A stretch of 64,000 nt of DNA, taken from Desulfobacula sp. GTDB taxonomy: Bacteria > Desulfobacterota > Desulfobacteria > Desulfobacterales > Desulfobacteraceae. The stretch's first letter is position 1. Each line of letters opens with the position of its first letter. The notes under the pieces are model-generated. The model was not told the origin of the DNA. It made no database searches and saw nothing but the letters and a program-made list of their open reading frames with translations. Shown here in pieces: positions 1 to 64,000 of the stretch. The stretch lies in contig NZ_JAQYWD010000010.1 of the NCBI RefSeq assembly GCF_030145145.1, positions 62,001 to 126,000 on the forward strand, in the 5' to 3' direction. A program made the position numbers and the translations under genes.

Positions 1-2
1 CC

Positions 3-482
3 TGTCTGGCAGGGGATCGGGTCAGGTATGATGGGAAGCAGGTGCCGTTAACTCACCCCTTGTTGAACAAATGGCATCAAAAAGGAATGCTGGTCACAAT
101 CTGCCCTGAAGTTTCAGGTGGATTGAGCATCCCAAGACCCCCGGCGCAAATTGTTAACGGGAACGGCCTGGATGTCTTGGAAGGCCGGTCCCGGGTTCTG
201 GATATTGCGGGCCGGGATGTAACGGGTCCCTTTATCCGAGGGGCTGAATATGCATTCACTATTGCCCGGAAAAATAAGATTAACATTGCCATATTAAAAG
301 AAAAAAGTCCTTCCTGCGGTGTCCGCCAGATTTATGATGGTCGGTTTGCCGCCCGTCTCATACCCGGATTTGGCGTTACCGCTGCCCTGTTGAAACAAAA
401 CGGCATCCAGGTTTTTTCAGAAAATGAACTGGATCGGGTAAAGGCTTTTTGGGAAGATGATTACCTTAGCCTGAGATGCTGA
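3..482 (+). CDS. DUF523 family protein, 5' end outside window
   Basis: The reading frame is open to the window edge and begins CLAGDRVRYDGKQ, the usual DUF523 N-terminal motif, so only a few residues are missing; the GTG at 42 is internal. Other family signatures are CPEVSGGL, the RPPAQI segment and KEKSPSCGV with conserved cysteines. The biochemical role of DUF523 is not established. The gene's 3' part (387-442) is repeated at 27966-28021 with 3 mismatches, so this gene marks the left edge of a probable 27.5-kb insertion. After the repeat the protein ends with a 13-residue tail, KAFWEDDYLSLRC, that differs from the tail at the other copy. Confidence 0.88.
   Translation, partial: CLAGDRVRYDGKQVPLTHPLLNKWHQKGMLVTICPEVSGGLSIPRPPAQIVNGNGLDVLEGRSRVLDIAGRDVTGPFIRGAEYAFTIARKNKINIAILKEKSPSCGVRQIYDGRFAARLIPGFGVTAALLKQNGIQVFSENELDRVKAFWEDDYLSLRC
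387..442 (+). repeat. Direct repeat, left copy (DUF523 3' end)
   Basis: This 56-bp segment matches 27966-28021 at 53 of 56 positions, starting with a 38-bp exact block. It is coding sequence of the DUF523 gene (LLKQNGIQVF onward). The arrangement resembles the gene-end duplication left by site-specific integration, or a duplication scar. No integrase gene is visible between the copies. Confidence 0.9.
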
Positions 483-1163
483 TCTTAAAAAAAGTGCTCA
501 AAGCCCCTGTGATTGCCCTGGAATAATATACATTTTTTATTGACAAAAAGACCAGTTTGATTTAAAAAGACAGACATATGGACATATTTCTTTTTAAGAA
601 ACAGGATAAAGCAAAAGGCAGGACGAGTTAAAAATAAGAAAGAGGGCCTTATTTTTCAGTAGATAGAGATTTTCCTTAATTGACAGTGGTTAAACTTTCT
701 TGCAGCCGTTCTATCCTTTTTGGGAGGTTTGATTTGAAAGGCCGCTTTGGATGGATCGGAATTCACTTATGGTCAAAGAAAAAATCGTGGGAACATTCTG
801 TATCCCTCTGCACTACTTTAAATTTATCATACCTGCGGGAGCTTTTCTTTTAATCCTTGACGAAAAATTTGTTTTATCCGAAAAGAGGAGTAAAATTTTT
901 GTTTAGAAAACCATATTCAAATCCGGGGTCTAACGGATAAAAGTGGATGAGATATTATGAGGAATGAATCGGTTATGATTCGATATGGTTACGAACAGAC
1001 GATTGGTGTTCGCTTTGCGTTATTTATATGCGGGGAATTTGCGCCCGGTGCATGGCCTTGGGCTACTCAATTGGATCCGTGGCTTCCTGCAAAGATATTT
1101 TAATAAATCGTTAAAAATTATCAGTAATAGTTTTTACATGTATTTTGAGAAGGATTTGTATTT
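483..1163. other. Intergenic region before the GntR gene
   Basis: No gene is supported in these 681 bases. The left part holds the first copy of the island's promoter/operator cassette (526-625). The rest contains no recognisable RNA or repeat. The leader from that promoter to the regulator start would be about 600 nt, which is long, so the cassette may once have served another gene. Confidence 0.6.
526..625 (+). promoter_or_regulatory. Island promoter/operator cassette, copy A
   Basis: TTGACA at 540-545 is preceded by an AATAATAT...CATTTTTT block and followed by an AT-rich -10 region near 561-568, then GACATATGGACATATT, then TAAAGCAAAAGGCA. These blocks recur in the same order before the modules at 3.0, 13.0 and 24.1 kb. 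The TGTCTGACA half-site is degenerate here (GACAGACAT). It may mediate autoregulation of the GntR regulator downstream (inference). Confidence 0.55.
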
Positions 1164-1886
1164 ATGGAGAAAAAAATTTCAGATCATATATTTGAGCCCG
1201 TCGAAACAAAACAAGCCTATAAAGAGGTATCTGAAAAGATCAAGACCGCCATTTTCAATGGGACATTAAAGCCCGAAGACAGGCTTCCTTCAGAAATAGC
1301 CCTGGCCAAGCAATTTCAAGTTAGCCGCCAGACGGTACGAGAGGCACTCCGGTTGCTGGAAATGTCAGGTTTTATAACTATCCGCAGAGGCAGTGCTGGT
1401 GGTCCGATTATTGAAAAAACGGTCTTGCATGCTGTCAGTAATGCTTTGTTAAATGCTCTACAGATGCAGAATGTCACTTTGAATGACATTACTGTTGCAA
1501 GAATTGAGACTGAAAAAAGTGTCCTACGGTATGCGATCAAAAATGCTGATCAAGCGGATATCAATGCCCTTTCGGAAAACATTTCTACAGCAAAACGAAA
1601 GGTGGAACAAGGGATTACGGTCTTCCCCGATAATGTTGAGTTCCATATATTGTTGGCCAGAGCCTCGAAAAATCCTGTTTTTATTGTTGTGGTTGAATCT
1701 ATTTTAGCACTTGGAGCTGAATATATAAGTCGGTTCGGACTCAATTTTGAAGCTTCCAAGAAGACCCTTGCAGAACATGAAAAGATTCTGAAAGCGGTGA
1801 TTGAACGAAATACAGAAGAAGCGATCCGTTTGATTAAAGATCATTTACTCAGAATTGGACATCGGAATAAATCGACCACCGAATAA
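1164..1886 (+). CDS. GntR family regulator, FadR-type (FCD domain)
   Basis: This is a 240-residue transcription factor. The N-terminal winged helix (about residues 18-85) contains the GntR signature LPSEIALAKQFQVSRQTVREA. The all-helical C-terminal FCD ligand-binding domain (about 100-230) fits the usual family length. A GAGAAGGA Shine-Dalgarno lies 9 bases before the ATG. FCD regulators bind palindromes of the form TnGTnnnACnA and usually sense a pathway carboxylate. Perfect sites of this form lie at 12818-12828 and closely related ones at 2934-2948 and 23964-23978, all just after a -10 box, so this is the likely local repressor of the catabolic modules. The ligand is unknown. Confidence 0.9.
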   Translation: MEKKISDHIFEPVETKQAYKEVSEKIKTAIFNGTLKPEDRLPSEIALAKQFQVSRQTVREALRLLEMSGFITIRRGSAGGPIIEKTVLHAVSNALLNALQMQNVTLNDITVARIETEKSVLRYAIKNADQADINALSENISTAKRKVEQGITVFPDNVEFHILLARASKNPVFIVVVESILALGAEYISRFGLNFEASKKTLAEHEKILKAVIERNTEEAIRLIKDHLLRIGHRNKSTTE

Positions 1887-1959
1887 CGCGTCTATGACAT
1901 TCTTATCTCTTCAGCAAAACTGATACACCTGGGGTGATGAAAATTAATGTAGAATAGCC

Positions 1960-2420
1960 GATCTTATCAACAGCACTTCCATAACCGATTATATAAATGT
2001 TGATGATACCGGGGCACCTCACAATGGAAAGAATGGATACTGCACTCATATTGGCAATCAATATTTTGCATAATTTGAAAGCTCTGGCAGTAAAAGTTGG
2101 ATAAATTTTTTAAAGCGTCTGCGCATAGAATTATGATGACTTCATCATTAATGTTGATGCAGGCCAAGTCAATATTTTTTTACACGGGCTTTGTTGGGTG
2201 CATGCAAAAAGAACCGTTCATAAACTGATCGGGTTTACAGAAAAGCACACCAAATTATTGGAAAACACAAACAGGGAAAAAATGCCGAGACAGCTTTACG
2301 AGCTTAAAAAAGAGCTGTAAAAAATTATAAACATCCTTTTGGGTGGGAATATCTGAACGATCGAATATGTCAAAAAAAATAAAATTCCTCCCTTATATGA
2401 AGTGATGGCATCTGAAATAA
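1960..2420 (+). pseudogene. Decayed IS66-like transposase
   Basis: Conceptual translation gives INVDDTGAPHNGKNGYCTHI followed by FESSGSKSWINFL, then, after stops and a frameshift, GLCWVHAKRTVHKLIGFTEK and a Lys/Glu-rich helix. DDTG, the GKNGY/THIG stretch and LCWVHA(E/K)R are familiar landmarks of IS66-type DDE transposases. At least four in-frame stops and one frame change separate the blocks, and neither end of the original gene is recognisable. It shows that mobile elements were active within the island. The transposase identity is firm; the exact IS family is less so. Confidence 0.75.
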
Positions 2421-3061
2421 ATAAAGCCGTCACATAGGTATATCCGTCTTACCCCTTAATTTTTGAGATCTTACAAAAAGTTTATACGTATAAAACCTAA
2501 CAGTTCTCCATCTAAAAAAGCGTTACAAGCTCGAACAAAAACTTTCCAGCCCCGCTTTGGCAGTTTGGAAAAACATTCTTTTATAAACTCAACACTGCCA
2601 TTATTAGAATATGCACTTCCTGTAGGGAACCAATTATGGAGGCATTCTCGGATTTTGGCGACAAAGCATAGAAGTAGGGAGGGGTAGCTTCGTTGCCTTT
2701 TTTTTAGTTGTACCCCTTAGCTGTTCTGGGGATAGGCTGCTCCGGTCTGCATTATTGATAACCTCCAATCTTGCCCGTCTTCGGGGAAGTGGTAAACTCA
2801 TCTTTATGGTTTGATGTCGTAACTAACTAATATTTAATGTAAATATTTTTTTTCCAGATGACTTCTAAGCAAACAACATTAAATGTGCAATTATATCCAT
2901 TTTTCTGTTGACAACCGGATAGAATTCAATTTAATCTGTCAGACAGATATACAATCTGACACATGGACATAAGCATTTTTCCTCTCCGGTTGAACGGGGG
3001 GTAAAAATAAAAAGAATGAGGGTCATTTTGTTTCGAAATTTAAAAGCGGAGAGAATTTAAA
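2421..3061. other. Intergenic region with no recognisable gene
   Basis: Short reading frames here (for example 2463-2687) resemble nothing known and lack a ribosome binding site. The segment may be further debris from the insertion element. The last 160 bases carry the regulatory cassette of the next operon. Confidence 0.5.
2885..2970 (+). promoter_or_regulatory. Island promoter/operator cassette, copy B
   Basis: TTGACA at 2908-2913 and a -10-like TTTAAT at 2930-2935 (16-bp spacer) are followed by a palindrome at 2934-2948, arms ATCTGTC and GACAGAT around one base. A second half, CTGACACATGGACATA, follows. The preceding GTGCAATTATATCCATTTTT is identical to the block before copy C. The operator overlaps the expected start of transcription, which suits repression. 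The leader to the ferredoxin-type gene at 3062 is about 120 nt. Confidence 0.7.
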
Positions 3062-3667
3062 ATGCATTGGGGAATGGTAATAGACTTAAAGTCATGTATC
3101 GGATGTAATTCGTGCGTTCTTGCCTGCAAGGCTGGAAATGGAACACCTAAGGGTATTTTCTGGAATAAAATTCTTGAAAGGGAAACAGGAAAATACCCAA
3201 CAGCAATACGCCAATTCTGGTCTATGCGTTGCATGCAATGTGAAAATCCCGCTTGTATGGAGGCCTGTCCTACAGGGGCAACATATCAGCGTGAAGACGG
3301 AATCGTCGTGATTGATGCGGAAAAATGTGTGGGATGTAAAGCTTGCATGCTTGCATGCCCCTATGATGCCCGCTCAATTTGGGAGGAAAGAATCCCTTAT
3401 TTCAAAGAAGGTGAAACGCCCTATGAAAAGGTGGTCTACAAAGAGCATGTGGTAGGGGTGGTACAGAAATGTGATTTTTGTTCCGATAGACTCGATCGGC
3501 AACTCGAGCCGCGTTGTGTTGAGACTTGCCCTACTGGAACTCTGATTTTTGGAGATCTTGATGACCCCATGAGCGATGTGTCAAAAGCGCTGGGCCATAG
3601 ACGTCTCGCGTTCCGGCTGCATGAAGAGCTGGGAACATCCCCATCAATTTATTACCTCGGATATTAG
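3062..3667 (+). CDS. 4Fe-4S ferredoxin-type subunit of a Mo oxidoreductase
   Basis: This is a 201-residue electron-transfer subunit of the PsrB/NrfC/DmsB type. Sixteen cysteines form four cluster motifs: C12-C22, C57-C69, C89-C99 and C137-C156, the last with the spread-out C-x2-C-x11-C-x3-C pattern typical of this family. It would pass electrons between the molybdopterin subunit encoded at 4609 and the NrfD-like membrane subunit encoded next. There is no signal peptide. GGAGAG lies just before the ATG. It is the first gene of the first module, behind operator copy B. Confidence 0.92.
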   Translation: MHWGMVIDLKSCIGCNSCVLACKAGNGTPKGIFWNKILERETGKYPTAIRQFWSMRCMQCENPACMEACPTGATYQREDGIVVIDAEKCVGCKACMLACPYDARSIWEERIPYFKEGETPYEKVVYKEHVVGVVQKCDFCSDRLDRQLEPRCVETCPTGTLIFGDLDDPMSDVSKALGHRRLAFRLHEELGTSPSIYYLGY

Positions 3668-3682
3668 TTTAAGGAGAAATAT

Positions 3683-4567
3683 ATGAAAACCAAGGAGTTC
3701 ATCATAGGTACAAGATCCCAGCAAGAGTGGGGCTGGTTATTGATTCTTGATCTGTTTTTCAATGGAACCGGTGCTGGCTTGTTCCTGATAGCCCTGATGC
3801 TGGGGTCTTTGAAACATATGCTGGCAGGTGTGGCATTAGTTTTTCTGGCGACCATATTTCTATTCATTGAGCTTTCCAAACCGGCAAATGTCTGGCGAAT
3901 TGTTTTAAAACCTGGAAGGTCATGGATATCAAGAGGTGCCATTGGCATTTTTATTTTCTTTGCTGCAAGCTTCCTTTACATGGCAGTTTTATCAATGCAG
4001 GGCAATGGGTCGGCAATTGATGGAACAATAACATTTGGTTCTAACCATGCGTGGCAGATGTTCATGGGTGTAATTGCGGGATGCGCTGCCGTATATGTAG
4101 CCGTTTATCATGGGTTTTTACTGGCCAGCATGAAGTCTGTACCCCTCTGGAGCAATAGGGTTCTTCCCGCCCTTTTCCTGGTGTATTCCCTTTTGGGTGG
4201 ATTGGGTGTTTTGATGGTGTTTCCTTTTGCATTGGAACAGCAGGCACTGCTTTTTTCATTTTTCGCCAAAATATGGGTTGGTATAATGGTGTTTGGTTTG
4301 CTGATGATGCTTAGTTTTAGTTCAATAAAAACAATTACAGGGAAAGTGGGATCTCTTGATTCAGCACCAAAAAATTCTCTGCCGGTCGGTCATATCGCGC
4401 TTATACTGGCTACATCCATTTTTATCCCAATAATCAGTATGCTTTACTTCCAACAGGTGGGGGGATATTTGATTTTATTTCCGCTATCCGGATTGTCGCT
4501 CCTCTTTGGGGCTTTTTTGCTCAGATACAGCATTATTAAACTTGCTGTGCAAAGGTCTGCTGTTTAA
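3683..4567 (+). CDS. NrfD/PsrC-like membrane subunit
   Basis: This 294-residue integral membrane protein has about eight hydrophobic helices and the N-terminal pattern of NrfD/PsrC proteins (EWGWLLILDLFFNGTGAG, then a helix ending FIELSKPANVWRI). Members exchange electrons with the menaquinone pool. AAGGAGAAAT precedes the ATG and the gene is 15 bases after the Fe-S subunit gene. With its neighbours it forms a three-part complex of the polysulfide reductase type. Because neither partner has an export signal, the soluble part should face the cytoplasm. Confidence 0.9.
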   Translation: MKTKEFIIGTRSQQEWGWLLILDLFFNGTGAGLFLIALMLGSLKHMLAGVALVFLATIFLFIELSKPANVWRIVLKPGRSWISRGAIGIFIFFAASFLYMAVLSMQGNGSAIDGTITFGSNHAWQMFMGVIAGCAAVYVAVYHGFLLASMKSVPLWSNRVLPALFLVYSLLGGLGVLMVFPFALEQQALLFSFFAKIWVGIMVFGLLMMLSFSSIKTITGKVGSLDSAPKNSLPVGHIALILATSIFIPIISMLYFQQVGGYLILFPLSGLSLLFGAFLLRYSIIKLAVQRSAV

Positions 4568-4608
4568 TTGGAAATAACATTCAATAAGGTTAAGGATTTA
4601 ATAATACG

Positions 4609-7179
4609 ATGAAAGATATGAATAAGAAAGAGGACGTTTGGATTCACACTTCTTGCGATCAATGCCTTGGAGAGTGCGGGATTATGGTACGCCGCGTTGA
4701 CGGTATTGTCAGGGAGATAAAGGGCGACCCAGAATGTCCCAACAGTAATGGTAAAATATGCGGCAAAGGTCAATCAGCAATTATGCGTCTCTATGATCCA
4801 AATCGGGTTTTACAGCCGATGAAGCGCACCAATCCAAAGAAAGGGCTTGGAATTGATCCTGGCTGGGAAGTTATATCATGGGAGGAAGCCCTGGAAACGC
4901 TGACAAAAAAACTGGTTGAAGTTAGAAAAAAAGATCCGAGGAAACTGGTCTTTTCAACTTTTGATACTTATGCTTTGTGTCACTGGCTTCCATCATGGAC
5001 CCAGGCCTTTGGAACACCCAACATCTGGATCGTCTATTTTTGCGGGCAATATCTACATTCTTCCATGTATATCACAAATGGTACATTTCATTGTGATTTT
5101 GATGCCAAATACTGCAAGTATCTCCTTTTGGTCGGAAATCAATCCGGCTTTGGCGCAGGTCTTGGTCCGAATATAAGTGTTCAGGCTGTAGCCGAGGCTA
5201 GAAAAAAAGGAATGAAAGTCGTTGTGATTGACCCTGTCTGTAATCAGGCCGGTTCAAAAGCCGATGAATGGGTGCCGGTTCTACCGGGTACAGACGCGGC
5301 CCTTATGCTTTCCATGGCCAATGTCATGGTCAATGAGTTAAAGGTTTATGATATTGATTTTATGAAAAAATACACCAATGCGCCTTACCTTGTTCAAAAA
5401 GACGGGACCTACCTGAGAATGAACGAAAAACCCCTGATGTGGGATCCGGTGGACGTTATGGCAAAGCCTTATGATGCTGATTTCAAGGATTATGCTCTTG
5501 AGGGAACCTATGATGTAGATGGGGTTTCGACGACTACCGCATTTGATATTTTAAAAGCCCATTTGAAACAGTATACACCGGAAAGTGTTACAAAAATAAC
5601 CACAGTCTCGCCCGCGACAATTCGCAGAATTACAAAAGAATTCAGCGAGGCTGCGAGTATTGGCACAACGATTACAATTGAAGGAGTAGCCTTTCCTTAC
5701 CGGCCGGTGGCTGTCAATATCTACCGCGGTGCAGGGGCTCATAAACATGGCGTTGCAGTTGCGCTTGCGACTCAACTTTTGAACCAATTGGCCGGGGCAC
5801 TCTATGTACCCGGAAGCCACAGGGGAATCAATCCGGTCGGTCCTCGTCCGAACAGGGACGCACCTCCTGGATTTGATATCATGCCGAATTGGGGATGGAA
5901 CTTTGATAGCTATGAAGGATTGGTCAGTCCCACTCCAGGACTCCCCAGGGCCCCGAATTACTATCACTATGTGGCCAAACGTCCCGAGACGGTCATGCTC
6001 AGAGAACTTTTTCCCCTTTCGAGTACTAGGGCGGCTCACGCAGTATTAACCAGTGCAAATCCGGAAAAATATAAGCTCGACTATCAACCCGAAGTGTTGA
6101 TAAATTGTCGGCGAAATCCATTTGCAGGAGGGTTTGATTACAAAGTGACAGCGGAGGCTTTTAAAGCTTATAAGTATATCGCTGTCTTTGCCACTCACTT
6201 TGATAAACTTTCTGATTTCGCGGATCTGTTATTGCCGGAAGCAGTGGGAATGGAAAAGCTTGAGGCCTTTCCCAATCTCCTCAATTGGGGGCACAACGGA
6301 CAAAGCGCTCAATGGTACTGGGGGATCAAACAACCGGTTATCGATAAACCCATGGGAGAAGCACGTGACTGGAGAGATGTCATGATGGAGGTTGCCGACC
6401 GAATGGGAATTTTGGAATATGTATATGATAAATTCAACACATCTAACTCTATTTCACACCATTTTTCAGACCGCTATAAGCTGGATGTGAAAAAAAAGTA
6501 CACCCCTGAAGAGCTTTGCGACAGGCGTTTTAAAAGTCAGTTCGGTGAAGAAAAAGGATTGGAATGGTTTAAAAAGAACGGTTATTTAAAATGGACAAGA
6601 AATATAGATGAACAATTCCCGCTACCATGGCTGAAGGTACGATTTCCCATCTATCACGAACTTTATGTAAGAGCCGGCCGGGATATGGAAAAACTGGTCA
6701 AAGAAATAGACCTTAAAGACTGGGATCTTGAAGATTATGTACCGCTTCCCACATGGAAACCTTGTGATTCCTATGATCGCAGGGGAACCCATGACCTCAT
6801 TGCCATAAATTTCAGGGTTCCCACCCATGCCCAGTCTCATACTGCCAATAATGCCTGGCTAAATGAAGTTGCTGAACTCAACCCCTATACACAAAAGATA
6901 ATGATTTCCCCCGAAGCCGCAGCCAACAATGGCATTGAAGATGGGGACACGATATGGGTTGAATCCAAAGTGGATCGCGCCCAGGGGATTGTCAAGGTTA
7001 CCGAATGCATCCATCCGGAAGTGGTGGGCATATCCAGCCATTTCGGGACGATTGCCAAAGGCAAACCCATCGCGTATGGGAAAGGCGTTCAGTTCAACCG
7101 GCTTTTGCCCGGCGATATGGACCCGGTCAGTACCGGGGTTGACGCGTGTGTCAGGGTCAAAATTTATAAAGCTGGCTGA
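4609..7179 (+). CDS. Molybdopterin oxidoreductase, catalytic subunit (DMSO reductase family)
   Basis: This is an 856-residue bis-MGD enzyme. The N-terminal 4Fe-4S site is C16-x2-C19-x3-C23-x27-C51. The molybdopterin core follows, and the C-terminal dinucleotide-binding domain runs from about 740 to the end (HTANNAWLNEVAELNPYTQK region). After GTPNIW, Cys145 stands where thiolate-ligated members place their metal ligand. There is no twin-arginine signal, which is unusual beside an NrfD anchor. Substrate cannot be read from sequence; the neighbours (UbiD, CoA ligase, AOR) point to an aromatic, cyclic or other organic compound rather than an inorganic acceptor. Resorcinol hydroxylase and pyrogallol transhydroxylase are cytoplasmic relatives, but they lack this N-terminal cluster and NrfD partner. 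Tungsten is possible in place of molybdenum. Confidence 0.88.
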   Translation: MKDMNKKEDVWIHTSCDQCLGECGIMVRRVDGIVREIKGDPECPNSNGKICGKGQSAIMRLYDPNRVLQPMKRTNPKKGLGIDPGWEVISWEEALETLTKKLVEVRKKDPRKLVFSTFDTYALCHWLPSWTQAFGTPNIWIVYFCGQYLHSSMYITNGTFHCDFDAKYCKYLLLVGNQSGFGAGLGPNISVQAVAEARKKGMKVVVIDPVCNQAGSKADEWVPVLPGTDAALMLSMANVMVNELKVYDIDFMKKYTNAPYLVQKDGTYLRMNEKPLMWDPVDVMAKPYDADFKDYALEGTYDVDGVSTTTAFDILKAHLKQYTPESVTKITTVSPATIRRITKEFSEAASIGTTITIEGVAFPYRPVAVNIYRGAGAHKHGVAVALATQLLNQLAGALYVPGSHRGINPVGPRPNRDAPPGFDIMPNWGWNFDSYEGLVSPTPGLPRAPNYYHYVAKRPETVMLRELFPLSSTRAAHAVLTSANPEKYKLDYQPEVLINCRRNPFAGGFDYKVTAEAFKAYKYIAVFATHFDKLSDFADLLLPEAVGMEKLEAFPNLLNWGHNGQSAQWYWGIKQPVIDKPMGEARDWRDVMMEVADRMGILEYVYDKFNTSNSISHHFSDRYKLDVKKKYTPEELCDRRFKSQFGEEKGLEWFKKNGYLKWTRNIDEQFPLPWLKVRFPIYHELYVRAGRDMEKLVKEIDLKDWDLEDYVPLPTWKPCDSYDRRGTHDLIAINFRVPTHAQSHTANNAWLNEVAELNPYTQKIMISPEAAANNGIEDGDTIWVESKVDRAQGIVKVTECIHPEVVGISSHFGTIAKGKPIAYGKGVQFNRLLPGDMDPVSTGVDACVRVKIYKAG

Positions 7180-7250
7180 AACAATTCCTTAACCTGATGA
7201 TTATGGACGGAAGTGATATTTTTTAAGCACCATCCAGAAAGGAGAACGAT

Positions 7251-8738
7251 ATGGAGCATCATATCAGCAAAGTTAGAGACTGTGTAAATTTTGCAAAAGA
7301 GACTGGAAAATTTATCAACATCAGCAAGGCTGTAGATCCGCATCTTGAAATGGCTTCAATTATCAAGGCGTTTGACGGCGGCCCACAGATAACATTTGAC
7401 AATATTAAAGGGTATCCCGGTTCAAAGGTTCTGGCCAACCTCATGGGTAACCGGGATATGATAGCCGGATATTTCAACACGACAAAGGAAAAACTTTCAG
7501 AGCGGTTGATCCGCTGCATGCTGGATCCCATCAACCCTGTCGTTGAAAAAAATCCTCCCTGTCAGGGAAATGTCATTGATAAGGATATTGATGTACTCGG
7601 GACCCTGCCGGTTCTCACCCATACTTCAATTGATCTGGGTCCGGTTATTACAAGCGGTATCATAATGGTGAAATATCCTGAGGAGATGGCCAAAGAGGCG
7701 TTTGCCTTCAACCTTTCCTATCATCGCCTCAATCCCAGCAGAGGGCCAGACTGGCTCACGCTTGCCTCTTTGTACAACCGGCATTTTCTGGATGTGCTTC
7801 ATTATCATAAAAAACGGGGGGAAGAATATCCCATCACCATAAATATCGGATTAGGACCCGGCCTCAACGTCATGGCTGCGGGCGGAACCTTGCCCCAGAT
7901 AAGGACCCGGGGACTTGATGATCTAAGGGTTGCCGGCGGACTGCAGGGTGAAGCAGTAAGAATCTGCAAGGCCAGGACTGTGGATGCCTATTGTATCGCA
8001 GATGCCGAAATCGTACTCGAAGGAAAGATTCTTTACGGAGAACGTGTTTTCGAATATGACAAAGAAGCCCACACTTCGAAAAATCCACCCTATTATTTCC
8101 CGGAATTCATGGGTTATGAAGGTGTTGCAGAAAAAGCCTTCAAGTTCCAGGTCACAGGGATAACCTATAAGAATTCCCCATACTATTTGTCTCAAATGGG
8201 TGATTCCATAGAAAGTTCAAACCTGGGTGCCATTGTTTCCGAAGCCAGTATCTACAATGCCTGTAAGAACCATGCGCCAGACAGTTTTATAAACTGCCAT
8301 ATTCCTGATCCCATGAAAGGTATTCTGGGTGCGGTTATTCAATGCAAAACCAATCATATTATGGAAACCGGCATCTCCCAGGGATTGATTAATGCAGCAT
8401 TTGGTGCGATCCGAAATTTGAAAATGGTCGTAGCCGTTGATGAAGACGTGAATATTTATGATCCTGAAGATGTCCTATGGGCCATAAATCTTCGTACAAA
8501 ACCGGATCGCGATATCAATATCATCAAAAAGGCGGGGCTGGGAGAACTCTTCGAAACCAGATGGTCGGTCGATACAACGGTTCCGTTTACAAACAAATGG
8601 CGGGCCAGGAGACCCGTATATCAAAAAATTAACCTGGGGGATTTTGTTGAAAAAACAGATGTTGAAAAGGGATTATCCTTTTTAAGCGATTCAGCAAGAC
8701 GTAATACGTTGGCAAATATTATTAAACCTTTAACTTGA
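7251..8738 (+). CDS. UbiD family (prenylated FMN) decarboxylase
   Basis: This 495-residue protein spans the whole UbiD fold. The Arg in SYHRL (R159) and the acidic residues in DAEIVLEG (E253, E257) match the conserved Arg-Glu-Glu set, PEFMGY matches the usual EFTGY, and the C-terminal VAVDEDVNIYDPEDVLWA is the family signature. UbiD enzymes reversibly decarboxylate aromatic or alpha,beta-unsaturated acids with prenylated FMN. No UbiX flavin prenyltransferase gene is in the window, so the cofactor must be made elsewhere. AAAGGAGAA precedes the ATG. Downstream acyl-CoA synthetase genes suggest that either the decarboxylated or the carboxylated product is activated to a CoA ester. Confidence 0.93.
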   Translation: MEHHISKVRDCVNFAKETGKFINISKAVDPHLEMASIIKAFDGGPQITFDNIKGYPGSKVLANLMGNRDMIAGYFNTTKEKLSERLIRCMLDPINPVVEKNPPCQGNVIDKDIDVLGTLPVLTHTSIDLGPVITSGIIMVKYPEEMAKEAFAFNLSYHRLNPSRGPDWLTLASLYNRHFLDVLHYHKKRGEEYPITINIGLGPGLNVMAAGGTLPQIRTRGLDDLRVAGGLQGEAVRICKARTVDAYCIADAEIVLEGKILYGERVFEYDKEAHTSKNPPYYFPEFMGYEGVAEKAFKFQVTGITYKNSPYYLSQMGDSIESSNLGAIVSEASIYNACKNHAPDSFINCHIPDPMKGILGAVIQCKTNHIMETGISQGLINAAFGAIRNLKMVVAVDEDVNIYDPEDVLWAINLRTKPDRDINIIKKAGLGELFETRWSVDTTVPFTNKWRARRPVYQKINLGDFVEKTDVEKGLSFLSDSARRNTLANIIKPLT

Positions 8739-8762
8739 ATAAATCATTCAAGGACATGAAAC

Positions 8763-10190
8763 ATGAAACATGAAAATAATTTGTTAAACAACTTTTTTTA
8801 TCCAAAAAGTGTGGCAATTGTCGGGGCTTCGGCAGACCCCAAAAAATCGGGAAATGCTCTTGTAAAAAATTACCTGGATTATGGTTTCAAAGGAGAGATT
8901 TATCCCATTAATCCCAAAGCCGATGAAATCCTGGGACTGAAGGCATATTCTTCAATCCGAACCGTACTTAGAGATATCGATCTGGTGGTTTTCGCGGTTC
9001 CTGCCAAGGTTGTCGTAAAGGTAATCGAAGATTGCGCTTCCAAGAACGTAAAGGCGGTTGTGGTTCATTCTTTCGGTTTTGCTGAAAGTGGTCCTGAAGG
9101 TAAGGGATACCAGGACAGGCTTGTCGCTGTTGCACGGGAATCTAACATTAAAGTGGTGGGACCAAACTGCCAGGGTGTGATGTGTGTGGATTCAAAACTG
9201 CCTTGGTCAAGGAGAAGCACCTTCCCGGAACAGGCAGGACACGTATCTGTTATTTCCCAGTCCGGTGGCGGTGGCGGATCATTTGTCAATCTGGCCGATG
9301 TCAGGGGCATAAAGTTCAGTAAGATAGTTACCATAGGCAATGAATGTGATGCCTCGGTCATGGATTTTATTCAATATTTTGGCGATGACCCGCAGACAAG
9401 AACACTATTTCTTTTTCTGGAAGGATTCAGGGACGGAGAAAGGATATTGGACGTTGTCAGACCTGCCTCTGTCAATATGCCCATTATCGCCTACAAGACA
9501 GGCCGCACAGCGGTTGGGGCAAAGGCTGCAGCCTCTCATACCGGATCTTTTGCCGGATCCATTGAGGTATATGACGGTGTATTCAAGCAGACCGGTATTA
9601 TTCGCGCAGAAAGCCTTGATGATGGACTCGATTATCTCGTTGCCTTTGAGAATTTATGGTTTGGCGATAAGCAGATACAAGGATATCGAGTGGGAATCGT
9701 TAGTGGGCCCGGAGGACCGGGAGTGGCAGCAGCCGATGCCATGGTGGAATCAGGTCTGTCGGTCCCCCCGATTGCTGAGGCCAGCAAGCAGCGCTTAAAA
9801 GAGGCGATTCCAGGTGCCACCGCGGCAAATCCAATGGATATGGGAGATTTTTCCCTAGTTGGCAAGCTAAAGGAGGAAGGGCCTTATTCCAGCATGTCCA
9901 GAATCATGTCCGAAGACCAGAATATTGACATACTGGTCGTCATCGGTCCAGGGGAGTTCAACCCCGAGGGGTTCAGGGATGAACTTTATAATATCAAGCG
10001 GTTTTGTGAAAAACCCTTGATTGTAATCTGGCCATCGGCCGGGGGAAACGTTGAAACATGCAAAAAAGAACTCAGGGAAGCCGACTTTGCACTTTTTGAC
10101 ACCCAGGAGAGGGGTGCCAGGGCTCTTGGAGCAGTAAAAAGATATGATTCATTACGTTCCCGAATAAAAAGGGAGGTTGAAGGTGCCTGA
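8763..10190 (+). CDS. ADP-forming acyl-CoA synthetase, alpha subunit
   Basis: This 475-residue protein has an N-terminal Rossmann CoA-binding domain (NFFYPKSVAIVGASADPKKS) and two succinyl-CoA-synthetase-like ligase domains. The phosphorylated active-site His lies in AAASHTGSFAG, in the usual place. Together with the ATP-grasp protein encoded next it forms an Acd-type enzyme, reversibly making acyl-CoA from acid, CoA and ATP with ADP as product. In catabolism it can either activate an acid cheaply or harvest ATP from a CoA ester. The split alpha/beta arrangement resembles archaeal Acd rather than the fused bacterial form. Confidence 0.9.
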   Translation: MKHENNLLNNFFYPKSVAIVGASADPKKSGNALVKNYLDYGFKGEIYPINPKADEILGLKAYSSIRTVLRDIDLVVFAVPAKVVVKVIEDCASKNVKAVVVHSFGFAESGPEGKGYQDRLVAVARESNIKVVGPNCQGVMCVDSKLPWSRRSTFPEQAGHVSVISQSGGGGGSFVNLADVRGIKFSKIVTIGNECDASVMDFIQYFGDDPQTRTLFLFLEGFRDGERILDVVRPASVNMPIIAYKTGRTAVGAKAAASHTGSFAGSIEVYDGVFKQTGIIRAESLDDGLDYLVAFENLWFGDKQIQGYRVGIVSGPGGPGVAAADAMVESGLSVPPIAEASKQRLKEAIPGATAANPMDMGDFSLVGKLKEEGPYSSMSRIMSEDQNIDILVVIGPGEFNPEGFRDELYNIKRFCEKPLIVIWPSAGGNVETCKKELREADFALFDTQERGARALGAVKRYDSLRSRIKREVEGA

Positions 10191-10893
10191 TATGGAAATG
10201 ATAAATGCGCTTATGAATAAAGTTATAAAATCAGATAGAGAGATATTATATCCCTCGGAATCAGATGCCGTGCTTGACTATTACAAAATCCCGCAGCCCA
10301 AGTGGATGACAACGGGGAATAATGTTGAACAGGCCGTGCAGGCAGCTGAGCAGATCGGTTTTCCGATCGCCCTTAAACTGATTTCTCCTGATATACTGCA
10401 CAAATCAGATGCGGGGTGTGTAAAGCTGGACCTGAATAATTCTCCGGAAGTTGAACACGCGTGTCATGACATTCTGGAAAAGGCTGCCCATGCCCATAAA
10501 ACCCCCAGGATTGAAGGGTTTTTAATTCAAGAGATGGTTAAAGAAGGGCATGAGGTCATTATCGGGCTGGCCCAGGATGTCACTTTCGGTATGATAATTG
10601 TGTTTGGACTGGGGGGTATTTTTGTAGAAATTCTCAAAGATGTGGCCATCAGAAAAGTGCCGATTACACCTGCGGATGCAATGGACATGATCGAAGAGAT
10701 CAAGGGTTATAAAATTTTGAAAGGCGCCCGGGGAAAAGTGGTTGCCAATATTGATCTGTTAAAAGATATGCTGTTGAAAGTTTCCCAAATGGGAATGGAA
10801 CAAAAACAGATAACGGAGCTGGACTTTAATCCGGTTTTTGTGGATTCTCACCGGGCCCTTGTGGCTGATTCAAGAATCATTTTAAAGGGCTGA
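10183..10893 (+). CDS. ADP-forming acyl-CoA synthetase, beta subunit (ATP-grasp)
   Basis: About 236 residues form the ATP-grasp half of the synthetase. Landmarks are GFPIALKLISPDILHKSDAG, with the second phosphohistidine site, EGFLIQEMV, FGLGGIFVEILKDVAIRKVP, and the end ELDFNPVFV. GGGAGG at 10171-10176 favours the GTG at 10183; an ATG at 10192 and a TTG at 10177 are alternatives. The gene overlaps the alpha subunit gene by a few bases, so translation is probably coupled. It ends 2 bases before the AOR gene. Confidence 0.9.
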   Translation: MPDMEMINALMNKVIKSDREILYPSESDAVLDYYKIPQPKWMTTGNNVEQAVQAAEQIGFPIALKLISPDILHKSDAGCVKLDLNNSPEVEHACHDILEKAAHAHKTPRIEGFLIQEMVKEGHEVIIGLAQDVTFGMIIVFGLGGIFVEILKDVAIRKVPITPADAMDMIEEIKGYKILKGARGKVVANIDLLKDMLLKVSQMGMEQKQITELDFNPVFVDSHRALVADSRIILKG

Positions 10894-10895
10894 TA

Positions 10896-12713
10896 ATGTA
10901 CCGAACAATAGAAATAAATCTTACAACGGGACGGGTTTCACGAGAAGATCTACCCGAGGATACCCGGAGGCAATACCTCGGTGGTGCAGGAATCGGTATC
11001 AAACTTTTATATGAAGCGGTTCCTCCCCATACAGTCTGGTCCGATGAAAACAACCTACTGATCTTCGCAACCGGCCCCCTAAATGGTACCAGTGTTCCGG
11101 GCTCTGGTACCATCTGCGCCATAACCAAAGGGTGCCTCACCAATGGCGGTGCATCGAGTCAGGCCAATGGATATTTTGGCGCTTATCTTCGTTCTTTAGG
11201 AATTGATGCCCTGATCATCCGGGGTATTGCAGAACAATGGAAATATCTTCATATTCGTGAAAATAAGATCGAAATCAAAGATGCCAGGCATCTGATCGGA
11301 AAAGATACGATTGATGTGGAAGTGCAGCTCAAAGAAGAATTGGGCAAAAAAGAAAAAGATGCCAGCGTTTACAGTATCGGCCCTGCCGGAGAAAACCTGG
11401 TCAGGTATGCCATGATTTCCGGAGACCGGGGACATGTTATCGCCCATAACGGTTTTGGAACTGTCATGGGTTCAAAACGGTTGAAATCAATTGTTGTGGA
11501 CAGGGGTCATGAAAAACCCTTTGTCAATGATCCAAAAGGGTTGTCCGCATTATCCAAAGCAATGGGCGAACAGGCCAGAGCTCATCCGGTGTACGGACGA
11601 ATCCATAAATACGGTACTTCTATGCTGTGGCCGATGTTGGCAAAGAACGGAATTCTGCCGGTAAAGAACTTAACTACAAATATTTTTCATGGCAGTGAGA
11701 AATTTTCAAGAGAATACTATGGCCCTAACTATGAGATGAAACGTATCGGTTGCTGGGCCTGTTCCCTTCATCATGTTCAGCATATGAAAATGAACCGGGG
11801 TTTAGAAGGGCAGCAGGACATGAAAGATCCTGAATATGAATGCAGTGCTGCCTGGAGTTCCCTCATCGGAAACGATGATTTTGAGTCCGCGGTTTTCTTA
11901 AGCGACCTTACTGACAGGCTTGGCATGGATGCCAACGAGGCTGGGTGGGTTATTTCCTTTGCCATTGAGTGCTATGAAAAAGGCATCCTGACAAAAAAAG
12001 ACACGGACGGAATTGAGATGACCTGGGGCAATGTTGAATCCGTTGAAAATATGCTTCTTAAGATTGCCTGCCGTGACGGTTTCGGGGATCTTCTGGCCCA
12101 GGGTGTCAAGCAGGCGGCCGAGACAATCGGCGGGGAGGCATTGAATATCGGTGTTTATCTGGAAAGAGGACACAGCCCCCGTACCCATGATGCCAGAGCC
12201 AGGTGGGGTGATATACTGGACTATGCCACCGGAAGTATGGGGACCAGTGAAAGCAATAGTGTTGCAAGTGATGATCCATTTAACCCCGGAAATGTCGCCC
12301 AAAGCGTTGTCAGCGGTAAGATACGCGAATTTGTAGATTCCCTGGTTGTATGCAATATCGCCACCATGAGTTATATGGGAACGGAAATCGGCAACCTTAT
12401 CAAGGCATTAAATTTAGTAACCGGTTGGGACTACACTGAGGATGAGGCCGTGGACATGTCCCTTCGGGTCATCAATCATTTCAGGGTGTTTAACCTGAGA
12501 TGCGGGCATCGTCCGGATCAGGAAAGACCTTCGGTACGATACAGTTCCACTGCAGTTGACGGCCCTGCCAAAGGGAAAGGTATAGAACACGACTGGGATG
12601 AAATTTTGGAAAAGTATTACAGGCTGATGGGATGGGATCGTGTTTCAGGACGGCCTCTGCCTGAAACGCTTAAAAAATTTGGACTTGAATATTTAATTGC
12701 AGATATTTGGTGA
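10896..12713 (+). CDS. Aldehyde:ferredoxin oxidoreductase family enzyme (AOR1)
   Basis: This 605-residue tungsten-bispterin enzyme has the N-terminal pterin-binding pattern (GGAGIGIKLLYE, IFATGPLNGTSVPGSG, TKGCLTNGGASSQANG). AORs oxidise aldehydes to acids, or reduce acids, with ferredoxin; the BamB branch reduces benzoyl-CoA. The 4Fe-4S site is odd: C286-x2-C289 is followed by His293 where the family has its third Cys, while the fourth ligand, Cys486 in DSLVVCNI, is present. The paralogue at 18313 has the same substitution. It is the last gene of module 1, where the CoA-synthetase and UbiD genes suggest it works on a catabolic aldehyde or cyclic acyl intermediate. No ferredoxin gene is nearby. 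Confidence 0.9.
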   Translation: MYRTIEINLTTGRVSREDLPEDTRRQYLGGAGIGIKLLYEAVPPHTVWSDENNLLIFATGPLNGTSVPGSGTICAITKGCLTNGGASSQANGYFGAYLRSLGIDALIIRGIAEQWKYLHIRENKIEIKDARHLIGKDTIDVEVQLKEELGKKEKDASVYSIGPAGENLVRYAMISGDRGHVIAHNGFGTVMGSKRLKSIVVDRGHEKPFVNDPKGLSALSKAMGEQARAHPVYGRIHKYGTSMLWPMLAKNGILPVKNLTTNIFHGSEKFSREYYGPNYEMKRIGCWACSLHHVQHMKMNRGLEGQQDMKDPEYECSAAWSSLIGNDDFESAVFLSDLTDRLGMDANEAGWVISFAIECYEKGILTKKDTDGIEMTWGNVESVENMLLKIACRDGFGDLLAQGVKQAAETIGGEALNIGVYLERGHSPRTHDARARWGDILDYATGSMGTSESNSVASDDPFNPGNVAQSVVSGKIREFVDSLVVCNIATMSYMGTEIGNLIKALNLVTGWDYTEDEAVDMSLRVINHFRVFNLRCGHRPDQERPSVRYSSTAVDGPAKGKGIEHDWDEILEKYYRLMGWDRVSGRPLPETLKKFGLEYLIADIW

Positions 12714-13035
12714 AAATGGGGATCCATTTTAGCGAAAACCGAATCTTCTTATTTCGGGTAATAAAGGTGCAATTATATCCATTTTTTTGTTGACATGAAG
12801 ATATAAATCATATTAATTTGTCTGACAAATGGACATATTAATTTTTTGCCTCGTTCTTCGAAACATCAGCTAAAGCAAAAGGCATGAGGATTTAAATGGA
12901 ACTCAAAATGAAGTTAGAAATAGGGTTTGTCTATCAGCCCTTAGGTATAATAATCGCTCAGATATTGGGGTAAAATTTTAAACTTTCGGCATGGTGAGAA
13001 AGCTTTAGCCGGTTTACTTGAGAGGAGAAATGGCA
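12714..13035. other. Intergenic region carrying operator cassette C
   Basis: It is almost filled by the 165-bp repeat that also occurs at 23888-24053. Past the operator a conserved leader block (GAAACATCAGCTAAAGCAAA and onward to about 12905) is shared with the 24-kb copy and partly with the 0.6-kb copy. No coding sequence is recognised. Confidence 0.6.
12741..12905 (+). promoter_or_regulatory. Island promoter/operator cassette, copy C (165-bp repeat)
   Basis: TTGACA lies at 12790-12795 and ATTAAT at 12812-12817 (16-bp spacer), followed by the perfect palindrome at 12816-12830 with arms ATTTGTC and GACAAAT. Its core TTGTCTGACAA fits the FCD-regulator form TnGTnnnACnA at every fixed position. 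GGACATATT follows. By hand alignment the whole block is about 89% identical to 23888-24053 (19 differences including one gap). It should drive the second module and respond to the GntR protein encoded at 1164. Confidence 0.75.
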
Positions 13036-13356
13036 ATGTATGTAAAAATGGTTTTTCTAAAACTAAAAGAGAATAATATTATCAAATTCCAAGACACATA
13101 TGTAAAGGAGGTCATACCTTTGGTTACTTCTCATAAGGGCAACAGGTTCACTCATTTACTCCTGGATAGAGATAATGACAATGAAGCGATTTCAATTACA
13201 GCCTGGGATAAAAAAAAAGATTTTGAGGCGTATTTAAATAGCGGTGATTTTAAGAAAACTTCAGATAAATATTCAAGCATGTATATAGAGCCTCCAATTG
13301 AAAAATCATACGAAGTGGTTGCAAGCTCTGATCCATTAATTATTCGAATATTTTGA
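13036..13356 (+). CDS. Small ABM-like (dimeric alpha/beta barrel) protein
   Basis: The protein is about 106 residues with the pattern of the antibiotic-biosynthesis-monooxygenase fold: VKMVFLKLKENN as first strand, a helix, RFTHLLLDRDNDNEAISITAWDKKKDFEAYL as the central strand pair and helix, and a last strand ending SYEVVAS. GAGGAG at 13022-13027 suits the ATG at 13036 (8-base spacer); an ATG at 13030 is also possible. Fold members range from cofactor-free oxygenases to heme-degrading and accessory proteins. In an anaerobe an oxygenase role is unlikely, so a structural or substrate-binding part in the flavoprotein module is my guess. It is the first gene behind operator copy C. Confidence 0.65.
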   Translation: MYVKMVFLKLKENNIIKFQDTYVKEVIPLVTSHKGNRFTHLLLDRDNDNEAISITAWDKKKDFEAYLNSGDFKKTSDKYSSMYIEPPIEKSYEVVASSDPLIIRIF

Positions 13357-13512
13357 GAATTTTTAAATTAAACTGTTCCATGAAAAAGACTAACAGTATC
13401 TAATACACAAAATAAAATATTTGTATATAAATTGGTGAAAAATAGACATGAGATATTAACAACATGAAAATCAAACGATTCGCCAGACAAAAAATTTTAA
13501 AGGAGAAAAAAA

Positions 13513-15156
13513 ATGGCAGATGAAAAATTTGACGTGGTCGTGATTGGAGGAGGGTCAAAAGCATTGGTCACAGCCCTTTACCTGCAGGCCTATGGCGGGA
13601 TGAATGTATGCTTATTTGAGAGGATGCATGAACTTGGTGGCGCGTGGTGTTCATTGGAAAGGCTTGCTCCTGGTTTTATCGGTGATACACATTCCAGCAC
13701 CATGTCCGATTGGTATTTTTTGCCACTTTTGTATGATTTTCCTAAGTTTGAAGAATATGGTGGGAAATTCTTTGGATACAAAGCCGGGTTGTCTCAGGTT
13801 ACAAAGGGGAAAGAGGAGGATTCATTACTAATTTACTCACATTTTGATGATCCCAATGGAGAAAAAAGCGCTAAAGAAATTGCTAGATACTCCGAAAGAG
13901 ACGCAGAAACTTTTTTGAAATTTGACGATATGCATTTTAGGGAAGGAAGAAGAGAAGCATTACTTGAAACTATATTTTCAATCGCACCCACACCCGATGA
14001 ATTAGACCCATCTCAAAAGTGGATGAAGGAATACATGAAGCGCAAAGATGCCATTTTAGATCCTCAATTGGCGATGATGTGTATGATAGACAGCGGTAGG
14101 GCGTTGTTTGAAAATCAAGAATACAGAGCTTTGATGACCAGTGTGATTGCGAGGATGGACATTAGCCCTATGAAACCAATGACTGGGCTAGGGTGGTTTA
14201 TTGCTCAAGGTAGAAGAGAAAATAATCGGGTTGTAGGCGGGACGCATAACATAGCCCATGCTGTTATTAGACTCTTTGTAGAAGCTGGAGGCAAATTCTA
14301 CTCTCGGAAAGAAGTTGATAAAATTACAGTTGAGAATAAAACAGCAACGGGTATCCGCTTGACTGATGGTACTGAAATTGATGCAAAAATAGTGGTGAGT
14401 GGCCAAGATCCTTACCAATTGGCCAACAGGTTTCTTGGAAAAGATCATCTGGACCGAAAAGTATGGATGAAGGTTAATGCGCTTGATCGTTCGGAAAACA
14501 TGATTAATTGGTATACTTTTGCACTTCATGAAATTCCGCATTATACGGCAGCTGCACGAAACCCGGACATAGATACGGCACAATTTGTACACATTGCCAA
14601 TGGCGATGATAAAGAGATGGCTAAGGAGGCCTGCTTAAGGTATGCCGGCATTGAGCCCCCTTGTCCTCAGGTGCGTGTATGCCCAACCAATTCAGATATT
14701 GATCCGACCAGGCAACCGGAGGGGAAAGCTACTCTTTTAGTAGAAACACTGACGTTACCAAAAACAGCAAGAACTGAAAAAGAATGGCTTGATTACAAGA
14801 TGAAGATGGCAAAACATATGATAAATGAAATTAACATCGCTGCACCCAATATTACCTGGGACAGCGTTATCGGGGTGGATACAAATTGTCCTTATGATAT
14901 TGGGAATAGACATCTTAACATGGCGACAGGTAATCAGCTGGTGGTTGATCCGAATCCTGGGACAAGTGGAAAATTTGCGCCAATTATCGAATGGGCACAG
15001 CATAGAATACCAGGAATAAAAAATTTGTATGGAACAGGTTCTGCATGGTCGTCATTTGCTTCGGCATATTGTGGTCAAGGGTATAAATGTTACAAAGCGA
15101 TTGCGGAAGACTTTAATTTGAGAAAACCATGGGAAGAAAAAGGACGTCCTTGGTAG
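13513..15156 (+). CDS. Phytoene-desaturase-like FAD oxidoreductase 1
   Basis: This 547-residue flavoprotein belongs to the CrtI/amine-oxidase superfamily. The N-terminal Rossmann motif is FDVVVIGGGSKALVTALYL with an acidic strand end (CLFERMHELGGAWCS), and the C-terminal FAD motif includes IPGIKNLYGTGSAW. AAAGGAG precedes the ATG. CrtI relatives remove hydrogen from isoprenoid chains. The closest functional parallel I know is limonene dehydrogenase CtmAB of Castellaniella defragrans, a pair of such flavoproteins that hydroxylates limonene without oxygen. A second flavoprotein gene follows after 51 bases, as in that system. The substrate here is unproven. Confidence 0.85.
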   Translation: MADEKFDVVVIGGGSKALVTALYLQAYGGMNVCLFERMHELGGAWCSLERLAPGFIGDTHSSTMSDWYFLPLLYDFPKFEEYGGKFFGYKAGLSQVTKGKEEDSLLIYSHFDDPNGEKSAKEIARYSERDAETFLKFDDMHFREGRREALLETIFSIAPTPDELDPSQKWMKEYMKRKDAILDPQLAMMCMIDSGRALFENQEYRALMTSVIARMDISPMKPMTGLGWFIAQGRRENNRVVGGTHNIAHAVIRLFVEAGGKFYSRKEVDKITVENKTATGIRLTDGTEIDAKIVVSGQDPYQLANRFLGKDHLDRKVWMKVNALDRSENMINWYTFALHEIPHYTAAARNPDIDTAQFVHIANGDDKEMAKEACLRYAGIEPPCPQVRVCPTNSDIDPTRQPEGKATLLVETLTLPKTARTEKEWLDYKMKMAKHMINEINIAAPNITWDSVIGVDTNCPYDIGNRHLNMATGNQLVVDPNPGTSGKFAPIIEWAQHRIPGIKNLYGTGSAWSSFASAYCGQGYKCYKAIAEDFNLRKPWEEKGRPW

Positions 15157-15207
15157 GCTGATATAGCTGTGAAAAAATATAAATAAAGAAAATTAAAGGA
15201 GAACAAA

Positions 15208-16887
15208 ATGATTCCTATTCGACCTCATATGACAACGTACCCGGAATTCGTGGATGAATCCGTAAAAAACAATAAAAAATACAATTACGATGTGGTGATT
15301 ATCGGTGCCGGGCCAAATGGTCTATCGGCTGCTGCTTATTTGGCAAAAACCGGACTAAGAGTTATTGTTCTTGAAAAACGATGCGAAGCGGGCGGTGGTT
15401 TGGCCACAGAAGAAGTTACCGTTGCGCCACATGCCCATAACACACATTCGATATACCATCTTATGGTAGATTATGCACCGGTCTACAAGGATTTTAATTT
15501 ATCAGAAAAATATGGGTTAAAATATGTACACCCCGAGTTACAGTTTGCGCTTCCTCTTTCAAATGGAAAGTCAGTGAGAATTTACACGGATGTGGATAGA
15601 ACGTGTGAATCTTTTGCCCAATTTTCAAAAAAGGATGCTGAAACTTATCGTGAAATTTTTTATACTTTTGAAAAATATATAGATAAATTTCTTGCACCTG
15701 CTACATATGTACTGCCAATGGCCGCACCGCTTCAAGCCGCAAAATTAGATGCACACGAGTTGGGAAGAGAGTTGAACGAGTTTTCCTGGAAAAGTCCAAA
15801 AACATTGGTTTGTGATCTATTTGAAAATACGCATATAAAAGCATTGATGCTATATGTCGCAGCCCATTGGGGCTTGGAGCCGGATGTAGATGGTATTGGG
15901 TATCTTGCTATGTTGTATATGGGTATGGCCAACAAATATAAATTATGTGTGGGCGGTTCTCACATGCTGGCACAAAATATTCAAAAGGCTGTGGTTGAAA
16001 ATGGTGGCGTTATAAGAACCAGTCAAGTGATCAAACGTTTTATTATAGAGGACGGAACTGCTAAGGGCGTTGAATTGATCGATGGAACCATTATTGAGGC
16101 AAATAAAGCGGTCATAAGCACAATAGACCCTATACAAACTTTTAATAAGTATACAGGGAAAGAACATCTAAATGAGGATTTTATTGAAAAAATAGACAAT
16201 TTTAGATGGGATCATTGGAGTTTGTTAACAGTCCATCTACTAATGAATGATGCACCTGTTTTTAAAGATCCGGAAATCAATAATGCATTTGTGTATGCTC
16301 CTGTTGGAATAGAAACATATGAAGAGTTGTTGGAAATGTGGGAAGGTGTAAGTGGTGGTAACGTTTGGACTAAAGGATTTAATTGTTGTTTTCCGACTGT
16401 CCACGATTCCTTGCAATCCTTTGGGGGGAAACATACGGCAGTGATTTCACAAATAGCGCCATATGATTTAAAGGAAGGAACAGACAAATATTACAATTTC
16501 GAATATAAGCAGGAACTAGCCGCAAGGTGTATCGAAACGCTTGCAAAGTATACGACGAATATTAATAGTTCAAATGTTCTCTGGACAGCCACGCATACCC
16601 CTCTAGACATCGCAAATAAATTTCCGAATATGGTAAAAGGGTCCATAAAAGTTGGCGCTTATGAGCCACTTCAAATGGGATTTTTAAGACCTAATGAAGA
16701 TTGTTCAGATCATCGGACACCAATAAAAAATCTTTATCTTGGTGGCGCGAGTACACATTCTGGTGGTTTAATCACTTTTGGACCAGGGTATCAGGTTGCC
16801 AATGTAGTGGCTGAAGATTGTGGGGTGGAAAAGTGGTGGTCTGAATTGGAAAATGTAATAAAAGCAAAAGATGAAGGATTATTGTAA
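15208..16887 (+). CDS. Phytoene-desaturase-like FAD oxidoreductase 2
   Basis: This 559-residue flavoprotein is a distant paralogue of the one just upstream. The FAD-binding motif [20 protein letters not shown] runs into [13 protein letters not shown], and the C-terminal motif is [20 protein letters not shown] followed by [24 protein letters not shown] precedes the ATG. There is no signal peptide or membrane helix, so it should be cytoplasmic. Pairing with the previous gene suggests a heteromeric dehydrogenase or hydroxylase. Its stop codon overlaps the start of the next small gene (TAATG). Confidence 0.87.
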
Positions 16888-17162
16888 TGTTAATGAGATC
16901 AACAGGGTTGGGGCGGACCGAACTAGAAGGTCACGTCACCGGTATAACTGTTAAGGGTGATTATGTCATAATTGCCATGAAAACAACAGAGCCGGTGAAG
17001 TGGCAGGTAAGAATTGCTGCTGACTTGCCGGACCTTTTATCTATGGCAAGATTGCTGGTATTCTCCCTTAAAGGGATAAAATTTTTTATAGTTCAATTCT
17101 TTAAATCGTTGCTCCTGCCGTTTAAGAAAAATAAGGGACGTGTAAAGCCTGAGGACTTTTGA
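16887..17162 (+). CDS. Small protein of unknown function in the flavoprotein operon
   Basis: I do not recognise this 91-residue protein. It starts inside the stop codon of the preceding flavoprotein gene, so translation is probably coupled, which argues it is real. Residues 10-50 look like a small beta-rich domain (ELEGHVTGITVKGDYVIIAM). Residues 50-80 are hydrophobic with many Phe and Leu and end in a basic tail. This could be one membrane-attached helix that anchors the flavoproteins, or a subunit contact. The function is open. Confidence 0.65.
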   Translation: MLMRSTGLGRTELEGHVTGITVKGDYVIIAMKTTEPVKWQVRIAADLPDLLSMARLLVFSLKGIKFFIVQFFKSLLLPFKKNKGRVKPEDF

Positions 17163-17255
17163 GTTGCCTTGGTTAAAGCTTTACCACTAACGGAATGGAT
17201 AAATATTCGACTTTCGTCGTTATTTGTTATTGTATTTAAGAATATGGAGAGACTG

Positions 17256-18011
17256 ATGAGACTTAAAGATAAAGTATGTATAATAACAGGTGCCGGGCAA
17301 GGCATCGGAAAATATTATGCAAAAAAGCTTGCAGGAAAAGGCGCCAAAATAGTTGTTGCTGAATATAATGAAGAAAGTGGTCAGGCTGCAGCCAATGAAA
17401 TCACTTCAAACGGTAACGAGGCTTGTTTTATACAGACGGATGTTTCCAATGAGAATAGCACGATCAACATGGCAGAAAAGACCGTTCAAAAATATGGCAG
17501 AATTGATGTGTTAATCAATAATGCTGCCATTTTTGCGAGTTTGGGGTTCAAATCGTATGACCAGATTCCTGTCGATGAGTGGGATCGAGTAATGGCGGTC
17601 AATCTAAAGGGCTTATGGTTTTGTTGCAAAGCAGTAATTCCGTATATGAAGGAACAAAAAAAAGGGAAAATAATCAACACCTCCTCCTCCGCTTGGGATT
17701 TGGGTAGGGCACAGTATCTCCACTATGTGACTTCCAAAGCCGGTGTTGTCGGCTTTACAAGAGGCCTAGCAAAAGAAGTTGGGGATTGGGATATCAATGT
17801 GAATTGTGTTTCATATGCAGGTGTTATTACGGAGATTGAGCGAGAAAGCTATAATACTGATGCCCAACAATGGGTAATGAACCAACAGTGTATCAAGCGA
17901 CCGGGGGCTCCAAATGAATTGGTGGGAACCATTATTTTTTTGGCATCAGATGATAGTGATTTTATAAGCGGACAAACCATACATCCAAATGGTGGATTTT
18001 ATTTTCATTAA
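17256..18011 (+). CDS. Short-chain dehydrogenase/reductase
   Basis: This is a classical SDR of about 251 residues. The cofactor motif is TGAGQGIG, NNAAIFA lies in the central strand, SSSAW and YVTSK give the Ser-Tyr-Lys catalytic set, and the C-terminus has SGQTIHPNGG. The reading frame is open to 17169, but the family start corresponds to the ATG at 17256, with GGAGAG just before it; an ATG at 17244 is an alternative. Cytoplasmic SDRs in such operons oxidise alcohols or hydroxyacyl-CoAs with NAD(P). Between hydroxylating-type flavoproteins and an AOR, an alcohol-to-aldehyde step would fit. Confidence 0.87.
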   Translation: MRLKDKVCIITGAGQGIGKYYAKKLAGKGAKIVVAEYNEESGQAAANEITSNGNEACFIQTDVSNENSTINMAEKTVQKYGRIDVLINNAAIFASLGFKSYDQIPVDEWDRVMAVNLKGLWFCCKAVIPYMKEQKKGKIINTSSSAWDLGRAQYLHYVTSKAGVVGFTRGLAKEVGDWDINVNCVSYAGVITEIERESYNTDAQQWVMNQQCIKRPGAPNELVGTIIFLASDDSDFISGQTIHPNGGFYFH

Positions 18012-18312
18012 AATCGAATGGGTTTTGCTGATCAAAATCCTAAGCACGGTATAGGAGATGAAAATGGAAGGAACTTTTACAACCGATAGGTGTTGCATTA
18101 ACTCCACACATTTCAAGGAGGCAGGCCCTAAGGAAAATTCACACTATATTTTATGGATGTGTTGTTAAAAGCGGCTTAAAAAACGGAGGACATAATTTAA
18201 AATTTTTTTAACGTTAGGTTGACCCCAAAGGTATATGAGAAATTATGGAAAATGGGAAAACAGCCTATGAGACATGATTATTTTTAATTGACTACATCAG
18301 GAGTGAATATTC
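18012..18312. other. Intergenic region between SDR and AOR2
   Basis: These 301 bases hold one possible micro-gene (18064-18168) and an AT-rich stretch. No -35/-10 pair of the island type is present, so AOR2 is probably read from upstream. Confidence 0.5.
18064..18168 (+). CDS. Possible 34-residue cysteine-containing micro-ORF
   Basis: ATAGGAGATGAAA precedes an ATG with good spacing. The 34-residue product contains two Cys pairs, TDRCCIN and the C-terminal WMCC, and no recognisable domain. It could be a small metal-binding or regulatory peptide, or the stump of a lost gene. Support is the ribosome binding site and location only. Confidence 0.3.
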   Translation: MEGTFTTDRCCINSTHFKEAGPKENSHYILWMCC

Positions 18313-20157
18313 ATGGGAATAAAAAAATTAAGAGGATATACAGGAAAACTTTTAAGGGTCGACCTAACGGATGAAAGTTCAAGGATTGAATATATAGGAG
18401 AAGAAATATATCGAAAGTATATAGGCGGAGCCGGACTTGGGATAAAAATACTTTATGATGAAGTGCCACCGAAAATATCGTGGTCCGATCCTGGAAACAG
18501 ACTTGTTTTTGCAACAGGGCCTTTAAATGGAACAAGCATCCCCGGCTCCGGGACAATATGCGCAGTGAGCAAAGGTTGTTTGACAAACGGGGGGGCATCC
18601 AGTCAAGCCAACGGTTTTTTTGGGGCTTACCTCAAATTGTCTGGACTGGATGTGGTGGTCATACAAGGTGCAGCATCAAATTGGAAATATCTATACATTC
18701 ATGATGGGAAGGTTGAAATAAAAAATGCTGACCATTTGCTTGGTAAGAACACTGATGAAACAGAACAGGTGATCAAAGATGAATTTGGTAAAAAAGATAG
18801 TAACATTAGTGTATACAGCATTGGGCCGGCTGGAGAAAATCTTGTAAAATACGCCATGATATCTGGGGACCGCGGGCATGTTTTGGCACATAATGGATTG
18901 GGCGCCATAGCCGGTTCCAAAAAATTAAAAGCGATTGCAGTGGAACGGGGAAAAGCGAAAGTATTGATAAAGGATCCAACCGGTCTCGCAGCATTGGCTA
19001 AACAAATTAGCAAGCAGGCAAAAGAACATCCTATTTATGGACAAATACATAAATACGGCACATCTGTGCTGTGGCCTATGCTTGCAAAAAACGGTTTGCT
19101 ACCGGTTAAGAATTTGACTACGAATATTTTTCCCCATCCTGAAAGATTTTCTAGAGAATATTATAAAGACAAGTATGAAATGAAGCGAATTAGGTGTTGG
19201 GCCTGCCCGCTTCATCATGTGCAGCATATAAAAATAAAAAAAGGGGATATTGATAAAGTAGGGATGAAAGATCCTGAATACGAGTGTTCAGCTGCTTGGA
19301 GTTCATTAATCGGAAACGAAGATTTTGAATCCTCGGCAATATTAAGTGATCTTGCTGACCGCCTTGGTCTTGATTCTAACGAAGCCGGGTGGACTATGGC
19401 ACTGACGATCGAATGTTATGAGAAAGGGATCTTGAAAAAAAAGGATACTGACGGGATACCAATGAACTGGGGTAATGTGGAAGCTGTTAAGGAAATGTTG
19501 AAAAAGATCGCAAATCGAGATGGCTTTGGAGACATAATGGCTGAAGGCGTCATGCATGCGGCCAAGAAAATTGGTGGAGAAGCCCCTTCTTTGGGTGTTT
19601 ATTTGAATAGAGGCCATAGCCCCCGGACTCATGATGCAAGGGCCCGGTGGGGAGATATGCTCGATTATGCAACAAGCGGGGTAGGAACTAGTGAAAGTAA
19701 TTCTGTATCGATGGAGGAACCATTTTTGCCCCAAAATGTCGCTTTATCGGTTAAAAAAGGTAAAATAAGAGAATTTGTAGATTCTCTTGTTGTGTGCAAC
19801 ATTGCAACAATGACATATGCTGGAACTGACATAGTGACTTTGATTGAGGCGCTCAACTTGGTAACAGGATGGGGATATAGTTTAAATGATGCTATTGAGA
19901 TGAGCGAGAGGGTTGCAAACCTTTTCCGGGTTTTCAATATCCGACATGGTCACAAACCAGAGCATGAATGCCCATCAGTTCGTTACAGTTCTGTGCCAGT
20001 GAACGGCCCCATGAAAGGAATAAATATTAGAGAACATTGGGAAACCATGATTCAGGAATATTATAAGCTCATGGGATGGGATCTGAAATCTGGAAATCCC
20101 TTACTAGAAACACTTGAACGTTTAGAACTCGAATTTACAATCACCGATATTTATTAA
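18313..20157 (+). CDS. Aldehyde:ferredoxin oxidoreductase family enzyme (AOR2)
   Basis: This 614-residue paralogue of AOR1 is clearly similar along its whole length but has a different N-terminus (GIKKLRGYTGKLLRVDLTD, closer to canonical AORs). Tungstopterin motifs GGAGLGIKILYD and TGPLNGTSIPGSG are present. The cluster site again has His in place of the third Cys (C295-x2-C298-x3-H302) with Cys495 as the last ligand. Codon use is much more AT-rich than in AOR1, so the two copies probably arrived separately rather than by a recent local duplication. It most likely handles the aldehyde or acid made by the flavoprotein/SDR set upstream. Confidence 0.88.
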   Translation: MGIKKLRGYTGKLLRVDLTDESSRIEYIGEEIYRKYIGGAGLGIKILYDEVPPKISWSDPGNRLVFATGPLNGTSIPGSGTICAVSKGCLTNGGASSQANGFFGAYLKLSGLDVVVIQGAASNWKYLYIHDGKVEIKNADHLLGKNTDETEQVIKDEFGKKDSNISVYSIGPAGENLVKYAMISGDRGHVLAHNGLGAIAGSKKLKAIAVERGKAKVLIKDPTGLAALAKQISKQAKEHPIYGQIHKYGTSVLWPMLAKNGLLPVKNLTTNIFPHPERFSREYYKDKYEMKRIRCWACPLHHVQHIKIKKGDIDKVGMKDPEYECSAAWSSLIGNEDFESSAILSDLADRLGLDSNEAGWTMALTIECYEKGILKKKDTDGIPMNWGNVEAVKEMLKKIANRDGFGDIMAEGVMHAAKKIGGEAPSLGVYLNRGHSPRTHDARARWGDMLDYATSGVGTSESNSVSMEEPFLPQNVALSVKKGKIREFVDSLVVCNIATMTYAGTDIVTLIEALNLVTGWGYSLNDAIEMSERVANLFRVFNIRHGHKPEHECPSVRYSSVPVNGPMKGINIREHWETMIQEYYKLMGWDLKSGNPLLETLERLELEFTITDIY

Positions 20158-20392
20158 CAGCAAGATACGAAACCGTTCCTTTAAAGGAAGCGTGAACAAA
20201 GGTAAGCATAAAGAGGATCATCTGATTTGGCTTAAAATCGTATGTGGTATTAATTGGGAAGAAATAATATATAGAAATATATTCCACGATAAAGAATTTG
20301 AAATTGAAAGGAGGTGAATAAGACCACCGGTAAGGTAGCAATGCTCTATAACTTTAAGCGGATTAACCTTAATGACAAGGAGATGTACCAAA

Positions 20393-21412
20393 ATGAAAAG
20401 AAAACCTTTTATAGTGACCGTTTCTTTAATAATGACTTCTTTGGTGTTTGTACTGTTAGATTATAAACCATCAATAGCTCAGACAGTTAATTTGAACTAC
20501 GCTAATTTTCCACCTGCCTCTACCTTTCCTTGTGTGCAAATGGAAAGATGGAAAACTGAGGTTGAAAAGCGTACAAATGGCCGTGTAAAAATAAACACTT
20601 TTCCTGGTGGTACGCTCCTGAATGCTAAAAATATGATTAACGGTGTAATTTCAGGCGTTGCTGATATAGGTTGCCTGTGTATGGCATACCAGCCTGGTCG
20701 TTTCATAGTAACGAACGCGACGGGGTTACCCCTTGGATTATCCAATGCCCGGATAGGAAGTCTTGTTTTATGGGAAATATATAAAAAGTATAAACCCAAA
20801 GCATTTTCAAAAGTTAAGGTGCTGACAATGTTCAATACGGCTCCTTCAAACATTATGTCCAAAAAACCAATCCGAACACTGCAGGATTTGAAAGGTTACG
20901 AATTGAGAGCTTCTGGTAATGCAGCAATTGCCCTTGGCCTCTGGGGGGGAGCTGCCGTTGGAATGCCAATGTCCCAAACACCGGAAGCATTACAGAAAGG
21001 TACCGTCCAAGGTTTGTTTACAGCGCTTGAGGTTATGAAAGATTTTAAATTTGCAGAATATTTAAAATATGTAACAAGGACCGATACCCTTATGTATCCG
21101 TTTGCCGTCGTTATGAATAAAAATGCATGGAATAAGCTACCTAAGGATGTGCAAAAAGTATTTGACAACTTGAGTGCTGAACAATCAGAGTGGACAGGCA
21201 ACTACATGGATAAACACGTCGAAGAGGCAATACAATGGTCTAAAGAAAACCATAATCTAGAAATCATACAATTACCAAAAGAAGAAAAGGAAAACTGGGA
21301 TAGGATATTAGAACCTATGATCACTGACTGGATAGAAGAAGCAAAAGAAAAGGAATTGCCTGGTGAAGCAATTATAAAAGATATAAAAGCTTTTTCAACC
21401 CAGTTTAAATAG
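20393..21412 (+). CDS. TRAP transporter substrate-binding protein (DctP type)
   Basis: This 339-residue exported protein has a basic start and hydrophobic core (residues 1-29) ending near PSIAQ. The mature part follows the DctP fold, with ELRASGNAA carrying the conserved Arg that pairs with the substrate carboxylate, and the MSQTPEALQKGTVQG segment. ACAAGGAG precedes the ATG at 20393; the frame is open upstream to 20372. A strong GGAGGTGAATA at 20308 has no clear gene behind it. It delivers an organic acid to the membrane pair at 21901 and 22391. Confidence 0.88.
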   Translation: MKRKPFIVTVSLIMTSLVFVLLDYKPSIAQTVNLNYANFPPASTFPCVQMERWKTEVEKRTNGRVKINTFPGGTLLNAKNMINGVISGVADIGCLCMAYQPGRFIVTNATGLPLGLSNARIGSLVLWEIYKKYKPKAFSKVKVLTMFNTAPSNIMSKKPIRTLQDLKGYELRASGNAAIALGLWGGAAVGMPMSQTPEALQKGTVQGLFTALEVMKDFKFAEYLKYVTRTDTLMYPFAVVMNKNAWNKLPKDVQKVFDNLSAEQSEWTGNYMDKHVEEAIQWSKENHNLEIIQLPKEEKENWDRILEPMITDWIEEAKEKELPGEAIIKDIKAFSTQFK

Positions 21413-21710
21413 AAAAGGGGTTTATTTAAAAAAAGCAAAATGTTTATAGAATACGGCAGGTAGCTAATTTAAGGCGCTGTGTCAAAATCGTCCATGACAG
21501 AGTTGGGCAATCATAGGTATGAATAGCAAGTGCAAATAATGTATATTTTTAGTGGCCGATTTATTTATGTCTTTTTGCCTAAAGCAAACTAAAGTTTCTT
21601 TAGGCAAACGCTGATAAGATTCAGAAAATCAGGGGTACCGTGCGTTGGTTCTGTTTGCAGTCCTATTATTATTTTAACAGTATTTATATAATACTACTCA
21701 GGAGGGTAAA
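21413..21710. other. Gap between DctP and the TRAP membrane genes
   Basis: These 298 bases carry one perfect inverted repeat (21574-21608) and otherwise nothing recognisable. Such a gap is unusual inside a TRAP operon and may allow different expression of the binding protein and the permease. Confidence 0.5.
21574..21608. repeat. 11-bp perfect inverted repeat
   Basis: Arms TTTGCCTAAAG (21574-21584) and CTTTAGGCAAA (21598-21608) flank a 13-base centre that is itself nearly palindromic (AAACTAAAGTTT). No U-tract follows on either strand, so it is more like an operator or mRNA-processing hairpin than a terminator. Confidence 0.7.
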
Positions 21711-21914
21711 ATGAAGAAATTTTTTTTCATTAGCCTGTTAATAGTGAGTCTAATCTTGTTTCCACTGATAATCTTGGCGGAAAGCGATATGGGCCAGGCC
21801 ATTGTTAAAAATAAAGCTATCAACATCGTCATTTGCGGCAGTATGAAAGTCCTGCCTCCATTTATTGAAAATGCTGATTTTAATAAGGACAAGGTACGCT
21901 ATGAATTTCATTAA
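21711..21914 (+). CDS. Small exported protein of unknown function before DctQ
   Basis: AGGAGGG stands just before the ATG, one of the best ribosome binding sites in the island. The 67-residue product begins with a clear signal peptide (KKFFFISLLIVSLILFPLIILAES) and leaves only about 40 mature residues with no known domain. It overlaps the DctQ start by 14 bases, suggesting translational coupling. It may be the stump of an older binding-protein gene whose signal peptide and start were kept, or a genuine small periplasmic or membrane protein. Confidence 0.5.
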   Translation: MKKFFFISLLIVSLILFPLIILAESDMGQAIVKNKAINIVICGSMKVLPPFIENADFNKDKVRYEFH

Positions 21915-22389
21915 GGCTCTAAATAGCAGGCTGAATAAAGTTTCATTGCAGATTGCCGGGTTTTTTTTGATAGCGATGATTCTGATTAGCTGCGGAAATG
22001 TTTTTTTAAGAATTGTTTGGATGCCTATTAAAGGCACATATGAACTGCTTGGTTTTTTTAGTGCCTTGGCTGCGGCCATGGCACTCGGTTATACCCAAAT
22101 TAACCGCAACCACGTGGCCGTTGATATTTTGATCACACGGCTTCCCAAAAAAACAAGCAAGATCATTGACGGTTTCAGCTGTCTTATTGGTTGCCTGTTT
22201 TTCATTATTGCAGGCTGGCAAGTCTTTGAATGTGCGGAAATTTTACGCGAGTCCGGTGAAGTTACGGAAACACTAAGGATAATCTACTACCCCTTCACCT
22301 ATGTTATGTCGATGGGGTTTTTTCTATTATCCTCAACATTGTTTGTCCAGTTTCTAACCTTGTTTGATAGAGAAGAAGGAGAGAAGTGA
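21901..22389 (+). CDS. TRAP transporter small permease (DctQ type)
   Basis: The protein is about 162 residues with four membrane helices and the DctQ landmark MALGYTQINRNHVAVDIL. The ATG at 21901 gives the usual family length; the frame is open to 21865. It pairs with the large permease encoded from 22391. Base composition is richer in GC than in the preceding flavoprotein genes. Confidence 0.85.
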   Translation: MNFIKALNSRLNKVSLQIAGFFLIAMILISCGNVFLRIVWMPIKGTYELLGFFSALAAAMALGYTQINRNHVAVDILITRLPKKTSKIIDGFSCLIGCLFFIIAGWQVFECAEILRESGEVTETLRIIYYPFTYVMSMGFFLLSSTLFVQFLTLFDREEGEK

Positions 22390-22390
22390 A

Positions 22391-23695
22391 ATGGATTTGC
22401 TTTATGTCGGCCTTTTAGGAATAGTGATTTTGATTTTACTTCTTTTTGTTTTGGGCATGCCTGTAGGTTTTACTATGGCTGTTGTCGGATTTTTAGGTTT
22501 TGGGTATGTTATTTCCTTTGAAGCGGCTCTGGGTATGATCGGTACTGATCTATGGAGCACCTTTTCAAGTGACGGCTTTACAGTCATTCCCCTTTTTATC
22601 TTCATGGGGTTCTTGTCATTTAATACGGGAATTGCTGAACGGCTTTACCTTAGCGCATACAAGTGGTTTGGCCACTGGCGAGGCGGGCTAGCCATTGCCA
22701 CCATCGGAGCCTGTGAGATGTTTGCCGCCATTTGTGGGTCCAACACGGCCACCGCAGCGACCATGGGTGCCGTTGCACTGCCGCAGATGAAAAAATATAA
22801 GTATGATATGGGTTTGAGCGCTGCTTCCGTAGCAATTGGTGGCGCCCTAGGAACCGTCATGCCGCCAAGCGTTGTGCTGATTATAATTGCACTGCAAACC
22901 GAGCAATCGATCGTAGATTTGTTTTTCGCCGGGATAATCCCAGCTCTACTGATGGGTCTACTGTTGATTGTTACAGTCTACATTCTGTGCCTATTTAATA
23001 AAAGCCTTGGCCCAGCGGGCCCTAAAACTTCATTTGGGGAAAAAATTCAATCTCTCTACTCCGTCGCGGAGGCTCTCGCCATATTCATCCTTGTTTTGGG
23101 AGGTCTCTATGCCGGCTTTTTTACACCAACCGAAGCCGGTGCCATGGGTGTATTTTTCACTTTGTGTGTGTCCCTCGTCGGTAAACGGCTCACCATGAAA
23201 AAGGTCATTGATGCGATGGATAGCACACTAAAAATATCGTGTATGGTGTTCATGCTAGTGTCAGGCGCCATTATCTTCGGTCGGTTCCTTGCCGTGACTC
23301 GCTTACCCTTTGAAGTAGCCAGTTTTATTTCTGGGCTCTCAATGCCAAGCTACCTGATTCTAACCTTTATTTTGATCATTTATCTGATTGGTGGGTGCTT
23401 CATGGATTCACTCGGCTTTTTGGTCCTGACCATCCCAATTTTTTTCCCCCTTGCAACCGCTTTGGGTTTTGATCCCATCTGGTACTCGATCATTCTAACC
23501 CTCGTTACGACCATGGGGGCAATTACCCCGCCGGTGGGGGTAAATATTTATGTCGTAAAGGCGTTGGACCCTGATATACCATTAGAAGATATTTTCAAGA
23601 GCATCAGTTTTTTTATGCTGGCATGCGTTATTACGATTATCATGCTATTTATTTTTCCGGATTTGGTTCTGTTTTTACCACGCATGTTAAAATAA
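22391..23695 (+). CDS. TRAP transporter large permease (DctM type)
   Basis: The protein is 434 residues with about twelve hydrophobic segments. Family landmarks are IPLFIFMGFLSFNTGIAERLY, GHWRGGLAIATIGACEMFAAICGS, GTVMPPSVVLI, FFTPTEAGAMG and ITPPVGVNIYVVKA. AAGGAGAG precedes the ATG at 22391. It is the sodium-coupled channel of the organic-acid uptake system. Confidence 0.9.
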   Translation: MDLLYVGLLGIVILILLLFVLGMPVGFTMAVVGFLGFGYVISFEAALGMIGTDLWSTFSSDGFTVIPLFIFMGFLSFNTGIAERLYLSAYKWFGHWRGGLAIATIGACEMFAAICGSNTATAATMGAVALPQMKKYKYDMGLSAASVAIGGALGTVMPPSVVLIIIALQTEQSIVDLFFAGIIPALLMGLLLIVTVYILCLFNKSLGPAGPKTSFGEKIQSLYSVAEALAIFILVLGGLYAGFFTPTEAGAMGVFFTLCVSLVGKRLTMKKVIDAMDSTLKISCMVFMLVSGAIIFGRFLAVTRLPFEVASFISGLSMPSYLILTFILIIYLIGGCFMDSLGFLVLTIPIFFPLATALGFDPIWYSIILTLVTTMGAITPPVGVNIYVVKALDPDIPLEDIFKSISFFMLACVITIIMLFIFPDLVLFLPRMLK

Positions 23696-24143
23696 ATAGG
23701 ATTTATTAGATAGGCGTTTTTTGTCTTAGTTGAAGCACGGCAAAATATTTAACAGCTGAAAAATACTTTCGGCTCGGCACGATTTTAATGCACTGTATCC
23801 TTGCCGGGAGTGCTTAAAATTAAAATATTACGGAAAACGAAATGCTGATTGACTTATTTTTGCTGCTTAGTTGATCAGCTTAAAATTGAAGCTTCTCATT
23901 TCGGGTAATAAATGAGCAATAATATCCATTTTTTTTGTTGACATGAGGATATAAGCCATATTAATATGTCTGACAAATAGACATATTGACTTTTTGCCTA
24001 GTTCTTTGAAGCATCAGCTAAAGCAAAAAGCATGAGGGTTTATATGGAACTCAGATAGATAAAAGAGATGTAATACGCCAAGGTTGCGTTATCGACTACG
24101 CGTAAATGCCATTTTTAATAATTTATTCAGAAAGGAGTAATCA
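23696..24143. other. Intergenic region before the second TRAP operon
   Basis: No gene is seen. The first 190 bases are featureless and AT-rich; the rest is the second copy of the 165-bp promoter/operator repeat and the ribosome binding site of the next gene. Confidence 0.6.
23888..24053 (+). promoter_or_regulatory. Island promoter/operator cassette, copy D (165-bp repeat)
   Basis: TTGACA at 23938-23943 and ATTAAT at 23960-23965 (16-bp spacer) lead into the palindrome at 23964-23978, arms ATATGTC and GACAAAT, core TGTCTGACA. GACATATT follows, then a conserved leader with AGCTAAAGCAAAAAGCATGA. It is a near duplicate of copy C and should place module 3 under the same regulator. Confidence 0.75.
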
Positions 24144-25193
24144 ATGAAAAGAGGACATTTTGCGAGTGTAGTAGGTTGTTGTTTATTGGTGGGGCTGATG
24201 GCCCTGATTGTTATACCGGCCATGGCCGAAGCAAAACCCATCGTTTTAAAATTTGGAACCTGGATGCCCGAGAGGCATGAGACAAGCAAGCAGTCACGCT
24301 GGTGGGCAGAGCAGATAACCATGCGAACCGACGGTAATCTCAAATTTCAATTTTTCTATGGAGGAGTTCTCGGAAAAGGCAAAGACCAGTTGGACGGATT
24401 GAAATATGGAATATTCGATGTCGGTCCTATCTTGCCGGCATACGACCCTGCTAAATCACCACTCTGGACCATACCCTACATTCCTTGGGCGATTCCCGAT
24501 CCATGGGTCAGGATGATGTCAGTGAACGAAGTTTCAAGGCTTCCGGAAATGAAAAAAGAACTTGAAATGTGGGATACCATGTTTTTGTTCCCCTATGCAC
24601 TGGGAGATATTTATCATCTCTGGACCACTAAAAAACCGGTTGCCGGAATTAATGACTTAAAAGGACTGAAAATTCGTTCCCTCGGTGAGATGGCTAAATC
24701 ACTCAATGCCATTGGATCCAGTCCCGTTTCAGTGCCCATGCCGGAAGTTTATGACGCTTTGTCTAAGGGGATTTTTGATGGAGGCTGCTTTGCTACAGCA
24801 CCTGTAATGGGCTATAAGTTATATGAAGTTTGTAAATTTAAAAGCACTATAAGGCTTGGTATGGGCGGCCCCATTTGGGTTATGAAAAAAAGTGTTTTCG
24901 AGAAATTACCTGACCAGATGAAAAAAGTAATCCAGGATGTTTCACTGGAAATGGCAAAACATATGGCTGAGAAGGAAGTTGAATTTTTGAAGAAAGCTGA
25001 TGATGCTTTCAAGAGTGCCCATGTAAAAATCTTGAACTTTCCCGCGGAAGACCAGCGCGAATACGAAAAAATAGCAGTCATGCCTGTAATAGAAGACTGG
25101 ATAAAAGACAAAGAAAAGAAAGGATTAGAAGGAAGAAAAGTTTGGGAAACTCTCAAAGATGCCGCGTTAAGATATGAAAAAATAAAAAATTAA
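24144..25193 (+). CDS. TRAP transporter substrate-binding protein (DctP type)
   Basis: This 349-residue protein has a signal peptide ending near PAMAEAK. The mature DctP fold shows LKFGTWMPERHETSKQSRWW, DLKGLKIRSLGEMAKSL with the carboxylate-binding Arg, and PMPEVYDALSKGIFDGG. AAAGGAG precedes the ATG. It is clearly different from the binding protein at 20393, so the two systems probably import different acids of the same pathway. Confidence 0.9.
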   Translation: MKRGHFASVVGCCLLVGLMALIVIPAMAEAKPIVLKFGTWMPERHETSKQSRWWAEQITMRTDGNLKFQFFYGGVLGKGKDQLDGLKYGIFDVGPILPAYDPAKSPLWTIPYIPWAIPDPWVRMMSVNEVSRLPEMKKELEMWDTMFLFPYALGDIYHLWTTKKPVAGINDLKGLKIRSLGEMAKSLNAIGSSPVSVPMPEVYDALSKGIFDGGCFATAPVMGYKLYEVCKFKSTIRLGMGGPIWVMKKSVFEKLPDQMKKVIQDVSLEMAKHMAEKEVEFLKKADDAFKSAHVKILNFPAEDQREYEKIAVMPVIEDWIKDKEKKGLEGRKVWETLKDAALRYEKIKN

Positions 25194-25288
25194 TCTTAAT
25201 ATTTAAGGCGGTGATAATATTCGGCAAATGCCTCTTCTTGATGTAAGGGGACTGCATATTCTCAATTTTGATTAGGAGATATCCACAA

Positions 25289-25795
25289 TTGAAACATCTA
25301 CTAAGGCTCATGGGAAAATCCACAGATGCCATCGAAAAGGGATCAAACGCCTGTTCGGGATGGTTGATTATTTGTTTGTTATTAATTGTGACTGCAGATG
25401 TTTCCTATCGATTTGTATTTAATAAGACCATTGCAGGGGCATATAGTCTTTCAGAATTAATAATGGTGGGTATATGTTTTCTTTCAATGTCTTATACCCA
25501 AAAGGAAAAAGGTCATGTCGCAGTGGATTTTTTCATTCTTAAACTGGAAGGCCGAACCTTACACTTTGTGGAAATAACATCTTCCCTCATGTCAATAATA
25601 ATATCATTCCTTTTGTTTTATCGCTCTGCCGTAGAGGCCCGAATAGCAGTTAAAATAGATCTTGTCACATCTGGAATTGTTAACTGGCCGGCATGGCCCT
25701 TAAAAATAATTGTAGCATTTGGGTTCTTGATGTTGACGATCAGGATAGCCATCCAGATCAAACAGCAGATTTATTTGATTAGAATGGGGGATTAA
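25289..25795 (+). CDS. TRAP transporter small permease (DctQ type)
   Basis: The protein is about 168 residues with four membrane helices and the typical MSYTQKEKGHVAVDFFILKL segment. AGGAGA at 25274-25279 lies 9 bases before a TTG at 25289, which I take as start; an ATG at 25310 would also give a functional-length protein. The next gene starts 2 bases after its stop codon. Confidence 0.83.
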   Translation: MKHLLRLMGKSTDAIEKGSNACSGWLIICLLLIVTADVSYRFVFNKTIAGAYSLSELIMVGICFLSMSYTQKEKGHVAVDFFILKLEGRTLHFVEITSSLMSIIISFLLFYRSAVEARIAVKIDLVTSGIVNWPAWPLKIIVAFGFLMLTIRIAIQIKQQIYLIRMGD

Positions 25796-25797
25796 TA

Positions 25798-27108
25798 ATG
25801 TCGTCCGAAATCGTAGGTATGATGGGTCTTGCCGGATTACTAATATGTCTGTCGACGGGTATGCCGGTAGGCTTAAGTGCAGCATTTATAGGCTTTTTCG
25901 GCATATGGCATCTTTCAGGATTGGTTCCGGCATTAGGTTTAATCGGACTTGTCCCCTATTCAAAGGCTGCAACTTATGCTTTTACTGTTCTGCCTCTTTT
26001 TGTAATAACTGGATATTTTGCCCTTAATGCCGGAATCGCTGCAAAAACTTTTGAGACAGGGAAGCGGTGGATGGGGCATCTTCCAGGGGGGCTGGCTATG
26101 GCAACAATAGCTGCCTGTGCTGCCTTTGGTGCGTGTTGTGGCATGAGTGTCGCCACGACCGCTATCATGGGTAGACTTGTTATTCCGGAAATGGAAAAAT
26201 TGCACTATAAGCATACGTTAGCAGCCGGTGTGGTAGCCGCTAGCGGAACCTTTGCCGCCATGATTCCGCCTAGCGGAATCATGGTGATTTATGCCATTAT
26301 GGCGGAAGTTTCTGTGGGTAAGATGTTGATGGCAGGTCTATTCCCTGGCATACTTACAGCATTGCTTTATGGATGTATGCTTTACGTAAGGGTAAAGAAA
26401 AACCCATCATTAACGGGTGATTTAATAAATCCCTGCGCTTGGAGAGAAAGGCTTCGATACCTGCCTAAGTTGTGGAGTATCTTTATTATAGCTTTTGTGA
26501 TCATCGGTGGTATCTATACAGGCATCTTCACCCCTACAGAAGCAGCCGCAATCGGCGCTTTAATATCACTTATCCTTCTTCTGATCACTAAGGGGTTAAA
26601 TAAACGGGAAGCATTTACGAAGTCAATAAATGAGACGGCCAAGATTACGGCTATGATTTTTTTGATCATAATAGGTATTGTAATATTTGCCAAATTTTTA
26701 GCTTTAAGCCGACTACCTTATACTCTGGTTGAATGGATCGCAGGCTTAAATATGAACAGGTACGGCGTCTTGGTATGCATTTTGTTTTTTTATATTATCC
26801 TAGGTATGTTTATGGAATCTATCGGGATGCTTTTATTAAGTATACCTGTTGTACTACCCATTATTGAATCCCTGAATTTTGATCCGATTTGGTTCGGTGT
26901 AATTGTTATCAAGACGATTGAAATTGCCCTTGTAACTCCACCTGTAGGGCTAAATGTATATGTATTAAAAGGAATAGCACCACATATTGCAATAGAAGAT
27001 ATATTTAAGGGAGTCCTGCCATTCATAATTATGGATATTATTGTACTCATATTGATGATATTATTCCCTCAAATTGTGTTATTCCTACCAGCAACGATGG
27101 GCAATTGA
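25798..27108 (+). CDS. TRAP transporter large permease (DctM type)
   Basis: The protein is 436 residues with about twelve membrane segments. Landmarks are VLPLFVITGYFALNAGIA, GHLPGGLAMATIAACAAFGACCG, FAAMIPPSGIMVIY, FTPTEAAAIGALISL and TPPVGLNVYVLKGIAP. It forms the uptake system with the two genes upstream. Confidence 0.9.
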   Translation: MSSEIVGMMGLAGLLICLSTGMPVGLSAAFIGFFGIWHLSGLVPALGLIGLVPYSKAATYAFTVLPLFVITGYFALNAGIAAKTFETGKRWMGHLPGGLAMATIAACAAFGACCGMSVATTAIMGRLVIPEMEKLHYKHTLAAGVVAASGTFAAMIPPSGIMVIYAIMAEVSVGKMLMAGLFPGILTALLYGCMLYVRVKKNPSLTGDLINPCAWRERLRYLPKLWSIFIIAFVIIGGIYTGIFTPTEAAAIGALISLILLLITKGLNKREAFTKSINETAKITAMIFLIIIGIVIFAKFLALSRLPYTLVEWIAGLNMNRYGVLVCILFFYIILGMFMESIGMLLLSIPVVLPIIESLNFDPIWFGVIVIKTIEIALVTPPVGLNVYVLKGIAPHIAIEDIFKGVLPFIIMDIIVLILMILFPQIVLFLPATMGN

Positions 27109-27126
27109 AGAATGGAGGAGTAGTCA

Positions 27127-27942
27127 ATGAATGATGGGGTAAAAAATTATTATTCGGATTTGGACATTGCTAACCGAGCTTTGGCTGCACTAGGCCCGGG
27201 TGTGGAAATTACTCCTGATACGCTGGCCTCAATGGATCACTTCCATGGCCGGGGTCTGGAAGCGACGCGTGAACTGGCGGATCTTTTGGATCCAAAACGC
27301 GGTGAGCACCTTTTGGATTTCGGTTGTGGAATCGGTGGCCCGGCCCGTTGGCTTGCTGCTCACTTCGGTTGCAGAGTCACTGGAATAGACCTGACAGCCG
27401 AATACTGTGCGGCAGCCATCGCATTGACGGAAGCAACCGGGCAGGTAGACGACGTGTGCATTATGCATGGGAATGTTATGGAAACACCATTCGAGGATGA
27501 TACCTTTGACCGAGCCTACTCACAGAACGTAGTAATGAATCTTGATGATAAACAGAGGTTCTATCGCGAAGCGTTTCGTGTGCTGAAATCTGGTGGTGTG
27601 CTCGCGTTATCCAACATAGGTGAGGGTCCAAACGGCGCTCCATATTACCCAACCCCGTGGGCTGAGTCTGCCGAGACAAGCTTTCTTAGCACCCTCGAAG
27701 AGACAATCGGTGACCTTCTGGCGTGTGGATTCGAAATTCAATTTATAGAAGATACGATGCCTCGTGTTCGACCACTGGTAACCGAGACATTAAAAAGATT
27801 AGAAACGGAAGGTTTCCCAGATCGTAATGTCGCTGTGGTGTTGGGTGAGCATTTTAAGGCCTTACAATTCAACTCAATACGCAGTATACGAGATGGGCGA
27901 ACAACTTTGATCGAAGTATTGGTGCGCAAACCCTATCAATGA
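27127..27942 (+). CDS. SAM-dependent methyltransferase (class I)
   Basis: This 271-residue protein carries the Rossmann methyltransferase motifs: LLDFGCGIGGPARWLA (motif I), VTGIDLTAEYC (acidic end of strand 2), FDRAYSQNVVMNL (motif II) and LKSGGVLALSN (motif III). It looks most like the small-molecule C- or N-methyltransferase branch (sarcosine/dimethylglycine or UbiE-like); the substrate is unknown. GGAGGAG precedes the ATG, 18 bases after the TRAP permease gene. It is the last island gene: the DUF523 3' repeat begins 24 bases after its stop. Confidence 0.85.
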   Translation: MNDGVKNYYSDLDIANRALAALGPGVEITPDTLASMDHFHGRGLEATRELADLLDPKRGEHLLDFGCGIGGPARWLAAHFGCRVTGIDLTAEYCAAAIALTEATGQVDDVCIMHGNVMETPFEDDTFDRAYSQNVVMNLDDKQRFYREAFRVLKSGGVLALSNIGEGPNGAPYYPTPWAESAETSFLSTLEETIGDLLACGFEIQFIEDTMPRVRPLVTETLKRLETEGFPDRNVAVVLGEHFKALQFNSIRSIRDGRTTLIEVLVRKPYQ

Positions 27943-27965
27943 AAGCTATACATGATTAGTGATTA

Positions 27966-28021
27966 CTGTTGAAACAAAACGGCATCCAGGTTTTTTCAGA
28001 AAACGAACTGGATCAGGTAGA
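27966..28021 (+). repeat. Direct repeat, right copy (DUF523 gene fragment)
   Basis: This segment matches 387-442 at 53 of 56 positions and remains in frame as LLKQNGIQVFSENELDQV, then runs through ELNHLFPHTG to a stop. No upstream part of DUF523 is present. It lies at the 3' end of the RTX gene on the opposite strand, and its frame overlaps that gene's stop codon. Confidence 0.9.
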
Positions 28022-28031
28022 ACTCAACCAC

Positions 28032-31000
28032 CTATTCCCGCATACCGGATAACATCTGCAGGGTACGGGTTATTTCAGGGAAACCCATTTTCCGGTCGCC
28101 GCCCACATCAAAGTTTTCAAGTGCTTTGTCGATTGCTGCCTGCAGCTGATCAGCGGTATAGAGGGTCGAAAGTGTCTGATTTAACGCCTCCAAAAGCGTT
28201 TCTTTTTCCTTGAGGTCTTGGCGGAGGTTTTCTGCGATTTCATATGGATCGGTTACGGCCCTGGTTGTTTTAAAATCGGCCATAACGGATTCGCTGGCTT
28301 TATCGATATGGATATAACTGCGAATTGTTGCCAGGCCTTTCCCGGAGACAACCACCTCATACCGGCCGGAGGGTGTGTTATCAAGCCCAATGGAAAATTT
28401 TCCCAATGCATCTGTCTTTGCGGTCATCTGGGTACCCAGGACCTGGACAATGGCATCGTTAAAGGGCTCACCATAGGGGTCCATAACCCTGCCGGATAGA
28501 CTTGGCGTGATGGCTGTGGCTGAAAGAATGACCGGATGTTTACTCACCGCCTCTGCCGACAAGATGCCATCCGAGGCGATGATCTTGATCCAATATCTTC
28601 CCTGGGCAAGGGTTTTTGTGTTTAGAAAGACATAGTCAGTCCCTGAAAGATCCATGGTCACGGGAAACCAGTTGATGTTATCCCGGCTTAAGGCCAGACA
28701 GAAGGTCAGTTGGTCGCCACTGTCTGCATCGCTGGCAAACCAGGAAACAAAGATATCATCACCCGGCAGTATGGTTTCTCCACCCAGGGGGGTGAGCAGC
28801 TGAATCTGGGGAGAGGAAGGTGAAACAGACCGTTGGGCGATCACTTTTCCCTGCCTGTCTTGAAGTTCAATGGTGTGAATACCCTCCTGCCAAGCCATGG
28901 CGGCAACAAAGGGAACGGTATCCGCCGGGCTGACCGCCTGGGTAAGGGATGTTAACTTAACGGATCCGTCCGGGGGCGGGAGCGTCAGATTTAAATTGAT
29001 TAATGCCGTGTTGTTTTTGTCTAGGCCCGCAAGGGTATGGGTCCATTCGACGGACGCTTGGGACGCTGCTGCAGTGGTCATAAAAAAAGGTTTCAGTAAA
29101 ATGGAGGCATCGGGCTGAACCGCAGCACGAAATACGAGTACCATGGGAATCTCGGGCAGGTCCCGGGTCATGAAAACAGGGTCCATGAGCTGAAGTTCTT
29201 TGAGCCCTTCGTGGATTTCCTTAAACCGCATGGCTTCGTACTGAAAAGTTAAAATCCTTAATTTTTCCTTGTTATACGATTCAATGCTGGGGACGGTAAA
29301 GGTCACTGATTCAGAATCGCCACTGCCGTCCTTGTCCCTGGCATCAAGTGTCAGGGTATATGTTTGTTCGGTATCTTTGCAGGCATAGTACCGCTCTGTT
29401 GTGCCGAGCAGCAAACTGTCGCCGGTGGTGCCATGTCCATCTCCCCAATCAATGATAATGGCATAGGGTTCATCATTTCGGCCGCCAGGATCTGATATCC
29501 CCATGTGAAAGGTGAAGTCATAGCCCACCGAGGTCCAGTTCAAAACGCTTTCAGGAGACCAGATGATAACCCGGGGCGGCACATTATACGTATCGACTTG
29601 AAACGCTCGAATCCCTGCACATTTAGTGCCTTCCACCGTCGTTCGGTCACCGTCCCATGCCCCCACCGTTACAATTGACGTGCCGTTGTCCGGCCATGTG
29701 TGGGCAACAGTGGTGCCTTCATCATCATAAAAAGCATCTCCATCAAAATCCCAGCGATAATACATTGTATTTCCTTCAGGATCCTGTGCCCGGTGGATCC
29801 CCCCGTAAACCGGGTCTGCCGGAAACGTTAAGCGGGTCCCCTCGGGAATGGCGATCCTGTCTGGAAATTCAATGTAATAGGGATTAAAATTGGGCAATCC
29901 TGAAACATATCCCGTCAGCGTATCGGATCCGTAGGCTGTGTCGATGTCCGCGGCCCAGGCAGCATCCGAGTGGCCATAAAGGAGAAGGGAAACAAATTCA
30001 CCGGAGGTAATGGCGTTTTCTGTCAAATCCAGACGTCTCCAGCGCATGGGTTTCCCATAAAACGGCCGCCCATATCCGTCCAGGGGATCAGCCAGGTAAA
30101 TATAAAAATGATCCAGTGCCTCCCAATACCCCATCAGGGTATTGAAGTGCCCGCCATTTTCTACACCCACCACCAGGGGGATATCGTGATCCACGTATCC
30201 CTTGATGACGGCCTTGAGATGATCCAGGCCGGTAAAATTTCCATCACTGCCAAAGGTTATGGATACTGGATTGGCATCCGGACTGCCATTGGCAAATTTG
30301 TTGGCAACCCAGGCAAGTCCTCGAATGGCCCTTTCAGCAACATCTGATTTTCCACTGGTACCCACAGCCGGACCCGTTTGCATCCAGTCTTCCACCCCGC
30401 GAATCAAGGGATAGTCAAACTGATAATACCCCAATCGGGTCAGGTCAGCCGGCGAGATATTCAGCAGGCCCCCTGAAGACAGGTAATCGTCTTCCTGCCA
30501 TGTGGGGTCAAGAATCCGATACTGATGATACCCTTCATACATGATATGTTCCATGGAGAGCCAGTGACCGACATCCACCGTATCCGGGCCGAATCCGGTA
30601 CGGGGAATCGCCGGGTCATCCAGACCAACGGGCATGAAAAGAGATCTGGATCGATCTGTACGGCCCAGTTGAGCCATCACCATGTTCAAAGCGGTTGGGC
30701 CGCAGGTGTCGGGATATTGTTTGTGGGTGGTATGAAGGGGGTAACCAACGGCATCAAGAAGGATAACAGCACCGGCTGCATCGTCAGATAAAACAAGGGC
30801 ATGGCTGCTCGTGGTCTCAAATGCATAGCGAATACCCTTGCCCCAGAACCACATCGGTGTCCACTGGGTATAGGGATCGTTGCTGATCTGAGTCTCCACA
30901 TTCCGCCGGTAATGGCCGGTATCTGCACAATCTGTTTCAATATCCGGATCATTATCATACACGGGTATGGCGTTGAGATCGCTGCGGCAATAAAACCGGT

Positions 31001-31721
31001 CCTCGCCTGGGCCGCCGTCAATATCGTCGAGACCGATCCCCCCCAACAGGATATCGTTGTCTTCATCCCCCCAGAGGACATCATTATCCTGAGAACCGCA
31101 CAAATAGTCGTTTCCAATTCCCCCATACAGATGGTCATTCCCGTCCCATCCTGAAATAAAATCATCCCCGGCATTGCCATACAGATGGTCATTACCAGCA
31201 TTCCCGATGATCCTGTCATTCCCATCGCCCCCCTGGATGGTATCATCCCCTGAACCGCCGGACAGGACATCCTGACCACTGCCGCCGGAGATGGCATCAT
31301 TTAGCGGGGAACCCGTGATGGTGTCATCTCCATTTCCACCGTTCAGTTCAATAGCGGTAAATCCCAGCCCGACAAACGGACCAAAAGAAAAGATGTGCTT
31401 TCCACTGCTGTTTTCCAGTTCTATGGTCCCGGCATCAACCGCCGCGATCTTATCATTTCCCTCACCGCTGTTAATGGTGAGGGTGCCGCTTCCAGGATCA
31501 GATATGTCCTCAATGATGGTATCACCGGTCTTTTTGAGGATATACAGTCCCGGTCCGCCGTCGTTACAGGCAGTGCAAAGTCCAAAATATATGTCATCGC
31601 TGTTTGAAGTCCCTTCATAGCTATGGGCATTTACCACGGTGAAAACACAGAATCCTGTCTCAACGAATATAAAAATAGTCGCCAATACAAAGCGGCTGGC
31701 TTGTTGGAGAAGCGATTTCAT
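28032..31721 (-). CDS. Secreted RTX / C39-like peptidase / PKD multidomain protein
   Basis: The protein is 1229 residues. A signal peptide (1-33) is followed by RTX calcium-binding nonapeptides (about 125-240, GGDGNDxI type). A C39-like cysteine peptidase domain follows (about 325-560) with Cys340 in DTCGPTALN, His525 in GGHFNTLMGY and Asp545 in LADP. Two PKD-like domains (about 650-860, RWDFDGDAF and IIDWGDGHG), an Ig-like segment, a carboxypeptidase-regulatory-like domain (about 1100-1170, SGRVMDPYGEPF) and an EF-hand/dockerin-like end (DVGGDRKMGFPEI) complete it. I expect a calcium-dependent cell-surface or secreted protein, perhaps a protease or adhesin. No type I secretion genes are adjacent; the N-terminal signal suggests Sec export. 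Confidence 0.85.
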   Translation of the reverse strand: MKSLLQQASRFVLATIFIFVETGFCVFTVVNAHSYEGTSNSDDIYFGLCTACNDGGPGLYILKKTGDTIIEDISDPGSGTLTINSGEGNDKIAAVDAGTIELENSSGKHIFSFGPFVGLGFTAIELNGGNGDDTITGSPLNDAISGGSGQDVLSGGSGDDTIQGGDGNDRIIGNAGNDHLYGNAGDDFISGWDGNDHLYGGIGNDYLCGSQDNDVLWGDEDNDILLGGIGLDDIDGGPGEDRFYCRSDLNAIPVYDNDPDIETDCADTGHYRRNVETQISNDPYTQWTPMWFWGKGIRYAFETTSSHALVLSDDAAGAVILLDAVGYPLHTTHKQYPDTCGPTALNMVMAQLGRTDRSRSLFMPVGLDDPAIPRTGFGPDTVDVGHWLSMEHIMYEGYHQYRILDPTWQEDDYLSSGGLLNISPADLTRLGYYQFDYPLIRGVEDWMQTGPAVGTSGKSDVAERAIRGLAWVANKFANGSPDANPVSITFGSDGNFTGLDHLKAVIKGYVDHDIPLVVGVENGGHFNTLMGYWEALDHFYIYLADPLDGYGRPFYGKPMRWRRLDLTENAITSGEFVSLLLYGHSDAAWAADIDTAYGSDTLTGYVSGLPNFNPYYIEFPDRIAIPEGTRLTFPADPVYGGIHRAQDPEGNTMYYRWDFDGDAFYDDEGTTVAHTWPDNGTSIVTVGAWDGDRTTVEGTKCAGIRAFQVDTYNVPPRVIIWSPESVLNWTSVGYDFTFHMGISDPGGRNDEPYAIIIDWGDGHGTTGDSLLLGTTERYYACKDTEQTYTLTLDARDKDGSGDSESVTFTVPSIESYNKEKLRILTFQYEAMRFKEIHEGLKELQLMDPVFMTRDLPEIPMVLVFRAAVQPDASILLKPFFMTTAAASQASVEWTHTLAGLDKNNTALINLNLTLPPPDGSVKLTSLTQAVSPADTVPFVAAMAWQEGIHTIELQDRQGKVIAQRSVSPSSPQIQLLTPLGGETILPGDDIFVSWFASDADSGDQLTFCLALSRDNINWFPVTMDLSGTDYVFLNTKTLAQGRYWIKIIASDGILSAEAVSKHPVILSATAITPSLSGRVMDPYGEPFNDAIVQVLGTQMTAKTDALGKFSIGLDNTPSGRYEVVVSGKGLATIRSYIHIDKASESVMADFKTTRAVTDPYEIAENLRQDLKEKETLLEALNQTLSTLYTADQLQAAIDKALENFDVGGDRKMGFPEITRTLQMLSGMRE

Positions 31722-32010
31722 TGCAGTCCTCCCTCTGAAAATATTTGTGATGCGATACCTTCCGGGAAAGCCATGTTTTTCAGAACAATATTGATGAAAA
31801 GGTATCTTATTTTATAATGTGAAAAGCCCATGAGTGTCAACCGCAATTCCCGGTCATTATTTTTCATTGACAGGTGATGCCGGAACGAACTCAAAAGATA
31901 TCTTTTGTGTTTTATACAAAAGGTCTAAAAAATCCTTGACTCTCCCAGGTTGGGAAGGTTTATCCTGGTTTTGCTAAGATAAAGGTCTTTTCAGGAAATG
32001 AGGGAAACAA
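31722..32010. other. Divergent intergenic region, RTX gene and GRE1 operon
   Basis: It contains a T-rich stretch near the RTX start and, on the right, the MerR-type promoter at 31936-31966. No small gene is seen. Confidence 0.6.
31936..31966 (+). promoter_or_regulatory. MerR-type promoter of the PrpD-GRE1 operon
   Basis: TTGACT (31936-31941) and TATCCT (31961-31966) are separated by 19 bp, the overlong spacer characteristic of MerR-activated promoters. The spacer holds the dyad CTCCCAGGTTGGGAAG (31942-31957), i.e. TCCC-N5-GGGA. The same boxes, spacing and dyad occur on the minus strand at 45640-45670 before the activase gene. The MerR protein encoded at 45735-46610 is the likely activator. 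Confidence 0.75.
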
Positions 32011-33432
32011 ATGAATTGTCACGACCGTTTAACTGATGCCGGTATTTCCAATATGTCGATATCTTCAATTCTTGCAAAATATGTCGTTGAGACATCCTAT
32101 GATGAGATAGATCATCAAGCCGTTGAAATGGCCAGGCGAAGCTTGCTTGATGCAGTGGGGGTCACCCTGGCAGCCAGTGGATTGACGGCTAGCTGTCAGC
32201 CGTTTGTAGAATTGGCCATGGAAAGCAGGGGGAAAAAAGAGAGTACCATCCTGGGATATGGAAAGAAAGTATCGGCAGAGATGGCGGCATTTGCCAATGG
32301 TTCCATGGCCCATGCCATTGATTTTGAAGACGCCCACGATCTGGCTCTGGTTCACCCCAACGCCCCTCTGGTGCCGGCAGCACTTGCCCTGGCTGAGTCC
32401 ATCGGCACTGTCAGTGGAAAAGAGTTCATTGCTGCCATGGCTCTGGGATGCGATATTGTCTGCCGCCTGGGTCTTGCCCTGGGGGTCAATCCAATAGCGT
32501 TCGGCTGGTATATTCCGCCGGTTCTCGGTGCGTTTGGCGCCACTGCGGCAGCAGGGAAATTATTACATCTCAATGCGGTGCAGCTGCTGGATGCGTTTTC
32601 TTTAACCCTCTGTCAGACCACCTGCAGTGCCGAACTGCGATACAATCCCCATTCCGATATCAGAGCGGTAAGAGATGCGTTTGCATCAAAAGCAGGCGTT
32701 GTTTCCGTTCTGCTGGCCAAAAAAGGCATAAAAGGGTTTGCGCTGCCCTTTGAAGGCAAAGCCGGATTGTTCAGTCTTTACGCCAGGGGCAATTATGATC
32801 CTTCTGCATTAACCCGGAACATGGGGAAAGTATACGAGGGTGCCAATATCAGTTTTAAACCCTGGCCCACCTGCCGGGGAACGCATACTTATATTGAGGC
32901 GGCACTCGGGCTTATGGCCGAATATCCAATAAATATCCATGATATCGCAGCGGTGAACATCATTGTCAGTCCGTTTAACAGCATGCTTTGCGAGCCCCTG
33001 GAAGCAAAGCGACACCCGGCAATCGCCATTGATGCCAAATTCAGTTTGCCCTTTGTTATTGCCACCGCCCTTTGCCATAAAGACGTGGCATTAAATCGAT
33101 TTACAGCCGATGCGATGAACGATGGTAAGGTGCTGGGGTTAGCCCGAAAAGTCGCTTATACGGTGAATCCTGACCCGGGCCTTACAAATATTCTTCAAGG
33201 GATTGTGGAGATCAAGATGAAGGACAGCACCGTGGTGTCAAAAAAGGTGACCCACGCACTGGGGAGTCCTGAAAATCCGATGTCAAAAAAAGACCTGGTT
33301 GCCAAGTTTATTGACTGTGCAAAACAGTCTGTGAACCCATTATCCATGGAACAATTAGACATTGCCGCTCAAAAGATTCTTTTCCTGGACAAAATGAAAA
33401 ATATGAATGAACTGATCCATTTTATATCATAA
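32011..33432 (+). CDS. MmgE/PrpD family protein
   Basis: This 473-residue protein has the helical N-terminal domain (MARRSLLDAVGVTLAASGL), FANGSMAHAIDFEDAHDLALVHPNAPLVPAALALAE, and the C-terminal domain of 2-methylcitrate dehydratase/aconitate decarboxylase relatives. The family eliminates water or CO2 from tricarboxylic or hydroxy-acid substrates. GAGGGAAA precedes the ATG; M15 or M17 would be alternative starts. It lies 9 bases before a glycyl radical enzyme gene, so it probably acts on that enzyme's substrate or product. True methylcitrate dehydratase is unlikely, as no prpB or prpC is near. Confidence 0.88.
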   Translation: MNCHDRLTDAGISNMSISSILAKYVVETSYDEIDHQAVEMARRSLLDAVGVTLAASGLTASCQPFVELAMESRGKKESTILGYGKKVSAEMAAFANGSMAHAIDFEDAHDLALVHPNAPLVPAALALAESIGTVSGKEFIAAMALGCDIVCRLGLALGVNPIAFGWYIPPVLGAFGATAAAGKLLHLNAVQLLDAFSLTLCQTTCSAELRYNPHSDIRAVRDAFASKAGVVSVLLAKKGIKGFALPFEGKAGLFSLYARGNYDPSALTRNMGKVYEGANISFKPWPTCRGTHTYIEAALGLMAEYPINIHDIAAVNIIVSPFNSMLCEPLEAKRHPAIAIDAKFSLPFVIATALCHKDVALNRFTADAMNDGKVLGLARKVAYTVNPDPGLTNILQGIVEIKMKDSTVVSKKVTHALGSPENPMSKKDLVAKFIDCAKQSVNPLSMEQLDIAAQKILFLDKMKNMNELIHFIS

Positions 33433-33441
33433 GGAATTACC

Positions 33442-35844
33442 ATGAATAAAAGAATACAGGCACTGAGTAACCGACTCAATGTAGATCAATTTCCCATCTG
33501 CGTGGAAAAGGCCGCCCTGGTGGTGGAATCCCTGCGGCAGACTGAAGGAGAACCCGCAATCCTGAGACGGGCCAAGGCCACGGCACATTTTCTGGACAAC
33601 CGCAGCATTTATATTGAAGCGGATGAATTGATTGTCGGTAATATCGCCGGCAAACCCATGGGCATGGAGGCCGGATCCATGGGGCCCACATGGCCTGAAG
33701 AAGATCTGGCCAAACTGAAAAAAGGCGGACTTTTCATCTCCGAAGCGGATGAGGCCCTGCTGCGGTCCCTGGACGAGTATTGGAAGGACAAGGGCCGGAC
33801 CCTGGATGAACGCCAGGGCATGTTTTATAATGATGACCGCCTGTGGCCCTTTATCCAGTCGGGTATCCTGTGCCCGCCCTGGAAGAAAAGAAATGAAGGC
33901 AGGGGCCAGGGGGCTGCCGGTGTCGGCTGGGGCTTGGGCCTGGGGTATACCCTGATCATTGTAGATTTTGCCAGGGTTCTCAACCAGGGCCTGAACAGCA
34001 TCATCCGTGACGCTGAAACTGAATTGAAAGGATTACGCTTTTTTAGTGCCGATGATATTAAAAAATCGGTATTCTTAAGGTCCGTCATTATTTCCCTGTC
34101 AGCACTTGTGCGCATTGCCGGACGGTATGGTGACCTGGCAGAAAAGATGGCCCTGACGGAAAAAGATCCCGCTCGTGCAAAAGAATTGCAGGAGATCGCC
34201 GAAGCCTGCCGGCAAGTGCCTGGAGAGCCGGCACGCACCTTTAGAGAGGCCATGCAGTCGTTCTGGTTTGTCTGGTTGATGATCCTGGCTGGTGCCACGC
34301 CGGGTGGGCGTTTCGACCAGTTCATGTATCCATTTTATCAACAGGACATTGATGCAGGCCGCATGGATGATGCGTCGGTTTTAGAATTGCTGGAATGCCT
34401 GCGTGTTAAGGTCATGCAGTATAATTTCATGGCCGGGGGAAAACTGCAGCGTGAGAAATGGTCCGGCATGGCCCGCTGGCACAACTGGGTGATCGGTGGC
34501 GTGACCCCGGACGGCAAGGATGCCAGCAATCCGCTCTCCTATTTGATCCTGGAAGCCGCCAAAAATTTTCCCTGTCCCCATCATACCATTTCCCTGAGGG
34601 TCCACGACGGCACGCCTGAAAAACTGATGCTGAAAGCCCTGGAAGTGGTCAAACTCGGCATGGGCATGCCGGCATTTCTGGGTGACATGTCGTATATCGG
34701 CTACCTCACGGGACAGGGCGTTCCCCTTGAAGATGCCCGGGATTACGGCATTTCAGGGTGTCTGGATGTCAACCTGCCCGGCAAATCCCGTACCTCCGCC
34801 ATTGGCATGTTCATCGTCCCAAGGGTATTTGAAATTTTTATGAACAATGGGTATGATGCCATCACCAACACCCAGCTGGGTCCTGAAACCGGAAAACCGG
34901 ACAGTTTTGCAACCTTTGAGGCATTCATGACTGCGTTCAAGCAGCAATTGACCCATTTCATGGCTTTGGCGGCTGAAGAGCACAACATTTTGCTGCAGGC
35001 CCACACCGAGCTGTTCCCTGATGCGTTTCATTCCGCGTTGATGGATGACGCCATCACGGTGGGACGAGACGTTCTGGACCGGACCATGCCCTTTGAAAAC
35101 GGGTCTGTTCTCAATATGGTGGGCATGGTCAATGTGGCTGATTCCATGGCCTCGGTGAAAAAATTGATTTTTGACGAACAAAAAATCAATTTGCCGGAGC
35201 TTAAGGCGGCCATGGATGCGGATTGGAAAGGAGACCGATTTGCTGCCATCCGTACGATGTGTTTAAATGCTCCCAAATACGGTAATGGCGACCCCTATGT
35301 AGATGAAATTGTCAGCGATTTGTATGCGTTCTGGGCAGAGACCGCCGTCACTTTCAAAACCGCATGGGGCGGAACGGTAAAACCCACGGGTATCTCCATT
35401 ACCGCCCATGCCCCCGGTGGTGCCATGACCGGTGCCACCCCCGATGGTCGCCGTGCCGGAGAGACGCTGGCCGACGGCACAGTATCGCCGGCCCAGGGCA
35501 AAGACACCCAGGGACCCACCGCTGTCTTAAGAAGCGCCATGGCCATTGATCAGGTGCCGTTTCAGGCAACATTGCTGAACATGAAATTTGATCCGTCTGC
35601 CTTGAGAACCGAAAAAGACCTGCAAAAGCTTTCCATGCTGATCCGGACCTATTTTGGCAACGGCGGTAAACACGTTCAATTCAATGTGGTCGACCGGCAA
35701 TTACTCCTGGAAGGCCAGACAGCCCCGGAAAAACACAAGGATTTGATTGTCCGGGTGGCCGGATACAGTGCCTATTTCATCAGTTTGACCAAACCGGTGC
35801 AGGATGAGATCATCTGCCGGACTGAATATGGATCCGTCAATTAA
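33442..35844 (+). CDS. Glycyl radical enzyme 1 (pyruvate-formate-lyase-like)
   Basis: This 800-residue glycyl radical enzyme carries its radical on Gly774 in VRVAGYSAYF, and its thiyl radical Cys440 lies in GISGCLDVN. In dehydratase/lyase members (choline lyase, glycerol dehydratase) the cysteine loop is Cys-x-Glu; here it is Cys-Leu-Asp (Asp442). The usual ...GPTAVLRSA, LNMKFDPSAL and GGKHVQFNVV blocks are intact. There are no BssB/C- or HpdC-like small subunits nearby. The substrate is unknown. GRE2 is a clear paralogue; the single activase gene at 44582 probably serves both. Confidence 0.92.
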   Translation: MNKRIQALSNRLNVDQFPICVEKAALVVESLRQTEGEPAILRRAKATAHFLDNRSIYIEADELIVGNIAGKPMGMEAGSMGPTWPEEDLAKLKKGGLFISEADEALLRSLDEYWKDKGRTLDERQGMFYNDDRLWPFIQSGILCPPWKKRNEGRGQGAAGVGWGLGLGYTLIIVDFARVLNQGLNSIIRDAETELKGLRFFSADDIKKSVFLRSVIISLSALVRIAGRYGDLAEKMALTEKDPARAKELQEIAEACRQVPGEPARTFREAMQSFWFVWLMILAGATPGGRFDQFMYPFYQQDIDAGRMDDASVLELLECLRVKVMQYNFMAGGKLQREKWSGMARWHNWVIGGVTPDGKDASNPLSYLILEAAKNFPCPHHTISLRVHDGTPEKLMLKALEVVKLGMGMPAFLGDMSYIGYLTGQGVPLEDARDYGISGCLDVNLPGKSRTSAIGMFIVPRVFEIFMNNGYDAITNTQLGPETGKPDSFATFEAFMTAFKQQLTHFMALAAEEHNILLQAHTELFPDAFHSALMDDAITVGRDVLDRTMPFENGSVLNMVGMVNVADSMASVKKLIFDEQKINLPELKAAMDADWKGDRFAAIRTMCLNAPKYGNGDPYVDEIVSDLYAFWAETAVTFKTAWGGTVKPTGISITAHAPGGAMTGATPDGRRAGETLADGTVSPAQGKDTQGPTAVLRSAMAIDQVPFQATLLNMKFDPSALRTEKDLQKLSMLIRTYFGNGGKHVQFNVVDRQLLLEGQTAPEKHKDLIVRVAGYSAYFISLTKPVQDEIICRTEYGSVN

Positions 35845-37183
35845 ATCCAGGCGGTTATCACCGCTTAATCCCTCTAAGATTTATTTTGGGTGGTGGACGA
35901 TCCTTGTCACGGGTATGCTCTCAGGCTTGGGGCATGGATTCTACGGTTTGGGGATTTCCATATTTTTTAAAGACCTTTCAGCCGAGTTTGGAATTAACCG
36001 GGCCATGACCTCTCTTGCAGCAGGGATTGGACGATTAGAGGGGGGGATAACCTCTCCTCTGGTGGGATGGCTTTCTGACCGGTATGGCCCCAAATGGATT
36101 ATTTTTACCGGTGTCAGTATCGCCGGAACCGGTATGATTCTGATGAATTTTGTCTCCACCCTGTGGGAGTATACCCTTGTCTGGGGGGTTATGATCGGAA
36201 TTGGCGTAAACATTGGCCTGACAATTGCGGTGGATAAAGCCTTAAACGATTGGTTTATTTTAAAAAGAGGACTGGCCCAGGGAACTAAATTCGCATTGAT
36301 TGGCATTGGCAGTGTCATCACACTACCCATTGTAACGGTTCTGGTCAGCACTTTTGGCTGGCGTATCACCTGCGTTGTATGGGGATGCCTTATCCTGGTG
36401 TGTTCTCCCCTTGTGCTGTTATTTGTCAAGCAACACCCACCTGAATATTATGGATTACTTCCGGACGGTAAAAAAGCAGATACAGATCAACCAGACGTAT
36501 TGGATGGCGAAAACCATCCGGCATTCCCCCAAAAACCGACGATTCTTCATTTCGAAAAGCAAGAAATTAATTTTACATTTCAACAGGCGATTAAAACCCG
36601 GTCGTACTGGTTTATTGCCATTGCCATGGGCATGGAGATGTTTGTCGTGGGTGGCATGAATATTCACATGATTCCCTTTTTGACAGACCTGGGCATCCGT
36701 CTGGGCACTGCAGGTGCCATGATGGGAATGATGGTCTTTTTTACCATTCCGTCTCGATTTTTTGGTGGGATTCTTTCCGATCGTGTGGGGAGAAAAAATC
36801 AATATCTTCTTTTAGCCGGTATTTTATTTATACAAACCACCAGTTTAGCCATCATCCTGATCAGTCAGAAAATGGTTCCCATCTATCTGTTTATCGGGCT
36901 GTATGGATTTGCCAGCGGTGCCATTACGCCGTTATTTATCATTGCCATTGGCAGTTATTTCGGTAGAAAATCATTTGGGATAATTTTTGGCAGTTCCATG
37001 GTCATTCGGGCACCGCTCTCTCTTGCGGCGCCTGTTTTTACCGGATGGATATTTGACAGAACCGGCAGCTATAACACTGCATTCATTGTATTCTTTGCAT
37101 GCAGTCTGTTGGCTGCGTTGCTCATGTGCATCTTAAGACCGTCAAAACTGTATGCGTTAAAAACGAACGACATTAAAGACTAA
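35828..37183 (+). CDS. MFS transporter (OxlT/monocarboxylate-type)
   Basis: This protein of about 451 residues has twelve predicted membrane helices and MFS signatures GWLSDRYGPKWI (loop 2-3) and GGILSDRVGRKNQYLL (loop 8-9). The ATG at 35828 overlaps the last codons of GRE1 by 17 bases, so translation may be coupled; the frame is open to 35804. Members resembling oxalate/formate antiporters and monocarboxylate carriers move organic acids, so it may bring in the GRE1 substrate or export a product. Confidence 0.87.
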   Translation: MDPSIKSRRLSPLNPSKIYFGWWTILVTGMLSGLGHGFYGLGISIFFKDLSAEFGINRAMTSLAAGIGRLEGGITSPLVGWLSDRYGPKWIIFTGVSIAGTGMILMNFVSTLWEYTLVWGVMIGIGVNIGLTIAVDKALNDWFILKRGLAQGTKFALIGIGSVITLPIVTVLVSTFGWRITCVVWGCLILVCSPLVLLFVKQHPPEYYGLLPDGKKADTDQPDVLDGENHPAFPQKPTILHFEKQEINFTFQQAIKTRSYWFIAIAMGMEMFVVGGMNIHMIPFLTDLGIRLGTAGAMMGMMVFFTIPSRFFGGILSDRVGRKNQYLLLAGILFIQTTSLAIILISQKMVPIYLFIGLYGFASGAITPLFIIAIGSYFGRKSFGIIFGSSMVIRAPLSLAAPVFTGWIFDRTGSYNTAFIVFFACSLLAALLMCILRPSKLYALKTNDIKD

Positions 37184-37218
37184 CCTGATTTTATATCGGG
37201 TTGGATTGAGGCAACGTT

Positions 37219-37821
37219 ATGAACCGGAAAATTCAGCTGATTGATCGTATATTGACCATTGAGTTGAATATGTTTTTAGCGGTTCCATCTCAACAGGCGG
37301 AAGGTTGTCAACGCTATCCTGATCAATTCAAGCACCATCGGAAAGCACAGTTTATGGCCTGGTCGGAGAGTACACTGGCAAGTTATTTCAAAGATTTGAA
37401 AGACGCGCAAACGAACAATGAGAACCTGATGACGTTCAAATATGCCAGAATGGAGAACCTTCTGCCTCCCCGGTTTAAGCGTCCTTTAGTCAAAAAAATG
37501 GTTGCCATCCAATTGAACTGGCAACGGGAAATGTTCAAAAAATATCCAGCATTGATGAAAAGAGCCCGGTCCCTGGAACCATCTTCCGACACAGTCTCAC
37601 AGACCTCTTTTGAGACATATTTAAGCGGGGAATTGGAGTCCTATTCTGAACATACGCTGCACTGCCTATACCAGGATATCCAGGATAAATTGAAGCATCA
37701 AATAAATATGGCCGAAGAAATTTATGATTATTTGGTTCGAGCCATGGGGTATGAATCATTGGTACAGGTTGAAAAAAGTCTGGGAGAGGCGAAAAAAAAG
37801 GTCTCTGACAAAAAAATATAA
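37219..37821 (+). CDS. DUF4125 family protein
   Basis: This 200-residue helical protein fits DUF4125: EGCQRYPDQFKHHRKAQF, then WSESTLASYFKDLKDA and LMTFKYARMENLLPP. Biochemical function is not established. The gene lies between the MFS carrier and the CapA-like gene and starts 35 bases after the carrier's stop. Conservation of such a protein in GRE operons elsewhere would suggest an enzyme-specific chaperone or adaptor, but I only infer this. Confidence 0.72.
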   Translation: MNRKIQLIDRILTIELNMFLAVPSQQAEGCQRYPDQFKHHRKAQFMAWSESTLASYFKDLKDAQTNNENLMTFKYARMENLLPPRFKRPLVKKMVAIQLNWQREMFKKYPALMKRARSLEPSSDTVSQTSFETYLSGELESYSEHTLHCLYQDIQDKLKHQINMAEEIYDYLVRAMGYESLVQVEKSLGEAKKKVSDKKI

Positions 37822-37839
37822 GCGCTTAAAGGAAAAACA

Positions 37840-39009
37840 ATGAAAAAAACCGTTGTAAATCTGGTGGCGGTTGGGGATGTCGGCCCCAAGCGGGAAAATG
37901 CGGAAGAGGTGTTTGATTTGACGCGATCCATGTTAAAAGAGGGCGATATTACCTTTGGCCAGCTGGAAAGCAATTTGTCAACACGGGGTGTCCCCCAGGT
38001 GGCCATGGGATTGGGCTCCATTGCGCATCCCCGTATGGCAGCCGTATTGGCCAACGCGGGGTTTGATGTAATGTCCTTTGCCTCCAACCATTCACTGGAC
38101 TGGAGTGAAGAGGCCATGTTTGATACTTTGGACGTGATGAAGAAAAACAAGATTGCAGTGATCGGCGCGGGGGTCAACTTGAAAGCGGCCAGAAAACCGG
38201 CTATTATCGAACGGAAAGGTACAAAAGTCGGATTCCTGGCCTATTGTTCCGTGGTTCCCAAAGGCTTTGATGCCAGAGACGACAAATCAGGCGTTGCCCC
38301 GGTCAGAGCTTTTACGTCTTATGAGCAGGCTGACTGGCAGGCTGGAACCCCCCCCAGAATCCATACAAAAGTTTTTCCTGAAGATTTAAACCATATGATT
38401 GATGACATCACGGCATTAAAATCACAAGTGGATGTCCTGGTGCTTTCCATGCACTGGGGGGTTCATTTTGTTCCTTCCATTATTGCCCAGTATCAATATG
38501 AGGCGGGTCATGCTGCCATTGACGCAGGGGCGGATATCATCATTGGAACCCATGCCCACATATTAAAGGGGATTGAGGTTTACAAAGGAAAAGTGATTTT
38601 TTTCAGCTTGTGTAACTTTAATATGGACCTGCCCATTACCGGTCCGGTGGCAGATGCAATGGCGAAAAGCCAGGGCCGACCGGGGATGACGTCTGTAACC
38701 CTGGATAAAAAAAACAGATGTCAGATTGGTCATTACAGCTGGGAAGTTGATCCGGAATACCCAACCTATGCGTTTCCCATTGATTCTCAAAAAAGTATTC
38801 TGGTTCGATGTAGAATCGTTGATAAAAAAATTGAACGCGTGGCGTTTCAGCCGTTGTGGATGACAAAAAAGGGGCAGCCTGAACCATTATCGCAATCAGA
38901 TCCGCGCAATGAAGACGTGTATCGTTACATGAAATATTTATGCGAGGATCAACGGTTAGATACGAACTTTGTACGGGAAGGGGATGAGATCGTTGTTGTT
39001 CGGGCCTGA
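37840..39009 (+). CDS. CapA-family metallophosphatase-like protein
   Basis: This 389-residue protein has the CapA/PgsA calcineurin-like motifs: VAVGDVGPKR, GQLESNLS, SFASNHSLDW, SMHWGVHF and IIGTHAHILKGIEVY. No signal peptide is present, so it is probably cytoplasmic, unlike CapA proteins of poly-gamma-glutamate synthesis. There are no capB/capC genes. In this operon it may hydrolyse a phosphoester or act on a metabolic intermediate; the real role is unknown. Confidence 0.8.
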   Translation: MKKTVVNLVAVGDVGPKRENAEEVFDLTRSMLKEGDITFGQLESNLSTRGVPQVAMGLGSIAHPRMAAVLANAGFDVMSFASNHSLDWSEEAMFDTLDVMKKNKIAVIGAGVNLKAARKPAIIERKGTKVGFLAYCSVVPKGFDARDDKSGVAPVRAFTSYEQADWQAGTPPRIHTKVFPEDLNHMIDDITALKSQVDVLVLSMHWGVHFVPSIIAQYQYEAGHAAIDAGADIIIGTHAHILKGIEVYKGKVIFFSLCNFNMDLPITGPVADAMAKSQGRPGMTSVTLDKKNRCQIGHYSWEVDPEYPTYAFPIDSQKSILVRCRIVDKKIERVAFQPLWMTKKGQPEPLSQSDPRNEDVYRYMKYLCEDQRLDTNFVREGDEIVVVRA

Positions 39010-39014
39010 TGGGT

Positions 39015-39080
39015 TTCGCCGGTCACAGCCTTTTAATGGGAACCGCAGCCGGCGAAGGGCATGTCTTTTCAGTAAAGACA
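39015..39080. terminator. Two hairpins between convergent operons
   Basis: Arms TTCGCCGG (39015-39022) and CCGGCGAA (39049-39056) form a GC-rich stem, followed by TGTCTTT (39062-39068) and AAAGACA (39074-39080). They lie between the ends of the CapA and DctM genes, where a bidirectional terminator is expected. No long U-tract is present, so termination is inferred from position and stems. Confidence 0.5.
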
Positions 39081-39089
39081 GGCTCAAGG

Positions 39090-40397
39090 TTACATCAGTA
39101 TGCTGACCAGGTACAAAGAAATTCCTGGAAACAAAATAAGCAAAAATAAATGTAAAAAATCTGCGATAAGGAACGGAAGAATCCCTTTGAATACCGTGGT
39201 CATGTCAATCCCCATTTCCCTGGCGATTCCTGCGATAACAAAGGTGTTCATCCCTATGGGGGGGGTGATCATGGCGATCTCTGCCATCCGGACAAAAATG
39301 ATGCCAAACCATATCGGGTTGAATCCCAGTTCCATCACCATGGGAAAAAAGATGGGTATGGTCAAAACTGTCATTGCCGCCACATCCAGGAAACACCCCA
39401 AGAAAAAATAAAGAACCAATACCAGGGCTAAAATTGCATAGGGGGGCAGCGGTAATCCGCCAATGGTGTCTGCCAGAACGTAAGGAATCGTAGAGGCGGC
39501 CACCAGGTAATTGAAAATTAAAGCACCAATCAATATGCCATAAATCATGCCGGTGGTTTTTAGTGTGGCCATGATGGCCTGTTTAAATTTTTCCCAGTTC
39601 AGGCGGCCCCTTACCAGGCACATGATGATCGCCCCAAACGCACCCACGGCACCCGCTTCGGTGGGTGTAAACCACCCGATAATAAGGCCGGAAAGGACAA
39701 AAACAATGAGAACGATCATCTCTCCACATTTGGAAAAGGCTTTTATCCTTTCTGAAAAGGGTGCTTTCTCAGCACGGGGGCCCCAGTTGGGTTTCCACCA
39801 GCATAGAATGGCAATCACGGCGATATAGAAGAGGGCTTCGAGTATCCCGGGAATAACCCCTGCTGCAAACAGCTTCCCGATGGAAGTCTCCGTCAGGATA
39901 CCATAAATGATGAGCGCACCGCTGGGCGGGATCAAAACCCCCATGGTGCCGCCCGCAGCCACAGCCCCGGTTGCCAGAGCGGGATTGTATTTCAGCCGCT
40001 GCATTTCGGGGATGGACACCAGTCCCATGGTGGTTGCCGTGGCAATACTGGAGGCTGAGACGGCTGCAAATATTCCGGAACCCGCAACAGCGGCCATGGC
40101 GACGCCCCCTCTTCTATGACCCAGTAATTTAGAGGCAAGGTTAAACAGGTCACGACCCATGCCACTGACAAACACCACCTGGGCCATGAGTAAAAACAGG
40201 GGGAGCACCGCCAATGAATAATCCGTGATGGTCTGGAAGGGTACAACCGCCAGTTTAGTGAACGCCGCTACATCAGAGATTAAAAACCACAGCCCGGTAA
40301 ACCCCACCAACGCCATTCCCGCACCAATGGGGACGCCAAATGCCAACAACGAAAAAAGAACCACAAATGCAATAATGCCAATCAGTACCGGACTCAT
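39090..40397 (-). CDS. TRAP transporter large permease (DctM type)
   Basis: The protein is about 435 residues with twelve to thirteen hydrophobic segments. Landmarks are VLPLFLLMAQVVFVSGMGRD, GHRRGGVAMAAVAGSGIFAA, MGVLIPPSGALIIYG, FTPTEAGAVGAFGAI and ITPPIGMNTFVIAGIA. The ATG at 40397 overlaps the DctQ stop as ATGA, with AGGAGG 11 bases upstream. It is the last gene of the GRE2 operon. Confidence 0.9.
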   Translation of the reverse strand: MSPVLIGIIAFVVLFSLLAFGVPIGAGMALVGFTGLWFLISDVAAFTKLAVVPFQTITDYSLAVLPLFLLMAQVVFVSGMGRDLFNLASKLLGHRRGGVAMAAVAGSGIFAAVSASSIATATTMGLVSIPEMQRLKYNPALATGAVAAGGTMGVLIPPSGALIIYGILTETSIGKLFAAGVIPGILEALFYIAVIAILCWWKPNWGPRAEKAPFSERIKAFSKCGEMIVLIVFVLSGLIIGWFTPTEAGAVGAFGAIIMCLVRGRLNWEKFKQAIMATLKTTGMIYGILIGALIFNYLVAASTIPYVLADTIGGLPLPPYAILALVLVLYFFLGCFLDVAAMTVLTIPIFFPMVMELGFNPIWFGIIFVRMAEIAMITPPIGMNTFVIAGIAREMGIDMTTVFKGILPFLIADFLHLFLLILFPGISLYLVSILM

Positions 40398-40876
40398 TTT
40401 TCGCAATACCTCCTGTAGGCCTTGTAAAAATCAAGAAGACATGTCAGACAAAAAAGGAAGGTAAAGAAGATATAGACCATCCGAAAGGGCAGGTAGGGAA
40501 TTTCTAATACTTCCGTGGCTTCTCTTGTGCCGTTTTCAAGTGCTAACCGCGTGCCGGCCCAGGCAATCAACGTCCATATGACAAAGCTGAGAAGGGCCGC
40601 GACCATTTGCGTCACAGCGGTAAGCCTCGGGGGGAATCGGGAGACAATCAGTTCGACAATAACATGGTATTTTTCCTTTGCAGCGTAAAACAGCGCAAAA
40701 GAAACCGGAAAGACCATCAGCATTTCAAACAGTTCATAACTCCCTGGAATGACGGTATTGGTAAGTCTACCGACAATATTACTAATTAAAAGCAGCATGG
40801 CTGCTATCAGAAAGACCCCACCAAAAAATCCGCCGGCTTTGGAGATGCGGTGGAGAAAGCCGGTTACGACATTCAT
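40394..40876 (-). CDS. TRAP transporter small permease (DctQ type)
   Basis: The protein is 160 residues with four membrane helices and the typical FALFYAAKEKYHVIVELIVSRFP segment after helix 2. It sits between the DctP and DctM genes and shares an ATGA junction with the latter. Confidence 0.88.
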   Translation of the reverse strand: MNVVTGFLHRISKAGGFFGGVFLIAAMLLLISNIVGRLTNTVIPGSYELFEMLMVFPVSFALFYAAKEKYHVIVELIVSRFPPRLTAVTQMVAALLSFVIWTLIAWAGTRLALENGTREATEVLEIPYLPFRMVYIFFTFLFCLTCLLDFYKAYRRYCEK

Positions 40877-40959
40877 TTTTCCCCCTCTAATATTGATTGT
40901 TTTAATTATTTAAAAGCAGGTCAAAGGTTCATTTTTGTCCCTGAAGGTTAAATACGGTT

Positions 40960-42012
40960 TTATTTGTTTGCCGCTTTTATTTGAGCTCTTATCTCATTAT
41001 ATACATCCGTGCCCGGTAGTCCTTTATCATCCAGCTTTGCCATCTGAGATAATATCTCTTTGTTCACCACGGTATACACTTTATTCAGTTCTTCCGGAGA
41101 AAGGGAGATAAACTTGACATTGTTCTTTTTGCCAAGTGCTATGCCGAGCGCTTCACCGGCAAAAACCAACTCTTCAATTTTTCCTCCAAACCACTCAATA
41201 TTATCTTCAAACACTTTCTGGATATCCGCGGGCAATTTGTTCCAGGATTTAAGGCAGAAGCCCCAGTGACCGGCCGGAGCAGATGCGATGTTCAATTCCA
41301 GGGCGTACTTGACAACTTCTGCGAAACGAAAAGACTTCATGGTTTCATATGGGGCAAAAACGCCGTCAATAGTGGTCTTCTGCAGTGCTGTATAACTTTC
41401 ACTCATGGGCATCACAATCCCTTCTCCGCCAAGCCCGGTGGCCACCTTGGCAAGATCACCGCTGGCTTTGATTGTCATGCCTTTTATGTCCGCTGTTGTT
41501 TTGACCTCTTTTTTTGAAAGAAGCAATTGATAGGGGGGGATAGAGGCATAGGCCATTACCTTGATGCCGGCTTTTGTAAATTCTTCAGTGAGTTGGGGAT
41601 ATTTAGCCATTACGTTATGGTAGACTGTTCGGGCAAATTTTTTGTCGTTGACCCCCCAGAAAACCATCCGCATTGACTTTTCAAAGTCATATCCCATGGG
41701 CGCATATGCGCCGGAAAAATCTCCGATATCTGCCACCCCTTTGGCAAGTTCCATGGCCGACGCTCTGGGTCGATACAAAGCACCCGCCCAGAACGCCTTG
41801 ATTTTTACCCTTCCGTTGGTCTCCTTTTCTATTTTTTCAATCCAGAGTTTTGTGGCAACGGACATGGGGTGTGCCGGTGGCCATAATCCAGCATAGGTAA
41901 GCGTGATGGTGTCTGCAGCATTGGCATTACTGACGCTGTTTACAAATGTAAGCCCTGATAAAACCCAAATTCCCAAAACAACAATGATTAGACGATTAAA
42001 AATTTTTTTCAT
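40960..42012 (-). CDS. TRAP transporter substrate-binding protein (DctP type)
   Basis: This 350-residue protein has a signal peptide ending near NANAAD. The DctP fold is clear (LTYAGLWPPAHPMSVATKLW, MPMSESYTALQKTTIDGVFAPYE). The segment that normally carries the substrate-clamping Arg reads IKGMTIKASGDLAKVA, with Lys where the other two binding proteins in this window have Arg. Position behind GRE2 suggests it imports that enzyme's substrate. A strong ribosome binding site (AAGGAG) precedes it. Confidence 0.9.
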   Translation of the reverse strand: MKKIFNRLIIVVLGIWVLSGLTFVNSVSNANAADTITLTYAGLWPPAHPMSVATKLWIEKIEKETNGRVKIKAFWAGALYRPRASAMELAKGVADIGDFSGAYAPMGYDFEKSMRMVFWGVNDKKFARTVYHNVMAKYPQLTEEFTKAGIKVMAYASIPPYQLLLSKKEVKTTADIKGMTIKASGDLAKVATGLGGEGIVMPMSESYTALQKTTIDGVFAPYETMKSFRFAEVVKYALELNIASAPAGHWGFCLKSWNKLPADIQKVFEDNIEWFGGKIEELVFAGEALGIALGKKNNVKFISLSPEELNKVYTVVNKEILSQMAKLDDKGLPGTDVYNEIRAQIKAANK

Positions 42013-42074
42013 TTTTTTCTCCTTAAACTTTGTTTTATGAAACCGACTCTGCCATTTGCCAACCCCTGTTCCTT

Positions 42075-42142
42075 AAAGTGTCAAAGTGTTCTCTGCCAGA
42101 TGAAAGACACTTTCGACCCAGGGGATAAAAATTCTTTTTATC
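42075..42142. repeat. Two inverted repeats between GRE2 and DctP
   Basis: AAAGTGTC (42075-42082) pairs with GACACTTT (42106-42113), and GATAAAAA (42124-42131) pairs with TTTTTATC (42135-42142) around a 3-base loop. In the direction of transcription (minus) they come after the GRE2 stop and before DctP. They could partly terminate or stabilise the message, lowering transporter expression relative to the enzyme. Confidence 0.5.
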
Positions 42143-42166
42143 GCACTGCTGTGTTACTAGTTTTGA

Positions 42167-44554
42167 TTACCACCCCAACTCTGTGCGGGCGATCACTTCG
42201 TCCTGCACGGGTTTGTCAAGTGCTACGAAATGCGCACTGTACCCCGCCACTCTGACCACCAGTTCTTTATGTCTGTCCGGTAGTTTCTGTGCTTCTTTCA
42301 ATAATTTTGAATCAACAACATTGAACTGGACATGCTTCCCCCCCATTTTAAAATACGTTTTGATCAACGCTGAAAGTTTCATTAAATCCTGGGTTGTTTT
42401 CAAAGCGGATGGATGAAATTTCATATTCAGCAAGGTTGCATTAATGGCAGCCTGGTCTATTTTACCGGCACTTTTAAGTATGGCAGTGGGTCCTTTTTTA
42501 TCCATGCCCTGCATGGGGGACATGCTGCCATCCGCCAGAATATCGCCCTTGCATCTGCCGTCTGGCGTGGCGCCGGTTAAAGCGCCGCCTGGCTGGTGAG
42601 AAGAAATGGATATGGCGGTTGTGGTCACTTTTCCCCCATACACCGTATCGAATTCTGCCATTGACCGTTCAATAAATTTATACAGATCGGCAGCCATAAG
42701 ATCAACATAATCATCATCATTGCCATATTTGGGTGCGCCCAGAAACAATTTGTGCAGGTCTTCAGCCCCCTGCCAGTTTGCATCCAATGCCGCTTTGAGT
42801 TGCTTCATGGACACTTTTTTTTCTTCGAAAACCAGTTTTTTAACCGCAGCTAAAGAATCAACCGCATTGATTGTGCCCACTAAACACTGCACAGATGCAT
42901 TCTCAAAGGGCATTTTGCGGCTCAAGATATCCTTGCCTTCTTTAATGGCATCATACATCAAAGAAGAACGGAAGGGATCGGAAAACAATTCTCTTTGTTT
43001 CACCAGTTCAATATTGCTTTTTTCTGCCACAAGTCCCAATATATATTTGAGCTGCCTGTGAAAGGCATCCAGGAATTCATCAAAGGACGTCATGTTTTCC
43101 GGGTCACCGGTATCCATTCCAACCTTTTCGCCGGTGCCCGGATTAACGCCATTGTGCATAAAAATCTCAAATATTAAGGGGATGACAACCATTCCAACGG
43201 CGACATTACGGGACTTTCCCGGGATATTACCGTCCAGGCAACCGGTCATGATATATTCCCTGGCATCTTCCAGGGACATGCCATTCCGCATGAAATAGTC
43301 CACATAGGATCGGTCGCTGACAAATGCCGGCATACCCAGCCCGGTTTTCACGACTTCAAGGGCCTTTATCATCACGTCATCCGGGGTATCATCATGGACA
43401 CGCAGGGTGAGGGTATGGTGGGGGATCTGTGTGTCTTTAGCGGCTTTCATCAGCAGATAGGTCAGTTCGTTGGATGCGTCCCTGCCATCCACGGTAACGC
43501 CCCCAATGGTCCAGTTATGCCATTTGGCCATGCCGGAATTCTTCTTCCGGTTCTGCTGGCCCGACACCCGGTTCATTTTGATGTCTTTAATCCTCAGGCA
43601 CTCTAGCAGTTCCAGTACTTCTTCGTCTGTTATGCGCCCCTGTTCTTTGTCCCGTTTATAGAACGGATACATATACTGGTCAAATCGACCCGCAGCCGAG
43701 GTCGGTGAAGGCGATATCAGCAGGAAGGTAAACCAGAAGGATTGCAACGCATCAAAAAAATGTCTGGCCGGTTTTGCCGGAACCCATTTACAGGTATCTG
43801 CTATTTTTAATAATTCATTTTTTCGGGTGGGATCACTTTCTTGGTTTGCCATTGTTTCTGCCAGTTGGGCATATCTTCCGGAAAAATTGATCAAGGCTTT
43901 ATGCACGAGAATAACGGACGTTAGAAAATCTTTTTTTTCCAGACAGTCACTGGCAAAATACCGCAGGTTCTTTAACTCTTCCTCGGCATCTGCAATGATT
44001 TTTAATGATCCGTCATTCAGCATCCGGGAATAATCCACGCCTAAAAGAAAGAACCCAGGGCCGAGACCTAATCCTGACTGGGCATACCCGCCACCACTTC
44101 CAACTTTTTTCCCTTTCCAGGGCGGTAAAATAACCCCGGATTTCATCAGCGGCCACAGGCGTTCACTTTCAAAGAAAACGTCTCCCATGGCTTCAACCAG
44201 GGTTTTTTCTTTGAATTGTGCATTTATGATCTGGAGTTCTGCCTCATCTTCAGGTGTAATGACATAGTGTTCGTTTTTCAGTGCATCAATTTCATCCTGG
44301 GTCCATGTCCCGTATTCGTAATCGATTTCCATGCCAAATGGTTTGCTGGCACCGGCTCCCACAAAGGGTTCATCCTCTTCAATAAAAATAGTGATATGGT
44401 TGAGGACGCCGGCAATAATTTTCCCCCGCCGGATGATATTGGGTTCACCCTGGGTATTGGCAAGCACCTGTGTTGCGATGCGAAATTTCTCAATACACAA
44501 AGGATATTTTTCCACATCAAGACGGTCTTTTAATCGTTGAACTCTCTTATTCAT
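42167..44554 (-). CDS. Glycyl radical enzyme 2 (pyruvate-formate-lyase-like)
   Basis: This 795-residue paralogue of GRE1 is similar along its whole length. The radical glycine is Gly771 (RVAGYSAHF) and the thiyl Cys439 stands in IMTGCLDGNIPGKSR, again Cys-Leu-Asp (Asp441). Conserved blocks LNMKFHPSALKT and GGKHVQFNVVDS are present. The activase gene lies 27 bases upstream and a TRAP uptake system follows. I cannot assign the substrate; pyruvate formate-lyase itself is excluded by the single Cys, and benzylsuccinate-type enzymes by the lack of small subunits. Confidence 0.92.
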   Translation of the reverse strand: MNKRVQRLKDRLDVEKYPLCIEKFRIATQVLANTQGEPNIIRRGKIIAGVLNHITIFIEEDEPFVGAGASKPFGMEIDYEYGTWTQDEIDALKNEHYVITPEDEAELQIINAQFKEKTLVEAMGDVFFESERLWPLMKSGVILPPWKGKKVGSGGGYAQSGLGLGPGFFLLGVDYSRMLNDGSLKIIADAEEELKNLRYFASDCLEKKDFLTSVILVHKALINFSGRYAQLAETMANQESDPTRKNELLKIADTCKWVPAKPARHFFDALQSFWFTFLLISPSPTSAAGRFDQYMYPFYKRDKEQGRITDEEVLELLECLRIKDIKMNRVSGQQNRKKNSGMAKWHNWTIGGVTVDGRDASNELTYLLMKAAKDTQIPHHTLTLRVHDDTPDDVMIKALEVVKTGLGMPAFVSDRSYVDYFMRNGMSLEDAREYIMTGCLDGNIPGKSRNVAVGMVVIPLIFEIFMHNGVNPGTGEKVGMDTGDPENMTSFDEFLDAFHRQLKYILGLVAEKSNIELVKQRELFSDPFRSSLMYDAIKEGKDILSRKMPFENASVQCLVGTINAVDSLAAVKKLVFEEKKVSMKQLKAALDANWQGAEDLHKLFLGAPKYGNDDDYVDLMAADLYKFIERSMAEFDTVYGGKVTTTAISISSHQPGGALTGATPDGRCKGDILADGSMSPMQGMDKKGPTAILKSAGKIDQAAINATLLNMKFHPSALKTTQDLMKLSALIKTYFKMGGKHVQFNVVDSKLLKEAQKLPDRHKELVVRVAGYSAHFVALDKPVQDEVIARTELGW

Positions 44555-44581
44555 AACTGCCTCCTGGAAATCAGTGATGGG

Positions 44582-45505
44582 TTAGCCCCCTATCACTGAC
44601 GTTAAACCAAATTTTTTAAATATTTGCTGGAGCTCGTCCATCCGATGTTCATCCGGCGGTGTACTGGTAAAATCCGGTCTTTTTTGTTCCATATTGTTAT
44701 ACTTTCCTTCACCCATTCGATGATAGGGGACCAGATGAACGGTAATGGTTTTGTCCAGTTGCTCAGCAATAAATTTTGCTGTAGCTTCAATGTTCTCTGT
44801 TGAATCATTATATCCCGGGATGATGGGTATTCTTGCCTTCAGAGGGATGCGAAGGTCATGGTGAATTCGTTTGGCATTCTCTAAAATAAGTGTATTCGAT
44901 ACCCCGGTATATGATTTGTGCCGTGTATCGTCCATATGTTTAAAGTCAAACAAAACCAGATCCACATGGGTGAGAATCCGTTTAAAGATGTCCCATTTGA
45001 TAAATCCGCAAGTATCTATAGCCGTATGAATCCCTGCCTGGTGGCATAATTTAAGAATACCGGCGGTAAAATCAGGTTGCCCGACAGGGTCGCCCCCGGA
45101 AATGGTAATCCCGCCGCCTGAATTTTCATAGAATATGGCATCCGCATTTACTCGTTCAAAAATTTCACCGGCCGTCACATGCTCCCCCATTAAAAGTCTG
45201 GCTTCCTGGGGACATGCCGCTGCACATTTGCCAGAGCCTTCACACCGTGTGCGGTCTGTTGTTGATTTGTCCTCAAAGATTTGAATAGCGCCTGCCGGAC
45301 AAACTTCAAGGCAGTTTCCGCATCCTGTACACTTTTCAGGGTTAAAAAAAATAACCGGTTTATGACTTTGTGATTCCGGATTTTGACACCAGAGGCATCT
45401 CAGCGGGCATCCCTTTAAAAATACAGTGGTTCTGATACCTGGACCATCATGGATGGAATAGGGTTGCACATTAAAAACAACCCCTTTAATATTTTCGGTT
45501 TTCAT
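44582..45505 (-). CDS. Glycyl radical enzyme activase (radical SAM)
   Basis: This 307-residue enzyme generates the glycyl radical using SAM. The radical-SAM cluster is CPLRCLWC (C-x3-C-x2-C) after GIRTTVFLKG. An inserted ferredoxin-like region has one full 4Fe-4S motif, CTGCGNCLEVCP, and a second reading CEGSGKCAAACP, where Ser replaces the expected second Cys. GGGITISGGDP marks the SAM-binding part. It is the only activase gene in the window and is placed to serve GRE2 and, by shared regulation, GRE1. Confidence 0.92.
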   Translation of the reverse strand: MKTENIKGVVFNVQPYSIHDGPGIRTTVFLKGCPLRCLWCQNPESQSHKPVIFFNPEKCTGCGNCLEVCPAGAIQIFEDKSTTDRTRCEGSGKCAAACPQEARLLMGEHVTAGEIFERVNADAIFYENSGGGITISGGDPVGQPDFTAGILKLCHQAGIHTAIDTCGFIKWDIFKRILTHVDLVLFDFKHMDDTRHKSYTGVSNTLILENAKRIHHDLRIPLKARIPIIPGYNDSTENIEATAKFIAEQLDKTITVHLVPYHRMGEGKYNNMEQKRPDFTSTPPDEHRMDELQQIFKKFGLTSVIGG

Positions 45506-45639
45506 TGATCCGCCTGCTCATGTTCTGTCATATCTGTCTTCTCTTGTTCGGGTTTGACACGCTTAATCCTTGGACAAGGCAGCACATGCAAGGGGTTTTG
45601 TCGTTTGTTTTTTTCCAAGCATCCCCGCCCTTTTTTTTA

Positions 45640-45670
45640 AGGATAAACTCTCCCCTCTTGGGAAGGTCAA
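45640..45670 (-). promoter_or_regulatory. MerR-type promoter of the activase-GRE2 operon
   Basis: Read on the minus strand, TTGACC (45670-45665) and TATCCT (45645-45640) are 19 bp apart, with the dyad TCCC-AAGAG-GGGA in the spacer, placed exactly as in the promoter at 31936. The leader to the activase ATG at 45505 is about 130 nt. Adjacent to the MerR gene, it is the natural target of that protein. Confidence 0.75.
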
Positions 45671-45734
45671 GCGATTTTTTTAATTTATTTGCTCATCTTT
45701 CGGACGCTATCTTTAATGGGCGGGGTCAGGCTTT

Positions 45735-46610
45735 TTATTGTATGCGAACAGTCACTTCTGCCAAATGCCCCTTCATTGCAGGCAAAAATCCCGGTGCCAC
45801 ACATCGTCGCATCACATTGCCACAGGGGATATGGTTGTTGTTGTTCATGAAATCGGTTAATTTTTTGTGATGATGCCCCGATGACTCGATCCTACCCCAG
45901 AACCGGATAATCGCATATTTTCCGGCCGGTAGTATCCTGACATGCTTTTTCAAGGCAGATCGTCCCTCCAGGGGGATAAATACACCACTAAAAGAATAGA
46001 TAGCACCGGATGCAAAATTTTCAGTCGTCATTAATAATCCAACAGATGGCAGCAGCAACGTGGGAGATCCGTCAATCACTTTTTCCAATCGTCGGATGGC
46101 TTTTTCAAAATGGATTCGAGAGTTAATAGGGGTGTCCACGGCAATAATGGACCGCTCCGGGTAAGACTCTATTTTGGCCACATCAATATTTTTCATGGTC
46201 ATGGCTTCTTCAATGGAAGACAGGTGGGAGGAAAAAGAGGATTTGATATCTTGCAGCTGCTGGATCCGATGGTCGATGGAATCCAGTTGTGTCTTCAATA
46301 GCAAGGCAAGATTGTTCATTTTTGTTTCGTGCAGGTCCTTTTTGATTTCTGAATAAGGAACGCCAAGTTCTTTTAAATACTTGATGAAATTCAGCAGATA
46401 AAACTGTGAGGATGAATAATACCGATACCGGGTTACCTCATCCACAATCTGGGGTTTGAGCAGGCCGATGTGGTCCCAATACCGGAGCATCTTCAAGGAG
46501 ATCCCATGCATTTTAGACACTTCTCCAATGGTCAATTTATCCTTTGTCCACATGTCGTTCATGGTCCTGTTATCTTGAGTGTCATCTGTTGAATCTTTTC
46601 TAATATTCAT
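45735..46610 (-). CDS. MerR family regulator with GyrI-like effector domain
   Basis: This 291-residue protein has a MerR winged helix (LTIGEVSKMHGISLKMLRYWDHIGLLKP), a coiled-coil dimer helix (about 95-140) and a C-terminal small-molecule domain of the BmrR/GyrI type (about 145-290). Such proteins bend promoters with 19-bp spacers; two matching promoters flank the GRE operons. The ligand may be the GRE substrate. A normal promoter for the gene itself (TTGACC-N17-TAGAAT, 46648 to 46620 on minus) lies right before the first ATG, so one of the internal Met codons (M17, M20) may be the true start. Confidence 0.88.
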   Translation of the reverse strand: MNIRKDSTDDTQDNRTMNDMWTKDKLTIGEVSKMHGISLKMLRYWDHIGLLKPQIVDEVTRYRYYSSSQFYLLNFIKYLKELGVPYSEIKKDLHETKMNNLALLLKTQLDSIDHRIQQLQDIKSSFSSHLSSIEEAMTMKNIDVAKIESYPERSIIAVDTPINSRIHFEKAIRRLEKVIDGSPTLLLPSVGLLMTTENFASGAIYSFSGVFIPLEGRSALKKHVRILPAGKYAIIRFWGRIESSGHHHKKLTDFMNNNNHIPCGNVMRRCVAPGFLPAMKGHLAEVTVRIQ

Positions 46611-46864
46611 TATATATTTATTCTATTGCCTTCAAGCGCAATGGTCAAGTGGTGGATGTCTTTGCCTTATACATTTAAAAGTAATAAGGTGTGGTGATAT
46701 TTTTTCCTTGATTTTTATCGGTTTTTTACTGATATTCTTGTGTTGATCAACAAACTTTTGGATTGTCCCGGAAAAGGCAGACGGGTTTGGCCAAAAAGGA
46801 TAACAACCGCTTGTTTCACCATAAGCAAAAACAAAGAATGCTGCACAGGGCCGGGAAATAATAT

Positions 46865-49387
46865 ATGTCTTCAACACCGTATTCAAACCACGAACTGCAG
46901 CTGGCCAATGAGTTTGTCCAGCACACGGGCTGCAATATCTTTCTGACAGGCAAGGCCGGTACCGGTAAAACCACTTTTTTGCATCAACTGAAAAACAACA
47001 CGGCAAAACGAATGATTGTCACCGCCCCCACCGGGGTGGCGGCCATTAATGCCGGCGGTGTTACGCTCCATTCTTTTTTTCAATTGCCCTTTGGCCCGTT
47101 TATCCCGGGCAGTGAGACATCTGAGATCAATCGCCAGCGCCAGTTCCGGTTCAGCAGGGAAAAAAAACAAATTATACAAAGCCTTGATTTGCTGGTCATA
47201 GATGAAATCAGTATGGTGCGGGCGGATTTACTGGATGCCGTGGATGCGGTGTTGCGGCGTCATCGCCGCAATAACCAGCCCTTCGGTGGTGTGCAACTGC
47301 TGATGATCGGAGATCTGCACCAGCTATCGCCTGTGGCCAAACCGTCAGATTGGCAGATTTTACAGCAATTTTATGATTCGGTTTATTTTTTCAGCAGTCA
47401 AGCCCTTGAACAGACGCAATTGTTAACCATTGAATTAAAACATATTTATCGTCAGTCAAACCCCCGCTTTATCAACCTTCTGAACCAGGTGCGGGACAAC
47501 CGGCTGGATGGTGCCGCTATTGAAGAATTGAACCAGCAGTATATTCCAGGGTTTATCCCTGAAGACGATCAGGGCTATATCACCCTGACCACCCATAATA
47601 ACGCTGCCGATGCCATGAATCAGTCCAAACTCCGGGCGCTGACGCAAACAATGCATTCTTTCAAAGCGGAGATTTCCGGGGATTTCCCCGAGCACACCTA
47701 TCCGACCCCGGCCAGGCTTGAGCTTAAAGAGGGTTCCCAGGTGATGTTCCTTCGCAATGATACGGCTGTCGAAAAGCGGTATTATAATGGGAAAATCGGT
47801 AAAATCAAAACGATTTTCAACCACACCATCCGCGTGGTCTGCCCCGGCGATTCAGAGGAGATCGTGGTTGAACCGGTGGAATGGGAGAATATCAAATATA
47901 CCGTGAACCCTGAAAATAAGGACGTTCAGGAAGAAGTTATCGGCAAATTCAAACAATACCCCCTGAAACTGGCCTGGGCCATCACCATTCATAAAAGTCA
48001 AGGGCTGACCTTTGACAAGGCCATCATTGATGCCCAATCCGCTTTTGTCCAGGGGCAGGTGTATGTCGCCTTGAGCCGCTGTAAAACCTTTGAGGGAATG
48101 GTGTTGACATCTGCCATTCCTTCCCGGGGCATTGAAACGGATCAAGCCGTTTTGGGCTTTGATGAAAAGGCCAGGCAACATCCACCCTCCCAAACCCGTC
48201 TTATGGCAGCTAAAATTCGCTATCAGCAAGACCTGCTCCTGGATTGTTTTGATTTTCAACTTCTGAACAACCGCCTGGGCTATCTTGTCCGGCTGTTGCT
48301 GGGAAATGCCAAACGGGTTCATCTGTCGGGTCTGGTGGATATCAGTCCCCTGCAGCAAATGGCCCGGGAAAATATTTTCAGGGTCAGTGAAAAATTCAAG
48401 GATCAATTGTGCACCATTTTTACGGACGACAGCCTGCCGGCATCCAATGCCCATGTGGTGGAACGAATCGGAAAAGCTTCAGCATGGTTCCAGGAGAAAT
48501 TCCACCTTATTTTTGACGACCTGGTCAAAAAATTTCATGTGGAAACCGACAATAAAGAACTGGGTAAAAAAATTGACAATGCCCTGAATAACCTTAAAAA
48601 AGAAATTGCCGTAAAGTTGGCGGGCATTCTTTGCTGTGAAAACGGATTTTCACCATCAAATTATCTGCGGGCCATATCCCATGCCGAGATCGAGTTTGCC
48701 CCGGAAAAAGCAAAAAAAAGTCAGGTTCCGGCCTATGGTGAATCAGACATTGAACATCCCGCATTATTCCAGGATTTAAAAGACTGGCGGTCCCGGAAGG
48801 CCAGAGAAGGGGGCATTGCCCATTTCCAGGTGTTACACCAACGGGTATTAATCCAGGTTGTGGTCTGTCTGCCCGACACGATTACGGACCTAAAAAAAAT
48901 AAACGGTATTGGCAGGAAAACGCTTGAAAAATATGGTGAAGACCTTGTGACCATGGTATCGGCCTATCGCAAAAAATACGGGATAGACAAGGTGATCCTG
49001 CCCCCCCTCAAAGCGGTGCCGGCAACAAGTGACCCTGCCGTAAAAAAGGGGTCTTCTCCTGACACCAAACAAATCAGTTTTGATATGTTCAATAAGGGCG
49101 TTGCCATTCCCCGGATTGCAAAAGAAAGAGGTCTGGTAGAAGCCACCATTCAAGGGCATTTGTGCTTTTTTGTGGAAAACGGCCAATTGGATATCCGCCG
49201 GCTGATGTCCCCTGAAAGACAAACCACCATTGAAAAACAACTGGAACAAGCCACCGATAATTCCATCAAAACCGTAAAAAATGAGCTGGGAGACGACTAC
49301 TCGTTTGGTGACATCAAACTGGTGCTGGCCCACCAGAGTTTTCTGGCATCAAAACAAAAAACCGGATCATGGACTATTGACGGTTAA
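46865..49387 (+). CDS. Pif1-like helicase with HRDC and helix-turn-helix domains
   Basis: This 840-residue superfamily 1B helicase shows Walker A GKAGTGKTTFLHQL (residues 34-47), DEISMVRADLLD, QLLMIGDLHQLSP, KHIYRQSNP and the C-terminal AITIHKSQGLTFDKAIID and YVALSRC. After the motor come an HRDC domain (about 635-705, KDWRSRKAREGG, ITDLKKINGIGRKTLEKYG) and a RecQ-type HTH (about 735-790, SFDMFNKGVAIPRIAKERG). It unwinds DNA 5'-3' in repair or replication restart. It appears to be a chromosomal housekeeping-like gene rather than part of the catabolic loci. Confidence 0.88.
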   Translation: MSSTPYSNHELQLANEFVQHTGCNIFLTGKAGTGKTTFLHQLKNNTAKRMIVTAPTGVAAINAGGVTLHSFFQLPFGPFIPGSETSEINRQRQFRFSREKKQIIQSLDLLVIDEISMVRADLLDAVDAVLRRHRRNNQPFGGVQLLMIGDLHQLSPVAKPSDWQILQQFYDSVYFFSSQALEQTQLLTIELKHIYRQSNPRFINLLNQVRDNRLDGAAIEELNQQYIPGFIPEDDQGYITLTTHNNAADAMNQSKLRALTQTMHSFKAEISGDFPEHTYPTPARLELKEGSQVMFLRNDTAVEKRYYNGKIGKIKTIFNHTIRVVCPGDSEEIVVEPVEWENIKYTVNPENKDVQEEVIGKFKQYPLKLAWAITIHKSQGLTFDKAIIDAQSAFVQGQVYVALSRCKTFEGMVLTSAIPSRGIETDQAVLGFDEKARQHPPSQTRLMAAKIRYQQDLLLDCFDFQLLNNRLGYLVRLLLGNAKRVHLSGLVDISPLQQMARENIFRVSEKFKDQLCTIFTDDSLPASNAHVVERIGKASAWFQEKFHLIFDDLVKKFHVETDNKELGKKIDNALNNLKKEIAVKLAGILCCENGFSPSNYLRAISHAEIEFAPEKAKKSQVPAYGESDIEHPALFQDLKDWRSRKAREGGIAHFQVLHQRVLIQVVVCLPDTITDLKKINGIGRKTLEKYGEDLVTMVSAYRKKYGIDKVILPPLKAVPATSDPAVKKGSSPDTKQISFDMFNKGVAIPRIAKERGLVEATIQGHLCFFVENGQLDIRRLMSPERQTTIEKQLEQATDNSIKTVKNELGDDYSFGDIKLVLAHQSFLASKQKTGSWTIDG

Positions 49388-49477
49388 AATGATAAATAGA
49401 CAGGAATAAAAAAAGGAGGCTGGTGCTGAAAAGAGAAACCAGGCTTAAAAATTAATTGAATAAATTGAGACAATAAA

Positions 49478-50761
49478 ATGGAAAGATTTTTGGTTATCGC
49501 TGTTTCAGCTGCTATTGGAACGGCTTTTTACGTATGGTTTTCCCAATCAGTGAAAAAGCAATCCATGCAGGACTATATTCTGTCACACCAGTGGCTGTTG
49601 CACCCGAACTCAATTTGCTACTGGCGGACTGTCATGGCTGTCCTGGGATTTGCCCTGTATTTTTTTTCCCCTTATCAAGCCGTTGCCATCTTTATCTTTA
49701 CTTTTGCAGCAATCCTTGATGGTGCTGACGGTGTTGTGGCAAGGGGGTGTGATCTGGGGTCCCGCTGGGGAGAATGGCTGGATCCCATGTGTGACAAATT
49801 GACCTATTTGCCACCATTGATTGGATTCGCCTATGCCGGAATTATATCATTAGATCTGATATGGATACTTGTGGCCATTGAGTTGGTCGGCCAGTTTTTT
49901 GCCCGGCGGGTTTTGACCTGGATGAACGTCTCCGGGGCGGCCAATAATTTTGGAAAGATTAAAGCCATTATCTGCTTTGGCCTTGTTATTTTATGTGCGC
50001 TGATGGATAAAAATCCGGGTATCATCAACATTGCCGATGAAGTGCTCATGGCCTGCATTATCCTTTCCTCTGCATCCGTGGTCTTTAAATTTATTCCCAA
50101 CCGGCTCTACGCGGATATCCTTTCTGCGTTAAATTTTTGTTGTGGTGTGACCAGCCTTATCCTGACCCATCATCATTATTTTGCCTGGGCAATTTGTATT
50201 ATTATCGTGGGGCAATTGTTTGACTTGTTTGACGGGCGTATGGCGCTCAAGCACGGGGGAACCAAGTATGGCCCTTATCTGGATGATATTGCGGATTTTG
50301 TCAGTTTTGGCCTGGCCCCGGCCTATGTGATTGTGCAAAAAGGCGGTTCATTGGCATGGGGTGTCGCCGGGCTCTTTATTTTTGGGGTGGCATTTCGCCT
50401 CATCCGGTTTATTTCGATGGATAAAAAACGGACCGACCTGCCCGAGGGCATATTCAACGGACTTCCCAGTCCTGCAGGAGCATTGATCGTTCTGGGCGCC
50501 TCTCTTATCGCACCGCCGGCCATATTGTGGGGACTGGCCAGTGTTTCTGTGAGTTTAATGGTGACACATATCCGGTTTGTCCATTTTGGACGGGTGATGC
50601 TTAAACAGATCCCTAAACCCGTATTTTTCGTGATCAGTGCTGCCATTATCATTACGCTTTCTTTTATTTTTAAAACAAAAAATGTCCAGATGTTTGGATA
50701 TCTGATTCTGGGATCTGTTTTTGCCTATATGGTTATCGGCAGGAAGTGGATACACGGATAA
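49478..50761 (+). CDS. Tandem CDP-alcohol phosphatidyltransferase
   Basis: This 427-residue membrane protein holds two CDP-alcohol phosphatidyltransferase domains in a row. The first (about 45-205) has a full motif, DGVVARGCDLGSRWGEWLDP with the downstream Asp. The second (about 210-420) has DGRMALKHGGTKYGPYLDD-IAD, where Leu replaces the motif Arg and the spacing to Gly is one short, so it may be inactive or specialised. The family makes phospholipids such as phosphatidylserine, phosphatidylglycerol phosphate or phosphatidylinositol from CDP-diacylglycerol; the acceptor here is unknown. Confidence 0.8.
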   Translation: MERFLVIAVSAAIGTAFYVWFSQSVKKQSMQDYILSHQWLLHPNSICYWRTVMAVLGFALYFFSPYQAVAIFIFTFAAILDGADGVVARGCDLGSRWGEWLDPMCDKLTYLPPLIGFAYAGIISLDLIWILVAIELVGQFFARRVLTWMNVSGAANNFGKIKAIICFGLVILCALMDKNPGIINIADEVLMACIILSSASVVFKFIPNRLYADILSALNFCCGVTSLILTHHHYFAWAICIIIVGQLFDLFDGRMALKHGGTKYGPYLDDIADFVSFGLAPAYVIVQKGGSLAWGVAGLFIFGVAFRLIRFISMDKKRTDLPEGIFNGLPSPAGALIVLGASLIAPPAILWGLASVSVSLMVTHIRFVHFGRVMLKQIPKPVFFVISAAIIITLSFIFKTKNVQMFGYLILGSVFAYMVIGRKWIHG

Positions 50762-50807
50762 AGGCAAGGCCATGAGATCCATCCATTCCTTAACCTACCC
50801 ATCCGAG

Positions 50808-51839
50808 CTAAGAAAAAGCAACCAATTCCTGTCGTTCCTCATCCCACAATTTTAAACGAACACAAGACAGGCTATCCATCATTGTAAGCTGTTTTTTGGC
50901 TTGGAGTGCAGGAACTGCATCGTAACACTTTTTCAGGCTATAATTGGGGATTTTTGGGTTCAGATGGTGAACATGGTGATACCCGATGTTGCCTGAAAAC
51001 CAGGCCAGTAAACCCGGCAACCGGTAAAAGGAACTGCCTTCCATTGCCGCGTTCAGCGGCGTCCATTCGTTTTTGTGTGCCCAATACCCCCCCGGAAACT
51101 GGTGCTGCAAATAAAACAGCCAGATTCCCGCCATCCCGGCAAGCCATAACACGGGTACCTGGATCAACAGGTATGTTTGCCATCCAATAAACCAAGCGGC
51201 AATCAACATCATCAAGAGGATCAGCAGGTTGGTGAATAAAACATTCCGTCGTTCTTTCTGGCCCACCGTTCGCGTTGAAAACCGGTTACCGACAAGAAAA
51301 CTGAAAAATGACCCCACTCCTATCAGGACCACGGGGTTGCGGTATAGCCTGTAGATCAATTGTTTTCTCTTGGGTAACGCGGTATATTCCTTCAGCGTCA
51401 AGGTCCAGATATCGCCGAATCCCCGTGCATCGAGATTGGCGCAGGTCCCGTGATGCCGAAGGTGGCTGAAGCGCCAGTCTTTAAAAGCCGTGAACACCAA
51501 TACGCCGAGAAGGTAACCAAAGAAGGTGTTGAGCCGCTTTGATATGAAGAACGAATCATGTACACAATCGTGAAACAATATGAATATCCGGACCAGAAAA
51601 GCGGCAGCCGGCAGGGCCAGTATCAAGGTCAGCCAATAGGGATATCCGAGTTGTACGGATCGGATCATCAGATACCATAGACAGGCATAAGGGATTAATG
51701 TGTTTGCCAACTGCCAGCTGGCTTTGCCCGGGGCTGGATTCCGGAAAGTTTTCAAAAGCGGGTACCAGTCTGGCCAGGCACGACCCAAATGCGCTTTTGC
51801 GCCATTGCTGTTTTTTATATCAAGGTCATTTAAACTCAT
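50808..51839 (-). CDS. Membrane fatty acid desaturase
   Basis: This 343-residue integral membrane protein has the three His boxes of the desaturase/hydroxylase superfamily: HDCVH, HLRHH and YHHVHH, with about four to five membrane helices between them. Di-iron desaturases need oxygen, which is odd beside so many oxygen-sensitive enzymes; the gene may serve survival under micro-oxic conditions. It could instead act as a hydroxylase or carotenoid-type enzyme. Convergent with the preceding lipid gene. Confidence 0.85.
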   Translation of the reverse strand: MSLNDLDIKNSNGAKAHLGRAWPDWYPLLKTFRNPAPGKASWQLANTLIPYACLWYLMIRSVQLGYPYWLTLILALPAAAFLVRIFILFHDCVHDSFFISKRLNTFFGYLLGVLVFTAFKDWRFSHLRHHGTCANLDARGFGDIWTLTLKEYTALPKRKQLIYRLYRNPVVLIGVGSFFSFLVGNRFSTRTVGQKERRNVLFTNLLILLMMLIAAWFIGWQTYLLIQVPVLWLAGMAGIWLFYLQHQFPGGYWAHKNEWTPLNAAMEGSSFYRLPGLLAWFSGNIGYHHVHHLNPKIPNYSLKKCYDAVPALQAKKQLTMMDSLSCVRLKLWDEERQELVAFS

Positions 51840-52275
51840 TTTAAGCCTCCATTTGACGCGGCTGATTTTTTAAATATATAAGTGGATCGTCAGCCATTGA
51901 AATCGTCCCCACCGATAATTTGCCACACCCGCTAACAAATTGTGTTTGAACGAAAACTCACCCATCTGCTGCGTTGCTGCAAAACTCTGAAATCTTCATG
52001 TACATTAGTACACTCCGGTTTCAGAGTTTCTTGCGCCTTGCATATGGGCAATTTTTCGTCCAAACACGGGTTCCCGTTCAGGCACTAGCTAACCGATGGA
52101 TGCGCCAGCGATGTAAATAAAATTGAGACTGTGCTTGAAAATTCAGTGTATGAAGAAACCAATCAGATTAATTTTTGTATAAAATTTTATCAATATCTGT
52201 GGGGATTGTAAATAATATTTTAATTATCAACTCCGCGGTCGATCCTATTTTGACAATCAAGTATTCGTGACAAAT
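51840..52275. other. Intergenic region with a palindromic repeat element
   Basis: No gene is seen in these 436 bases. The middle is the 126-bp palindromic element at 51942-52067; the right part is AT-rich. Confidence 0.6.
51942..52067. repeat. 126-bp imperfect palindrome (REP/MITE-like)
   Basis: The outer arms are GTGTTTGAACGAAAA and TTTTTCGTCCAAACAC. Inside these, CCCATCTGC pairs with GCATATGGG, ACTCTGAAA with TTTCAGAGT, and the centre is TGTACATTAGTACA. Arms can be paired almost end to end around position 52005. Such intergenic palindromes usually recur many times in a genome. I have an impression of similar elements in Desulfobacterales but cannot verify it here. Confidence 0.75.
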
Positions 52276-55200
52276 TTATTCAGATCCTTTTGCTTTGACT
52301 CTCACCAGGTGAAGATCCGCCAGGATGGTGTAAAGACAGGGAACCACCAGCAGCACCAGTACAGTGGACATCAAGAGTCCGAACACAATGGCACAGGCCA
52401 GTGGAATGAGGATCTGTGCCTGCATGGACCGTTCTGAAAGAAGGGGCAAAAGTCCTGCAATCGTTGTCACAGAGGTCAGTATTACCGCCCTGAACCGCTC
52501 CCTTGAGGCCAGTTTGCCTGCTTCGGCCACGGATTTACCCGCCGCTGTATGGCGCCGGATAAAACTGACCAGCAAAATGGAATCATTTACCACGATACCA
52601 GCCAGGGAGATAAACCCCAGAATACTGGGCATGCACAGATCCAGTCCCATGATCATGTGACCCCAGACCACACCGATAAAGGCAAACGGAATGGTGATCA
52701 TGATCACCAGCGGTTCCTGGTAGGACCGGAACTGAAAACTCAACAGGCAGAACACACCGAAAATGCCAATTCCCAGGGCTTTTACCATACCGCCCATGGA
52801 CGTTTTCAACTCTTTTTCCTGGCCTTCCAGTTCCACGGTGATACCGGGAAATTCTTTGGTCAATTCCGGCAGGAATTGGTGTTTTGTGTCGGCGATGATA
52901 TCAACGGCATTGGCCACCCGGGTGTCCACGTCACCGGTCACGGTAACGGTCCGGTCCGCATTCACCCGTTTGATCCCGGCATAACCCCGGGTCCGGGTAA
53001 TGGCGGCCACGGTATCCAGGGGAATCCGATCCCCGTTGCCATTCATCAGATAAAAATTTTCAAGCTGGGACAAGCTGTTTCTGTCATCCCCTGCCATCCT
53101 GAGATTGACCTCATAGGATTCATCCCTCACAATGATTTCACTGGCCGTGGCGCCGTAAAAAGCGGCTCTTAATTGTTTTGAGACACTCCTGGCGTCAAAC
53201 CCTCGGATCTGGGCACCTTTTTTAAGCATTACCTGGATTTCAGGCTTGCCGGGCCGGAGATCATCATAAAGATCTGATACCCCTTCATAGGCATAAAACC
53301 AGTTGATCAGTCGGGCAGATGCCAGTTTTAATTCATCCAGGTCCTTTCCCTTGAGGCGGATTTCAATGGGCAGTCCGCCGGGCCCGATGGTGGGTTCTTT
53401 AAACGCGATGGCAATGGCATCCGGGATATCGCCGGCCAGGGTTCGCCATTGATGAATGATGTCATCCATGGTGCTGGACCTGTCTTCAGCATTTAGCAGG
53501 TCCAGGGAAACCGTTGCCACATGGGTGCCCTGTTCTCCTGCATCTGCATTGGTGTTGAACAATATGCTGATATGCTTCACCAGGTCTGCCTCTCCCGGCT
53601 GGGACCCAGACAGATTTTTGTTCATCTGGTGGGCTGCCACCACCATCTGGTCCACATACCTTTCAGTTCTTGCCAGCGGGGTCCCCTGGGGGAAAAGAAG
53701 CCTTGCCTGGAGAACCTCTCCTTCGATATCCGGGAATGCCTGAATTTTCAGATGTCCGCCAGCAATTAAAGCGATGGATGCAATAAAGGCAAAGATGACC
53801 ATTCCGACAAACAGATATCGAAGATTCACCACCCCATCAACGACTGGGCCCAGGACATTTTCCCGGAACCCGTTGAGCCCGTCATCCATTTTCTGCCGGA
53901 ATCGATTTTTCGGTTCATCCGTCCGGAGGGTTGAAAGGGAATGGGACAGGTGATGGGGAAGAATAAAAAAGGCTTCCACCAGACTGACGGAAAGGGTCAG
54001 GATCAGGATCACGGGGATGACATAGAGCACCTTTCCAATATCGCCGGCCATGCTCAATCCCAGGGCCCCGAAAATAAACACCGTGGTTAAAAATGACGAA
54101 AATACCCCTGCTGCCACTTCAGAAATGCCGTCCACCGTTGCATTAAAGGCTTTTTTGCCCTTTTCCAGGTGGGCGGCAATATTTTCGGCTATCACGATGG
54201 CGTCATCCATCAAAAGGCCCAGGCCGATCAGCAGCCCCACCATGGAAAGCATGTTAATGGAAAGTCCCAGGTGCCGCATAAAGAAAAAGGTCAGAAAAAA
54301 AGACACTGGCAGCCCCATGGCCACCCAGAAGGAAAAGCCAAACGGGAAAAAGAGCAGCATGGCTAAAAACACGAGAATCAGTCCCTGTACGGCATTTTTT
54401 ACCAGCATCAACAGTCGGTCCCGGACAATTTTGGACACATTCTGGGTAATGGTAAAGGAGACACCCGCCGGTGCCCGGATCTGTTCCTCCGCTAAAAACC
54501 GGGTCACCGTATCCATTATTCTCAAAGCGTCTTCAGACTTGGTCTTGTTGATCTGGAGAATCCCGGCCCGGCGCCCGTCAAACAAAATTTTATCCTCATC
54601 ATCCATGAACCGATCAGAAATCTTGGCAATGTCTCCCAGACGGATTTCAGTCCCGGTTTCAGAAGAGGCCACAATGAGATTTCCCAGATCATACCGTGTT
54701 TTCCTTTCTTCGGAAAACCGGATCAGGATCTCTGCGTCCTTTGTTTCCAGGCTTCCGGCGGGCAGGTCCAGGTTCTGGCCTGCCACTGCCCCTTCAATAT
54801 CAGATACAGACAGGCCCAGCCGCATCAGGGTGTAAAACGGGATTTCAATTAAAAATTCATGGTCTGAAAACCCCAGGATGTCCACCTGGGAAACCTTATC
54901 CAGGCGCTTCAACCGATCTTTTAAATCCTCGCAATACAATTTCAAGTGCAGGGGACTCATGGGGCCGGTCACGGCCACCGCCACCACCGGGTCTATCCGG
55001 TTGACCCGTTTGACAATGACATCTTCCACTTCCCCTGGAAAATCACTGATGGCCTCCACTTCTGTTTTAAGGTCATTGAAAAACTCGATCATATCATTGC
55101 CTTCCACCATTTCCACCAGGACAGAGGCCCGGTTTTCCATGGCCGTGCTCTTGACCTCGGCAATATTGCTCACACTGTCAATGGCATCTTCAATCCGCTG

Positions 55201-55422
55201 GCAGACCGAGGCTTCCACATCATCGGCCGTGGCCCCGGGATAGACCACGGATATTTCCACCGCGTTGACGGAAAAGTCCGGAAAGGTCTCGCGTTTCAGA
55301 TCGGTGACAGAGATGACACCCAACGCCACAAACAGCAGCATTAAAAGGTTGGATGCCGTGGGATGACCAGCCATATAGGAGATGATCTGTTTCAAGGGGG
55401 TCATTTTATTTTGTCTCCCCAA
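52276..55422 (-). CDS. RND efflux transporter (AcrB/MdtB-like)
   Basis: The protein is 1048 residues with twelve expected membrane helices, one at the N-terminus, then helices 2-6 after about 330 and 8-12 after about 860, separated by two large periplasmic loops. Landmarks are FPDFSVNAVEISVVYPGA, MLSMVGLLIGLGLLMDDAIVIAEN (helix 4 with the Asp pair) and GIVVNDSILLVSFIRRH. It exports hydrophobic compounds using the proton gradient. It overlaps the adaptor gene by 17 bases, so they are coupled. No outer-membrane channel gene is next to it. Confidence 0.92.
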   Translation of the reverse strand: MGRQNKMTPLKQIISYMAGHPTASNLLMLLFVALGVISVTDLKRETFPDFSVNAVEISVVYPGATADDVEASVCQRIEDAIDSVSNIAEVKSTAMENRASVLVEMVEGNDMIEFFNDLKTEVEAISDFPGEVEDVIVKRVNRIDPVVAVAVTGPMSPLHLKLYCEDLKDRLKRLDKVSQVDILGFSDHEFLIEIPFYTLMRLGLSVSDIEGAVAGQNLDLPAGSLETKDAEILIRFSEERKTRYDLGNLIVASSETGTEIRLGDIAKISDRFMDDEDKILFDGRRAGILQINKTKSEDALRIMDTVTRFLAEEQIRAPAGVSFTITQNVSKIVRDRLLMLVKNAVQGLILVFLAMLLFFPFGFSFWVAMGLPVSFFLTFFFMRHLGLSINMLSMVGLLIGLGLLMDDAIVIAENIAAHLEKGKKAFNATVDGISEVAAGVFSSFLTTVFIFGALGLSMAGDIGKVLYVIPVILILTLSVSLVEAFFILPHHLSHSLSTLRTDEPKNRFRQKMDDGLNGFRENVLGPVVDGVVNLRYLFVGMVIFAFIASIALIAGGHLKIQAFPDIEGEVLQARLLFPQGTPLARTERYVDQMVVAAHQMNKNLSGSQPGEADLVKHISILFNTNADAGEQGTHVATVSLDLLNAEDRSSTMDDIIHQWRTLAGDIPDAIAIAFKEPTIGPGGLPIEIRLKGKDLDELKLASARLINWFYAYEGVSDLYDDLRPGKPEIQVMLKKGAQIRGFDARSVSKQLRAAFYGATASEIIVRDESYEVNLRMAGDDRNSLSQLENFYLMNGNGDRIPLDTVAAITRTRGYAGIKRVNADRTVTVTGDVDTRVANAVDIIADTKHQFLPELTKEFPGITVELEGQEKELKTSMGGMVKALGIGIFGVFCLLSFQFRSYQEPLVIMITIPFAFIGVVWGHMIMGLDLCMPSILGFISLAGIVVNDSILLVSFIRRHTAAGKSVAEAGKLASRERFRAVILTSVTTIAGLLPLLSERSMQAQILIPLACAIVFGLLMSTVLVLLVVPCLYTILADLHLVRVKAKGSE

Positions 55423-56761
55423 GGGCCTGTTGCTTCAACGTTTCCAGGACATCCAGGACCGCCAATGGTTTTAACCGCATCCCCTGGATGGCAGGCACCA
55501 GATCTGTCAGCACCAGGACGTCCCCCTGTTCAAGCCCCCCGGACAGCACTGCCATGTCTTGCATATAAAACTCAACGCCCACGGGCCGGATTTCAAGCCG
55601 GCTGCCCGGGGTGCAGATATACACCGTTCCGTCATGGACCGCACTCCGGGGTACCACCCAGCTGTCCGGCAGCAGCCTGCCGTATAATGTCACTTCCACA
55701 TACATATTGGTCACCAGGGGCGGTCGTTTTCCCGGGATGATATTTTCATAGGGCTTGTCCACGGTGATATAAAGGGTCAGCGCACCAGTCTTAAGATCCA
55801 TGGATTCACTGGTCCGGGAAAAAATACCCTCCCACTCAATGGGAAACGCCACGTCCATGGGGAGTGTTACCTTGGCTGCAATACCGATGGCCCGGCGGAT
55901 GGTTTCCAGATCCGGCATCTGACTGAGATTGCCGTCATAATTCCTGGGCAAAAGGGTCATGAAACTTTTCGGTGTCAGCGACACGGGGATTTCCGCCCGG
56001 TCAACGCTTTCAGCTTCAACCAGAACCGTTCCGGCAGCCGCAAACTGGTGCAGCTCGATATTCACAACCGACAGGCGGCAGTCAAAGGGGGCACGAATTT
56101 CCGTTCGTGCCACATCCAGTCTGCGCTGGGTTACCGTGGATTCTCCGGATTTTTTCTGGGCCAGCAGGGCTTTTTTCTGGGACGGGATCAGATCCAGTGT
56201 GTTCTGCAGATTGTTCACTGTGGTCTGGCGGGCCAGAAACGTTCTTTCTTCCTTTTCAAGATCAGAAGCGGAAATATACTGGTTTGCAAATAATTCTCGT
56301 TTTCGTTTCAACTCCAGGCCGGCACTGGCAAGGGATTTTTTTTCAATGGCCAACAGGCGCTGGGTGTTTGTCCTGGATTGCTCCAGCTCCTTGAGCCTGG
56401 CATCCACATTCATCAGGTCGGCCACCCCCCGGGTTTCAGCCAGGCCATATGTCGTTGTGTCGATTTTAAACAGGACCTCATCTTTTTTTATGAAATACCC
56501 TTTTTTCAAATCCTTGTGAACAGACACCACCTTTCCGCTGACTTCGGATATCGCCTGCCAGGTGCGGTCAGCCGCCACATACCCGTATGTGATAACCCGG
56601 GGCACCACCGGCATTTTTTCCAAAGGAATCACCCGGACGGCCTGAACCCGTTCCTGGTTTTCAAGACGGATGGGGGGCTTTTTGTTTGTTTTCATTACGG
56701 CGAAAAGGACTATGCCGCATACCACAGGAAGAATGATCAATAGCTTTTTCAAGAGTTTCAT
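55406..56761 (-). CDS. RND periplasmic adaptor (HlyD/AcrA-like)
   Basis: This membrane fusion protein of about 451 residues has an N-terminal membrane anchor (residues 4-24), a lipoyl half-motif near 75-110, a long coiled-coil hairpin (about 125-220, LKELEQSRTNTQRLL) and beta-barrel domains. It links the RND pump to an outer-membrane channel. ATG at 56761 is the likely start; a GTG at 56770 overlaps the stop of the preceding truncated methyltransferase gene. Confidence 0.88.
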   Translation of the reverse strand: MKLLKKLLIILPVVCGIVLFAVMKTNKKPPIRLENQERVQAVRVIPLEKMPVVPRVITYGYVAADRTWQAISEVSGKVVSVHKDLKKGYFIKKDEVLFKIDTTTYGLAETRGVADLMNVDARLKELEQSRTNTQRLLAIEKKSLASAGLELKRKRELFANQYISASDLEKEERTFLARQTTVNNLQNTLDLIPSQKKALLAQKKSGESTVTQRRLDVARTEIRAPFDCRLSVVNIELHQFAAAGTVLVEAESVDRAEIPVSLTPKSFMTLLPRNYDGNLSQMPDLETIRRAIGIAAKVTLPMDVAFPIEWEGIFSRTSESMDLKTGALTLYITVDKPYENIIPGKRPPLVTNMYVEVTLYGRLLPDSWVVPRSAVHDGTVYICTPGSRLEIRPVGVEFYMQDMAVLSGGLEQGDVLVLTDLVPAIQGMRLKPLAVLDVLETLKQQALGETK

Positions 56762-56766
56762 AACGG

Positions 56767-57234
56767 TCACCGGTTGTTTGTTCGTTGGTTTTTTTTATCA
56801 TTATGGCCTGCGCCGGTGGTCAGGTTGGAAATGCCGGCAATGGTTCGAACGTTAAATCCCAAAAGATCCGGCAGCATCCGGATTACATTCAGGACAGCCC
56901 TTGCCTGGACAATGCCGTCCGCCCATACCAGCGGCGGCACCACCGGATCTATAATGATCCGATTATCAGCTACTTCAAGTCCGGCCCGCATGGCAGCCGG
57001 ATTGGAGGTATCAATGAGCAAGGGCAGGTCCGTTACACGCTGAACTGCCCGGATGAAAAATTGCATGCCCGCTTCAGGCTGTTTCCCCAGAGGCCCGGTA
57101 TTCAAATCAATGGCCCATGCTCCTTTTGCCACACATTGTTTTACAAGCCCCTGTATCGGTTTGGGATCAAGGTCTTTGAGTGCCTCCTGGATGTCTGTTT
57201 TTGTAATCCTTAGATTATCAGCGATCAATTCCAT
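56767..57234 (-). pseudogene. Truncated pterin-dependent (CH3-H4folate:corrinoid) methyltransferase
   Basis: The 155-residue product starts like a normal MeTr/DHPS-fold protein (IADNLRITKTDIQEAL, KGAWAIDLNTGPLGK, LPLLIDTSNPAAMRAGLEV). It then jumps from VADN directly to IIIDPVVPPLVWADGI, a segment that belongs several tens of residues further on. It ends after SNLTTGAGHNDKK in a random basic tail, losing the last barrel strands. An internal deletion plus a 3' truncation at the junction with the RND operon make it almost certainly inactive. It follows the corrinoid protein gene at 57362 as the remains of an operon like the intact one at 59309. Confidence 0.75.
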
Positions 57235-57361
57235 AAGCTCACTCCATATTCACAAGTTCAATCAATCAGCAGGATGATACCATTGACACGACAGATAAAA
57301 AAATGATTTTTTGTGTTTTAATTCGGTTATAACGAAAAACCATCCAGGCGCCGGTAAATCC

Positions 57362-58012
57362 TCACCCTGAAAGGATGGTCTGGCACAATCGAATGCCTTC
57401 CATGCTGTCCGTCGTACACAGGTCTGCCCCCACAGCCTTGCACACCCGTTTGCTCATCAAATGTCCGCCGGCCAGGTATGCCCGGGGTGCCAGACCTTGG
57501 GGAACATGGATTTTCAAGTGGGCAATGGTTTCCTTGAGCGTGTCCAGACAGGTGCTGATCAAACAGGAAAACCCGACAATATCCGGCTTGTATTCATGAA
57601 CCGCAGATAAAAATGTGGCTTTCGATACATCCACCCCCAGGTCGTGCACGGCAAAGCCATGGCCGCGTAAAAAAGCCTTGAAGATATCTTTGCCGATATA
57701 GTGGATGTCGCCTTCCACGGTTCCGATGAGGATTCTGCCCACACCCTGTTGAAGCGACGACCCCATGGTGAGGGGCAGAACCATTTGACTGATTTGTTCC
57801 ATGATTTCACCGGCCATGATCAGCCCGGATATAAAATAGATTCCTCGTTCATAGCGGAGCCCGACTTCAGTGATTCCTTTATGGGAATAGGCGATGATCT
57901 GCAATGGATCCATTCCATCGGAGATCAACTGCCGGGCCATGGCAAGTGCTTTTTCTTCATCCAGCGCTGCAATCATGGTGCTCAGGCGGATTAATTTTTT
58001 TTCCCTTGTCAT
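57362..58012 (-). CDS. Corrinoid (B12-binding) methyltransferase protein
   Basis: The protein is 216 residues. A helical cap domain (about 10-90, GLRYERGIYFISGLIMAGEIM) is followed by a Rossmann B12-binding domain with the lower-axial-ligand motif GDIHYIGKD and LGVDVSKATF, GFSCLISTC and a final GG..M segment. Such proteins carry methyl groups between a substrate methyltransferase and a pterin methyltransferase. Compared with the intact paralogue at 59309 its neighbour is broken, so it may be on the way to decay, though this gene is complete. Confidence 0.88.
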   Translation of the reverse strand: MTREKKLIRLSTMIAALDEEKALAMARQLISDGMDPLQIIAYSHKGITEVGLRYERGIYFISGLIMAGEIMEQISQMVLPLTMGSSLQQGVGRILIGTVEGDIHYIGKDIFKAFLRGHGFAVHDLGVDVSKATFLSAVHEYKPDIVGFSCLISTCLDTLKETIAHLKIHVPQGLAPRAYLAGGHLMSKRVCKAVGADLCTTDSMEGIRLCQTILSG

Positions 58013-58052
58013 TGCATCCTTTGTTTTTATTTCACTGAACTTTCGTATGCCT

Positions 58053-58136
58053 GGGATTCAGGCTTTTTTTATGGCACTTTTTACCCGTTTGGTCATGAAA
58101 TAATGATAAAAAGCACCAAAAAAAAAGCCTGATCCC
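58053..58136. terminator. Long inverted repeat, likely terminator
   Basis: GGGATTCAGGCTTTTTTT and ATGGCACTTTTTA (58053-58083) form the left arm; the right arm (58107-58136) is nearly its reverse complement. The 30-bp stem has internal A/T runs and sits after the GntR stop codon (minus) and before the corrinoid gene. It should form a strong hairpin in either transcript. Confidence 0.6.
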
Positions 58137-58171
58137 GCTCATTAAAGCTGAAGACCGAAAGTGGAGTTATT

Positions 58172-58960
58172 TCATCTGCTCAGGTCAAACCCCACCATTG
58201 TTTTAAATCGAAGCTTATCTCCCCGGCAGATAAATTGTCCCCAGCTGATGGGGGTTTCATCAAAATCATAAAACAAATGTTCTATCCTGAAAGCCGGTTG
58301 AAGCGGCATTGTGTTGAGCAGTCCGGCCTCTTCCGGGTTGAGGACCATGGCTTCCAGGGTTAAATTTCCTCTTTTTAAACATGTCTGCCCGTTTCTTTCA
58401 AAAAGCCCGTATAGGGTGGTGACCTCAAGCTCAGTTTCGATGACGGGCCTGAACGGGTCGTAAATCAGGTATTCCTTGTGGAAAATAACCGGATCTCCAT
58501 CCTTTAATAACAGCCGTCTGAGCAGGAGAACCCGCTGCCCTTCGGAAAGCTGAAGTCTGGCTGCCGTATCTGCATCGGCTTTTAATGTTCTGGCTTCAAG
58601 AAGCTTGACCTTTGCCCGATCCTGGTCTTTGAAAATGTCGTAGAATTCATTCAGGCTGAAAGTTGCTCCCCCCAGATCAGGTGCCTTGACAAAGGTACCG
58701 CTGCCCTGCACCGTTGTAACGATTCCCTGGTCCAACAGCAATTGAATGGCACGGCGAACGGTCATGGGGCTGACCTTGTGGATACGCCTCAATTCAGATT
58801 CTGACGGCAGCCGACTGCCCGGCAGATAAATCCCTTTGGAGATTTTTTCCCTTAACAGGTTGCAGATCTGTTCGTAGGCCGGTTCATGGGACCGGCGATT
58901 TACAACGTCTTCGGTATTGCCGCTGATGTCAGTTCTTAAATGGGAAGCATGTGTTGTCAT
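58172..58960 (-). CDS. GntR family regulator, HutC type (UTRA domain)
   Basis: The protein is 262 residues. Its winged helix (about 25-95) contains LPSESELRRIHKVSPMTVRRAIQLLLDQG, and the UTRA effector domain (about 115-255) has RVLLLRRLLLKDGDPVIFHKEYLIYD. It lies between the two corrinoid operons and is divergent from the intact one. A palindrome inside the promoter of that operon (59199-59216) and a related ATCTATATA motif next to its own ATG suggest repression of both. The effector may be the methylated substrate. Confidence 0.88.
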   Translation of the reverse strand: MTTHASHLRTDISGNTEDVVNRRSHEPAYEQICNLLREKISKGIYLPGSRLPSESELRRIHKVSPMTVRRAIQLLLDQGIVTTVQGSGTFVKAPDLGGATFSLNEFYDIFKDQDRAKVKLLEARTLKADADTAARLQLSEGQRVLLLRRLLLKDGDPVIFHKEYLIYDPFRPVIETELEVTTLYGLFERNGQTCLKRGNLTLEAMVLNPEEAGLLNTMPLQPAFRIEHLFYDFDETPISWGQFICRGDKLRFKTMVGFDLSR

Positions 58961-59308
58961 GATCTATATATATAAATTATCTGTTTTTAGAAGTCAAGGC
59001 ATTGGAAAATCCGGGTCCGATCAGCGATTTGCCGTAAAACAAACCCGGGTTTAATGGGGGGTATAACCGGCTGCCTGAAACAGGGCTGTCCTTTTTTGGG
59101 ATAGGACCAAACGTATATGGTTCTATGGTTTTACTGGAAATCAAGGGATGGCTGTCGATCTGGCAGGATGTTGATAAAAATATTTTAAAAGCATTGACAA
59201 GTTATCTATATAACTTTATGATTTCTATCTCATAGGGATAAAGGGAAACAAGAAAAAGCAGGTTTGAAGGGGATATGAACTTGGAACCTTAATGAAAGGA
59301 AATGAAAC
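58961..59308. other. Divergent regulatory region of the corrinoid operon
   Basis: It contains ATCTATATATATA beside the GntR start (58962-58974) and the promoter/operator at 59194-59222. The middle part has no recognisable element. No small gene is supported. Confidence 0.65.
59194..59222 (+). promoter_or_regulatory. Promoter with operator in the spacer
   Basis: TTGACA (59194-59199) and TATGAT (59217-59222) are exactly 17 bp apart, near consensus. The spacer is almost filled by the palindrome AAGTTAT-CTAT-ATAACTT (59199-59216). A repressor bound there would exclude RNA polymerase. The divergent GntR/UTRA protein is the obvious candidate. The leader to the corrinoid gene is about 80 nt. Confidence 0.8.
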
Positions 59309-59941
59309 GTGTTTGACAAATTAATTGATGCCGTGACCAACATGAAGGAGAACGAGGCATTGAGCCTCACCCAGGAGTTGCTGGACAACAATGCCGATCC
59401 GGTTCAACTTCTGGATGCCTGTACCCGGGCAATGGAAATTGTCGGCAAAAAATTTGAATCCGGTGTCTATTTTTTGCCGGAATTAATGATGGCTGGTGAG
59501 ATCCTCAAACAGATTTCCGGAAAGGTGAAACCCATGATACAGGATCAGGCTGAAGGGGAAAAAGTCGGCAGGGTCATCATGGGAACCGTTCTGGGAGATA
59601 TTCATGATATTGGCAAGGATATTGTCATCTTTCTTCTGGAAGTCAACGGTTTTGAAGTGTATGATATTGGTATTGATGTGCCGCCGGAAAAATTTGTAGC
59701 GGAGATCAAGGCGTTTAAACCCCAGGTGGTGGGCATGAGCGGGTTGCTTACCCTGGCCTTTGATTCAATGAAAGATACGGTAACCGCCATTTCGGATGCC
59801 GGGTTAAGAGAGGATGTGAAAATTATTATCGGTGGCGGTCAGATGAGTGATAAAATTAGTGCATATGCCGGTGCTGATGCCTGTGCCAAAGATGCAATGG
59901 ATGGCATTAACATTATCAAAGAATGGACCCGAAAGGTTTGA
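59309..59941 (+). CDS. Corrinoid (B12-binding) methyltransferase protein
   Basis: The 210-residue protein has a helical cap (FESGVYFLPELMMAGEILKQIS), the cobalamin motif GDIHDIGKD, IGIDVPPEKF, GMSGLLTLAF and the final IIGGGQMSD. It starts at a GTG with AAAGGAAA upstream. It should carry the methyl group taken from the substrate by the UroD-type enzyme encoded next and pass it to the pterin methyltransferase at 61368, like MtvC/MtoC proteins of O-demethylase systems. Confidence 0.92.
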   Translation: MFDKLIDAVTNMKENEALSLTQELLDNNADPVQLLDACTRAMEIVGKKFESGVYFLPELMMAGEILKQISGKVKPMIQDQAEGEKVGRVIMGTVLGDIHDIGKDIVIFLLEVNGFEVYDIGIDVPPEKFVAEIKAFKPQVVGMSGLLTLAFDSMKDTVTAISDAGLREDVKIIIGGGQMSDKISAYAGADACAKDAMDGINIIKEWTRKV

Positions 59942-59945
59942 AAAA

Positions 59946-61289
59946 ATGAAAGAGCGTTGGACAAAAGAAGCAGCCGATGCCGGGGAAAAATTATCCCAAC
60001 AGTTTGACATCTGGCTTGCCGCTGAGAATATTCCCTTTGTGAGCCCGGAAGCCGAAGCCCTTTACCGAGAAAGAGTTGAGCTGTATCGGGATGCCATTCA
60101 GATGAAAACCGTCCCCAAACGTATCCCGGTATGTCCTTCAGCCGGCAGTTTTCCCATTGAATATGCCGGGATCACCTGGAAAGAGGCCATGTATGATTAC
60201 AAAAAGCTGGGGTATGCATGGAGAAAATACCATGATGATTTTGATCCGGACGGGTATAGTGCACCCCGGACCATCGCCCCCGGCAAGTCCCTGGAGATAC
60301 TGGGGCTGGAGCTGTATCGCTGGGCCGGCGGCGGTCTGAGGGATGACCAGGAATACCAGTTCGTTGAAAAAGAATATATGCGGGACGATGAATACTATGA
60401 TTTGATTGACGACCCCACGGGGTTTTTCCTGAACACCTATTTCCCCAGGATTTTCAAGGAACTCGGCGCGCTTAAGAAAATGCCCATGCTCCCGCCGATC
60501 CATGAACTGCCCGTTATCCCGTCCGGCATCATTCCCTTTGGCATGCCGGATGTGCAGGCGGCATTTGCCAGGCTCTGTTCAGCAGGCGAGGATGTGAACC
60601 ATTGGCTGGCCGAAGTGACAAACGTCTCCATTGCCCAGATGGCCAATGGCAAACCCAGCTTTTCAGCCGGATTTACCAAGGCACCCTTTGATGTCATTGG
60701 TGACAGCCTTCGGGGAACGAAGGGGGTGCTCATGGATATGTTCCGCCATCCCGAAGAACTGGTGGAAGCCTGTGAAAGAATTACACCGTTCATGATCAAA
60801 TCCGGTGCGGCAGGCTGCAAGGCGGCAGGTCATGTCATGCCCTTTATTCCCCTTCACAAGGGAGCGGATACGTTCATGTCCGAAGACCAGTTCATGACAT
60901 TCTACTGGCCGACCCTGAGAAAGCTGATCATCGGTTTATCCAATGAAGGCGTCGTTCCCCAGTTGTTTGTGGAAGGGGCTTACAACCGGCGCCTTGACCT
61001 CATTGATGACCTGCCCCCGGGCAAGGTGGTCTGGTGGTTTGATGCCACTGACATGGCAGCCGCCAAAAAAACCGTGGGCCGGACCAATTGTATTGCCGGC
61101 AATGTTCCTTTGGATATTTTGTGTACGGGTACGCCGGATGATGTAAAGGTCTATTGCAAAGACCTGATTGATACCGCCGGCAAGGATGGCGGATTTATCA
61201 TGACCAGCGGTGCCGGTGTCCAGGGGGCAAAAGCTGAAAACGTAAAAGCCATGATTGATTTTTCCAAAAAATATGGGGTCTATTCATAA
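59946..61289 (+). CDS. UroD-family corrinoid methyltransferase (methyltransferase I)
   Basis: This protein of about 447 residues belongs to the uroporphyrinogen-decarboxylase superfamily, with the TIM-barrel pattern, LRGTKGVLMDMFRHPEEL and a C-terminal part rich in Gly. It starts at the ATG 59946, 4 bases after the corrinoid gene's stop; the longer frame upstream overlaps that gene. Heme synthesis is unlikely, since the set corrinoid protein/UroD-like/MeTr is that of O-demethylases and related methyl donors (MtvB, MtoB type). MttB-type amine methyltransferase is excluded by fold. The substrate may be an aromatic methyl ether or another methylated compound. Confidence 0.87.
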   Translation: MKERWTKEAADAGEKLSQQFDIWLAAENIPFVSPEAEALYRERVELYRDAIQMKTVPKRIPVCPSAGSFPIEYAGITWKEAMYDYKKLGYAWRKYHDDFDPDGYSAPRTIAPGKSLEILGLELYRWAGGGLRDDQEYQFVEKEYMRDDEYYDLIDDPTGFFLNTYFPRIFKELGALKKMPMLPPIHELPVIPSGIIPFGMPDVQAAFARLCSAGEDVNHWLAEVTNVSIAQMANGKPSFSAGFTKAPFDVIGDSLRGTKGVLMDMFRHPEELVEACERITPFMIKSGAAGCKAAGHVMPFIPLHKGADTFMSEDQFMTFYWPTLRKLIIGLSNEGVVPQLFVEGAYNRRLDLIDDLPPGKVVWWFDATDMAAAKKTVGRTNCIAGNVPLDILCTGTPDDVKVYCKDLIDTAGKDGGFIMTSGAGVQGAKAENVKAMIDFSKKYGVYS

Positions 61290-61367
61290 GCCTGGCGGGT
61301 CACAAGGCCGTTGTGACCCAAACCGCTTTAGCGGATTAGATCACCTGAAAAGGATGGGTGACAGCAT

Positions 61368-62222
61368 ATGATAACATTAAAAACAATCGTATCAAACAAG
61401 GACACGTCAGTCACCATAGGTGGTAACGGACCCACCATTATGATTGGTGAGCGGATCAACCCCACGGGGAAGAAAAAACTGGCTGATGCCTTGCGCAAGG
61501 GAGATATGGACGCTGTAAAGGCCGAGGCAAAAGCCCAGATCGCCGCTGGCGCCCAGATTCTCGATGTGAATGTGGTAACAGAAGATGTCAATGAGATGGA
61601 TATCCTTCCCAGGGCCATTGCGGCCATCCTGGAAGTGGCCGATATTCCCCTTTGTATTGATGTCAACAATCCCAATGCCTTGAAGAAAGCATTGGACCTG
61701 TACCCGGGTAAAGCCCTTGTCAATTCAGTCTCTGCAGAAAAGCGGTCTTTGGAAGAGGTGCTTCCCCTGGTAAAAGAATACAATGCCGCTGTGATCGGGC
61801 TTGCCCTTGATGATGACGGTATCCCGAAAACAGCAGAAAAACGGCTGGAAATTGCCTGCCGGATTATTGACGCGGCAAAGGCGATTGGCATTCCCAAAGA
61901 GGACATCATTATTGACTCGTTATCACTGGCCCTGGGAAGTGATGACCAGGCAGCAGCCGTCACCCTGGATTCGGTTCGGATGATCAATGAAGCGCTTGGG
62001 GTGAACCAGACACTGGGGGCGAGCAATGTCTCGTTTGGACTGCCCAACCGGATAGAGGTCAACAAAGCCTTTCTTCCCCTGGCCATTTCTGCCGGGGTGA
62101 CCTGTCCCACAGTCAATCCCCTGCATGTGGGGGCAACCATTATGGCAACGGATCTGATCCTGGGGCGGGATCGATTTTCAATGCGGTATATCACTGATTA
62201 TAGAAATCGAAACAGCTCATAA
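61368..62222 (+). CDS. Pterin-binding methyltransferase (corrinoid:H4folate, methyltransferase II)
   Basis: This 284-residue DHPS-fold enzyme has GERINPTGKKKLADAL, AGAQILDVNV, IPLCIDVNNPNALKKAL, IIIDSLSLALGSDDQ and GASNVSFGLPNR. It should move the methyl group from the corrinoid protein to tetrahydrofolate, feeding the Wood-Ljungdahl methyl branch. It is from a different branch than the truncated copy at 56767. It is 78 bases after methyltransferase I. Confidence 0.9.
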   Translation: MITLKTIVSNKDTSVTIGGNGPTIMIGERINPTGKKKLADALRKGDMDAVKAEAKAQIAAGAQILDVNVVTEDVNEMDILPRAIAAILEVADIPLCIDVNNPNALKKALDLYPGKALVNSVSAEKRSLEEVLPLVKEYNAAVIGLALDDDGIPKTAEKRLEIACRIIDAAKAIGIPKEDIIIDSLSLALGSDDQAAAVTLDSVRMINEALGVNQTLGASNVSFGLPNRIEVNKAFLPLAISAGVTCPTVNPLHVGATIMATDLILGRDRFSMRYITDYRNRNSS

Positions 62223-62364
62223 AAAAATCATGTGTGTGTTTATCTGAAATTCAAATTGTTTTGTGAGAGTATCTGTTGTATTCTTATGTCATTCAAAATA
62301 GATTGGAAAATAAGGTTTTTCCGGAGTATCATTGAATGAGCATTTATTTTTAAAAGGTATTATC

Positions 62365-63174
62365 ATGAATATTAATTCACATCTTTTGGGTGACCATCTT
62401 AAGAGTATGGGAATCATTTCTGGAAAGCAGTTGGAAGAAGCACTGCAGATTCAACAGGGTTTTTTTTCTGATAGCATATCTGAATCCCATATGAATCGGG
62501 CGGAATTGATCACGAAAAGCAGGAGGGGAAGCAAGGATGTCCCCATGCTGGGACAGATTTTGCTGGAAAAGGGGTACATCACAAAAGATATGCTTGATTC
62601 AGTTCTTGCCATACAGAACTGCCAGGTCAGGGAGTTGCGTCTTTTGAGCAGCGAAAAACTTGCTCTTGTTATCCAGATAGGCTTTATTATTAATTCCACG
62701 GTTAATTTGATCGATGTCTTATCACTGATTATGAAGTATGCCAATATCGTGACCGATGCCATGGCCAGTACCCTGATGCTCCTGGATGATAACACCGGGG
62801 AGCTGGTATTCAGTATCCCTACAGGTCCCAATGCAGATGAGTTGAAAGATATCAGAATCCCTTCAGGGGTTGGTGTGGCCGGCTGGGTGGCAAAAAACCA
62901 GCAGTATGTTTTGATAGAAGATGCCAGAAAAGATCCTCGATTTTATCAGGGAATTGATGATATGACCAGCGTTGAAACAAAATCTCTGCTGTGTGTTCCC
63001 ATGAGATCCAAACGAAAATTTATCGGCGTACTGGAGGTGATCAATAAAAATGAAAGCCCCTGTTTTACAGAAGACGATGCGTTGTTATTAAGTATCTTTT
63101 CCCATCAGGCTGCGATTGCCATTGAAAATGCCATGTTGTTTAATTCCATTGAAACTCACCGGGATACCGTTTAG
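62365..63174 (+). CDS. GAF domain protein with MshEN-like N-terminus
   Basis: This protein is about 269 residues. The N-terminal 75 residues (HLLGDHLKSMGIISGKQLEEALQIQQ, then LGQILLEKGYITKDMLDSVLAIQ) resemble the repeat found at the N-terminus of type II secretion ATPases, which can bind cyclic-di-GMP. Residues about 110-265 form a GAF sensor domain (ASTLMLLDDNTGELVFSIPTG, SLLCVPMRSKRKFIGVLEVINK). There is no output domain, so it may regulate by protein contact. AAAAGGT precedes the ATG at 62365; the frame is open to 62332. Confidence 0.78.
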   Translation: MNINSHLLGDHLKSMGIISGKQLEEALQIQQGFFSDSISESHMNRAELITKSRRGSKDVPMLGQILLEKGYITKDMLDSVLAIQNCQVRELRLLSSEKLALVIQIGFIINSTVNLIDVLSLIMKYANIVTDAMASTLMLLDDNTGELVFSIPTGPNADELKDIRIPSGVGVAGWVAKNQQYVLIEDARKDPRFYQGIDDMTSVETKSLLCVPMRSKRKFIGVLEVINKNESPCFTEDDALLLSIFSHQAAIAIENAMLFNSIETHRDTV

Positions 63175-63321
63175 CTTAAGCGTTCTATCTTAAGGCGGGG
63201 CGGTCACACGTCTGGTGCGATACCTGCTCGGCAGCAACGGGAAGCAGGATTTGTCTGACGGTAACAGATGCGACACTTAATCTTGGCGCCACCATCGAAC
63301 AAAAAGACCCTGGGGGATAAC

Positions 63322-64000
63322 CATGACGTTACGAATAACACGCTTAAGAAAAAAAACCCGGGAGAAAGCGGTGACCCTCTCCCATGAAAGGGCCGACCTT
63401 GTTACCTCTTTTTATCAGACCCATGTCCGCATGGATAAATCGATTTGTGTTCAAAGGGCCTTATGCCTCAAACATGTGCTTGAAAATAAAAAAATATATA
63501 TTGGCGACGATGAATTGATTGTTGGCGAAAGGGGACCTGAGCCCAAAGCAGTGCCCACCTATCCTGAAATCTGTCTGCATTCCCTGGCTGATCTTGAAAT
63601 TTTGGATTCAAGACCCAAGGTGGCCTATAGGGTCTCCCGGGAAACCAGACAAGTGTATGCCGAAAAAATCATCCCGTTCTGGACGGGCAAGACCATAAGA
63701 GAAAAAATATTTACAGCCATGGAGTCCCCGTGGATCGATTCTTTTAACGCCGGGATTTTCACTGAGTTTCAGGAACAACGATCCCCAGGGCACACGGCGG
63801 GCGGGGCGTTGATTTATCATAAGGGATTCAATGACCTGAAGACCGACATTCAACAGGGACTTGAGAGGCTTGATTTTTTTGAAGATACCAAGGGCCTTGA
63901 AAAGCAGGAGGTCTTAACCGCCCTGGAGATGGCTGCAGATGCCTTGATCGCCTTTGCCCATCGGCATGCGGATGTGCTGGACCACAGGGCAAAGCAGGCA
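63322..64000 (+). CDS. Glycyl radical enzyme 3, N-terminal part (cut by window end)
   Basis: The frame runs open from the ATG at 63322 (GGGGGATAA upstream) to the window end, 226 codons. The protein matches the N-terminal domain of CutC/HypD/isethionate-lyase-type GREs, with DDELIVGERGPEPKAVPTYP, a following RPKVAYRVS segment, IIPFWTGKTIREKI and AGGALIYHKGF. It belongs to a different branch than GRE1 and GRE2. The catalytic Cys and Gly lie beyond the window, so the substrate class cannot be tested. Position behind the corrinoid set suggests that both handle the same or linked methylated compounds (inference). Confidence 0.85.

Follow-up and report, generated by a model that had tools for sequence, protein, structure and literature searches.

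A candidate regulon for oxygen-free oxidation with a CtmAB-like flavoprotein pair in Desulfobacula sp.

Gene content and operators

The window is a stretch of 64,000 nucleotides from Desulfobacula sp. (contig NZ_JAQYWD010000010.1, positions 62,001 to 126,000). The host bacterium looks anaerobic. The features that concern us are the following:

1164..1886, +, GntR-family regulator carrying an FCD ligand domain (PF00392 and PF07729, both above the Pfam cut-off)
2908..2945, +, promoter/operator copy 1 (38-base pattern, 3 genome copies)
3062..3667, +, 4Fe-4S electron-transfer subunit (PF13247 among its Pfam matches)
3683..4567, +, NrfD-type membrane subunit (PF03916; hydropathy)
4609..7179, +, Mo-bisMGD oxidoreductase (PF00384/PF01568/PF04879)
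7251..8738, +, UbiD-family (de)carboxylase (PF01977; PDB search)
8763..10190, +, ADP-forming acyl-CoA synthetase alpha (PF13607, PF13380)
10177..10893, +, ADP-forming acyl-CoA synthetase beta (PF13549)
10896..12713, +, aldehyde:ferredoxin oxidoreductase 1, AOR1 (PF01314, PF02730)
12790..12827, +, promoter/operator copy 2 (38-base pattern)
13030..13356, +, ABM-fold small protein (ORF from 13018, start more likely 13030; PF03992, E 2.8e-9)
13513..15156, +, flavoprotein A (His in GFIGDTHS)
15208..16887, +, flavoprotein B (His in PHAHNTHS; B clade)
16887..17162, +, 91-aa protein, member of a pair-associated family that has no name (Pfam and NCBIfam: no match)
17169..18011, +, SDR, presumed alcohol dehydrogenase (start probably later; PF13561)
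18313..20157, +, aldehyde:ferredoxin oxidoreductase 2, AOR2 (PF01314, PF02730)
20372..23695, +, TRAP transporter 1, DctP, DctQ and DctM (DctP PF03480; DctQ and DctM by eye)
23938..23975, +, promoter/operator copy 3 (38-base pattern)
24144..27108, +, TRAP transporter 2 (assigned by eye from sequence)

Every gene named in an earlier note on this DNA is present, and ORFs and Pfam matches agree. That note also placed the genes under one apparent regulon, and the operators bear this out. The pattern TTGACA-N4-GATANANNNCANNTTAATNTGTCNGACA has three matches in the whole 5.66-Mb genome, all in the window and before transcription units, which is beyond chance; this 38-base pattern was built from the same three sites that it matches, and the absence of a fourth copy is the informative part. 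Its backwards-read version, used as a control, has no match in the genome, and an earlier, narrower operator pattern had one. The copies head units for Mo/UbiD/ligase/AOR1, for ABM/flavoprotein/SDR/AOR2/TRAP, and for the second TRAP transporter. Position and a palindrome make the GntR/FCD protein the presumed regulator of the three units, and it may bind all three operators. The third operator-bearing unit (from 24144) lies beyond the region 3062-20157 that the earlier note covered. The DctM proteins of the two transporters are 39% identical.

No Tat signal was seen by eye at the N-terminus of the Mo-bisMGD oxidoreductase. Its Cys145, invariant in a six-row alignment, is a candidate Mo ligand. 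A paralogue of the Mo-FeS-NrfD complex in the same genome sits after a 2-oxoacid:ferredoxin oxidoreductase; the window complex may therefore be an electron-transfer unit.

The best solved match of the UbiD protein in a PDB search is Pcd (8oz5, 196 bits), followed by 6h6x (167 bits), which we take to be HmfF, and the 3,4-dihydroxybenzoate decarboxylase 5ny5 (164 bits). The window protein shares its family with Pcd and with further UbiD enzymes that act on hydroxyaryl and furan acids. Phthaloyl-CoA decarboxylase (Pcd) itself was considered and rejected, at about 30% identity by alignment to solved Pcd (8oz5), the characterised Pcd used for the comparison; one published study assigned proteins to Pcd at 74-85% identity (PMC8269228). 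A search of 291 genomes at E 1e-80 matched the Desulfobacula genome alone. At E 1e-55 or better, where up to 3 candidates were scored in each genome, matches come from six more of the 395 genomes of the phylum (31-34% identical); beside these, in short loci with about 1.5 kb of flank, none of the other window gene families was found. One of the six loci carries a second UbiD. A UbiD adjoining two type III CoA-transferases in locus L165 of strain NaphS2 is 31% identical to that of the window. UbiX is present in the genome over cut-off and, with the UbiD domains, qualifies the protein as a UbiD prenyl-FMN enzyme. Two dearomatising hydrolase (BamA-type) genes are also over cut-off in the genome; with UbiX, they make an exit to benzoyl-CoA possible.

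CoA-binding, ligase and ATP-grasp domains are all present in the synthetase (Pfam); its alpha subunit scores 392.7 bits with TIGR02717 (acetate-specific), below the cut-off of 567. Both AORs have AFOR_N and AFOR_C domains over cut-off. The nearest relatives of AOR1 outside the genome come from six genomes (42-45% identity), and no UbiD, synthetase or flavoprotein adjoins them (one contig is only 3.2 kb long).

The flavoprotein pair and its known relatives

Flavoproteins A and B are adjacent and 27% identical, and the flavin histidine is aligned in both, which supports the earlier note's comparison of the pair with CtmAB. The letters around it depart in part from the motif G-F-L/R-X-N/S-T/L-H-A. 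The histidine is present in 106 of 107 B rows; the remaining row has a gap. Published motif and pairing support placing A and B in the family of CtmAB and Delta24-desaturase two-flavin dehydrogenases. In a quick 43-row tree, 32 family rows are separated (SH-aLRT 97) from the 11 others, among them Thermus CrtI (L183), the one annotated CrtI that served as true-CrtI control. Window A is sister to the A protein of locus L051 in this tree, and window B is nearest to the B protein of the same locus.

An AF2 model of A alone (pLDDT 87.6) has the carotenoid desaturase 4rep as its best PDB match, and B matches CrtI 4dgk weakly (27 bits). HMM scores are 96 (A) and 214 (B) for CrtO, against a cut-off of 1000, and 54 (A) and 78 (B) for crtI_fam, against 238. 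The earlier note would have been contradicted by flavoproteins falling among carotenoid desaturases. By the HMM cut-offs and the tree with Thermus CrtI they do not, and carotenoid synthesis is disfavoured.

CtmAB is the limonene dehydrogenase of Castellaniella defragrans, encoded in ctmABCDEFG (PMC4109377, available text, also for what follows on ctm). Like the window pair it has two adjacent, diverged CrtI-like subunits of 27% identity, and PMC11061730 ascribes the flavin-His motif to it. The hypothetical genes ctmC and ctmD follow ctmB; unnamed small genes follow window B and the pair in several relatives. In both routes alcohol and aldehyde oxidation come next (in the window, as proposed below). 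Unlike ctm, the window has AORs instead of geranial dehydrogenase, and adds UbiD, an ADP-forming ligase, the Mo complex and TRAP transporters. Genes of the CtmE 2Fe-2S ferredoxin or CtmF reductase type were not found among the Pfam-scanned regulon genes. ctmE and ctmF are a feature of the ctm operon; the available text on the Delta24-desaturase makes no such statement. As of 2014, the best match of CtmA (CDM25290) and CtmB (CDM25289) was a NaphS2 protein (PMC4109377); this and the published motif are the basis of the link between the window pair and CtmAB.

The sterol Delta24-desaturase of Sterolibacterium denitrificans is a heterodimer with covalent FMN at the motif histidine of each subunit (PMC11061730, available text). 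The window pair has the motif histidine in both subunits, and the motif alone predicts the covalent bond here. The desaturase acts beside a double bond, and desaturation by a radical mechanism has been proposed; hydroxylation in the Sterolibacterium route falls to a Mo enzyme, S26DH2. Mo steroid hydroxylases have been expressed in Thauera aromatica K172. Neither AOR nor UbiD is mentioned with it in the available text, a difference from the window. These two characterised members of the two-flavin family both come from nitrate-reducing bacteria (PMC11061730, PMC4109377). According to the part of PMC12583861 available, limonene dehydrogenase needs an acceptor of positive potential and may fail in sulfate-reducing or methanogenic systems, and three related genes in a methanogenic culture were without expression. 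The window bears on this doubt: here the pair sits in a dedicated regulon.

Recurrence of the pair in other genomes

Numerous relatives of the core pair, as yet uncharacterised, occur in other bacteria. Castellaniella and Sterolibacterium are not among the best 80 of at least 545 flavoprotein relatives (78 loci; genome contigs). In 67 plasmid records, identity is 29.1% or less among the 15 matches listed. As pairs, the two-flavin family extends to Thermodesulfobacteriota, Chloroflexota and further records, and SDR and AOR are often its neighbours. A and B distances over 36 pairs correlate (r 0.77; 0/999 permutations).

Clade-1 B loci have a family partner within 1.5 kb on the same strand in 38/41 cases. 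Within 8 kb on the same strand there is a small protein of the 91-aa kind in 24/41, AOR in 14/41, SDR in 13/41, a Pps-like gene in 7/41 and UbiD in 3/41; SDR and AOR are both present in 7/41. The 40 sister-clade loci have a partner in 36, the small protein in 7, AOR in 2, a Pps-like gene in 1, and SDR and UbiD in none. The sister clade comprises 46 rows; two further B groups, of 7 and 9 rows, were left out of these counts. Many loci end at contig ends: at least 4 kb on both sides of the pair is available for 17/41 clade-1 and 18/40 sister-clade loci. The synteny expected from the earlier note is found elsewhere for the pair with SDR and AOR, and rarely with UbiD. Inside single phyla the enrichment of AOR and SDR is not significant, which weakens the synteny statistic. 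Among Chloroflexi-like loci, clade-1 against sister, AOR is found in 6/14 v 2/17 (p 0.10) and SDR in 2/14 v 0/17 (p 0.20); among Desulfo/delta-like loci, AOR in 6/19 v 0/4 (p 0.54) and SDR in 9/19 v 0/4 (p 0.13). This control covered 33/41 and 21/40 loci, assigned by record title.

Relatives of the ABM protein adjoin flavoproteins in two loci (42% in L056, 48% in L072). In a 15-row alignment of the 91-aa family, S5, G7, L8, G9, P36 and W39 are invariant; a structure model (pLDDT 75) matched nothing in the PDB below E 0.001 and so gave no function from the fold. An SDR ortholog group (42-56% identity) tracks the flavoprotein-pair clusters, and the closest SDR by blastp (59%), that of NaphS2 L165, has no pair and no AOR in its vicinity. 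AORs near other pairs are mostly about 30-34% identical to those of the window (47% in L055) and are therefore not one ortholog group. L076 has two pairs, UbiD and AOR pieces; its UbiD, like those of L075 and L080, is about 21-25% identical to that of the window. Open-licence PMC articles, which omit most subscription papers, yielded no literature on such a combination of genes.

Proposed pathway and alternatives

Genes, common operators, family membership (by motif and tree) and the repeated association of the pair with SDR and AOR are direct observations. From them we infer each reaction and the sequence of steps, as well as the substrate and the path of the electrons. Our tentative proposal, advanced with some reserve, is that one regulon encodes the means to take up a carboxylic acid, or a compound yielding one, and to oxidise it without oxygen. 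A and B would form a heterodimer with a covalently held flavin in each subunit. It would act on a C-H bond adjacent to a pi system, removing hydride or hydrogen, and water would then give the alcohol. The SDR would oxidise alcohol to aldehyde, the AORs aldehyde to acid with ferredoxin, and the ADP-forming synthetase would convert the acid to its CoA ester. UbiD, with prenyl-FMN, would carry out a decarboxylation, perhaps on the way to benzoyl-CoA. Electrons would reach the quinone pool through the cytoplasmic Mo-FeS-NrfD complex. In favour of the proposal stand the three operators, the flavin histidine, the tree, the neighbours of clade-1 pairs, the SDR ortholog group, UbiX with the BamA-type genes, and the correlated A and B distances. 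Against it stand the lack of significance inside single phyla, the low identity of AORs and UbiD near other pairs, the single-genome match of the window UbiD at E 1e-80, the closest SDR with no pair or AOR in its vicinity, the absence of CtmE/CtmF-like genes from the regulon, and the doubt raised in PMC12583861. The order C-H oxidation, SDR, AOR, CoA ligase, UbiD follows the earlier note; motif, tree and recurrence of pairs with SDR or AOR make it plausible, and recurrence supports it in part. What the window offers for testing is compact: a single regulator with three operators, and a single heterodimer with a product chain proposed for it.

It is possible, if on the unlikely side, that the pair is a desaturase like the sterol Delta24-desaturase, making a C=C that is then hydrated by another enzyme (the Mo complex or a hydratase), with the rest unchanged. 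The other characterised relative is indeed a desaturase (PMC11061730, available text). L051, nearest to both window proteins in the tree, has a Mo and an FeS gene after its pair, and a Mo gene occurs in 5/40 clade-2 loci. However, the L051 Mo protein is just 24% identical to that of the window, whose wider family accompanies 2-oxoacid oxidoreductase genes in some genomes; moreover, the SDR and AOR genes that adjoin clade-1 pairs would suit a pair that itself makes an alcohol.

Two independent routes under one regulator, Mo/UbiD/synthetase/AOR1 for one acid and flavoprotein/SDR/AOR2 for another compound, with promoters duplicated along with the units, are an unlikely arrangement. It would suit locus L155, where relatives of the Mo protein (54% identical) and FeS subunit (64%) occur with TctA, several UbiD and an AMP-forming ligase, with no pair on the 22-kb contig. 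It would also suit the 38/41 clade-1 loci that lack UbiD within 8 kb, many of them cut by contig ends. AOR1 and AOR2, however, are 65% identical and split across both units, and L075 unites pair, SDR, AOR and UbiD. That A and B are carotenoid desaturases or ketolases with unrelated neighbours is very improbable: despite the fold match to 4rep and the weak matches to CrtO, crtI_fam and 4dgk, the HMM scores are far under cut-off, Thermus CrtI lies outside the family clade, and a look through the window ORFs by eye, without a dedicated search, showed no carotenoid gene.

A bolder form of the single-regulon proposal is speculative, and we give it little credence. It takes clade-1 pairs as a general oxygen-independent C-H hydroxylase of strict anaerobes, a cross-phylum cassette (A, B, small protein, SDR, AOR) that in the window would serve methyl-bearing aromatic or heteroaromatic acids. 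Methyl would pass through hydroxymethyl and aldehyde to a second carboxyl, then to the CoA ester, and UbiD decarboxylation would give a benzoyl-CoA type product. If true, fumarate addition and Mo hydroxylases would be joined by a third oxygen-free way to open such compounds. p-Cresol, terpene, furan and toluate were weighed as candidate substrates, by reasoning only.

Oxygen-free hydroxylation followed by an SDR is also found in the ethylbenzene dehydrogenase - SDR - acetophenone carboxylase route, where a Mo enzyme carries out the first step. The proposed window route resembles it in oxygen-free hydroxylation and then SDR, and differs in that the Mo enzyme comes first there. In NaphS2 (L069 and L165), hydantoinase-type genes follow an SDR, one of them with an acetone-carboxylase gamma domain (L165).

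Gene content and a shared upstream element

The genes named in the earlier note are all present, each where it had been placed, on the plus strand between 3062 and 20157 (open reading frames, domain matches). They include:

3062-7179, plus strand: membrane Mo complex (Mo, FeS and NrfD genes)
7251-8738, plus strand: UbiD
13513-15156, plus strand: flavoprotein A
15208-16887, plus strand: flavoprotein B
16887-17162, plus strand: small protein (91 aa, unnamed family)
17169-18011, plus strand: SDR

The finding is real. The pathway proposed from it, running from oxygen-free hydroxylation to decarboxylation, is a good working hypothesis in which first step, substrate and order are all putative. Searches of an open-licence library listed no paper describing this gene combination. 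The two aldehyde:ferredoxin oxidoreductases (AORs) are 65% identical; A and B are 27% identical. An AOR pair within 8 kb is notable, but it is not decisive by itself because the genome holds 19 AFOR_N matches.

Two upstream regions, near 2884 and near 12766, have in common a 29-base block ending in TTGACA, with one mismatch, and the palindrome TGTCnGACA. A third copy of the shared element precedes the second TRAP operon. The apparent regulon goes beyond chance: a 38-base pattern occurs three times and no more in the 5,658,388-base genome, each time in the window (control, 0). A GntR/FCD gene is found upstream of the regulon units, and the palindrome core, GT-N3-AC, fits the FadR-type operator consensus.

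The flavoprotein pair

A has no matches among PDB sequences (phmmer, E 0.001). B has 156 weak ones (phmmer, E 0.1), including CrtI 4dgk at 27 bits; the best 60 of the 156 lie mostly on the N-terminal cofactor stretch. The predicted model of A (23-row alignment, pLDDT 87.6) matches carotenoid desaturase 4rep with TM 0.73 (query) and 0.81 (target). An identity as true carotenoid desaturases is disfavoured: both proteins score far under the cut-offs of the NCBIfam carotenoid models, and in a 43-row quick tree a branch (SH-aLRT 97) parts 32 family rows from 11 others, including Thermus CrtI. In that tree the A protein of locus L051 is sister to window A (support 93). The A and B clades mirror each other in a 226-row FastTree, where window A forms a long branch; their distances correlate over 36 pairs (r 0.77; 0 of 999 permutations), a correlation that shared ancestry of the hosts may help to produce.

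A covalent-flavin consensus has been published for Delta24-desaturase, and limonene dehydrogenase (CtmAB) is said to share it (PMC11061730). A and B both have an aligned His at this position. Among the matches listed, 106 of 107 B rows have this His and the last has a gap; of 119 other rows, 89 have it, the rest having Cys (21), Trp (5) or another residue or gap (4). The 56-row A clade containing window A has 36 His and 20 Cys, and the subgroup that includes A proteins associated with phenylphosphate-synthase-like (Pps-like) genes has Cys in 11 of 11 rows (both among the matches listed). This Cys subtype is found in L072 (11971-21478), L038, L043, L058 and L081, often near a Pps-like pair; L072 also has an HD protein and ABM, the ABM-fold small protein.

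Neighbourhoods in other bacteria

Loci came from a genome scan (best 80 of at least 545 relatives) and from further relatives; all counts in this paragraph and the next are among the matches listed. By label, the rows of clade 1, the B clade including window B, come from Thermodesulfobacteriota (14), Chloroflexota (14), Myxococcota (6), Actinomycetota (2), Bacillota (1) and Pseudomonadota (1); 6 are unlabelled. The 41 clade-1 loci hold the partner (38), small protein (24), AOR (14), SDR (13), Pps-like genes (7), UbiD (3), ABM (2) and Mo (2), whereas the 40 sister-clade loci hold the partner (36), small protein (7), Mo (5), AOR (2) and Pps-like genes (1), with no SDR or UbiD. AOR and SDR occur together in seven clade-1 loci (L038, L055, L068, L072, L075, L079, L081).

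The synteny check proposed in the earlier note gives partial support. The pair recurs with AOR and SDR overall (Fisher, 0.0015 and 8e-5, 41 versus 40 loci), but UbiD accompanies it in only 3 of 41 loci and the AOR and SDR signals fall short of significance within phyla. Among Chloroflexi-like titles, clade 1 versus sister gives AOR 6/14 versus 2/17 (p 0.10), SDR 2/14 versus 0/17 (p 0.20) and small protein 5/14 versus 0/17 (p 0.01); among Desulfo/delta-like titles, AOR 6/19 versus 0/4 (p 0.54), SDR 9/19 versus 0/4 (p 0.13) and small protein 14/19 versus 1/4 (p 0.10). Given these within-phylum AOR and SDR values, the mix of phyla could explain the enrichment of both beside clade-1 pairs.

Individual loci vary. 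In L038, L072, L081 and L083 the flavoproteins occur together with a Pps-like PEP-utiliser/PPDK_N pair, L072 adding ABM, an HD-domain protein and AOR; in L056 ABM, AOR and both Pps-like genes accompany a B that sits where the contig is cut. In L043 an A-type protein without a partner is accompanied by SDR, AOR, ETF genes and a CCG iron-sulfur protein, an arrangement that could plausibly carry electrons to the membrane.

The window SDR belongs to an ortholog group of 12 matches (42-56% identity, at least 194 bits) in six genomes, which were chosen for holding flavoprotein pairs. The next match beneath has 166 bits and 33%; two short partial matches have 41-43% identity at about 105 bits or less. 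Five group loci were reached otherwise than through the flavoprotein: the SDR adjoins AOR in L166 and L168, lies near A and a piece of B in L167, and accompanies a Mo gene in L169 and UbiD with two type III CoA-transferases in L165 (NaphS2), where pair and AOR are absent. Neither pair nor AOR is found at L170 and L171, lower-scoring SDR loci of the Desulfobacula genome itself. In NaphS2, SDR genes near a flavoprotein pair (L069) or near a UbiD (L165) are followed by genes of the hydantoinase type, one of which carries an acetone-carboxylase gamma domain.

UbiD, the Mo complex and the host

Among solved structures, UbiD matches phthaloyl-CoA decarboxylase (196 bits, about 30% identity by alignment), 6h6x (167) and 5ny5 (164). 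The Mo protein keeps four cluster Cys, and Cys145 is invariant in a six-row alignment; no Tat signal was seen by eye at its N-terminus. A Mo paralogue in the same genome (L162) comes after three 2-oxoacid:ferredoxin oxidoreductase (Kor) subunits. Among 16 other Mo loci, KorC was matched at 84-92% in three (L143-L145) and KorB at 41-42% in two more; 11 gave no Kor match, and 14 of the 16 have only short flanks. Because Mo-family genes stand beside Kor genes, we read the complex as a putative electron-transfer unit for ferredoxin-reducing enzymes; it could also convert a substrate. L162 (4009-11029) has the operon order KorABC-FeS-Mo-NrfD, which joins genes for a 2-oxoacid oxidoreductase to those for a membrane Mo complex, and KorC adjoins the Mo gene in L143-L145.

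AORs, glycyl radical enzymes, UbiX (one match over cut-off) and genes of the BamA family TIGR03200 (two over cut-off) suggest an anaerobic host. The stretch 32011-45505 encodes a pair of glycyl radical enzymes, at 33442-35844 and 42167-44554, which are 53% identical and are accompanied by an activase, TRAP genes and an MmgE/PrpD protein; neither enzyme reaches the cut-off of any NCBIfam family listed for it, and both are possibly of a type without assignment. At 57362-62222, a corrinoid protein (59309-59941) and a protein resembling methyltetrahydrofolate:corrinoid methyltransferase (61368-62222) suggest demethylation of methylated compounds. The minus strand at 28032-31721 encodes a large protein which, by eye, appears to have calcium-binding-type repeats.
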